NCBI GenBank assembly: GCA_947631575.1
Contig: CANRLW010000012.1
Location: 1 to 34,960 of the forward strand
Direction: 5' to 3'
From: an uncultured Clostridia bacterium
Lineage (GTDB): Bacteria > Bacillota > Clostridia > Oscillospirales > Ruminococcaceae
DNA length: 34,960 bases
A model generated the notes under the pieces. It saw nothing but the letters and a program-made list of their open reading frames with translations, was not told the DNA's origin and did not search any database. Positions 1-34,960 of this stretch are shown here, in pieces (within the stretch, counting starts at the first letter, position 1; the number at the start of each line of letters is the position of its first letter). A program made the translations under genes and the position numbers.

Positions 1-37
1 GGGCGAGTGAGCGTTATTGAGAGAAACAGCGTTTTTA
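1..37 (+). repeat. A repeat, cut by window edge
   Basis: This is the inner part of an A end (GGGCGAGTGAGCGTTATTGA then AGAAACAGCG), matching copies at 132-190, 3651-3771, 20985-21104 and 31481-31563. Its outer part is replaced by AT-rich sequence. Confidence 0.75.
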
Positions 38-96
38 AGAGATAGATGCTAGAAGATAGAGTTTAAAAGAAGAAGTTGTTCGCGGTTCAAAACAAA

Positions 97-128
97 TTCT
101 TACCTCTAACCTCTAACCTCTAACTTCT
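97..128 (+). repeat. E heptamer array
   Basis: Three to four imperfect copies of a 7-bp unit of the CTCTAAC type. The same low-complexity array forms one end of the B elements and lies beside several genes. Confidence 0.7.
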
Positions 129-131
129 AGC

Positions 132-190
132 AGGATAGGGCGAGTGAGCGTTATTAAGAGAAACAGCGTTTGAAAAGAACCACAAATAGG
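132..190 (+). repeat. A repeat (solo end)
   Basis: It reads GGATAGGGCGAGTGAGCG and continues to TGAAAAGAACCACAAATAGG, the outer terminus seen in other A copies. The GC-rich palindromic core is missing. It is directly followed by a B element. Confidence 0.75.
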
Positions 191-204
191 CTTTTGTACA
201 GGCG

Positions 205-505
205 GAGCGGAATTTCTTTTCCGCTCTAAGGTGGTTGCACTTTTAAGGTCGTTTTACGCTCAAAACCTCTCTATAGGATTGCCGTTTTAAAAACACGTTT
301 TTTAAAACGGCAATGCGGGGAAAACTCTTGTTTTCCCCGCACCCTTTAGCGCCTTTGAACGTTATTGAGGGAAAACTTTTTTGAAAAAAAGTTTTCCCTC
401 AAACTCCCTTTCAAAAAACTTTAATGCGCCGCCCGTTTTGTGGTTTGAAAATGAAACGTTGTTCGCCGCTCAAAACTAAATCCAGCCTCCAGCCTCTAAA
501 TGCTC
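205..505 (+). repeat. B element copy 1
   Basis: A structured dispersed repeat. Hairpin i has ATTGCCGTTTTAAAA arms, hairpin ii GCGGGGAAAAC/GTTTTCCCCGC, and hairpin iv GAGGGAAAACTTT/AAAGTTTTCCCTC. Hairpin iii is absent from this copy. The right end carries GTTCGCCGCTCAAAAC and a degenerate E-like tail of the CCTCCAGCCTCTAA type. No credible coding sequence is seen in 1-637. Confidence 0.8.
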
Positions 506-561
506 ACTTTTTCGGTGTTTGTTTCAAAACATCAAATTAAAGATTTTTTTGAAAAATCGTC

Positions 562-590
562 TTGACATCAAAGTAAAATTGTCATATAAT
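562..590 (+). promoter_or_regulatory. sigma-A promoter of serC
   Basis: TTGACA at 562-567 and TATAAT at 585-590 are separated by 17 nt, a perfect consensus. It lies about 45 bp upstream of the serC start and probably drives serC, the DUF6440 gene and serA. Confidence 0.9.
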
Positions 591-637
591 AGAAACAGTG
601 GTGTTTTTCACCTAATTTATTTCAGGAGGATTTTTCA

Positions 638-1717
638 ATGAGAGTTTATAACTTCAGCGCAGGTCCTGCCGTGTTACCGGAAGAAGTATTAAAAGAGGCG
701 GCAGACGAAATGCTCGATTACAACGGAACAGGTATGTCCGTTATGGAGATGTCACACCGCTCAAAAGCATACGACGATATAATTAAAACCGCCGAAAAAG
801 ACATCCGCGAGCTTATGAACATTCCCGACAATTATAAGGTGCTGTTCCTTCAGGGCGGCGCGTCACAGCAGTTTGCTGCCGTTCCGATGAACCTGATGAA
901 AAACAGAAAAGCAGCTTATATCATCACAGGTCAGTGGGCAAAGAAGGCTTATCAGGAGGCACAGCTCTTCGGCGAGGCTGTAGCCGTTGCGTCATCTGCG
1001 GATAAGACATTTTCTTATATCCCCGATTGCTCGGATCTTGACATTCCCGAAGACGCAGACTACGTTTACATCTGCGAAAACAACACCATCTACGGCACAA
1101 AGTTTAAAACACTCCCCAACACAAAGGGTCATATCCTCGTTGCGGACGTTTCTTCGTGTTTCCTGTCAGAGCCTGTAGACGTTACAAAATACGGCGTTAT
1201 CTACGGCGGCGTTCAGAAGAACGTAGGTCCTGCGGGTCTTGTTATTTCAATAATCCGCGAGGATCTTATAACAGACGACGTTCTCCCCGGAACTCCCACA
1301 ATGCTTAAATGGAAGACCCAGGCGGACAACGATTCGCTCTACAATACCCCCAACTGCTATGCTATCTATATCTGCGGAAAGGTATTCAAGTGGATAAAGA
1401 AAATGGGCGGTCTTGAGGCTATGAAAGCACTCAACGAAAAGAAAGCCAAGATCCTCTACGACTTCCTTGATGAGAGCAAGCTCTTTAAGGGCACTGTACG
1501 CGCGGAGGACCGTTCGCTTATGAACGTTCCGTTCGTTACGGGAAATGAGGAGCTTGACGCTAAGTTTGTAAAGGAATCCAAGGCTGCGGGCTTTGAGAAC
1601 CTCAAAGGTCACAGAACAGTCGGCGGCATGAGAGCCTCTATCTACAACGCTATGCCTATCGAGGGCGTTGAAAAGCTCGTTGATTTTATGAAGAAGTTCG
1701 AGACTGAAAACGGCTGA
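638..1717 (+). CDS. serC: Phosphoserine aminotransferase
   Basis: This enzyme makes O-phosphoserine from 3-phosphohydroxypyruvate and glutamate with PLP, the second step of the phosphorylated serine pathway, in the cytosol. The 359-aa protein is full length. It starts with the family signature RVYNFSAGPAVLPEEVL, has the QGGASQQFA phosphate-binding region near residues 72-80, and carries the PLP lysine in GGVQKNVGP (Lys194). The start is fixed by AGGAGGA at 624-630. It is first of three same-strand genes and is followed by serA, which makes its substrate. The pathway phosphatase SerB is not obvious next door. The family assignment is secure. Confidence 0.97.
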   Translation: MRVYNFSAGPAVLPEEVLKEAADEMLDYNGTGMSVMEMSHRSKAYDDIIKTAEKDIRELMNIPDNYKVLFLQGGASQQFAAVPMNLMKNRKAAYIITGQWAKKAYQEAQLFGEAVAVASSADKTFSYIPDCSDLDIPEDADYVYICENNTIYGTKFKTLPNTKGHILVADVSSCFLSEPVDVTKYGVIYGGVQKNVGPAGLVISIIREDLITDDVLPGTPTMLKWKTQADNDSLYNTPNCYAIYICGKVFKWIKKMGGLEAMKALNEKKAKILYDFLDESKLFKGTVRAEDRSLMNVPFVTGNEELDAKFVKESKAAGFENLKGHRTVGGMRASIYNAMPIEGVEKLVDFMKKFETENG

Positions 1718-1730
1718 GCAATATTATAAA

Positions 1731-1946
1731 ATGATAAGCAAATTTGAAAGATTCAAGACGATATATGCCCAAGGGTTTAAGCCTTATCGGGAGATAATTG
1801 TTGACACTCTGACGGGCGTTAATTATCTGTTTGTCAGGAGCGGAAATTCGGGCGGTCTTACCGTCCTTATCGACAAAGACGGAAAGCCCGTTGTTACTCC
1901 CGAATATATCATAAATGAAAATGATCTCCCCGAGGGAAAAGCGTAA
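1731..1946 (+). CDS. Small DUF6440-type protein
   Basis: A 71-aa soluble protein of unknown function lying 13 bp after serC. It has the pattern I recall for the DUF6440 family: a lysine-rich start, then DTLTGVNYLFVRSG, GGLTVLIDKDGKP and a short acidic tail. There is no signal peptide or membrane segment. No strong ribosome binding site is visible, so translation may be coupled to serC. Its position between serC and serA implies co-transcription, but these small proteins are common next to unrelated genes, so I infer no role in serine synthesis. Confidence 0.8.
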   Translation: MISKFERFKTIYAQGFKPYREIIVDTLTGVNYLFVRSGNSGGLTVLIDKDGKPVVTPEYIINENDLPEGKA

Positions 1947-2002
1947 ATTATTAAAAATTAAGGCAGACAGCCTTTTATACTAAATTGAAAGCTGGTATTA
2001 TT

Positions 2003-3166
2003 ATGTACAATATTCAGACATTGAACAAAATAGCGGCTTGCGGAACAGACCTGCTCGACAAGAACAAGTATACCGTAAGCGACAGCGCTGAAAATCCCGA
2101 TGCAATTCTTGTACGCTCTGCGGCTATGCACGATATGGAGCTTGGCTCAAATCTTCTCGCTATAGCAAGAGCGGGCGCGGGAACAAACAATATCCCGATA
2201 GATAAATGCAGCGAGCGCGGAATTGTTGTTTTCAACACTCCCGGCGCGAACGCAAACGCAGTAAAAGAACTTGTTATCTGCGCACTTCTGCTTTCGTCAA
2301 GAAAGATAGTTCCTTCTACAGAGTGGATAAAAACTCTCAAAGGCAAGGGTGACGAGGTTTCAAAGCTGGTTGAAAAAGGAAAGAGCCAGTTTGTAGGTCC
2401 GGAGATAATGGGAAAAAAGCTCGGCGTTATAGGTCTTGGAGCAATAGGCATTCTCGTAGCTAACGCCGCTGCCGCTCTCGGAATGGAAGTTTACGGCGCA
2501 GACCCGTTCCTTTCCGTTGACAATGCGCTTAAACTCACGGGAAAAGTTCACTATGTAAAATCAAATGATGAAATTTACGAAAAGTGCGACTATATAACGC
2601 TCCATGTTCCCGCTACTCCCGAAACAAAGGGAATGATAAACGCGGAAACAATAGCAAAGATGAAGAAGAATGTACGTCTTTTGAACTTTGCGCGCGGCGA
2701 TCTTGTTTGCGACAAGGCTGTTCTTGACGCTCTCGCAAACGGCGGCATGGCTTGCTATGCGACGGACTTTGCGACGGACGATCTTATAGGAGCTGAAAAC
2801 GTTATAGCGTTCCCGCACCTCGGCGCGTCTACGCCCGAAAGCGAGGACAACTGCGCGGTTATGGCGTGCAAGGAAATTCAGGATTATCTTGAAAACGGAA
2901 ACATAAAGAACTCCGTAAACCTTCCGAATATGGAAATGGCAATAACCGGTACCGCAAAGATCTGCGTTATCCACAAGAATGTCGAGGGCGTTATAAACAA
3001 CATCACTTCTCCGATTTCCGCTATGGGAATGAATATCGAGAACATGCAGAGCAAGTCCAAAAAGGATTATGCTTATACCTGCCTTGATGTTGCGGGAAAT
3101 ACGACGGGCATTGAAGAAAAGCTCAAAGTCGTTCCGAACGTTGTAGGCGTTAGAGTTGTTAAGTAA
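2003..3166 (+). CDS. serA: D-3-phosphoglycerate dehydrogenase
   Basis: This enzyme oxidises 3-phosphoglycerate to 3-phosphohydroxypyruvate with NAD, the first step of serine synthesis. The 387-aa form has an N-terminal substrate domain, an NAD-binding GVIGLGAIG motif, and the 2-hydroxyacid dehydrogenase residues Arg (NFARGDL), Glu (STPESEDNC) and His (FPHLGAS). A C-terminal ACT domain begins near ICVIHKNVEGV; in this family it commonly binds serine for feedback control. I chose ATG 2003 because homologues begin near MYNIQTLNKI. A TTG at 1985 would add six residues without a clear ribosome binding site. Third gene of the serC operon. Confidence 0.93.
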   Translation: MYNIQTLNKIAACGTDLLDKNKYTVSDSAENPDAILVRSAAMHDMELGSNLLAIARAGAGTNNIPIDKCSERGIVVFNTPGANANAVKELVICALLLSSRKIVPSTEWIKTLKGKGDEVSKLVEKGKSQFVGPEIMGKKLGVIGLGAIGILVANAAAALGMEVYGADPFLSVDNALKLTGKVHYVKSNDEIYEKCDYITLHVPATPETKGMINAETIAKMKKNVRLLNFARGDLVCDKAVLDALANGGMACYATDFATDDLIGAENVIAFPHLGASTPESEDNCAVMACKEIQDYLENGNIKNSVNLPNMEMAITGTAKICVIHKNVEGVINNITSPISAMGMNIENMQSKSKKDYAYTCLDVAGNTTGIEEKLKVVPNVVGVRVVK

Positions 3167-3192
3167 AAACAGCACTAACAGTGCTAAGAACG

Positions 3193-3226
3193 CAATGGGG
3201 ACTCTTTTAAAAAAGAGTCCCCATTG
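3193..3226 (+). terminator. Hairpin after serA
   Basis: A perfect inverted repeat: CAATGGGGACTCTTTT and its complement separated by 2 nt, 27 bp after the serA stop. The T-tract is poor, so termination is inferred. A smaller hairpin, AGCAC-TAACA-GTGCT, lies at 3171-3185. Confidence 0.6.
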
Positions 3227-3236
3227 ATCGTATAAA

Positions 3237-3771
3237 AACCTATTTGTTGTTCTTTTCAAAAGTTGTTTTTCTAAATGACGTTCTCTCGCCCTATCCCCCT
3301 TCCCCTTCCCCGAAGGGGAAGGGGGAGAGTCGCGGGGACTCCGTCCCCGCTGCCCCGTTGTCATTTGACTGGACGCGCAGCGCCCTGCACCCGCCAGTTT
3401 AGAGGTGCGCCGCCTTCCAGAGGTTAGTTCTTGGGAAAGCCGGACGAGCGCCCCCGCTTTCCATAAAGGCGCGTTGACGCCAATTGCAGAAAGCGCGCAA
3501 GTCGGGCGGGTGAGTTGTTTTGGAGTTGAAAAGGCGCGGGCGGGCAATTGCCTCCCGGCTATTACTGTACCCCGCCCCCCCTGTTGGTGGTTGACATGGG
3601 TTCGGGGCGCAGCCCCGATGCGGCAACAGGGCGCGCAGCGCCCTGTTGCCATTAGGCGGGGCAGCGGGGGCGGCAGCCCCCGCATACTTCCCCCTTCCCC
3701 TTCGGGGAAGGGGGTCAGGGGGATAGGGCGAGAGAGCGTTATTGAGAGAAACAGCGTTTGAAAAGAACCGC
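3237..3771. repeat. A-F-D-A composite repeat cassette 1
   Basis: An inverted A end (3237-about 3350) and a direct A end (about 3651-3771) enclose an F segment (3366-3560) and GC-rich palindromes. The outer ends read CCTATTTGTTGTTCTTTTC on the left and the inverse of GAAAAGAACC on the right. This layout matches 20639-21104. Overlapping open frames on both strands encode low-complexity sequence that recurs with the repeat, and I do not call them genes. The whole 3167-3982 gap is otherwise a D remnant (3780-3809) and the YfhO promoter region. Confidence 0.75.
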
Positions 3772-3894
3772 TTGCTGAATAATGTACATTGTCTACTGTC
3801 AACTGCCGACAGGCGTTTCCTCTTTGCAATAAAAAAACCTTGAAAAAGGAAATAAAATTTGTATAACTTGCATATATGAAATAAAACTTATAAA

Positions 3895-3903
3895 TGCTAT
3901 AAT
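3895..3903 (+). promoter_or_regulatory. Extended -10 promoter of YfhO gene
   Basis: TGCTATAAT gives a TGn-extended perfect -10 at 3898-3903. The hexamer 17 nt upstream, TATGAA, is a weak -35. Confidence 0.5.
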
Positions 3904-3982
3904 AAATTCAGCGAAAAACTTTTATAATAAATAAATTCGGCACATAATCCCAACAATCATTTTATTACAAAAAGGAGCTATA

Positions 3983-6544
3983 ATGAAAACTATCCTGCAC
4001 AACATCAAAGAATTTTTATCTGCAAATAAGATCCACTTTATTGCTTTTATTTTGCCTGCCCTGTTTCTTCTGGCTGCTTATGCCACAGCGGGGATATTTC
4101 CTTTCGGGGAAAAATCCGTGCTTGCGGTGGATTTCAGCAGCCAGTACGTTTATTTTTTCGACTACCTGCGCAGCGTTTTTTCGGGACAAGAAAACCTTTT
4201 CTATAACTGGAGCGGTTCGCCGTCAGGCGGGTTTTACGGGACGTTCGCTTATTATCTCGCGAGTCCGTTTAACCTCATTGTTCTGTTGTTTCCGAGAGAG
4301 AACATAACCGAGGGACTTCTTACAATGCTCCTCGCAAAGACGGCTTGCGCGGGTCTTACTATGTCCGTTTTTCTCAGAAAACACCGCAAGTATTCCGAGT
4401 TTACTTCTCTGTTGTTTTCACTTATGTACGCCATGTGCGGATATGCCGCCGCAAACACGATAAATCCCATGTGGCTCGACGCGGTAATAGCCCTTCCGCT
4501 TATAACAATGGGAATTGAGCGCATTTGCAGAAAGCGCGGCTTTTTGCTGTATACCATAACGCTGTTTCTTGCGATCATCGCAAATTACTACACCGGGTAT
4601 ATGATCTGCGTCTTTTCGGGGCTTTATTTCATCTATTTTATATTGTCAAGAACAATGCCCGCGCGAAAACATAAGGTCGGCGTTTTCGCCCTTTCGTCCG
4701 CAAGCGCGGTCATGATGTCGGGGATAATAATTATTCCTGCGGCGCTTTCTCTTTTGAGCGGAAAGCTCGACGGAGGATTTGACAGAATAGAATTTCGCGA
4801 ATGTTTCAATATAATGGACGGGTTTATGAAATTCTTCCCCGCCGTTTATGACAGCCAGAGATATAACGGACTTCCGTTTATCTACTGCGGACTGTTTGCG
4901 CTTATCTTTGCAATTGCGTATTTTATGTGCGGGAAATTTTCATTCCGCGAAAGGATATCAAACGGCATTTTGTGCGGATTTCTAATGTTCTCAATGTATT
5001 TCAAGCCCCTGGACAACCTCTGGCACGGCGGACGCGCGCCCGTCTGGTTTGAGCACAGATATTCGTTTATCCTCATTTTTATGCTGATAATAATCGCCGC
5101 AAGGGCTTTTGAGAATATAAAGCTCATTCGGCAAAAGCACATTGGCACGGCGTTTCTGGCATTGCTTGTGCTGCTCATTATTGCAAACGGCTTTAAGACA
5201 AGAGAATTTAAAAACGCGGAGTATGTGGCGCTTATCTCGCTTATTTTCCTTGCAACAGCGGGAGGGCTGGCACTTCTTATAAAGTATAAGCAGAAAAACG
5301 TTGTCAAAGGCGCTGTTATCGCGCTTGTATGCATAGAGCTGTTTACAAATATGCAAAGCTATATTACCGACATTGACAGTGATTTTGTTTATCAGGAGCG
5401 GGACGGTTATGCGCCGTTTATGAGCGAGCTGAAAGAAAATGCCGATAAAATAAAAGATAACGACAGCGGATTTTACCGCATGGAAAAAACATTCCACCGA
5501 GCATTTAACGACAATATCGGCGCGGGAATATACGGCGTTTCGTTTTCATCGAGTGTGTATAATTCGGACGTTCTTGAACTGATGAAGAAAATGGGTTTCG
5601 GACAATACGACTGGCACACGCGGTATAACGGTTCTACTGTTTTTACGGACGACATTTTCGGCATAAAGTATATAATGTCAAAGGACAGCGCTCTGGTGCC
5701 GTATTCCGAAAATGACGGCATTATATATAAAAACTCTGACGCGCTCCCTATTGCTTTTCTTGCAGACAAAGCAATAATAAACAGCGAGATAGAGGGCAGC
5801 GATCCTTTTATGTTGCAGCAGAGCCTTGCATCGGTATTGACCGGAGAATTTGAAGGGATATTCGCCAGGATAACCGACGCCGAATACTCGTCAAAAAATG
5901 TCACAAAGCGCGGCGACCACCTGACAAAAATCAATAACCATTCCGACGGTATTGTTATGTACACATTCACCGTGCCAAAAAGCGGAGCGGTCTATGCCTA
6001 TATCCCGACCGACCGCGAATACACCTGCGCGCTTTATGTAAACGGGAAATATCTTAGAAATTACTTCAACGGTTTTGACCTGAACGCCGCCTTTCTGGGC
6101 AATTTCTCCGAGGGAGAACAGATAAACGTTGAAATTAAACTGTATTTGGACGAGGCGGAATTTAAAGAACCTGTGTTCTGTGTTTGCGACAGTGCCGCGC
6201 TCGGAGCGTTCAACGCTAAAATTCCTCACAACGAAGTAAAGAAAACGAACGGTTGCACGCTTGAGGTTATGTTCAACGCCGAGGAAGAATGCGCGCTGTT
6301 TACGACCATACCTTATGAAAAGGGCTGGAGCGCGTATGTTGACGGAAAGAAAAGCGAAGTGCAGACGGCGGTAAACGGCGCGTTTATGTGCATAAAAGTT
6401 CCCGAGGGAGAACATACGGTAAAGCTGGTCTATCTGCCAGAGGGATTTTCAGTCGGGGTAATAATTTCGCTCTGCGGAGCGGTCTTGCTCGCGGGAATGA
6501 TAGTGGTGAGAGTGAGGAGGAGAAAGAAGAAAGCCGGTAGTTAG
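3983..6544 (+). CDS. YfhO family polytopic membrane protein
   Basis: An 853-aa integral membrane protein of the YfhO family (GT-C-like). Bacillus and Listeria relatives are tied to glycosylation of lipoteichoic acid or other wall polymers, probably by flipping or transferring polyprenyl-linked sugars. The first transmembrane helix is around residues 17-37. It is followed by the family region LAVDFSSQYVYFFDYLRS and NWSGSPSGGFYG, many hydrophobic helices to about residue 470, a long extracellular part, and a last helix near 830-848 before an RVRRRKKK tail. GGAGC upstream supports the start. It runs toward rhaD with a 24-bp gap. A lipoteichoic-acid-synthase-like gene lies 27 kb away. The exact substrate is unknown. 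Confidence 0.88.
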   Translation: MKTILHNIKEFLSANKIHFIAFILPALFLLAAYATAGIFPFGEKSVLAVDFSSQYVYFFDYLRSVFSGQENLFYNWSGSPSGGFYGTFAYYLASPFNLIVLLFPRENITEGLLTMLLAKTACAGLTMSVFLRKHRKYSEFTSLLFSLMYAMCGYAAANTINPMWLDAVIALPLITMGIERICRKRGFLLYTITLFLAIIANYYTGYMICVFSGLYFIYFILSRTMPARKHKVGVFALSSASAVMMSGIIIIPAALSLLSGKLDGGFDRIEFRECFNIMDGFMKFFPAVYDSQRYNGLPFIYCGLFALIFAIAYFMCGKFSFRERISNGILCGFLMFSMYFKPLDNLWHGGRAPVWFEHRYSFILIFMLIIIAARAFENIKLIRQKHIGTAFLALLVLLIIANGFKTREFKNAEYVALISLIFLATAGGLALLIKYKQKNVVKGAVIALVCIELFTNMQSYITDIDSDFVYQERDGYAPFMSELKENADKIKDNDSGFYRMEKTFHRAFNDNIGAGIYGVSFSSSVYNSDVLELMKKMGFGQYDWHTRYNGSTVFTDDIFGIKYIMSKDSALVPYSENDGIIYKNSDALPIAFLADKAIINSEIEGSDPFMLQQSLASVLTGEFEGIFARITDAEYSSKNVTKRGDHLTKINNHSDGIVMYTFTVPKSGAVYAYIPTDREYTCALYVNGKYLRNYFNGFDLNAAFLGNFSEGEQINVEIKLYLDEAEFKEPVFCVCDSAALGAFNAKIPHNEVKKTNGCTLEVMFNAEEECALFTTIPYEKGWSAYVDGKKSEVQTAVNGAFMCIKVPEGEHTVKLVYLPEGFSVGVIISLCGAVLLAGMIVVRVRRRKKKAGS

Positions 6545-6568
6545 AGTTTAGCCAAACAGCATTTCTTC

Positions 6569-7399
6569 TCAATCAAAAAAGTCCTCTCTATACTTCAACT
6601 TCAGACTTTCTGCGAGAGCTTTAAGCTGTTCGTCTGTTATGGTGTTTATGCGCGGGAGATGTGCCGTGAGGAGATAGACCTGCGCGGCTTTTTCGGCTGT
6701 CTCAATAAGCCCAAACGTTTCGTCAAGACTTCTCCCCGAACCGTATATACCGTGCATTGTCCAGACAACAAGCCGAAACTCTTTCATCTTTTCGGCGGTC
6801 GCCTCGCCTATTTCGTTCGTTCCGCAAACCATCCACGGCAAAAGCCCTATGCCGTCGGGAAAGATCATAATGCTTTCCGTGCACATCTGCCAGAGCGTGT
6901 GGGTGAATTTCTTTTCGGACAGCTCGTGGACAAAAGTCATTGCCAGAATATTCGTCGGGTGACAGTGAAGTATCACTCGGTTGTTCGGGTCGACCGACAG
7001 CCGGGAAATGTGGCTCATAATATGCGCGGGAAATTCGCTGGTAAGCCTGCCCCCGCCGTTTAATCCCCATAAAAGCTCCGCCGTTTTCCCGTCGGGGCTT
7101 ATCTTTATTATGCCGAGATTTTCCGCGGGCATTTCGGCGATGTTTTTAAAATAACTTCCCGACGCCGTAACGATAAGTATTCTCCCCGCAAGCTCTTTCG
7201 CGTCAAAGCCTATGGGAATTTCCCTTTTCACATTCCTGAGATCTAAATATTTCGCGACTTCGCTTTCATCAAGCAGAACGCTTATGTTCCCGCTGTTTCG
7301 CTCGTCGAATCCGAGCCTGTACATATTCGCCGCAGTTTTACCTATCAGTGTCACAAACGGCGCAGTAAAGATGTCTTCCATTTTAAATATTTCCTTCAT
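6569..7399 (-). CDS. rhaD: Rhamnulose-1-phosphate aldolase
   Basis: A zinc-dependent class II aldolase that cleaves L-rhamnulose-1-phosphate to dihydroxyacetone phosphate and lactaldehyde. At 276 aa it has the usual length. RhaD-like features are NMYRLGFDERNSGNIS near the N-terminus, GGRLTSEFPAHI, the zinc-binding HCHPTN pair and the later TMHGIYGSG histidine. The start is ATG 7399, preceded by CGGAGGAAAAT; an upstream in-frame Met at 7456 would overlap the promoter. No rhaA, rhaB or rhamnose transporter is nearby, so this is a lone gene of the pathway here. The related fuculose and ribulose aldolases fit less well. Confidence 0.88.
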   Translation of the reverse strand: MKEIFKMEDIFTAPFVTLIGKTAANMYRLGFDERNSGNISVLLDESEVAKYLDLRNVKREIPIGFDAKELAGRILIVTASGSYFKNIAEMPAENLGIIKISPDGKTAELLWGLNGGGRLTSEFPAHIMSHISRLSVDPNNRVILHCHPTNILAMTFVHELSEKKFTHTLWQMCTESIMIFPDGIGLLPWMVCGTNEIGEATAEKMKEFRLVVWTMHGIYGSGRSLDETFGLIETAEKAAQVYLLTAHLPRINTITDEQLKALAESLKLKYREDFFD

Positions 7400-7427
7400 A
7401 TTTTCCTCCGCTGTTATTCTACAATTG

Positions 7428-7456
7428 ATTGTACCACAATTCCCTGAAAAACGCAA
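7428..7456 (-). promoter_or_regulatory. Promoter of rhaD
   Basis: On the minus strand, TACAAT (7428-7433) is preceded by TGG, an extended -10. A weak TTGCGT -35 lies at 7451-7456 with a 17-nt spacer. Confidence 0.65.
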
Positions 7457-7522
7457 GTGCTTATTGTTCGAGATAATTGCCGTGAGTTTAAAAATTGTAA
7501 GAAAATTGCAAGAAAAAACCTG

Positions 7523-7551
7523 TTGAAATAATTATGCAGTAATGTTACAAT
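7523..7551 (+). promoter_or_regulatory. Promoter of the carboxypeptidase gene
   Basis: TTGAAA at 7523-7528, a 17-nt spacer and TACAAT at 7546-7551, 34 bp before the start codon at 7586. Confidence 0.8.
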
Positions 7552-7585
7552 AGAAACAGAGCTCTTAAAAAATAGGAGGGGAAAT

Positions 7586-8260
7586 ATGTCTAAAACGTTA
7601 AAGAAAATTCTTGTTATATTGCTGATAATAATTGCGCTGGGGGCAGTTGTTGTCGGCGGCTCGGCTATCGCCTTTGAAATCGTCATATCACAGCCGAGCG
7701 GAGAAACGGCGGAATATTCCGACTGGAACTTAATTCTTGTAAACAATTACTATCACATTCCGAGCGACTATGAGATCAGCCTGACCGAGCTTTCAAACGG
7801 GCAGAAGGTAGATGAGCGGATATATCCCGAACTTCAGGAAATGTTCGACGATATGCGCAGCGAGGGGGTCTATCCTTTTGTGCGCGAGGGGTATAGGACG
7901 GCTGACGAGCAAAAGGCTATCATCAGAGAATTTATAGGGGATCATATTGAAGAAGGCTGCAACATATTCGAGGCATACGACCTCACCAGAAAAGCCGCCG
8001 CTGCCGTCGGAAACAGCGAACACCAGCTCGGTATAGCCGTTGATATAAACGCCGACCTCGACAAATGCGGGGCATGGGACGTTTACAACTGGCTGGACGA
8101 AAACGCCTATAAATACGGCTTTATCCTGCGTTATCCCCCCGACAAGACCGACATCACCGAAACAAACTACGAGCCCTGGCATTATCGCTATGTCGGAAAA
8201 GAGGCAGCGGAGGAGATACATGAACAAGGGATCTGCCTGGAGGAGTATGTTGGAAGTTAA
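7586..8260 (+). CDS. VanY-type D-alanyl-D-alanine carboxypeptidase (M15B)
   Basis: A predicted zinc peptidase that trims the terminal D-Ala from peptidoglycan stems outside the cell. The 224-aa protein has one N-terminal transmembrane helix (about residues 8-32) and an M15B domain. Motifs are GYRT (Arg104), SEHQLGIAVD with zinc ligands His146 and Asp153, and EPWHYRY with catalytic Glu196 and zinc ligand His199. AGGAGGGG precedes the ATG. No VanRS or vanHAX genes are near, so a housekeeping wall role is more likely than glycopeptide resistance. The TAA stop merges with a D-type repeat (CAGTAGACAG). Confidence 0.9.
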   Translation: MSKTLKKILVILLIIIALGAVVVGGSAIAFEIVISQPSGETAEYSDWNLILVNNYYHIPSDYEISLTELSNGQKVDERIYPELQEMFDDMRSEGVYPFVREGYRTADEQKAIIREFIGDHIEEGCNIFEAYDLTRKAAAAVGNSEHQLGIAVDINADLDKCGAWDVYNWLDENAYKYGFILRYPPDKTDITETNYEPWHYRYVGKEAAEEIHEQGICLEEYVGS

Positions 8261-8277
8261 CAGTAGACAGTATTCAA
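8256..8277 (+). repeat. D-type remnant at carboxypeptidase stop
   Basis: AGTTAACAGTAGACAGTATT begins at the stop codon and resembles the left end of C copy 3 at 26876, where the stop is likewise followed by ACAGTATACAG. Confidence 0.55.
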
Positions 8278-8330
8278 TAACAGCCGAAAAGCTGTCCGCT
8301 CATTTATCACTTTTGTAAACCCTTAACCAA

Positions 8331-8689
8331 CTTCTTTCCCGCTCTGAGGTAGTTTCACTTTTGAGGTCGTTTAACGCTCAACACCTCTTTTAGGATTGCC
8401 TTTTCAAAGCACGGCTTTGAAAAGGCAATGTGGGGAAAACTCTTGTTTTCCCCACACCCCAGATTCAATGCCGAAGGCATTTAATCTGATGCGCTTAACT
8501 GGCGTTTGCGGGGGCGCTGCCCCCGCACCCCTGCCAGAGGGAAAAAATTTTTTGAAAAAAATTTTTTCCCTCTGGACTCCCTTTTCAAAAAACTTTAATG
8601 CGCCCGCCCGTTAGGCGGTTGAAATTTTGAAGTCGCTTTGCCGCTCAAAACAGTTTCTTACCTCTTACATCTAACCTCTTACATCTAAA
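8331..8689 (+). repeat. B element copy 2
   Basis: A complete B element. Hairpin i is 8395-8409/8415-8429 (15-bp perfect stem). Hairpin ii is 8430-8440/8445-8455 (GTGGGGAAAAC). Hairpin iii is GCGGGGGCGCTGCCCCCGC at about 8509-8527. Hairpin iv is an A/T-rich stem closed by CAGAGGG/CCCTCTG at about 8535-8576. The right end, GCCGCTCAAAAC, is followed by an E array (8655-8688) that runs into the ribosome binding site of the next gene. Confidence 0.85.
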
Positions 8690-8699
8690 AGGAGGACAT

Positions 8700-9452
8700 A
8701 TGTCAAAAGAGTCTTTCCTCATTTTCGCCGATCTTGACGGCACTCTTATCCGCTCGGCGAAAAACCGCTCGGAAACAGACATTGTCGTTGAATATAAAAA
8801 CAACGACCCCATAACCTGCATTTCCAAAAAAGCAAACTTTTCGCTTTTACAAAATGTCGTCCCCGTCACAACCCGCAGTATCGAACAATATTCCCGCATA
8901 CATATCCCCGGCTTTTCTCCCGAATACGCCATATGTTCAAACGGCGGGAACTTGCTCTTTAAAGGCGAGGTCTGTCAGGACTGGCTGGAATATTCCCAAA
9001 GCGAATTTGAAAAATGCCGTGAGGAAATGAATGCCTGCAAAACGGTTTTTGAAAACGACCAAAACCGCAGCTTTGAAATGCGCCTCGTGGACGGTCTTTT
9101 CTTATTTACAAAAAGCACCCGCGTTTCAACTACGCTTGAAAACGCGGGCGGCTTTGCCTCTTTAAACTGTTTTTCCGTCGGCGAAAAGGTCTATGCATTC
9201 CCGAAAGCCCTGAACAAAGGCACAGCGGTAAAGCGCTTTATCGAGCGTGAAAATTTCCGCGGAACAGTCATCTGCGCAGGCGACAGCTTGCCGGATATGC
9301 CCATGCTCGATATTGCCGATATTGCGATTTTCCCCGACGACCTTTCGGATATTAAAGCGAAAGAAAAGCTCACCGCTCCCAGAGAGGGCTTTTGTGATTT
9401 TGTCGTTGAAATCCTTTCGGAGCTTTGCGCTAGGTATCGGAAAGATTTCTGA
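8700..9452 (+). CDS. HAD hydrolase of the Ter-type metabolite module
   Basis: A 250-aa cytosolic phosphatase of the HAD superfamily, Cof/sucrose-phosphatase-like class. Motif I is FADLDGTLI near residue 11, and motif IV is the metal-binding AGDSLPDMPML near 198. HAD phosphatases of this kind are standard members of the Ter-associated biosynthetic cluster with ATP-grasp, PRTase-TRSP and StiP-family proteins, all present next door on the other strand. Its 3' end overlaps the StiP-family gene by 23 bp, tail to tail. The start is set by AGGAGG, which directly abuts an E repeat. The substrate is unknown; by context it is a phosphorylated nucleoside-like intermediate. Confidence 0.85.
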   Translation: MSKESFLIFADLDGTLIRSAKNRSETDIVVEYKNNDPITCISKKANFSLLQNVVPVTTRSIEQYSRIHIPGFSPEYAICSNGGNLLFKGEVCQDWLEYSQSEFEKCREEMNACKTVFENDQNRSFEMRLVDGLFLFTKSTRVSTTLENAGGFASLNCFSVGEKVYAFPKALNKGTAVKRFIERENFRGTVICAGDSLPDMPMLDIADIAIFPDDLSDIKAKEKLTAPREGFCDFVVEILSELCARYRKDF

Positions 9453-10509
9453 TGATCCCGCAAGCCTTGTAGTTTTTCAGAGGATATTCTTCTACTTCTA
9501 CGCCCTTTTCCTTTGCGAGCTGATAAAGATGAGCAAGATGTTCATTGTCATTAAGGCTGTGTACAAGCAGTTTCCACGGCACTCTTCTGAGCAAAACGCG
9601 CGTTGCCTCGCCTATGCTCGGCTTTATAAGGTTTATGTCGCTTATGCCGAACTTTTCCGCAATTTCATTCACTTCTTCAATGCCGCCGCGAAAGTGCGCG
9701 GCATTTTCTTTTTCGGGAATTTTTCGGGAATAGTCGAATTTGCTTTCGACAGCCTCTATAAACTCATATGTTCTATCCTTTGCCATAAGCTCTTTATAAA
9801 AAGCCGCGCCGTGAAAATCGTTTTCGCCGATAATGTCCGAGCGCAGAAATGTCCTGCTCAAAAGTCCCGAAACGGTAGAATTTAAAAGCGAGCTTGCAAT
9901 TAGAAAATCCTCATGCGTTCCGCATTTTTCCGCGACACACGCAGGGTCTGACAGCACGGCAAGCCCCGCGCTTATTTCGGGAAAGTCCTGCATTGCTTTG
10001 TTCAGTTCGCGCTGTATCGCGCCTTTGCCTGTCCAGCCGTCCACAAACTGTATATCTCTTGCGGAATGGCGGCTGAGGATATAATTCAGCGCGTTTTTGT
10101 CAATGCCCCTGCCGCGTATTATTGAAATGGTATAATGCGGAATATCCGCGTTAAATCTGCCCTTTATATAGCGTTTAAGCAGGATACCGACGGGCGTCCC
10201 CGCCCTTGCGAGAGAAACCAGAACGGCGTTTTCTCCCTTGTCGCTGTATATCCTCATAGCGCAGTCTGCCACGGCGTCGGCTGTTATTTTTGAATACAGC
10301 GCGAGCGCGTTTTCATATGTACCTATATATTCTTCCGAAGGCTCATATTCGAGCGGCAGCATTTCGCAATAATGAACCCCGCTTTGTATGCGCTTTTCGC
10401 GCTCTTTTGTTCCGAGCGGCTCTACAAGCCCCGTTATGTCCTTTAATAATACGGTCACGTCATTTTCAAGATACGTTCCGAATTTTTCGGATCTATTACA
10501 ATTATCCAC
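9430..10509 (-). CDS. StiP-family protein with PELOTA-like domain
   Basis: A 359-aa protein of the family annotated as cysteine protease StiP, a core member of Ter-linked biosynthetic clusters. The N-terminal half looks like a phosphoribosyltransferase fold, with VSLARAGTP near residue 98 and a PRPP-loop-like FVDGWTGKG at 155-163. Residues about 288-359 resemble the PELOTA RNA-binding domain of this family (GEATRVLLRRVPWKLLV through EEYPLKNYKACGII). Cys48 in GVHYCEMLP is a candidate for the proposed protease residue. It starts with GTG, 3 nt after the upstream PRTase stop, with GGGAG upstream, so translation is probably coupled. The protease label is a family name; the true activity is unproven. 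Confidence 0.85.
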   Translation of the reverse strand: MDNCNRSEKFGTYLENDVTVLLKDITGLVEPLGTKEREKRIQSGVHYCEMLPLEYEPSEEYIGTYENALALYSKITADAVADCAMRIYSDKGENAVLVSLARAGTPVGILLKRYIKGRFNADIPHYTISIIRGRGIDKNALNYILSRHSARDIQFVDGWTGKGAIQRELNKAMQDFPEISAGLAVLSDPACVAEKCGTHEDFLIASSLLNSTVSGLLSRTFLRSDIIGENDFHGAAFYKELMAKDRTYEFIEAVESKFDYSRKIPEKENAAHFRGGIEEVNEIAEKFGISDINLIKPSIGEATRVLLRRVPWKLLVHSLNDNEHLAHLYQLAKEKGVEVEEYPLKNYKACGIIRNLSDT

Positions 10510-10512
10510 CTG

Positions 10513-11613
10513 TCAAACTCCCAAAAAATAAATATCTCCGCAGCCGACTTTTTTAAGCGCCGCGCACAGATCTTCCAAGCCCTTTTTAAAACCGCTTTTG
10601 CTGTCCGAAACAATTATAACATAGTCGTGCGGCGAAAGGTTATAAATAAACGTCTCGCGCGTGCTTTCATAAAAACTCGCCAGCTTATATCCGCTTTTTA
10701 TCGGATAATTTTCGGCATTGTTTATGCCGATAGGACTTCTTGTGGAAGAATGGCACAAAACGCTTGCGCCCGCATCTTCGAGGACTTCTCCCAGAATAAT
10801 GGCAGGGTACATACATTCTTCCGTGCCGATTACGAGAACATCGGCTTTTTCGGGAAGTCCGAGATTTTTAACCACGCTCTCCATTATTTCTTTTACGGCG
10901 CGCTTATAATCCCCCGCCTTTACGCCCGTTCTTGCATTCGGAATTTTCGGGCAATCAAGAGCGGTATAATCGAAAGACGTTGTTTCAAGCCGTTCCGGTT
11001 CGCTTACTTCTATATCCCTTACCACTTCTTCATAATTTCCGAACGGCAGTTTTAAAAGGCACTCGGTCTTTATCCCCGAATTCAAAAGCCGCACTTCGTT
11101 TTCTTCTGATACGCGGTTTATGATCGACGCGGCGACAAATTGTTTTCCGGTTGACGAGGGAATTTCCGCTTTTAATTGTTCTGCAATATTTATAAGCGTT
11201 TTGCCCGTCGAAATTTCATCGTCAATAAAAATTATCTCTTTTGATTTTGCAATATACTCGAGGAGATTTTCGGCAAACAGCTTTTGTTCTACTGCGTGGC
11301 TGTGTTCTTCGGAAAAGCATATAAAATCCCCCGGAAATTCCTCGCGCGTTGTGTGGATATAAACGCAGTCGTCGGGGAAACATTCCGCGACCGCCGCGCC
11401 TATGGCAGTAGCCGTTTCGGCAAAGCCTATAATGAGCCTTGCCTCCGGGTATTTCCTATAGAGCATTTTCCCCAAAGTCCTCATCATTTCGAGCGATTTT
11501 TTGGAACTAACGGGAATATGTTTTGCCTGTAGGGGGTCTACAAGAAGATAAGTGCGCTTTGTGTTATGAATACGCTTTGCTGTTCTTAAAAGGTCGTCTG
11601 ATGTATAGTTCAT
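10513..11613 (-). CDS. Phosphoribosyltransferase with TRSP domain
   Basis: A 366-aa cytosolic protein. It has a type I PRTase domain with the PRPP loop IIFIDDEISTGKT (about residues 127-139) and a C-terminal TRSP domain carrying its name motif in SSTRSPIG (residues 291-294). This fusion is characteristic of the Ter stress biosynthetic module, proposed to make a nucleoside-like compound from PRPP. ATG 11613 follows the ATP-grasp stop by a single base (TGA-C-ATG) with AGGAGAA upstream. It is the middle gene of a tight three-gene operon. The reaction product has not been defined, to my knowledge. Confidence 0.88.
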   Translation of the reverse strand: MNYTSDDLLRTAKRIHNTKRTYLLVDPLQAKHIPVSSKKSLEMMRTLGKMLYRKYPEARLIIGFAETATAIGAAVAECFPDDCVYIHTTREEFPGDFICFSEEHSHAVEQKLFAENLLEYIAKSKEIIFIDDEISTGKTLINIAEQLKAEIPSSTGKQFVAASIINRVSEENEVRLLNSGIKTECLLKLPFGNYEEVVRDIEVSEPERLETTSFDYTALDCPKIPNARTGVKAGDYKRAVKEIMESVVKNLGLPEKADVLVIGTEECMYPAIILGEVLEDAGASVLCHSSTRSPIGINNAENYPIKSGYKLASFYESTRETFIYNLSPHDYVIIVSDSKSGFKKGLEDLCAALKKVGCGDIYFLGV

Positions 11614-11614
11614 G

Positions 11615-12634
11615 TCATTCTCCTAAAACCAACGGAGTTTCCAGATTTACCACGGTCGGTATTTTCCCTTCGGGATAGCTCCACATAATATCGTTTCCCA
11701 AAAGCCTGTTCAGTGCGATATTCGGGATATTTATACCCGTAGCATTGCACGAAAGCTGAAGTCCGCCCGACATACGCGGGTTTATTTCGAGAAGATAAGG
11801 AGCGCCGTTTTCAAATTTAAGCTGGATATTCAGCGGCATTTCGAGCTTTATATTGTCAAGTATTTCTTGACACAAGGACATTATTTCTTTATCAAGCTTT
11901 ACATTTGAATATCTTCCGTTTTTAAAGCGCGGGAGAATAATATATCCCTGCGCAGTATAAAGGCAGTCCGCGCTTATCTCCTGTCCGCCGAGATACGGCA
12001 TAAGAAGGACGGGTATTTTAAAGTCGTAATGTCCTAAAATTTTCAGGGCGGTCTCAGATGAAACCTTTGTATTAGGAGCATTTAAAAGCGCGGAAAGATC
12101 TTCGGTCTTGTCGTCTATAACGCGAAAGCTCCTCGCGCCCTCGTCCGTTTCGAGTTTATAGCACACTCTCTCACAGCCGCCTTTAAGCTCGTTATATGCG
12201 TTTTCAAATTCTTCGACAGAGTGAGCCGTTCTTATTTCGGAAACGATTTTCGGTATGCGCCCGCGAAAATAATCATAAGAGCGCGTTTTATTGTCAAGGA
12301 TACGGAGCATTTCGGCGTTTTTATCGACAAAGAGTTTAACTCCGATTTCCTCAAATTCCCCGTATCTTTCGGACACCGCGACAAGCCCTCTCCTAGGGAC
12401 AAAAACGTCAACTTTATGTTCCCTGCAAAACTCAAGGCACCAATCGACATAATCGTTTTCTTTCATATCTTCGGGCTCGGAATATTGCTCGTCGCAGGCG
12501 CGAAGATATGCCATAAGAGGGTTTGTGCTTGAGCCTATAAATTCAAGGTTGCCGTTATTGTAAATACCGCCCTCGCGCATAAGGCGAATGAGATGATAGG
12601 CGGTAGAAAACCAATGATTGAACCAGATACGCAT
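11615..12634 (-). CDS. ATP-grasp ligase of the Ter-type metabolite module
   Basis: A 339-aa ATP-grasp protein, expected to join a carboxylate to an amine or thiol using ATP. Visible features are the pre-ATP-grasp N-terminus (RIWFNHWFSTAYHLIRLM), a nucleotide-binding region with PVLLMPYLGGQEISADC, and the metal-binding end motif YLLEINPRMSGG. First gene of the operon with PRTase-TRSP and StiP. ATG 12634 gives good spacing from GGGAGG; a TTG six bases upstream would sit too close to it. This type of ATP-grasp accompanies the same partners in Ter clusters. The substrate is unknown. Confidence 0.85.
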   Translation of the reverse strand: MRIWFNHWFSTAYHLIRLMREGGIYNNGNLEFIGSSTNPLMAYLRACDEQYSEPEDMKENDYVDWCLEFCREHKVDVFVPRRGLVAVSERYGEFEEIGVKLFVDKNAEMLRILDNKTRSYDYFRGRIPKIVSEIRTAHSVEEFENAYNELKGGCERVCYKLETDEGARSFRVIDDKTEDLSALLNAPNTKVSSETALKILGHYDFKIPVLLMPYLGGQEISADCLYTAQGYIILPRFKNGRYSNVKLDKEIMSLCQEILDNIKLEMPLNIQLKFENGAPYLLEINPRMSGGLQLSCNATGINIPNIALNRLLGNDIMWSYPEGKIPTVVNLETPLVLGE

Positions 12635-12682
12635 AAGCAATGTTCCTCCCGGAAATAAAATTCTGCACTAACGCCAATGTTT

Positions 12683-12711
12683 ATTTTACCACAATGCACA
12701 AGCAAAATCAA
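12683..12711 (-). promoter_or_regulatory. Promoter of the ATP-grasp operon
   Basis: Minus strand: TTGATT (12706-12711), 17-nt spacer, TAAAAT (12683-12688), with TGTGG immediately before the -10. Confidence 0.75.
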
Positions 12712-12776
12712 GTAAAAAAATTCCGCAATTTGCATTGCGGGGGAAATTTTTTGGGGGATTTACAGATGAAACGGGG

Positions 12777-13076
12777 GATTGCTTTCCCGCTCCAAGGTTT
12801 TTCACACTTAAAGTTCTTCCCCGCTCAATACCTCTCTATAGGATTGCCTTTTCAAAGCACGGCTTTGAAAAGGCAATGCGGGGAAAACTCTTGTTTTCCC
12901 CGCACCCTTTAGCGCTTGCTAACGCGTTGCGGGGGCTTTGCCCCCGCGCCCCCACCAAAGGGGAAAAATTTTTTGAAAAAAATTTTTCCCCTTTGGAATC
13001 CCCTTTCAAAAAACTTTCGTGCGCCCGCTCGTTAGGTCGTTTGAACGGAAAAGCGCTTTGCCGCTCAAAACAATCT
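12777..13076 (+). repeat. B element copy 3
   Basis: It has the four-hairpin layout. Hairpin i is ATTGCCTTTTCAAAG with its complement, hairpin ii GCGGGGAAAAC/GTTTTCCCCGC, hairpin iii GCGGGGGCTTTGCCCCCGC, and hairpin iv is closed by AAAGGGG/CCCCTTT. The E tail is missing; the right end passes directly into half of a C element. Confidence 0.85.
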
Positions 13077-13138
13077 AAATATTATCCGCAAAGCGGATAC
13101 CATAACTGCATACTGTACATTGTACACTGTATACTGCA
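13064..13138 (+). repeat. Half C element fused to B copy 3
   Basis: Only the right half of C is present: CAATCTAAATATTATCCGC, a small hairpin ATCCGC-AAA-GCGGAT, and a D array of the TGTACACTGTATACTGC type that ends 3 nt from the downstream ABC gene's stop codon. Confidence 0.7.
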
Positions 13139-13139
13139 T

Positions 13140-14879
13140 TCACCCTTCTTCCCTGCTCCTGATCAATTCCGCATAAAACCCTTCTTTTGCTATAAGCTCC
13201 GAATGTGTTCCCTGTTCAACTATATGCCCCGACTTCATTACAAGTATACAATCCGCCTCTCTTATCGTTGAAAGTCTGTGCGCGACAACAAAACTCGTTC
13301 TTCCCTTTGTCATCGCGTTAAACGCGCTTTGTATCTGCATTTCCGTTCTCGTGTCAATAGAACTTGTCGCCTCGTCAAGAATAAGCATCGGCGGCAGCGA
13401 CAGCATTACCCTCGCTATCGACAAAAGCTGCCGCTGACCTTGGGATAATTCCGCGTCATTTGTAATAACCGTGTCATATCCGTTTTCAAGCTTTCTTATA
13501 AAGCTGTCCGCGTGCGCCGCTTTTGCCGCGGCAATTATCTCTTCATCAGTGGCGTCGGGCTTTCCGTATGCGATATTCTCCCGAACTGTGCCTTTAAACA
13601 CCCATGTTTCCTGAAGAACGATACCGTAGTTTTCGCGCAGGCTGTCGCGGGTCATTTCTTTTATCGGTATGCCGCTTACTTTAATTTCTCCGCTTGTAAC
13701 ATCATAAAACCGCATAAGCAGGTTTATAAGCGTTGTTTTTCCGCAGCCCGTCGGTCCTACTATGGCTATATGCTGCCCGCTCTTTACTTTTAAGTTTAAG
13801 TTTTCAATAAGCGGCTTTTCGGGCACATAGCTGAAATAAACATCACTGAGCGAAACGTTCCCGTCGCAGTCTTTAAGTGCAGCCTTGCCATCGTCCGGGC
13901 TTTCAGCCTTTTCATCAAGTATCGCAAATATCCTCGATGCCGAGGCAAGCGCGCTCTGAAGTTCGGTCATGACTCCCGAAATTTCATTAAACGGCTTTGT
14001 ATACTGGTTTGCATACTGTAAAAAACAGCTTAGGTCGCCTACCGTAAAACCGCCGCTTACGGCTTTTACCGCGCTCAATGCTCCGAAAATTCCCACTCCT
14101 GCATACACGAGGGAGTTTACAAACCTTGTACAAGGATTAGTGAGTGCCGAATAAAACTGCGCTCTGCGTCCGCAGACATTGAGCCGCTCGTTTATCTCGC
14201 CAAATTCTTCTTCCGAATTTTTCTCAAACCCAAACGCTTTTACCAGCCTAAGCGCGCCTATTCTTTCATCAGTAAATCCCGTAAGCTCGCCTTTTATCGT
14301 GCTTTGCTCGCGGAATTTGTTGAAACAGAGCTTTGAGATAATTCCCGCCACGGCAAACGAAAGCGGCGTTATTATAACGACCACAAGCGTTATCTGCCAG
14401 TTTAGACTTAGCATAAACACAAGCGTTCCTATGATAGTGACAACGCCCGTGAATAATTGCTGAAAGCCCTGTAAAAGCCCGTCGCTCACCGCGTCTACAT
14501 CATTTACCACGCGCGATAGAATATCGCCGTGAGAGTTTGAGTCGATATACGAAAGCGGCATTTCCTGCAAATGCGCGAAAATGTCCGTGCGAAGTTGTTT
14601 TACGGTCTTGTGAGATATCATGTTTGTGAGATAATACATCAACCACTGTAAAAACGCTACTATAGGTATGATTATTGCAATAGTAATAAGGATAGGCGTC
14701 ATTTTCTCAAAATCAACGCCGCTTAGTGAAATACAGTCCACCGCCCTGCCTATTAAAACGGTAGTATAAAGCGAAAGCAAAACGCTCCCCGCCGCGCATA
14801 AAAGGCTTATTATCACAAGCCCGAGCGAGGACTTTACATATTTAAGCAGGCGTATAAGCGCGTCTTTTTTGTTATTCAT
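13140..14879 (-). CDS. ABC exporter half-transporter with intact ATPase
   Basis: A 579-aa membrane protein with an N-terminal six-helix exporter domain (about residues 15-310) and a C-terminal nucleotide-binding domain. It has Walker A GPTGCGKTTL, signature LSQGQRQ, Walker B MLILDEATSSID with catalytic Glu, and the H-switch AHRLSTI. With the upstream gene, which it overlaps by 8 bp, it forms a heterodimeric exporter of the TM287/288, LmrCD or BmrCD class. This partner is TM288-like. The substrate cannot be read from sequence; multidrug, peptide or lipid export are the usual roles. Confidence 0.92.
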   Translation of the reverse strand: MNNKKDALIRLLKYVKSSLGLVIISLLCAAGSVLLSLYTTVLIGRAVDCISLSGVDFEKMTPILITIAIIIPIVAFLQWLMYYLTNMISHKTVKQLRTDIFAHLQEMPLSYIDSNSHGDILSRVVNDVDAVSDGLLQGFQQLFTGVVTIIGTLVFMLSLNWQITLVVVIITPLSFAVAGIISKLCFNKFREQSTIKGELTGFTDERIGALRLVKAFGFEKNSEEEFGEINERLNVCGRRAQFYSALTNPCTRFVNSLVYAGVGIFGALSAVKAVSGGFTVGDLSCFLQYANQYTKPFNEISGVMTELQSALASASRIFAILDEKAESPDDGKAALKDCDGNVSLSDVYFSYVPEKPLIENLNLKVKSGQHIAIVGPTGCGKTTLINLLMRFYDVTSGEIKVSGIPIKEMTRDSLRENYGIVLQETWVFKGTVRENIAYGKPDATDEEIIAAAKAAHADSFIRKLENGYDTVITNDAELSQGQRQLLSIARVMLSLPPMLILDEATSSIDTRTEMQIQSAFNAMTKGRTSFVVAHRLSTIREADCILVMKSGHIVEQGTHSELIAKEGFYAELIRSREEG

Positions 14880-16617
14880 CTGCCGCCTCCATTTCTGCTA
14901 TTTCCTTTTCGGAATATTGCGTAAGGCATATCTCGCGGTATACGGGGCAATTTTTCAAAAGCTCCGAATGAGTTCCTATTCCGACCGCTTTTCCGTCGTC
15001 AAGCACAAGTATCTTGTCTGCATGAAGAATTGAATTAGCTCTCTGCGACACTATAACGCAGGTCATCGAAAGCTCGCCTATTGCTTTTCTTAGCTTAAGA
15101 TCCGTCGCATAGTCGAGCGCGCTGGAGCTGTCGTCGAGAATCAGAATTTCTGGAGCGTGGGCAATTGCACGAGCAATAGTAAGGCGCTGTTTTTGTCCGC
15201 CCGAAAAATTCTTGCCGCCCTGGAGTATCTTTGCATTAAGACCGTCCTCAAGCTCATCGGTAAACTCTTTCGCCTGTGCGACAGAAAGGGCGGTTTGTAT
15301 CTGCCCGTCGGTAATGTCGCGCCTTCCGAGCGTCATGTTTTCGCGGAGCGTTCCGCTCAAGAGTTCGGCTTTCTGCGGGACGGGAGCTATTATTTTTCTA
15401 AGTTCTTCAAAGGGATAGTCGCGGATATCCGCGCCGTTTATTTTTATAATCCCGCCCGACGCGTCATAAAACCTGCACATAAGGTTTACAACAGTGGATT
15501 TGCCCGAACCTGTGCCGCCGATTATGCCGAGAGTTTCTCCGCGCTTTAGTTCAAAAGAGATGTTTTCGAGAGCTTTTTCGCCTGCCGAATATGAAAAGCT
15601 TACATTGTCAAAAACAACGGCGGGCGCGTTTATATCCGCTTTGGGAGCATTTTCGGGGGCGGTCATAGATGGCTTTGTTTCAAAGATCTCGTTTATTCTA
15701 GCAGAGGACGCCGCCGCTTTTGTAAATATCGTGACAAGATTTGCAACTACCACGAGCGCTAAAGAGATCTGCGTCATATAGTTTACGAGCGCAATTATCT
15801 TTCCCGCTGTCAGCCCGTCCGTTCCCGCGTCGGCAAATCCCCCGCCTATCCAGACAATGAGCAGATATGCAACGTTTACTACCACAAAGATCGAAGGATT
15901 TAAAAGGGCGTTTATTCTGCCCGCTTTTACGGCAAAGCTGCGATAATCCTCCGCCTCATTTTCAAACCTTTCCTTTTCGTGTTCCTGGCGTGAGAATGCA
16001 CGGACAACTCTCACTCCCGAAAGGTTCTCGCGGGTTATGCGGGAAATGCCGTCAAGCGACCTTTGCTGTTTTTTGAAAAGCTTTACGGTCACTTTCATTA
16101 TCGGGTACATGATGAGGACGATAGCCGCCATTGAGCCGAAAAAGATGAGCGAGAGGCGAGGACTTATTGAAAAGGACATTATTGTAGCGCCTATTACAAG
16201 AAACGGCGCTCTTACCACAAGCCTTATGAGCATGGCAACGGCGGTCTGGACCTGGTTTACGTCGTTTGTTATACGCGTTATGAGGGCGGACGTTCCGAGC
16301 CTGTCAAGTTCTTTGTAGGAAAGGGTGTTAATGTGGGAATAGAGGTCGGAGCGCAGGCGCGTTCCGACGCCCTGTGAGGCGACGGACGCCATATATTGGC
16401 ATATCAGGGCGAACAAAAGTCCGCAGACGGCGAGGATCACGAGTATTATGCCGTTTTTGAGTATATAGCCTTCGTCACGCTCGGCAATGCCGGTATCGAT
16501 TATTTCTGCCATGACTAGGGGAACGATAAGTTCAAAGATAGCCTCGGTGAGCTTGCAGAGAGGACCGAGGGTTACATTGAGCTTAAATTCTTTTAAATAA
16601 TGAGCGAGTTTTAACAA
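14872..16617 (-). CDS. ABC exporter half-transporter with degenerate ATPase
   Basis: A 581-aa exporter half-molecule (membrane domain plus nucleotide-binding domain), TM287-like. Walker A GGTGSGKST and signature FSGGQKQR are intact. The Walker B glutamate is replaced by aspartate (ILILDDSSSALD), and the H-switch histidine by glutamine (VIVSQRANSI). That is the classic non-hydrolysing site of asymmetric exporters, complemented by the LSQGQ partner encoded downstream. I place the start at TTG 16617, preceded by AAAGGTGG at 7 nt; an in-frame ATG at 16659 lacks a ribosome binding site. The leader lies next to an E-like repeat end. Confidence 0.9.
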   Translation of the reverse strand: MLKLAHYLKEFKLNVTLGPLCKLTEAIFELIVPLVMAEIIDTGIAERDEGYILKNGIILVILAVCGLLFALICQYMASVASQGVGTRLRSDLYSHINTLSYKELDRLGTSALITRITNDVNQVQTAVAMLIRLVVRAPFLVIGATIMSFSISPRLSLIFFGSMAAIVLIMYPIMKVTVKLFKKQQRSLDGISRITRENLSGVRVVRAFSRQEHEKERFENEAEDYRSFAVKAGRINALLNPSIFVVVNVAYLLIVWIGGGFADAGTDGLTAGKIIALVNYMTQISLALVVVANLVTIFTKAAASSARINEIFETKPSMTAPENAPKADINAPAVVFDNVSFSYSAGEKALENISFELKRGETLGIIGGTGSGKSTVVNLMCRFYDASGGIIKINGADIRDYPFEELRKIIAPVPQKAELLSGTLRENMTLGRRDITDGQIQTALSVAQAKEFTDELEDGLNAKILQGGKNFSGGQKQRLTIARAIAHAPEILILDDSSSALDYATDLKLRKAIGELSMTCVIVSQRANSILHADKILVLDDGKAVGIGTHSELLKNCPVYREICLTQYSEKEIAEMEAADE

Positions 16618-16702
16618 AATAAAACCACCTTTTAGAAATAAGATGTAAGACGTTGTCACGAGCTGGGAACAACGTTTTTATTCAAACCGCCTAGAGGGCG
16701 GT

Positions 16703-17190
16703 TCTGTTCAAACGCAATTTCTCTAAATAACGCACTCTCGCCCTATCCCCCTGCCCCCTTCCCCGAAGGGGAAGGGGGAGAATGCGGGGCGCTGGCGCGC
16801 CCTGCACCCCGCGCTTTTAAAGGTTGATTTTGAGAGGAAGTGAACGGCTCGCCCCGATTTCCTTAAACGCGCGTTCAACACCAAAGGCAGAGAACGCGCA
16901 AATCGGGCGGGCAAGTTGGTTGGGGGTTGTAAGGGCGCTGGCGTGCCCCGCACCCCGCGCTTTTAAAGGTTGATTTTGAGGGGAAGTGAGCGCTCGCCCC
17001 GATTCCCTTAAGCGCGCGTTCAACACCAAAGGCAGAGAACGCGCAAATCGGTTGGGGGTGTAAGAGTGCGGGCGGGGCAATTGCTTTTCGGCTGTTACTG
17101 AATACTGTACCCTGTATCCTATCAACTGACTACAGCCCCCGCAGCCCCTGTTGTCAGTTGACAGTGTACAATGAACAGTATGCTGTAAAT
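16703..17190. repeat. A-F-F-D repeat block
   Basis: An inverted A end (16703-16802, with CCCCTTCCCCGAAGGGGAAG) is followed by two tandem F units (about 16795-16935 and 16936-17095) and D arrays (17092-17188). A second D stretch lies at 17321-17360. The two F units both carry GCGCGTTCAACACCAAAGGC and GAGAACGCGCAAATCGG. Nothing in 16618-17428 looks like a real gene. Confidence 0.75.
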
Positions 17191-17428
17191 GGTTCATTTC
17201 AAGCGCTATTTCTCCAAATAACACTCACTAGCCATTCCGGACGCCAGAGGTTATTTCAGGGAGAGATCCTTAATTATTATGTCTTAATAAAAGTAAAAAA
17301 TGAGAGAACAACTTTTCGGCTGTTACTGAATACTGTACCCTGTATCCTGTCAACTGACAACGCCCCCGGGTTGTCGCGGGGGCGCAGAATTAAAATGCAA
17401 AACGGTTTAATGTTCAGCCGTCTGAAAA

Positions 17429-19201
17429 TTAGCTGTGGCTCGGCAGATAGTTCAGGGGATTTACACGTACTCCGCCTACCATTACTTCAAAGTGCAAGTG
17501 GTTTCCGGTAGAATTGCCCGTACTTCCGACATAGCCTATTACCTGACCCGCAGTTACATGTGTTCCTACGCGGATACCTGACGCAATAGCGCTACAGTGG
17601 GCGTATCTTGTAGAAATACCGTTGCTGTGCTGGATAACGATATGATTACCCCAGCCGCCGCCCCAGCCACCGCCGCCGTAGACGGTCGTCACTGTTCCCG
17701 ATTCCGCAGCGTATATAGGCGTTCCATAAGGCGCAATAATATCTTGTCCTGTGTGGTTTGAATATCCCGCCGCATGGAAACCATAGCCTTTTTTGCCGCC
17801 GTTTCCGCCGACAGGCCAGATAAACTTTCCTGCCTCTGTAACGGTTCCGGGAGCGGAGTTTACGGGACGAGGAAGAGTTCCGACGTTTATTATCCTGTTT
17901 ACGGGTTCTTGGGTGGTAGTGCGTACAAGAACGTTTCTGCTTATCTCAACACCGTTTAAGTACGAAACACTTGCGGTAACGGCGCGCGTGCCGTTCTTAC
18001 CTTCGCGCTTTATTACCCTCATTCCGACATAGCGGGTGTTGTCCGAAACATATTCCGTTTCATAGGGAATGCTTTCTTCATACTGTTCTACGCGCGTCAC
18101 TACAACGTTCATAAAAGGCTGTTCCTGAGTTATCTTTATCTCGTCGCCTATATGTATCGGCGTGGATAAGCCGAAACCGGGGTTCAACTGTGAAAGCTCC
18201 GCTATAGTCATGCCTGTCTTTTCCGAGATCATATAGGGAGAATCGTTTAAAACCGCCGTATAATATGTAGCGACCTGCTTGTACGAAGTCACAAGGTCTA
18301 TTATCTCGCTCTCATCTACAAAGCTGTCCGCAAGATAAAGCCCCGAAACAAAAGATATTTCCTTGTCAAAAGCGACCGTTTCCGTCTCATTGTCCGTTCG
18401 GTATTTGTCAAGGATATCCTCAAACGTTTTGTCCAGCTGCTCATGACTTGTGAGCGTTCCGTAATAGTCGCCGCCAATATACAGCCCGAAACCCTGTTCA
18501 ACTTCTTCACCAAGCAGCCTCAGCATTCTGTCGGCTATTTGGTATTTTGTAGAAGGCGTCGTGCCATAGCTCATGGGGCTTACTTCATATTCATGAGTAA
18601 AATTTACGCCGTCAGTGTCCGAGCCCGTATAGTTTATCCTGTTTATCAAAAGCTGTTCTGCGTCTGTGAAAACGGTCTCGTCCTCTACATAGCCGATAAA
18701 GTTTCCGTTTACGGTTAGTTTAAGAGCATAAGTGCGGCTTGTGGCGTAACTTACAATGTTAAACAAAAATACACAGCAAACAATAGGCAGCGCGTAGTTA
18801 AACGCTGTCACCGCAATACCGCGCTTTCCGAACAATATCCTGCCCACAAATTTAAACTCGGCAAGAACGCCCGCAAAAAAGCCTTTTTCTTCTCTTATGT
18901 GTTCGACTTCTATTCTTCCGCTTTTAAGCGCTTTTCCATAGCGTCCGAACCGTGCCTTAAAGAAAGAGCCTATCTTTATAAACAGCTTTTTCAGCGCATT
19001 TTTTATTACAACAAACAGTTTCAGAAAGAGCGACGCCAGAAACATAAGCGCCAATGCCGCATATTCCCCAATAACTGCAAGCGCCGTATACAAGCGGCAG
19101 CCGATCCTTGACATTTCTGCAAAGAACCCTTTTTCGTCCGCGGGAATATCTCTCTGAAATCGTTTTGCTTTTGATCCTAAAAATTTATCAAAGGAAGTCA
19201 A
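17429..19201 (-). CDS. M23 peptidase with LysM and G5 domains
   Basis: A 590-aa membrane-anchored peptidoglycan endopeptidase. Two hydrophobic stretches (about residues 42-70 and 132-155) precede an extracellular part. This contains a LysM-like segment (SEKTGMTIAELSQLNPG to GDEIKITQ), a G5 domain (from about VTRVEQYEESIPYETEYV), and a C-terminal M23 domain with zinc motifs NHTGQDI and HLHFEV. It probably cleaves peptide cross-links in the wall or helps morphogenesis. The start is TTG, with AGAGGTG just upstream, next to a C element. The gene is isolated, with no apparent operon partner. Confidence 0.9.
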   Translation of the reverse strand: MTSFDKFLGSKAKRFQRDIPADEKGFFAEMSRIGCRLYTALAVIGEYAALALMFLASLFLKLFVVIKNALKKLFIKIGSFFKARFGRYGKALKSGRIEVEHIREEKGFFAGVLAEFKFVGRILFGKRGIAVTAFNYALPIVCCVFLFNIVSYATSRTYALKLTVNGNFIGYVEDETVFTDAEQLLINRINYTGSDTDGVNFTHEYEVSPMSYGTTPSTKYQIADRMLRLLGEEVEQGFGLYIGGDYYGTLTSHEQLDKTFEDILDKYRTDNETETVAFDKEISFVSGLYLADSFVDESEIIDLVTSYKQVATYYTAVLNDSPYMISEKTGMTIAELSQLNPGFGLSTPIHIGDEIKITQEQPFMNVVVTRVEQYEESIPYETEYVSDNTRYVGMRVIKREGKNGTRAVTASVSYLNGVEISRNVLVRTTTQEPVNRIINVGTLPRPVNSAPGTVTEAGKFIWPVGGNGGKKGYGFHAAGYSNHTGQDIIAPYGTPIYAAESGTVTTVYGGGGWGGGWGNHIVIQHSNGISTRYAHCSAIASGIRVGTHVTAGQVIGYVGSTGNSTGNHLHFEVMVGGVRVNPLNYLPSHS

Positions 19202-19207
19202 AATACA

Positions 19208-19416
19208 CCTCTGTTGGCAGTTGACAGTTTAAAGTATACAGTAAACAGTTATGGTGTCCGCCTTCGGCGGACATTTATTAGATTGTTATCGGACTAAAAC
19301 GTTTTGAAATGTACCCATAAAGACAGGCTCGTGTGCCTGTTGACTAAAAACAATCTAAATATTATCCGCGAAACGGAGACATTTGCTGTACACTGTACAC
19401 TGTACACTGTATATTT
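19208..19416. repeat. C element copy 1
   Basis: About 210 bp. A left D array (TATACAGTAAACAGT) and a right inverted D array (TGTACACTGTACACTGTA) flank a core. The core has hairpins GTCCGCC-TTC-GGCGGAC and ACAGGC-TCGTGT-GCCTGT plus an inner inverted pair TAGATTGTT/AACAATCTA. It fills the gap between the M23 and HPr genes. Confidence 0.8.
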
Positions 19417-19463
19417 GTACTACGTAATGTAAACTCCACCACGCATATAACTCTACCACTTAA

Positions 19464-19500
19464 AATAAAACAAAGGGGGCGTGGTTATTCCCCCGCCCCC
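19464..19500 (-). terminator. Terminator of the HPr gene
   Basis: On the minus strand, GGGGGCG (19494-19500) pairs with CGCCCCC (19475-19481), followed by TTTGTTTTATTTT. It lies 23 bp past the HPr stop. Confidence 0.85.
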
Positions 19501-19522
19501 GCTCAAGTTATGATCGCCTATA

Positions 19523-19786
19523 TTACTCGGCAAATTCACTGTCTACAAGCTTTACAAGACCGTCGATCGCAAGCTGTTCATCAGAACCGTCAGCGATGAT
19601 CCTAATCTTCGCACCGCCTACGATACCGAGGGAAAGAATACCGAGCAGCGACTTTGCGTTTACTCTGCGCTCTTCCTTTTCAACCCAGATGGACGACTTA
19701 TACTCGTTCGCCTTCTGGATAAAAAATGTTGCGGGTCTTGCGTGCAGACCAACCTGGTTTTTAACTTCAATGTCTTTAACGCACAT
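19523..19786 (-). CDS. ptsH: Phosphocarrier protein HPr
   Basis: An 87-aa cytosolic phosphocarrier of the PTS. With the start at ATG 19786 (GGAGG 8 nt upstream), the catalytic histidine in VGLHARPA is exactly His15, and the regulatory serine in AKSLLGILSLG is exactly Ser46, the target of HPr kinase in Firmicutes. This supports that start over the in-frame ATG at 19801. In such bacteria HPr-Ser-P is the corepressor of CcpA. It is monocistronic: own promoter, about 150-nt leader and own terminator, without ptsI beside it. His15 makes HPr more likely than Crh. Confidence 0.95.
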   Translation of the reverse strand: MCVKDIEVKNQVGLHARPATFFIQKANEYKSSIWVEKEERRVNAKSLLGILSLGIVGGAKIRIIADGSDEQLAIDGLVKLVDSEFAE

Positions 19787-19937
19787 AGTAGAAACCTCCA
19801 TTTTTCAATCTTTTGTCTCAGCAGTAACCATAATGTACTTTTGCTCTGCTTATAGCATTTAAAAGGCGCCGAACCGTTTTTTCGGACTTATCTTTTTTAT
19901 CCGTTACGTTTTCGTTTCGGTCTCCCTTCTGTATGTA

Positions 19938-19966
19938 AGTATAGCCCAAAAAACTTTTTTCGTCAA
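19938..19966 (-). promoter_or_regulatory. Promoter of the HPr gene
   Basis: Minus strand TTGACG (19961-19966), 17-nt spacer, TATACT (19938-19943). The resulting leader of about 145 nt includes a small CCGAA/TTCGG hairpin near 19870-19890. Confidence 0.8.
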
Positions 19967-20111
19967 CAGTCATTTTTAATTTTTTGGGTAAATTTTTTTA
20001 AATTCGGCTGTTTTACTTATATTTGCACAAAGCCAAAGCTCAAGATTAGCGACTTTGCACAAAAAGTATTCAACTATGTATTCAACATAGACACAAGTTT
20101 TCAACATTGAC

Positions 20112-20168
20112 TGCCTGTCGGCAGTTGACAGTGTACAGTGTACAGTGTACAGGGTACAGTATGCAGTA
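20112..20168 (+). repeat. D heptamer array
   Basis: Successive ACAGTGT units (GTACAGTGTACAGTGTACAG) degenerate at both edges. No C core follows, so this is a solo array. Confidence 0.75.
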
Positions 20169-20187
20169 ATAACCAAACGGTTGTTTG

Positions 20188-20638
20188 CTGAATAAAACAA
20201 GCGAAAGCCTATTTGTGGTTCTTTTCAAACGCTATTTTCTCTAAATTACGCTCACTCGCCCTATCCCCCTAACCCCCTTCCCCGAAGGGGAAGGGGGAAA
20301 TTTGCGGGCGCTGCGCGCCCTGCACTCGCCCCTTTTAGAGGTAAGAGGTTAGAAGTAAGAGGTAAGAGTTTAAGGCGAAAGGCTGTTTGCTGAATAAAAC
20401 AAGCGAAAGCCTATTTGTGGTTCTTTTCAAGCACTGTTTCACTCAATAACGCTCTCTCTCCCTATCCCCCTGACCCCCTTCCCCGAAGGGGAAGGGGGAA
20501 ATTTGCGCGGGCTGCTGCCCCCGCAGCCCCTGCCTCCGGGCTGCGCGCCCTGCACTCGCCCCTTTTAGAGGTAAGAGGTTAGAAGTAAGAGGTAAGAGTT
20601 TAAGGCGAAAGGCTGTTTGCTGAATAAAACAAGCGAAA
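20188..20638. repeat. Tandem direct repeats with A and E parts
   Basis: Units begin CTGAATAAAACAAGCGAAAG at 20188, 20390 and 20620 (202 and 230 bp long; the third runs into the cassette at 20639). Each has an inverted A end with the CCCCTTCCCCGAAGGGGAAG palindrome and then an E array (AGAGGTAAGAGGTTAGAAGT). The second unit has an extra GC-rich segment of about 28 bp. No gene is seen. Confidence 0.8.
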
Positions 20639-21104
20639 GCCTATTTGTGGTTCTTTTCAAACGCTATTTTCTCTAAATTACGCTCACTCGCCCTATCCCC
20701 CTGACCCCCTTCCCCGAAGGGGAAGGGGGAAAGTCGCGGGGACGAAGTCCCCGCGACCCCTGCCTCCGGGCTGCGCGCCCTGCACTCGCCCCTTTTAGAG
20801 GTTAGCCCTTGAGGGAAAGCGGGGCGAGCACCCCCGTTTCCGTTAAATGCGCGTTCGACGCCTAAGGCAGAGAACGCGCAAATCGGGCAAGTAAGTTGGT
20901 TTGGAGTTGAGAAGGTGCGGGCGGGCAATTGCTTTCCCCTATTACTGCATACTGTCCATTGTATACTGTCAACTGTAGGCAGGGTAGCGGGGGCGGCAGC
21001 CCCCGCATTCTCCCCCCCCCTTCCCCATCGGGGAAGGGGGCAGGGGGATAGGGCGAGTGAGCGTAATTTAGAGAAATTGCGTTTGAAAAGAACCACATAT
21101 GGGC
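20639..21104. repeat. A-F-D-A composite repeat cassette 2
   Basis: A 466-bp unit with terminal inverted repeats of about 65 bp. The left end runs from GCCTATTTGTGGTTCTTTTC to CGCCCTATCCCCCTG; the right end is its near-perfect inverse, ending at CCACATATGGGC. Inside are an F segment (20775-20935), a D array (20940-20983) and GC palindromes. There is no transposase, so it is MITE-like. Open frames on both strands here are repeat-derived. Confidence 0.8.
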
Positions 21105-21117
21105 TTTCTACATGGGA

Positions 21118-21459
21118 ACGGATTTTCTTTTCCGCTCCATAGTAATTACACACCAAAGGCGTTTTCCCGCCCAAAACCTCTTTTAGGATTGCCTTTTCAA
21201 AGCACGGCTTTGAAAAGGCAATGTGGGGAAAACTCTTGTTTTCCCCGCACCCCAGATTCAATGCCGAAGGCATTTAATCTGATGCGCCTAGCTAGCGCCG
21301 TTTCGCGGCTTACGCCGCGACCAGAGGGAAAAAATTTTTTGAAAAAAATTTTTTCCCTCTGGACTCCCTTTTCAAAAAACTTTAATGCGCCGCCCGTTTG
21401 GCGTTTTGGATATCAAACGTTGTTCGCCGCTCAAAACAACTTCTTACCTCTTACCTCTA
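21118..21459 (+). repeat. B element copy 4
   Basis: Hairpin i is ATTGCCTTTTCAAAG with its complement. Hairpin ii is GTGGGG.../...CCCCGC with one G-T wobble. Hairpin iii is replaced by a different stem, CGCGGC-TTA-CGCCGCG. Hairpin iv is closed by CAGAGGG/CCCTCTG. The E tail (TTCTTACCTCTTACCTCTA) contains the complement of the TAG stop of the GNAT gene. Confidence 0.85.
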
Positions 21460-21933
21460 AATGATTTTCTCCATTGTGTACTTCTGCACCGATAGCCCCA
21501 TACTTTTATAAAACGCTATCGCGCTTTCATTGCCTTCCCAGACATTGAGCGTAACATTATAGCACCCTTTGTCCTTTGCGAATTTCAGCACATATTCATA
21601 CAACGCCTTTCCGATATGCCTGCCGCGTAATTTCTCATCAACGCACAAATCGTCTATATATACAGTATCATGCTCTTCAAGCGAATTATCCCCGAAATGC
21701 TCCATAACGCAGAATGCATATCCCATAACGCTGTCATCTTCATCTGCCGCCACAAATATAGGGCGCTCACTGTTCGCTATAATATCGCGTAGCTCATCTT
21801 CCGTATACTTCTTCGAGCCTTTTCTGAACAGGTCGGGGCGCTTGTCCGAATGCACCTTATGCACCTGCAAAAGCAGCTCCGTTATGCGCGGGATATCCTT
21901 TATCTCGGCTTTTCTTATCTTACTTATGTTCAT
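21457..21933 (-). CDS. GNAT family N-acetyltransferase
   Basis: A 158-aa acyl-CoA-dependent acetyltransferase. It starts IRKAEIKDIPRITELL, the usual GNAT opening. It has the acetyl-CoA loop region VDEKLRGRHIGKALYEYVL around residues 100-118 and the C-terminal WEGNESAIAFYKSMGLS. ATG 21933 lies 4 nt after the kinase stop, and the GAGG of the kinase's last codons serves as ribosome binding site, so the two are translationally coupled. A GTG at 21951 is less likely. The stop codon is shared with the E end of B copy 4. Substrate unknown; the coupling suggests a function tied to the kinase. Confidence 0.88.
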   Translation of the reverse strand: MNISKIRKAEIKDIPRITELLLQVHKVHSDKRPDLFRKGSKKYTEDELRDIIANSERPIFVAADEDDSVMGYAFCVMEHFGDNSLEEHDTVYIDDLCVDEKLRGRHIGKALYEYVLKFAKDKGCYNVTLNVWEGNESAIAFYKSMGLSVQKYTMEKII

Positions 21934-21937
21934 TGTT

Positions 21938-23209
21938 TTATTCCTCAACACTAAATGAATTTTCGCCTATGGTTATTCTTGTTCCCAAAAAGATAGGCAC
22001 AGCGCCACCGCTCTTTGCTATCCTCTCCTCGCCGTTTGGGAGAGTATAACTCCAGTCGCTTTCCGAAAGGTTTTTCAGCCCCCAGAGCGCGGGGTTCTTT
22101 TTATTCCTGACAACTTCTCCTATAGGCTTTACATTGTCATCAAACAATTTTGCGCTTTCCGAAAGCAAAACGCCCGCTTTCCCGCCTTTAAGCTCCAGCG
22201 GTTTTGAAAAGTGATTCTTGCACAAGCAGACAAGCTTTCCGTTTTCGTCGGTGTCCATTGCGGATAAGAAATTCTGTATACCGCATGAACAGGAAACAAT
22301 TTCCCCGCGCAGCCTTTTCAGAAGATCGAGCCACTGTTTTTCAATAAGACGTTTCTGCGGCTCGCGAAGTCCTACCGTAAACGAAAAAATAAACGCCTCT
22401 TTTATGTAATCGGGCATTATCTGCCAGAATTTTATTATGTTGTTATGCACGCCGCGCACGGGACGGTTTGAGTCGTCAACGGGGTCATAGACAAAAACGG
22501 GTTCAAAGCCGTAATGTCTGCGCTCGGCATCTTCGGTGAGACAGACGCTTTTAAGCACCTTGCAGCCTTCGAGCGGGTCGCCTCTCAGCAAAAGCCTGAA
22601 CAAGACCACCGCCAGCGAATATCTGTCGGTATACTTATCGGGAGCTTTTTCGCCTCTGACGGTTTCGGGAGCCATATAGCCGGGTTTTCCCGCAATGCCG
22701 AGATGTTCGCCGTATGGGGCGATATTGTCACAGTCACAAATAAGAACATCGCCGTCGGACGGGCGTATGAAAAAGCCGCCGTCGTTTATGTCCTGATAGC
22801 TTTTGCCGCTGTTGTGGAGGGTGCGGAAAGCGGAGGTTATACGAATTGCCGAATTTACTACGGAGTAAAGACCTTGGAGCTTTACGCGTGCGTTCAGTAT
22901 ATCGGAAAAGGGCTTGTATTCTTTGGGGATAAGGTCCATTAAAAAGCCGAAACTGCCTTCGATATTGTCCGTGAGCATAAGGGGCATGAGGAAGGCTCTG
23001 TCGGAATTTTTGTCCTCGGTGAGGGCGCGGAGGTTTTCGCGGAATAGACCGGGGCTTTTGAGTTTGTTGGGGAAGTAGATTTTCAGGGCGTATTCCTTTC
23101 CGGAATAATCGGCGCGGTAGACGGTGCCTTGACCGCCAGAGCCGAGGATATCGGTAATAGTTGCACGCCCGCCGCGTTCAAGCGGGACGGTGTCGCCGAT
23201 GTTGAGCAT
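21938..23209 (-). CDS. Ter-type protein kinase with zinc-binding C-terminal region
   Basis: A 423-aa cytosolic Ser/Thr kinase-like protein of the kind found in TerY-kinase-PP2C stress systems. The glycine loop is GSGGQGTVYRA (residues 23-33) and the ATP lysine is Lys43 (YALKIYF). The catalytic loop is SYQDINDGGFFI with Asp140 but Gly145 where an Asn is usual. DFG is replaced by DCD (159-161), and APE is at 180-182. After the kinase comes a cysteine-containing region (SCSCGIQNF, LVCLCKNHF) and a small beta-rich tail with GLKNLSESDW. No vWA, PP2C or TerD gene is within the window. AAGGAGTG precedes ATG 23209, directly after an E repeat. It forms an operon with the GNAT gene. Confidence 0.85.
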   Translation of the reverse strand: MLNIGDTVPLERGGRATITDILGSGGQGTVYRADYSGKEYALKIYFPNKLKSPGLFRENLRALTEDKNSDRAFLMPLMLTDNIEGSFGFLMDLIPKEYKPFSDILNARVKLQGLYSVVNSAIRITSAFRTLHNSGKSYQDINDGGFFIRPSDGDVLICDCDNIAPYGEHLGIAGKPGYMAPETVRGEKAPDKYTDRYSLAVVLFRLLLRGDPLEGCKVLKSVCLTEDAERRHYGFEPVFVYDPVDDSNRPVRGVHNNIIKFWQIMPDYIKEAFIFSFTVGLREPQKRLIEKQWLDLLKRLRGEIVSCSCGIQNFLSAMDTDENGKLVCLCKNHFSKPLELKGGKAGVLLSESAKLFDDNVKPIGEVVRNKKNPALWGLKNLSESDWSYTLPNGEERIAKSGGAVPIFLGTRITIGENSFSVEE

Positions 23210-23219
23210 TTAAATCACT

Positions 23220-23555
23220 CCTTTTAGAAGTAAGATGTTAGAGGTAAGAGGTAAGAAACTGTTCAGAGCGGCAAAGCGCGTTTCATTTTCAAACCACATT
23301 CCGAGCGGACGCATTAAAGTTTTTTGAAAAGGGAATCCAAAGGGAAAAAATTTTTTTCAAAAAAATTTTGCCCTTTGGCGGGGGTGCGGGGGCAGCGCCC
23401 CCGCAAACGGCAAAAGGCGCTAAAGGGTGTGGGGAAAACAAGAGTTTTCCCCGCATTGCCGTTTTAAAAACCGTGTTTTTAAAACGGCAATCCTAGAAGA
23501 GGTTTTAAGCGTGAAACCGCCTTAAAAATGCATTTGCATAAAAGCGGGAAAGAAG
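23220..23555 (-). repeat. B element copy 5 (inverted)
   Basis: It is inverted relative to copies 1-4. The E array is at 23223-23257, then hairpin iv, GC hairpin iii, hairpin ii (with one C-A mismatch at its base) and hairpin i with GCCGTTTTAAAAAC arms. It occupies the region upstream of the kinase, so kinase transcription must start within or beyond it. Confidence 0.85.
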
Positions 23556-23604
23556 TTCGTTAATGGTTTCAAACAGTGATAAATGAGAGAACTGCCTTTC
23601 GGCT

Positions 23605-23643
23605 ATTACTGTACACTGTACACTGTACACTGTTCCCTGTCTA
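23605..23643 (-). repeat. D array overlapping a stop codon
   Basis: Heptamer array TGTACACTGTACACTGTACA. Its end reads TAGACAGGGAACAG on the minus strand, where TAG is the stop of the HAD gene. Confidence 0.75.
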
Positions 23644-24270
23644 CAACATCTTCCCGCACACTTCCGTTAGCTCCGCAAACTCCGCTATCCTCTCGGTTTC
23701 GCGTGATGTTTGCCCAAAGCCGTAGGCTGCGTGAATAAACGGCACTCCCGCGCTGTCCGCAGCGTCAAGGTCGCCCTGGGTGTCGCCGACATAGACCGCG
23801 CGAGCTGCATTGTTGCGCTTTAGAATGAGCTTTATGTTCTCGCCCTTTGAAAGCCCTGTCTTTCCAAAGCTCTCAAAGTCGCGGAAAATGCCCGAGCCTA
23901 ACTGCCTGAGAAAAAGCTGTATATAGCCGTTCTGACAGTTGCTCACTATCATAAGCGCGTATTTTTCCGAAAGCGCGCCGAGCGTTTCGGAAAGTTTCGG
24001 ATATAAAACGGGCTTGTGCGTTGAAAGATATTCAAGCTCAAAGTCCATACATTCGAGCATTATTTTCTTTCGGACGTTTTCTTCAATTTCGGGCATCATA
24101 AGCCGCGCTATCTCGTCCATCTGCTTTCCCATCAAACCGCGCATTTCGGCAACGCTTATCGTTATTCCGCGCGTTTCGGGGTGCTTGTCCAGTATAACGT
24201 TCCACGAGCCGGCGACCTGCTCGGAGCTGTCCCAAAGCGTACCGTCAAGGTCAAAAACAACAGCGTTCAT
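23641..24270 (-). CDS. HAD-family phosphatase
   Basis: A 209-aa cytosolic HAD hydrolase of the phosphoglycolate phosphatase/beta-phosphoglucomutase-like type. Motif I is VVFDLDGTLWD at the N-terminus, motif II MIVSNCQNG, a conserved lysine lies in the FGKTGLSKGENIKLIL region, and motif IV is YVGDTQGDLDAA. ATG overlaps the stop of the upstream zinc-ribbon gene (TGATG), so the two are coupled. Substrate unknown; by sequence it could act on small phosphosugars or serve in repair of phosphorylated metabolites. The stop codon coincides with a D repeat end. Confidence 0.9.
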   Translation of the reverse strand: MNAVVFDLDGTLWDSSEQVAGSWNVILDKHPETRGITISVAEMRGLMGKQMDEIARLMMPEIEENVRKKIMLECMDFELEYLSTHKPVLYPKLSETLGALSEKYALMIVSNCQNGYIQLFLRQLGSGIFRDFESFGKTGLSKGENIKLILKRNNAARAVYVGDTQGDLDAADSAGVPFIHAAYGFGQTSRETERIAEFAELTEVCGKML

Positions 24271-24620
24271 CAGAACCCGCCGCCCGAAAGGCTTTCAAAG
24301 TTCTCCTCCGCAGAGGTCTCAGCCGCATTTCCGCACCATTCGCAGACAGTTTCGCTCTCGCCGTTCCAACAGGTGGTTTTCCCGCACTCGCTGCACTGGA
24401 AAAAGCCTTTTGCCCCGCAGTACGGGCAAGAGGGGTATTCCGTCGTTACATAGACGTTGCCCGAAATTTCCGTGTCGCCGAACTTCTCGCGCGACGCCGT
24501 ATGCTCGGACACTTTAAATGCCCATGTCGCATACCATGCCTCGTCGTTGCGCTGTTCGGCGCGAATGCCGAAAAGCCCGTGAACCTTTCTGCACTTTGTA
24601 AGTATTACAGCAGCCTTCAT
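24270..24620 (-). CDS. TerY-C-like zinc-ribbon protein
   Basis: A 116-aa soluble protein. The first 60 residues form an unassigned beta-rich region (MKAAVILTKCRKVHGLFGIR and on). Next come paired zinc-ribbon cysteines: CPYCGAKGFFQCSECGKTTC, then CEWCG. This resembles the TerY-C metal-binding domain, normally attached to the vWA protein TerY in Ter stress systems; here it stands alone. A Ser/Gly-rich tail follows. GGGAGG lies 9 nt before the ATG. It is translationally coupled to the HAD phosphatase. The TerY-C match is from motif recognition and needs a profile search. Confidence 0.75.
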   Translation of the reverse strand: MKAAVILTKCRKVHGLFGIRAEQRNDEAWYATWAFKVSEHTASREKFGDTEISGNVYVTTEYPSCPYCGAKGFFQCSECGKTTCWNGESETVCEWCGNAAETSAEENFESLSGGGF

Positions 24621-24683
24621 AGTAGTTATCCTCCCGTTTTTTGGTTTTCTTCAGTTGTTATGTTAAAATAGGTTTTTTGTTGA

Positions 24684-24898
24684 TCATACGATCTACAGTA
24701 TACAGGGTACAGTGTACAGTAGTCAGTAAAATGTGTCTGCTGGCGCAGACAATTATTAGATTGTTATCAAGCCGAAACGTTTTCAAGCGTTACCATAAAA
24801 GTTTTGCTCGTGTGCCTTTTGACTTAAAACAATCTAAATATTATCCGCCGCAAGGCGGATTCCTTTGCTGTACACTGTACACTGTACAATGTATACTT
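24684..24898. repeat. C element copy 2
   Basis: Left D array (CAGTATACAGGGTACAGTGT), hairpin TGTCTGC-TGGC-GCAGACA, inner pair TTAGATTGTT/AACAATCTAA, conserved GCTCGTGTGCC, hairpin ATCCGCC-GCAA-GGCGGAT, and right D array. It fills the 312-bp gap before the Sel1 gene. Confidence 0.82.
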
Positions 24899-24932
24899 GA
24901 AACTTCATTTGACTGAAAAAATAACGTTTTCT

Positions 24933-26204
24933 TTACTTCAACTTTTCCAGTATCTTTAACGACTCCTCATGCCCTGCCGCTGCGGCTAGGGAAAAATACT
25001 CCCGCGCCTTTTCTATGTCTTTCGGGACGTAAACTCCCTTCAGGTACATTACTCCCAGATTGTATCGGGCAATGTCCGAGTTTCCGTCAGCCGCCATTTT
25101 GAAATACCTGAACGCCTCGGCAGGGTCTTTCGCCGTGCCGTTTCCCGTGTACAGGCATTTCCCGTAGGAACACTGTGCCTGTACGTGTCCGAGGTCTGCG
25201 GCGCGCTTGTAGTAGCTTGCCGCGCCAACGGGGTCTTTGTTCGCAAGACAACGCCGCGCGTTCTGATACAGTATCTCCCCGCTGTTTGCCGCCATGTCGG
25301 GAACTTCAAGCCCCGCCGTTTCCGAATACAGCCCGCTTTCGGCGATATGCCTTCTCCATTTTTCGGCTACGCTCCTGTCGCGGTCTACATAAATCCCCTT
25401 TTCATAACACTTTGCGATAAGCTCGGCAGCCTCTTTACAGCCATGCTCCGCGGCTTTCATAAAGTGCTCGTACGCTTTATGCTCGTCATGCTCGCAGGCA
25501 ATGCCCTCGGTGTAAAAATAACCTATGAAATAATCCGCCTGCGGTATGCCCTTTTCGGCAGCTTTCAAAAACCATTCCCGCGCCTTTTGAGCGTCGGGCT
25601 CGCCGCCGCGCCCCTCAAGCCTGTAAATTCCCGCATAATAAGCCGCCTCGGCATGACCCTGGATAGCCGCAGCCTCAAACCAGAAAAGCGCCTTTTCATA
25701 TTCTCCGAGCGCGTCCGAATGCCGCGCGAGGGAGTATTGTTCGCCCGCGTCGGTTATACCCGCAGAGCTCATTTCTTTAAGCATTGACAGCGTTTTACTG
25801 TCGAGCGTGAAATTGCACCCTACCGCTTTTCCGACTGCGCCGATTATGTTTATTGCAATATCCGCGCTTATGCCTATTTCATTATGCAAGACCCTAATTT
25901 GCTTTTCGACTTCGGCGCGGCGTATTTCCGCCGCGCTTTTGCGGACAGAGTAAAGCTTTTGCACACAGCCGCAGCATTCCGCAACGGCAAGCTGTTTTCT
26001 ATACGTGTCTTCCTTTGGGAAAATATCGGCAAAGAGCGCGTTTGCTTTGCGCTTGTCAAGGAACGCCTCCGCGCCGTATTTATCGGCAATAAAGCACAGC
26101 ATTCCCTCAAAGCCCGAAACGGCGTTTCCGTCGGGAGTGTGAACCGTTCCGCAAAACTTACAGCAATATCCCGAAATATTCCTGCCGCAGCGCTTGCAGA
26201 TCAT
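24933..26204 (-). CDS. Sel1-repeat protein with N-terminal zinc ribbon
   Basis: A 423-aa soluble protein. A zinc ribbon opens it (CKRCGRNISGYCCKFCG). A linker follows, then about seven Sel1-like repeats from near residue 160 to the end, each of the type AxxxLGxxYxxG...DxxKAxxxFxxAAxxG. Sel1 repeats act as protein-binding scaffolds; no catalytic motif is seen. ATG 26204 is chosen because it begins the zinc ribbon and has GGGGAG upstream; an in-frame ATG at 26300 lies beyond the promoter. It is divergently transcribed from another zinc-ribbon protein. Confidence 0.87.
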   Translation of the reverse strand: MICKRCGRNISGYCCKFCGTVHTPDGNAVSGFEGMLCFIADKYGAEAFLDKRKANALFADIFPKEDTYRKQLAVAECCGCVQKLYSVRKSAAEIRRAEVEKQIRVLHNEIGISADIAINIIGAVGKAVGCNFTLDSKTLSMLKEMSSAGITDAGEQYSLARHSDALGEYEKALFWFEAAAIQGHAEAAYYAGIYRLEGRGGEPDAQKAREWFLKAAEKGIPQADYFIGYFYTEGIACEHDEHKAYEHFMKAAEHGCKEAAELIAKCYEKGIYVDRDRSVAEKWRRHIAESGLYSETAGLEVPDMAANSGEILYQNARRCLANKDPVGAASYYKRAADLGHVQAQCSYGKCLYTGNGTAKDPAEAFRYFKMAADGNSDIARYNLGVMYLKGVYVPKDIEKAREYFSLAAAAGHEESLKILEKLK

Positions 26205-26244
26205 TTTCACCACTCCCCGTTCTTTACAAAATATTTCACAATAT

Positions 26245-26273
26245 ATTGTACCACAGTTTTTAAAAAATGTCAA
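26245..26273 (-). promoter_or_regulatory. Promoter of the Sel1 gene
   Basis: Minus strand TTGACA (26268-26273), 17-nt spacer, TACAAT (26245-26250) preceded by TGTGG. Confidence 0.88.
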
Positions 26274-26293
26274 CGAATTTTGAAGTTTAACTG

Positions 26294-26322
26294 TTGACAA
26301 AACCGAAGATTTGTGATAAAAT
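26294..26322 (+). promoter_or_regulatory. Promoter of the zinc-ribbon membrane protein gene
   Basis: TTGACA (26294-26299), 17-nt spacer, TAAAAT (26317-26322) with a TGA extension. It is back to back with the Sel1 promoter, the two -35 boxes being 20 bp apart. Confidence 0.88.
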
Positions 26323-26377
26323 GGATAATGACGGAAAAGGTCAAGGATATTTTTATTTTAGGAGGGTCTTATTTATT

Positions 26378-26881
26378 ATGAAGACGACATGGAGAAGAAT
26401 TTTTTACATTATAATGATAGTAAACCTTCTTGTAGGGATTACGCTCACTATAATCAACACCGTAAACACGAAGTATTTCCCCACATTCCTCAGCGGATTT
26501 ATGGACACAGTGCTTACGACGGCGTTCTTTGCGCTTATTATCGAGCATTTCCGCAATGTTGAAAAGGGAATAGACAGCGCGAACCGCAGAGCCTCGGGAC
26601 AGCCCCAGCTCCCCGACAGCGCTTATTCCAGCACGCCCGATTTCATTCGCAAGTTCTTTGCAAGCCAGGCAGGAACTTCCCAGCCGAATTACAACCAGTC
26701 TGCTCCCCGCCCCGCACAGCAGGCGCAGCCGGCACAGCCTGTGCAGCCTGCACAACCCGTTCAGCCCGCACAGCCCGTTCAGTCTGCCGCTCCTGCCGCT
26801 GATACATGGACATGTAGCTGTGGAACAGTAAACGCCGGCACGGCAAAATTCTGCAAGAGCTGCGGCAAGCCGAAACAGTAA
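26378..26881 (+). CDS. Membrane protein with zinc-ribbon tail
   Basis: A 167-aa protein of unknown function. Two transmembrane helices (about residues 8-28 and 36-57) form a hairpin. A charged linker follows, then a Pro/Gln/Ala-rich stretch with tandem QPAQPV units (about 110-138) and a C-terminal zinc ribbon WTCSCGTVNAGTAKFC...CG. The zinc ribbon probably faces the cytosol. AGGAGGG lies 11 nt before ATG 26378; an in-frame ATG at 26294 would overlap the promoter. The TAA stop is directly followed by the left D end of C copy 3. It may act with the divergent Sel1 zinc-ribbon protein, by inference only. Confidence 0.85.
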   Translation: MKTTWRRIFYIIMIVNLLVGITLTIINTVNTKYFPTFLSGFMDTVLTTAFFALIIEHFRNVEKGIDSANRRASGQPQLPDSAYSSTPDFIRKFFASQAGTSQPNYNQSAPRPAQQAQPAQPVQPAQPVQPAQPVQSAAPAADTWTCSCGTVNAGTAKFCKSCGKPKQ

Positions 26882-27085
26882 ACAGTATACAGGGTACAAT
26901 GCACAGTATTCAATAAAATGTGTCCGCCTTTCGGCGGACATTTTTTGATTGTTCTAAAAAACTAAAACGTTTTTGCAAAATCGTAATGTTAGGCTCGTGT
27001 GCCTATAAATCAAAAACAATCTGAATACTATCCGCCGCAAGGCGGATACCAAAACTGTTTACTGTACACTCTACACTGTATACTG
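26876..27085. repeat. C element copy 3
   Basis: It begins at the stop of the preceding gene (CAGTAAACAGTATACAGG), with hairpin GTCCGCC-TTTC-GGCGGAC, inner TTGATTGTT/AACAATC, conserved GGCTCGTGTGCC, hairpin ATCCGCC-GCAA-GGCGGAT, and right D array TACTGTACACTCTACACTGT. It ends where the tRNA terminator hairpin begins. Confidence 0.82.
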
Positions 27086-27120
27086 CAAATCCCCGTTATG
27101 CAAAGCATAACGGGGATTTG
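27086..27120 (-). terminator. Hairpin downstream of tRNA-Arg
   Basis: A 16-bp perfect stem (CAAATCCCCGTTATGC and its complement) with a 3-nt loop, 3 bp past the encoded CCA. The T-tract is weak. Confidence 0.65.
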
Positions 27121-27123
27121 CGT

Positions 27124-27200
27124 TGGCGTCGCTGAGGGGATTCGAACCTCCGACCTACCGCTTAGGAGGCGGTCGCTCTATCCTGCTGAGCTACAGCGAC
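27124..27200 (-). tRNA. tRNA-Arg (anticodon CCT)
   Basis: A 77-nt cloverleaf with encoded CCA. Acceptor GTCGCTG/CAGCGAC, D-arm GCTC/GAGC, anticodon stem ACCGC/GCGGT with loop CTCCTAA (anticodon at 27164-27166), T-loop TTCGAAT. It decodes AGG. The T-stem GGAGG/CCCCT has an A-C mismatch and a G-T pair, which is unusual. About 330 bp between it and the next gene hold only AT-rich sequence and that gene's promoter. Confidence 0.95.
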
Positions 27201-27453
27201 ATTACTGATATTTTAACACTTTTAAGAGCGTTTTTCAATAGCTTGTTGAGATTTTGTGAAAAACTCCTAAAAACCGACTGTGAAATTATATCATACTGTA
27301 GAAAAAAGTCCCATATGCAAGCATAATAAAACTGCGGAAGAAAACGCTGCCGCATATATTAACATATATTAAACGTTACCGCCTGCCCGATAAATTCACA
27401 TTATATGTAAAATGTGCATATAATTGCCGGAATAATATTGTTTATTTTTGACC

Positions 27454-27483
27454 TTGACGAACGGCTTTTGAAAATGTTACAAT
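27454..27483 (+). promoter_or_regulatory. Promoter of the surface protein gene
   Basis: TTGACG (27454-27459), 18-nt spacer, TACAAT (27478-27483), followed by a leader of about 45 nt with GGAGG before the ATG. Confidence 0.75.
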
Positions 27484-27532
27484 AAAAATAAGTAAGTTTG
27501 GCTTTAAATCAAAAAATGGAGGAAAATATATT

Positions 27533-28435
27533 ATGAAAAAGTCTATTGCTTTTGGTACGGCGGTTTCGCTGTTCGCTATGTCGGCTGTTGTTGGATCTGC
27601 TGCGACAGCAGAATTGACTTCGCTGGGGTTAAAAGGTTCTTTGGAAAACATCAAGGCAGGCGACGAGATAACCGTTGACGTTTATTGCGAGAATGATGGC
27701 GAAACCTTTGCATCATTCGCCATAAAATTTGAGGGCGTTACTTTGGATACTGCGACCATACCAACCGGATTTACCAATTCTGCTCCCAACGGTAGTGAAA
27801 TATATACAATCGTTAATCTAAATGGTAATTTTGGAGAAGGTACAATTGTTTGTAGTTTTACATTTGTAGTAGATGATCCTTCTGCTGTATCCATAACACT
27901 TTCTTCTGCCGATAACGATGTTACCGTTGTAGGCTCGAACAATACACTGAAAACATCTGCAAGTGGTGGTTCGGGCGACAGTGATTCCGACAGCGGCGAC
28001 AGCAACTCAAGCACCGACGACAGCAACTCAAGCACCGACGACAGCGACTCAAGCACTGACGACAGCGACTCGAGCACCGACGACAGCAACTCGAGCACTG
28101 ACGACAGCAACTCAAGCACTGACGACAGCGACTCAAGCACCGACGACAGCAACTCAAGCACTGACGACAGCGACTCAAGCACCGACGACAGCAACTCGAG
28201 CACCGATGACAGCAACTCGAGCACCGATGACAGCAACTCAAGCGCCGATGACAGCAACTCAAGCACCGATGACAGCAACACAAGCGGCAGCGGCACAAGC
28301 AGCAACAGCGGTTCAAGCACCGGCACGGGCAGCGGTTCAAAAGACCCCGGAAACGTTGACACGGGCATAGGTTTTGTTCTTGCTCCTGCGATCCTTGCAG
28401 GCGCGGCTCTGATCATCTCGAAAAAGAGAAAGTAA
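27533..28435 (+). CDS. Secreted wall-associated protein with Ser/Asp-rich repeat stalk
   Basis: A 300-aa exported protein. Signal peptide at residues 1-26 (MKKSIAFGTAVSLFAMSAVV, likely cut after SAATA). A globular beta domain follows, about 28-145, resembling cohesin-type folds (GSLENIKAGDEITVDVYCEN start). Then come 13 heptapeptides of the S-N/D-S-S-T-D-D type (about 157-247), a Ser/Gly/Thr linker, and a C-terminal anchor: NVDTG, hydrophobic helix, then KKRK. NVDTG resembles the divergent sortase motifs of ruminococci but is not LPXTG. The cohesin-like call is tentative. It is monocistronic, with its own promoter and terminator. Long open frames on the other strand come from the repeat. Confidence 0.82.
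   Translation: MKKSIAFGTAVSLFAMSAVVGSAATAELTSLGLKGSLENIKAGDEITVDVYCENDGETFASFAIKFEGVTLDTATIPTGFTNSAPNGSEIYTIVNLNGNFGEGTIVCSFTFVVDDPSAVSITLSSADNDVTVVGSNNTLKTSASGGSGDSDSDSGDSNSSTDDSNSSTDDSDSSTDDSDSSTDDSNSSTDDSNSSTDDSDSSTDDSNSSTDDSDSSTDDSNSSTDDSNSSTDDSNSSADDSNSSTDDSNTSGSGTSSNSGSSTGTGSGSKDPGNVDTGIGFVLAPAILAGAALIISKKRK
28001..28273 (+). repeat. 21-bp coding tandem repeat, 13 units
   Basis: Units of AGCAACTCAAGCACCGACGA type, 21 bp each, in frame. Synonymous swaps (TCA/TCG, ACC/ACT, GAC/GAT) and AAC/GAC changes distinguish them. The number of units is expected to vary between strains. Confidence 0.9.
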
Positions 28436-28458
28436 TTCACGGTTTTGAAAAATTTAAG

Positions 28459-28488
28459 ACCACCCCGATTTTTGTCGGGGTGGTTTTT
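28459..28488 (+). terminator. Terminator of the surface protein gene
   Basis: Stem ACCACCCCGA (28459-28468)/TCGGGGTGGT (28475-28484) followed by TTTTT. Confidence 0.92.
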
Positions 28489-28504
28489 CGGTGTACAGCA
28501 GGAG

Positions 28505-28821
28505 GGGGATGTCTTTCCCGCTCTATTGTAAATTATTTTTTTAGGTAGATTTACGCTCAACACCTCTTTGTAGGATTGAGATTTTCAAAATATGATTTTG
28601 AAAATCTCAATGTGGGGAAAACTCTTGTTTTCCCCACACCCTTTAGCGCTAAGAATCGATTGCGGGGGCGCTGCCCCCGCGCCCCCGCCAAAGGGAAAAA
28701 ATTTTTTGAAAAAAATTTTTTCCCTCTGGACTCCCTTTTCAAAAAACTTTAATGCGCCCGCCCGTTAGGCGGTTTGAATATTAAACATTGTTCGCCGCTC
28801 AAAACTAATTCTTATCTCTAA
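28505..28821 (+). repeat. B element copy 6
   Basis: Hairpin i here is ATTGAGATTTTCAAAAT with a perfect complement, a different arm sequence from the other copies but still fully paired. Hairpin ii is GTGGGG/CCCCAC, hairpin iii GCGGGGGCGCTGCCCCCGC, then hairpin iv. The right end is GCCGCTCAAAAC plus a short E tail CTTATCTCTAAAAG. After it, 28842-28917 holds two more hairpins, including TAAGGGGGAAAACC and its complement, up to the rnhA promoter. Confidence 0.85.
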
Positions 28822-28927
28822 AAGCACTGTTCGGCTATCGTCCGCCGCGCAAGCGGCGGCTAGTAAAAGTTTTGGAAAGGTGGTCTAAGGGGGAAAACCT
28901 TTTGGTTTTCCCCCTTAACTTGCGCTA

Positions 28928-28956
28928 TTGACAACTTACGCTGATTATTGTATAAT
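28928..28956 (+). promoter_or_regulatory. Promoter of the rnhA operon
   Basis: TTGACA (28928-28933), 17-nt spacer, TATAAT (28951-28956): a perfect consensus, 49 bp before the rnhA start. Confidence 0.92.
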
Positions 28957-29005
28957 ATAGGTAGTGCGGCTGACCGCACGAATTCGGCAGAATAACGGAG
29001 ACAAA

Positions 29006-29443
29006 ATGAAGAAAGTAGAAGTGTATGCAGACGGCGCTTGCAGCGGGAATCCCGGTCCGGGAGGATATGGCGTTATACTCCGCTGTGAGGGCAGAGAAAA
29101 AGAATTGAGCGGCGGCGAGCCCCACACCACAAACAACCGAATGGAGCTTATGGGCGTAATTGCCGCGCTGGAGGCCCTGAAATACCCGTGCGCCGTAACA
29201 GTAACCACCGACAGCAAGTATGTCGTTGACGGGATAACAAAAGGCTGGGCAAAGAGCTGGAAAAGCCGCGGCTGGAAAAAAAGTGACGGAAAGCCCGCCC
29301 TTAATCCCGATCTGTGGGATAGGCTGCTGGGCTTGCTCGAAATTCACGACACCGAGTTCTGCTGGATAAAAGGTCACGCGGGACACCCCGAAAACGAACG
29401 GTGTGACGCGCTCGCAGTTGAACAAAGAGATAAGTTTAAATAG
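29006..29443 (+). CDS. rnhA: Ribonuclease HI
   Basis: A 145-aa cytosolic endonuclease that cuts the RNA strand of RNA-DNA hybrids (R-loops, primer removal). Catalytic residues are all present: Asp9 ([12 protein letters not shown]), Glu47 (NRMELMG), Asp69 (VTTDSKYV), His124 ([11 protein letters not shown]) and Asp134 (RCDALA). ATG 29006 follows CGGAGA and begins at the canonical KKVEVYADG. An in-frame ATG at 28964 is too close to the promoter -10. It is first in an apparent operon with queH (33-bp gap) and moxR. Confidence 0.96.
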
Positions 29444-29476
29444 TAAAACCATAATTTAAGAGCAAAGAGTATTTTT

Positions 29477-30103
29477 ATGCAGAAAATTAACTATCAGTAT
29501 AAACTTGACGGGATAATAAATTCTCTCGAAAAAACGCCTACATTGCTTTTGCATAGCTGCTGCGCGCCGTGTTCGAGTTATTGTCTGGAATACTTATCGA
29601 AGTATTTTTCGATAACGGTTCTGTATTATAACCCGAACATTTATCCCGAAGAGGAATTTTATAAGCGTGCAAATGAACAGAAAAGGCTTATAGAGGAACT
29701 TCCCGCAAAAAATCCCGTGTCGCTTGTAGTGGACGAATACGACCCGCAGGAGTTCTTTTCCGCGGTGAAAGGTCTGGAGCATATAAAAGAGGGCGGGGAG
29801 AGGTGTTTTGCCTGCTACAGGCTGAGGCTTGAACGTGCGGCGAAATATGCCGCGGAGTATAATTTCGATTATTTCTGCACTACGTTATCTATAAGCCCGC
29901 TAAAAAATGCGCAGAAAATAAACGAAATAGGCGAGGAGCTTTCGGAGATATGCCGCTTTCTTCCGAGCGACTTTAAGAAAAAAGGCGGGTATCAGCGCTC
30001 TGTTGAGCTGTCAAAAGAATACGGTCTTTACAGGCAGGATTATTGCGGGTGTGTTTTTTCACAAGCGGAAAGACGCGCCGAGGTTATTGAAAAAGGAGAA
30101 TAG
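29477..30103 (+). CDS. queH: Epoxyqueuosine reductase QueH
   Basis: A 208-aa enzyme that reduces epoxyqueuosine to queuosine in tRNA, the last step of queuosine synthesis; it is the non-cobalamin alternative to QueG (formerly DUF208). Metal-site cysteines are visible: HSCCAPCSSYC (Cys28, Cys29, Cys32), ERCFACYRLRLERA (Cys110, Cys113), and a C-terminal DYCGC (Cys190, Cys192). FCTTLSISPLKN is also typical. Other queuosine genes are not in the window. It is followed after 3 bp by moxR, whose ribosome binding site (AAAGGAGAA) overlaps its end. Confidence 0.95.
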   Translation: MQKINYQYKLDGIINSLEKTPTLLLHSCCAPCSSYCLEYLSKYFSITVLYYNPNIYPEEEFYKRANEQKRLIEELPAKNPVSLVVDEYDPQEFFSAVKGLEHIKEGGERCFACYRLRLERAAKYAAEYNFDYFCTTLSISPLKNAQKINEIGEELSEICRFLPSDFKKKGGYQRSVELSKEYGLYRQDYCGCVFSQAERRAEVIEKGE

Positions 30104-30106
30104 GTT

Positions 30107-31018
30107 ATGCGACCCGAAATTGAAAAGCTTGTTGACAACATTGAAAAGGTCATTATAGGAAAGCGCGAGGTAATTGTAAAAGTTATCTGCGCTATGCTTG
30201 CGGGAGGACACGTTCTTATTGAGGACGTTCCGGGAGTGGGAAAAACGCTTTTGGCGCAGACGCTCGCAAAGTCCGTTTCGGGAACGTTCGGGAGAATACA
30301 GTTTACGCCCGACCTTATGCCGTCGGACGTTGTGGGATATACGATGATAGACAGGGACGGACATTCGGAATACCGCGCGGGAGCGGCTATGTGCAATTTC
30401 CTGCTTGCGGACGAGATAAACAGGACGTCGCCAAAAGTTCAGTCGGCGCTGCTTGAGGCAATGGAGGAATTGCAAATTTCGGTTGACGGGATAACTCATA
30501 AGCTGCCTGTGCCGTTTATGACACTTGCGACGCAGAATCCTATTGAGACATACGGCACTTATCATCTTCCCGAGGCGCAACTTGACCGCTTTTTAATGCG
30601 GCTTTCGATAGGATATCCCGACCGTTCGGCGGAAAAGAGCATGCTTGAAAAAATGCCGCATACTATAGGAATTGCGCCTGTTATGTCGCTTGACGAGATA
30701 ATGAAGTTGAGAGAAGAGGCGGGGAAAATATCCGTTTCGGACGCGGTGAAGTCGTATATTCTTTCGATAGTGTCGGCGACAAGGACAAAGCAGGAAATAA
30801 AGCTCGGAGCGTCGCCGAGAGCGACAATTGCGCTTTTCCGTGCGGCGCAGTCAATGGCGCTTATAAACGGCAGAGATTATGCCGTACCCGATGATGTAAA
30901 GATAATAGCGGCAGATGTGCTTTCGCATAGGGTGATACTTGCGGCAGGACAAAGCGCGTTTCTTGATTCAAAAGCGATAATTGAAAAGATCCTGGAGGAA
31001 ACGGTAGTTCCCACCTAG
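30107..31018 (+). CDS. MoxR-family AAA+ ATPase
   Basis: A 303-aa cytosolic AAA+ chaperone-like ATPase of the MoxR family. Walker A is EDVPGVGKTLLAQ (residues about 39-51) and Walker B FLLADEINRTSPKVQ (Asp102-Glu103). The sensor region LATQNPIETYGTYHLPEAQ and C-terminal lid ASPRATIALFRAAQ follow. MoxR proteins usually mature partner complexes and are followed by DUF58 and transglutaminase-like genes. Here the TAG stop runs straight into an E repeat and B copy 7, so the usual partners are absent downstream. The length is normal, so the protein itself does not look truncated. Confidence 0.94.
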   Translation: MRPEIEKLVDNIEKVIIGKREVIVKVICAMLAGGHVLIEDVPGVGKTLLAQTLAKSVSGTFGRIQFTPDLMPSDVVGYTMIDRDGHSEYRAGAAMCNFLLADEINRTSPKVQSALLEAMEELQISVDGITHKLPVPFMTLATQNPIETYGTYHLPEAQLDRFLMRLSIGYPDRSAEKSMLEKMPHTIGIAPVMSLDEIMKLREEAGKISVSDAVKSYILSIVSATRTKQEIKLGASPRATIALFRAAQSMALINGRDYAVPDDVKIIAADVLSHRVILAAGQSAFLDSKAIIEKILEETVVPT

Positions 31019-31345
31019 AGGTTAGAGGTTAGAGGCTAGGGGCTAGAAACTGTTTCGAGCGGCGAACAACGTTTAATATCCAAACCACCTGACGGGCGGC
31101 GGCATTAAAGTTTTTTGAAAAGGGAGTCCAGAGGGAAAAAATTTTTTTCAAAAAATTTTTTCCCTTTGGCGGGGGTGCGGGGGCAGCGCCCCCGCAAACG
31201 CGTTAGCCAGCGCTAAAGGGTGCGGGGAAAACAAGAGTTTTCCCCGCATTGCCTTTTCAAAGCCGTGCTTTGAAAAGGCAATCCTACAAAGAGGCTTTGA
31301 GCGTGGAACTGCTTACAGTATGAAAAACCGAGGAGCGGGAAAGCA
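31016..31345 (-). repeat. B element copy 7 (inverted)
   Basis: It starts with the E array TAGAGGTTAGAGGTTAGAGG, whose first three bases are the moxR stop. Then come the right-end motif (inverse of GCCGCTCGAAAC), hairpin iv, hairpin iii (GCGGGGGCAGCGCCCCCGC), hairpin ii (GCGGGG/CCCCGC) and hairpin i with GCCTTTTCAAAG-type arms. Confidence 0.85.
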
Positions 31346-31384
31346 AGAGCGTAAAGACTATTCAGCGGTATATAATGGGAGAAC

Positions 31385-31563
31385 AGCCTTTCGGCTGTTA
31401 TTACTGACTACTGTACATTGTACCCTGTCAACTGACAACAGCGGGTGCAGGGCGCGCCAGCGCCCCGTTGCCATTTGACGGGGTCGCGGGGACGAAGTCC
31501 CCGCGACCCTCCCCCTTCCCCTCCGGGGAAGGGGGAGGGGGATAGGGCGAGTGAGCGTTATTT
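31385..31563 (+). repeat. D array plus A end
   Basis: D units near 31399-31437 (TACTGTACATTGTACCCTGT), then GTCGCGGGGAC/GTCCCCGCGAC, the CCCCTCCGGGG palindrome and the inner A motif GGGCGAGTGAGCG. This resembles the right half of the A-F-D-A cassettes. Confidence 0.7.
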
Positions 31564-31595
31564 AGAAGTAAGATGTTAGAGGTAAGAGGTAAGAA
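31561..31595 (+). repeat. E array between A and B
   Basis: A 35-bp array identical base for base to 23223-23257, although its flanks differ. Here it sits at the left rather than the right end of a B element. Confidence 0.8.
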
Positions 31596-31596
31596 T

Positions 31597-31979
31597 TTTT
31601 CCCCGCTCTATTGTAAATCCATTTTTGAGGTTGCTGCACGCCCAAAACATCTCTATAAGATTGCCGTTTTAAAAACACGGTTTTTAAAACGGCAATGTGG
31701 GGAAAACTCTTGTTTTCCCCACACCCTTTAGCGCCTAGCTAGCGCCGTTTCGCGGCTTACGCCGCGACCAAAGGGCAAAAATTTTTTGAAAAAAATTTTT
31801 TCCCTTTGGAATCCCTTTTCAAAAAACTTTTGTGCGCCGCTCGTCTTGTGGTTTAGATTTCAAACGTTGTTCGCCGCTCGAAACTTATTCTAGAAACTAG
31901 CCTCTCCTCTGAACATCAAAAAACGCTATCTCCCAAAAGCTCCCCGAATCTCTTACCTCTTACTTCTTATTTCTTACCT
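31597..31979 (+). repeat. B element copy 8
   Basis: Hairpin i with GCCGTTTTAAAAAC arms, hairpin ii GTGGGG/CCCCAC, hairpin iii replaced by CGCGGC-TTA-CGCCGCG as in copy 4, then hairpin iv. The right end has a long E-like tail (to 31982) containing the complement of the DUF4830 gene's stop codon. Confidence 0.82.
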
Positions 31980-32423
31980 CTAATGCGCCAGCACGGTCAT
32001 CACCCCTCCCGATTCGGAGGAGGAAATGTCCGCGCCAACTATTATCCCGTCAATAACAATAAGGTTCGCACAGACAGGAATAGGCGAAGGGTTATCGTAA
32101 TTCTTTATGGAATAGGTGTACTTCTTCGCATAATAGGCGCGGTATTTTCTAAGGTCAAAGCCCTGCTCGCGCTGAATGGCATTGTATTGCTCATATGCCT
32201 CGTCAAAATTCGCGGGGATACGTATTTCCTCTACCTTGTCGGGAACAGTCCCTACTTCATATCCAAAGCTCTTTATGTACGCGGTGCGCTCGCGGTCGTT
32301 TGAGCCGGGTATTCCCTGCTCGCTCTGCGACGTGAGCCTTATTATTCCCCATACCGCAACTATCGCTATAAGCACAATGCCTATTACCAGTGTTTTCTTG
32401 GAATGCGTTTTTCCTCTTGACAT
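31980..32423 (-). CDS. DUF4830-type membrane-anchored protein
   Basis: A 147-aa protein of unknown function. A basic N-terminus and one transmembrane helix (about residues 10-28) are followed by an extracellular domain. That domain has IKSFGYEVGTVPDKVEEIRIP and then QREQGFDLRKYRAYYAKKYTY, as in the DUF4830 family of clostridia. No catalytic motif is recognised. GAGAGG lies 5 nt before the ATG. The TAG stop coincides with the E end of B copy 8. It is divergent from the MsmX/UgpC gene. Confidence 0.8.
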   Translation of the reverse strand: MSRGKTHSKKTLVIGIVLIAIVAVWGIIRLTSQSEQGIPGSNDRERTAYIKSFGYEVGTVPDKVEEIRIPANFDEAYEQYNAIQREQGFDLRKYRAYYAKKYTYSIKNYDNPSPIPVCANLIVIDGIIVGADISSSESGGVMTVLAH

Positions 32424-32779
32424 AAATACCTCTCATTCGTTTCAATAATTCTCTGTACATAAAGTGTATGTTTAATTTTATAAAGATAGTACAAGCGACA
32501 CTATATGTTGTGAAAAAATAAACAAAATGTCAATTCAAAGTTTGGGAAAAACGCCAAAGTTGTTTTTGTCATTGAATTAAGAGCGTTTTTGGGACAATTT
32601 TTGTGCAAGTTGACGAACAAAGCGCTTGAATTTGCGTCAAAAGTTGTAAACGTTGGTGAATGTGTATAAAGTATTTAACAAAAGTTTGTTAGTTTAGGTA
32701 CTTTTATTTTTTTGAATAATTTGGTATCATATTATTGGCGAATGTATATTATGATTTCTTTCAGGAGGTTTTATAAAAT
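32424..32779. promoter_or_regulatory. Divergent intergenic region with possible LacI-type operators
   Basis: 356 bp, AT-rich, with no repeat element. AAGCGCTT (32620-32627) is palindromic inside CAAAGCGCTTG, and TTGTAAACGTTGGT (32644-32657) matches the CcpA cre consensus with one mismatch. A possible -10 for the ATPase gene is TATCAT (32725-32730) with a TGG extension but a poor -35; another is TATAAA (32665-32670). A TTGACA for the DUF4830 gene lies at 32528-32533 without a well-spaced -10. Regulation by carbon source is plausible but unproven. Confidence 0.4.
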
Positions 32780-33916
32780 ATGGCAAGCTTAGAGGCTAAG
32801 AACATTTATAAGCGCTACCCCGGAGGAGTTACGGCTGTTACGGATTTCAACATCAAGATAAAGGACAAGGAATTTATCGTTCTTGTCGGACCGTCCGGAT
32901 GCGGAAAATCCACAACATTGCGTATGATCGCGGGTCTTGAGGAAATTTCCGAGGGTGAACTTTACATCGGCGACAGGCTCGTAAACGACGTTGCCCCGAA
33001 GGACAGAGATATTGCGATGGTTTTCCAGAACTACGCGCTCTATCCTCATATGACCGTTTTTGACAATATCGCGTTTGGTCTTAAACTTCGCAAAGTCCCC
33101 AAGGATGACATAAAGAAACTGGTAGAAGAGGCTGCAAAGAGCCTCGATATTGCTCACCTGCTCGACAGAAAGCCGAAGGCTCTCTCCGGCGGTCAGAGAC
33201 AGCGTGTTGCATTGGGACGCGCTATAGTACGTAACCCGAAAGTGTTCCTGCTTGACGAGCCGCTGTCAAACCTCGACGCAAAGCTCCGCGCGCAGATGAG
33301 AACGGAGATTGCAAAGCTCCACAAGAAGATCGGCACAACGTTTATCTACGTTACGCACGACCAGACCGAGGCTATGACGATGGGCGACAGGATCGTTGTT
33401 ATGAAAGACGGTTTTGTACAGCAGATAGATTCTCCGATGAACCTCTATGATAATCCCTGCAACAAGTTTGTAGCGGGCTTTATAGGTTCTCCGCAGATGA
33501 ACTTTATAAACAACGCGTTAGTTACGGAAAAGGACAACAAGTACTTCATTTCTTTCGGCGACAAGACAAAGCCCTTCTTTATTGAAGTTCCCGAGGGAAG
33601 AGTTGACACAAGCGTTCTTCAGAAGTATGTTAACAAGGAAGTTGTACTTGGTTTCCGTCCTGAGCATATCCACGATGACGCGGCGTTCCTTTCGACCGCA
33701 AAGACGGGTATATTCGAGGCGTATGTAGAAGTTGCGGAGCAGCTTGGTGCGGAGACATATCTGTATCTTGACTGCTGCGGCATTCCGCTTACGGCGCGTG
33801 TTTCTTCAAGATCTACCGCGCGTCCTCAGGACACCGTAAGGCTTGCTATTGACGTAAACAGCATTCACCTGTTTGACCCGACGAATGAGTTTACTCTCAA
33901 CAAGCCGACGATCTGA
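32780..33916 (+). CDS. Sugar ABC transporter ATPase (MsmX/UgpC family)
   Basis: A 378-aa cytosolic ATPase that powers carbohydrate importers; in Firmicutes one MsmX-type protein commonly serves several permeases. Walker [10 protein letters not shown] (37-45), Q-loop QNYALYPHM, signature [14 protein letters not shown], Walker [17 protein letters not shown] and switch [12 protein letters not shown] are all intact. A C-terminal OB-type regulatory domain (about 240-378) includes [19 protein letters not shown] precedes the ATG. No permease or binding-protein gene is adjacent, as expected for a shared ATPase. msmK or ugpC would be alternative names. Confidence 0.93.
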
Positions 33917-33940
33917 TAAACAAATTTTAACAGTAAAAAG

Positions 33941-33968
33941 ACTGCCCGAGAAAATCGGGCAGTTTTTT
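33941..33968 (+). terminator. Terminator of the sugar ATPase gene
   Basis: Stem ACTGCCCGA (33941-33949)/TCGGGCAGT (33955-33963) then TTTTTT, 25 bp after the stop. Confidence 0.95.
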
Positions 33969-33979
33969 ATGTAAGCGAT

Positions 33980-34006
33980 AAAGGGGGAATCAAAAGTTCC
34001 CCCTTT
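33980..34006 (-). terminator. Hairpin between convergent genes
   Basis: AAAGGGGGAA/TTCCCCCTTT with a 7-nt loop, just past the stop of the sulfatase-type gene. The T-tract is weak on the minus strand and better on the plus strand, so it may work in both directions. Confidence 0.6.
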
Positions 34007-34013
34007 GTTTTCT

Positions 34014-34960
34014 TTATCCGAATATCGCCTTATAGTAGTCCTTCGACAATATCAGCTTTGAATAATTCAGTTTTCCCTCGACCAGTCTGTTTACTCTGGA
34101 AACATAATCACTGCTTACGGTTATTCCCTCATTCGGCGTAAATGTGTTTGTCGACGATTCGTATACTCCCGCCTCGGTTATCCAGCTGTTGCCCTGTCCG
34201 TGATTGTTCGCAAAAATAACAAGCGGCATACAGCTTGAATACTCGGTCGGCTCGTAATTCGCCGCAAATATATCGCGCCCTATCATAAGCCTTGAATCAT
34301 ACTCCAGTCCGAACAGATTAGACAGTGTCGGCAGAATGTCTATCGAAGAACATGGCGTATCTACAACTATCGGTTCTTCTATACAGCCAGACCACATAAT
34401 AAGCGCGTTTTTATACCTCGAAGTGACAAGCTCCGTATCCTCAAATCCCCTAAGTTCATTATAATAGTCTTCACTTTCCGAAACCAGACCGAACGGATAA
34501 TGATCCGCGGTCATCACTATAAGCGTATCATCGGCTATTCCGCTTGTTTCGAGCTTGTCCATAAGATATTCAAGCGCGTATTCAAGCTCTAAATTGCACG
34601 CAACATATGCCTGAACCGCCGTCGATGCGTTGGGATAAGCAGCCTGCGCGGCAGCCTTGTTTCTTATCGCCATATCGTTTCCGCCAAAGTTATACTCGGT
34701 GTGTCCGCTTACTGTCATATAATAAGCGCAGAATTTCTTCCCGTTGTTTACATAATCATTTATATAGCTGTCGGCGGTCGCCTGCATCATTTCTAGGTCG
34801 GATTCGGGCCACATATCTCCGCTTATCGGAAGTTTAAGCCCTCCGCCCTTTCCGCCTTTATAGTCAAACCCGAACGCTTTAAGATATTTATCCCTGTCAT
34901 AGTATGAATAGGTGTGGTTATGCCATGCGGGAACGCTGTAGCCGAGCTTTGAAAACTGAT
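34014..34960 (-). CDS. LTA synthase-like sulfatase-domain protein (5' part outside window)
   Basis: The C-terminal 315 residues of a sulfatase-fold enzyme of the LtaS family, which polymerises glycerol phosphate onto membrane anchors outside the cell. The frame stays open to the window edge. Residues before the first in-window Met (at 34814) fit the family: SVPAWHNHTYSYYDRD, then MWPESDLEMM. Later motifs are MTVSGHTEYNFGG and the metal-binding MTADHYPFG. The N-terminal membrane helices and catalytic threonine lie beyond the edge. Close relatives transfer other phospho-alcohols, so the substrate is uncertain. Confidence 0.88.
   Translation of the reverse strand, partial: QFSKLGYSVPAWHNHTYSYYDRDKYLKAFGFDYKGGKGGGLKLPISGDMWPESDLEMMQATADSYINDYVNNGKKFCAYYMTVSGHTEYNFGGNDMAIRNKAAAQAAYPNASTAVQAYVACNLELEYALEYLMDKLETSGIADDTLIVMTADHYPFGLVSESEDYYNELRGFEDTELVTSRYKNALIMWSGCIEEPIVVDTPCSSIDILPTLSNLFGLEYDSRLMIGRDIFAANYEPTEYSSCMPLVIFANNHGQGNSWITEAGVYESSTNTFTPNEGITVSSDYVSRVNRLVEGKLNYSKLILSKDYYKAIFG

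What the first reader, a model, noticed from the sequence alone, without database searches (positions are those of the whole stretch)
205..31979. Eight copies of a four-hairpin repeat (B) whose stems covary between copies
Eight copies (205, 8331, 12777, 21118, 23220, 28505, 31016, 31597) share hairpins i, ii and iv in fixed order, and most also iii. Arms change but stay paired. Hairpin i has GCCGTTTTAAAA, GCCTTTTCAAAG or GAGATTTTCAAAAT arms, each with its exact complement. The base of hairpin ii is C-G, T-A or T-G in seven copies, with one C-A mismatch in copy 5. Hairpin iv is closed by AGAGGG/CCCTCT, AAGGGG/CCCCTT or GAGGGAAAAC/GTTTTCCCTC. In copies 4 and 8 hairpin iii is replaced by an unrelated hairpin. 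Compensatory change argues for selection on, or a copying mechanism that preserves, a folded RNA or DNA. No transposase is present. I do not recognise a named family.
Basis: partly seen in the sequence, partly recalled or inferred. Interest (0 to 1): 0.78.

Follow-up and report, generated by a model that had tools for sequence, protein, structure and literature searches.

The report
Shape-shifting hairpin repeats in gut bacteria
Eight short non-coding DNA repeats here, and dozens more in this genome and in close relatives, keep the same chain of hairpins while the letters of the hairpin arms change in pairs; this looks less like selection on an RNA than like DNA arms copying each other, around one small core that stays nearly the same between species.

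Summary
The eight copies (two on the minus strand) belong to a non-coding repeat of 261-318 bp. A pattern for its core (AAAACTCTTGTTTT...CTTTAGCGC) matches 21 of 43 genomes of the window's genus (1-55 places each); a stricter one matches only this genus among 126 sampled in the family. The covariation is real: in 62 distinct alleles, 11 of 22 stem pairs change on both sides.
The marks of RNA selection are missing. Both-sided changes outnumber one-sided paired ones 125 to 4 (16 cells are unpaired). G.U is no commoner than A.C (5 against 6; tRNA acceptor stems from the same loci give 14 to 0). Loops recur as reverse complements. At three of four orthologous sites hairpin i differs in both arms and loop.
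I favour a non-autonomous mobile-type repeat whose hairpins are kept paired at DNA level, by template switching between arms and exchange between copies, with constraint on the core. In a congener (G011), elements with and without the core sit inside terminator-like hairpins that are duplicated on both sides (11 of 13 sites). The window's family shows no such duplication; no mobilising enzyme was found. Function is unproven. Rfam, phage, plasmid and viral searches gave nothing.

The parts
216..476 (+). copy 1: hairpin i 278-314, ii 314-341, iv 365-402 (no iii); a small hairpin 205-226 overlaps its left end
8334..8651 (+). copy 2: i 8395-8429, ii 8429-8456, extra hairpin 8460-8488, iii 8508-8526, iv 8534-8575
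12782..13071 (+). copy 3: i 12843-12877, ii 12877-12904, iii 12929-12947, iv 12955-12996
21127..21437 (+). copy 4: i 21188-21222, ii 21222-21249, extra hairpin 21253-21281, replaced iii 21303-21320, iv 21321-21362
23261..23552 (-). copy 5: i 23453-23493, ii 23428-23455 (C-A at its base), iii 23386-23404, iv 23337-23378 (two mismatches)
28513..28805 (+). copy 6: i 28575-28611, ii 28611-28638, iii 28662-28680, iv 28688-28729 (A.C mismatch); a terminator-like hairpin with T-run lies at 28458-28488
31052..31343 (-). copy 7: i 31248-31282, ii 31221-31248, iii 31177-31195, iv 31128-31169 (A.C mismatch); head-to-head with copy 8
31597..31884 (+). copy 8: i 31660-31696, ii 31696-31723, replaced iii 31750-31767, iv 31768-31809 (C.T mismatch)
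317..352 (+). conserved core (hairpin ii + CCCTTTAGCGC) in copy 1; same core at 12880-12915 (+) and 23417-23452 (-)

Best explanation
Repeat B is a non-coding, non-autonomous interspersed element, MITE-like and modular, found here only in one genus of Clostridia. It is a chain of DNA hairpins built around one conserved core: hairpin ii (GGGGAAAAC-TCTT-GTTTTCCCC) plus, in most copies, the box CCCTTTAGCGC. Shown: multi-copy dispersal, fixed order, a core that recurs in species whose other hairpins differ, paired evolution of those other stems, and hairpin i alleles that differ in both arms and loop at the same locus in relatives. Inferred: (1) the stems stay complementary because one arm is recopied from the other at DNA level (quasi-palindrome template switching, which also inverts loops), and because hairpins are exchanged between dispersed copies by recombination; (2) selection or an unknown recognising factor holds only the core and the hairpin-chain layout; (3) the elements spread by transposition in trans. 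In the congener G011, elements carrying the same core did this by inserting at terminator-like hairpins and duplicating them.
For: Copy number and range: core pattern in 21 of 43 genus genomes, up to 55 places; a stricter pattern in 5 of 297 family genomes, one genus of 126; 2 of 295 order genomes, one genus of 148. Paired change: 62 hairpin i alleles, 98.8% of 1364 cells paired, 125 both-sided against 4 one-sided paired cells (16 unpaired), 0 of 500 shuffles as high. Not RNA-like: G.U 5 and A.C 6 among those 22 pairs, against G.U 14 and A.C 0 among 196 acceptor-stem positions of 28 tRNAs in the loci in hand; in one class of hairpin iv the variable pair is G-C 44, A-T 25, A.C 21, G.T 0 of 90 copies; 8 of 12 one-pair steps between perfect alleles are transversions, which have no wobble path (two thirds is what blind choice among the three other pairs would give). 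Loop inversion: 7 reverse-complement loop pairs in 9 arm families, null means 1.3 and 2.2, reached by 0 and about 0.1% of 5000 draws. Hairpin differences at fixed loci: at 8331, 23220 and 28505 hairpin i differs in both arms and loop between orthologous copies whose left flanks align; at 12777 it is identical. The alleles on both sides at 23220 and 28505 also occur at other loci, 5 to 10 copies each, which fits exchange. Mobility of core-bearing relatives: 11 of 13 G011 sites have direct repeats of 21-34 bp (scores 17-34) that coincide with a terminator-like hairpin; maximum 10 in 156 mismatched pairings; one more site. Mechanism in print: template switching homogenises inverted-repeat arms and inverts spacers (PMC8604942, passages; PMC8794818, passages).
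Against: The window's own family shows no target duplication: 108 copies with both ends score like the mismatched control. No mobilising enzyme is shared by the copy-rich genomes: reverse transcriptase and Y1 transposase were not found in G000, G004, G006, G009 and G011, Cas1 not in G000, G006 and G011, IS1182-type not in G000, G004, G006 and G009. The conservation of hairpin ii with its TCTT loop and of CCCTTTAGCGC implies a function that this reading leaves unnamed. Among the close relatives, sites without B held other repeats; more distant congeners lack B upstream of the serC-like gene and at other sites, but are too diverged to define a junction. The loop null models are simple and arm families were pooled over species. 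G.U and A.C counts are small, and copies are not independent. The A.C-only bias in hairpin iv would also fit an RNA read from the minus strand. PMC8794818 found loop inversions coupled to compensatory change to be rare in rRNA.
Confidence: 0.6

Rival explanations
1. A structured RNA (3'-UTR element or small RNA): stems are held by selection for RNA pairing and the covariation is true compensatory evolution.
For: Covariation beyond shuffles; very stable folds on both strands of copy 1; similar order of hairpins across species, by eye; the small stem AGCG/CGTT after CCCTTT would contain a G.U pair and makes up 93 of the 115 cases listed.
Against: No G.U excess on the plus strand, A.C tolerated (control 84); loop inversions; hairpins that differ in both arms and loop at fixed loci; in the window and 17 further loci only tRNAs reach an Rfam gathering score, and all permissive matches lie far below their cut-offs. 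A minus-strand RNA is not excluded.
Confidence: 0.2
2. The core is a double-stranded protein-binding site: the 9-bp inverted repeat GGGGAAAAC/GTTTTCCCC with a 4-bp spacer is read by a dimeric DNA-binding or nucleoid protein, and the rest is passenger hairpins.
For: Of the 11 hairpin ii pairs 8 never vary and one departs in a single cell among 62 alleles whose hairpin i varies freely; cores occur on both strands in near-equal number, 17 and 19 in this genome.
Against: The TCTT spacer and the one-sided CTTTAGCGC box recur too, which a symmetric site does not need (where both were part of the pattern searched for); 22 of 43 genus genomes have no match. The 62 alleles come largely from loci found with the exact 22-mer, which favours invariance.
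Confidence: 0.12
3. REP/BIME-type repeats moved by a Y1 (RAYT) transposase, or retroelement-derived repeats moved by a reverse transcriptase.
For: Hairpin chains; head-to-head inverted pairs resemble BIMEs.
Against: PF01797 in 9 of 43 and PF00078 in 17 of 43 genus genomes, neither found in G000, G004, G006, G009 and G011, which carry 36-55 exact cores. These are drafts.
Confidence: 0.04
4. A relic array: an old, now immobile repeat reshuffled only by homologous recombination and replication slippage between copies.
For: No target duplications in the window family; modules and tandem-array ends differ between orthologous copies.
Against: Different species carry different variants around the same core in many copies, and G011 has identical or near-identical duplications of terminator-like hairpins.
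Confidence: 0.15

Closest known systems
BOX / RUP / SPRITE repeats of Streptococcus pneumoniae (PMC3049150 and review PMC10969869, passages read)
   Same: Short, non-coding, hairpin-rich intergenic repeats; BOX is modular with a variable number of inner modules; elements cluster and insert into one another.
   Different: Other sequence and taxon (sequence not compared here); here many hairpin alleles with both-arm change around a conserved core, tandem-array ends, and in a relative duplication of terminator-like hairpins.
Repetitive hairpin-forming / double-hairpin elements of mitochondrial DNA (PMC2800124, passages read)
   Same: Mobile-looking hairpin elements in intergenic DNA, sometimes in tandem; that paper mentions a few complementary substitutions between copies.
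   Different: That paper stresses conserved stems and substitutions in the loops; here stems vary widely in pairs and loops flip.
IS1272 / IS1182-family stem-loop-targeting insertion (PMC5678879 and PMC4923244, passages read)
   Same: Target is a hairpin, often an intrinsic terminator, chosen by structure and not sequence (compare G011 elements).
   Different: IS1272 deletes or replaces the hairpin and makes no duplication; in G011 the hairpin is duplicated, the outcome PMC5678879 draws as a possible pathway b. Concerns G011, not the window copies.
Quasi-palindrome template switching (PMC8604942, PMC8794818, passages read)
   Same: Arm homogenisation, multiple paired changes, loop (spacer) inversion.
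   Different: In the passages seen it is described for yeast genes and for RNA genes, not for a dispersed bacterial repeat family.
REP / BIME with RAYT transposase (PMC2817692, listing and start of abstract only)
   Same: Palindromes in alternating orientation, high copy number, intergenic.
   Different: No Y1 transposase found in five copy-rich genomes; longer, multi-hairpin unit.

Membership tests
MITE (non-autonomous DNA transposon) | short non-coding element, dispersed copies | tested here: met
   261-318 bp between the end motifs in the eight copies; 36 exact cores in this genome
MITE (non-autonomous DNA transposon) | terminal inverted repeats | tested here: inconclusive
   G011 relatives: TCAGnnnGTCGAAAAAGT-type ends, by eye; window family: CGCTCAAAAC motifs in direct orientation and variable tandem arrays (by eye), AACCACAAA/TTTGTGGTT around copy 1
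MITE (non-autonomous DNA transposon) | target-site duplication | tested here: not met
   window family: 108 copies score like control; met in G011 relatives, 11 of 13
MITE (non-autonomous DNA transposon) | matching autonomous transposase in the host | tested here: inconclusive
   Only four protein families were searched; GTCGAAAAAGT ends (one mismatch allowed) were not found on the three G011 stretches with IS1182-like matches that I took
REP/BIME-RAYT | Y1 (HUH) RAYT transposase in the genome | tested here: not met
   PF01797 not found in G000, G004, G006, G009, G011
structured RNA family (Rfam) | match at gathering score | tested here: not met
   only tRNAs in the window and 17 loci
structured RNA family (Rfam) | covariation with wobble preferred over A.C | tested here: not met
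   covariation yes, G.U excess no (tRNA control)
structured RNA family (Rfam) | transcribed as a discrete RNA | not testable with these tools
   no RNA-seq
BOX elements | boxA/boxB/boxC sequence modules | not tested
   compared by layout only, from PMC3049150 passages
IS1272-type stem-loop replacement | target hairpin deleted, no duplication | tested here: not met
   G011: hairpin duplicated at 11 of 13 sites

The most novel reading that the evidence does not exclude
The genus carries a structure-to-structure mobile system: hairpin-chain DNA recognised by its folded, conserved hairpin ii core (or by its ends) is inserted at other hairpins, cutting at the feet of the target hairpin so that the whole terminator-like hairpin is duplicated and the host gene keeps one, while the element's own stems drift in sequence because only the fold matters. 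The enzyme would be unlike the mobilisers tested (Y1, reverse transcriptase, Cas1).
Probability: 0.2. Interest if true: 0.85.

Novelty: new variant of a known kind. Interest (0 to 1): 0.62.

Why it matters
Paired change in stems is standard evidence for a functional RNA. Here is a bacterial repeat with many alleles where paired change is strong yet looks produced by DNA mechanics, with built-in checks (G.U against A.C, loop inversion, allele differences at fixed loci). It is a caution for covariation-based RNA discovery and a natural system to measure template switching. The related elements of G011 are a repeated natural case of an insertion that duplicates a whole terminator-like hairpin, an outcome drawn as a possible pathway in PMC5678879.

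Tried and rejected
Rejected: known RNA family (permissive searches gave only matches far below cut-off). Phage, plasmid or viral origin: no exact match of the 22-mer in the viral collection, no blastn match for window 240-480 in 72,556 plasmid or 50,697 phage records. Y1/RAYT, reverse transcriptase, Cas1 as common mobiliser; IS1182-type transposase matches in G011 are below the curated cut-off and there are none in G000, G004, G006, G009, and no matching ends on the three G011 stretches taken. Gene-orientation bias: my ORF heuristic gave mixed results (G000 upstream 20 plus / 18 minus, downstream 10 / 25; G004 upstream 8 / 6, downstream 7 / 10; G011 upstream 8 / 11, downstream 9 / 9), so I claim none, although the downstream skew in G000 may deserve a look. 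A minus-strand RNA: hairpin iv hints at it (A.C 21, G.T 0), the 62-allele alignment does not (5 against 6). Terminator function: hairpins ii and iv are not followed by T-runs in the copies printed (by eye).

One search recounts the acceptor stem position by position: 196 positions of 28 tRNAs, 180 Watson-Crick, 14 G.U, 0 A.C, 2 other.

Dropped rows: for, 88 distinct hairpin i segments were found, the first 70 printed and 62 aligned; eight with unalignable poly-T hairpins (L060 x3, L077 x2, L083 x2, L136) were left out. In one search hairpin i was parsed in 183 of 237 and hairpin iv in 172 of 237 copies; the hairpin iv search sometimes over-extends the arms, so its count of 91 perfect is low. 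Many loci were found with the exact 22-mer, which biases hairpin ii towards invariance; BLAST-found copies of this genome and relatives are in the same set. One search is my own re-implementation, not R-scape.

Literature searches for a described family or for hairpin-duplicating insertion; by their titles none of the listed papers describes this repeat, but lists were capped and most subscription journals are not held.


Full report
What is there. The window is contig C12 of a 1.88 Mb, 88-contig draft genome. The eight copies are at 216-476 (+), 8334-8651 (+), 12782-13071 (+), 21127-21437 (+), 23261-23552 (-), 28513-28805 (+), 31052-31343 (-) and 31597-31884 (+), between the end motifs CTTTCCCGCTC and CGCTCAAAAC or close variants. 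Order: hairpin i, hairpin ii, CCCTTTAGCGC box (in copies 2 and 4 a further CAGATT hairpin stands in place of its CTTTA), hairpin iii (absent in copy 1, another hairpin in copies 4 and 8), hairpin iv, ACTCCCTTTTCAAAAAACTTT or close variants. Outside the ends lie, in many copies, variable tandem arrays (TTCTTACCTCTTACC and ACTGTACACTGT types) that also bound other repeats (by eye). The copies lie between the long frames that look like genes, though mechanical ORFs run through some of them (my reading). The fold of copy 1 is 10.6 standard deviations more stable than shuffles.

How far it reaches. The pattern AAAACTCTTGTTTT-N6-20-CTTTAGCGC matches 21 of 43 genomes of the genus: 55 places in G004, 50 in G009, 46 in G006, 45 in G001, 37 in G011, 36 in G000, 27 in G332, 21 in G321, 11 in G313 and fewer in the others; reversed-pattern controls are 0. 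A stricter pattern matched 5 of 297 genomes of the family, one genus of 126; the order sample gave 2 of 295 genomes, one genus of 148. These were exact patterns, so diverged cores elsewhere could be missed. In the copies printed from these and from G011, G313, G321 and G001 the core is the same (they were found by it), while hairpins i, iii and iv have other sequences and are still mostly hairpins (by eye); in G011 hairpin i is weak or absent in one type.

Is the covariation real? Yes. In 62 distinct hairpin i-ii alleles, 98.8% of 1364 cells pair, 11 of 22 pairs have both-sided change, 125 cells against 29.7 expected from shuffles, and sliding the partner by 1-3 columns drops pairing to 36-59%. 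RNAalifold recovers the same two hairpins. My phylogeny-aware G-test on 159 sequences found three hairpin i stem pairs at E < 0.05, and two pairs that are not stem pairs. Over the 237 copies in hand, hairpin i was parsed in 183, perfect in 163, with 88 distinct forms.

What makes it? Four results speak against RNA selection on this strand. (1) Both-sided change outnumbers one-sided paired change 125 to 4, with 16 unpaired cells. (2) G.U and A.C cells are 5 and 6 in the 22 pairs, whereas the acceptor stems of 28 tRNAs in the loci in hand have 14 G.U and 0 A.C among 196 positions (the count had its zero built in). One class of hairpin iv keeps A.C in 21 of 90 copies and G.T in none. (3) Of 12 single-pair steps between perfect alleles 8 are transversions, the share expected if a wobble path plays no part. 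(4) Loops recur as reverse complements, 7 pairs in 9 arm families against 1.3-2.2 expected, for example AA and TT inside the AATGC arms, 11 and 9 copies. At four loci with an orthologous copy in a relative, hairpin i differs in both arms and loop at three (8331, 23220, 28505; the outermost pairs are shared) and is identical at one (12777), while left flanks and hairpin ii align closely. PMC8604942 and PMC8794818 (passages) describe template switching as homogenising inverted-repeat arms and inverting spacers; the second found loop inversion together with compensatory change rare in rRNA. I infer DNA-level recopying of arms plus exchange between copies. The conserved core and fixed order suggest that something is constrained; what reads the core is unknown.

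Mobility. In G011, core-bearing elements (family I) and core-less hairpin elements (family E) share ends of the type TCAGnnnGTCGAAAAAGT and sit at terminator-like hairpins. At 11 of 13 sites a direct repeat of 21-34 bp coincides with that hairpin, scores 17-34, against at most 10 in 156 mismatched pairings; the two exceptions score 7 and 9; L273 adds one site. This reads as target duplication whose length follows the hairpin; no unduplicated site was available for comparison. IS1272 targets terminator hairpins but replaces them; PMC5678879 sketches whole-hairpin duplication as a possible pathway, and PMC4923244 reports terminator targeting without duplication. The window family shows no such signal: 108 copies score like the control. 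So transposition of the window copies is inferred from dispersal and from relatives, not shown. Sites that differ between close relatives (for example 23220: B in G000 and G006, another repeat in G009) were not cleanly empty; more distant congeners lack B at several sites but are too diverged to show a junction.

Mobiliser. RVT_1 in 17 of 43 and Y1_Tnp in 9 of 43 genomes, neither found in G000, G004, G006, G009, G011; Cas1 in 16 of 43, not in G000, G006, G011; IS1182-type in 16 of 43, above cut-off in 3, not in G000, G004, G006, G009. Drafts may miss genes, and only these four families were searched. No partner was found.

Verdict. A modular hairpin repeat of MITE/BOX-like kind, found here in one genus, with unusual paired drift of its stems around a conserved core. 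Covariation confirmed, RNA explanation disfavoured but a minus-strand RNA not excluded, DNA-level recopying favoured, function of the core open.

Noticed in passing
G011 loci L261-L280, L324-L332: Two element families (with and without the core) share inverted ends and sit at terminator-like hairpins, duplicated on both sides at 11 of 13 sites tested.
   Followed up: yes
G011 L324-L332 (core-less family E): Its own hairpins also vary in pairs (CCCGCGAAGCGGG against CCTGCGAAGCAGG; closing stems GCGCGGAT, GCTGGGAT, GCGTGGAT) and a loop appears as CTTTG or CAAAG, by eye.
   Followed up: no
window 31052-31884; G011, G004, G313 rows, G001 and G009 rows: Cores closer than 500 bp are mostly head-to-head (minus then plus): by eye 14 of 16 pairs in the rows listed (lists of G001, G004 and G009 are partial), plus copies 7 and 8 here; like BIMEs.
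   Followed up: partly
G009 ortholog of window 12640-13145 (L169): A unit bounded by inverted TTAGAGG-type tandem arrays lies inside hairpin ii of a B copy; in L186 (ortholog of 31010-31985) the same left junction recurs with only the left half of hairpin ii.
   Followed up: no
G009 ortholog of window 23205-23645 (L186): Instead of B, another repeat with TGTACACTG arrays in inverted orientation around AATCTAA-type sequence; it shares the right boundary with B in G000 and G006.
   Followed up: no
window about 20200-21100: Repeated copies of another palindromic repeat (CCCCCTTCCCCGAAGGGGAAGGGGG with a GCGAGTGAGCG-type neighbour).
   Followed up: no
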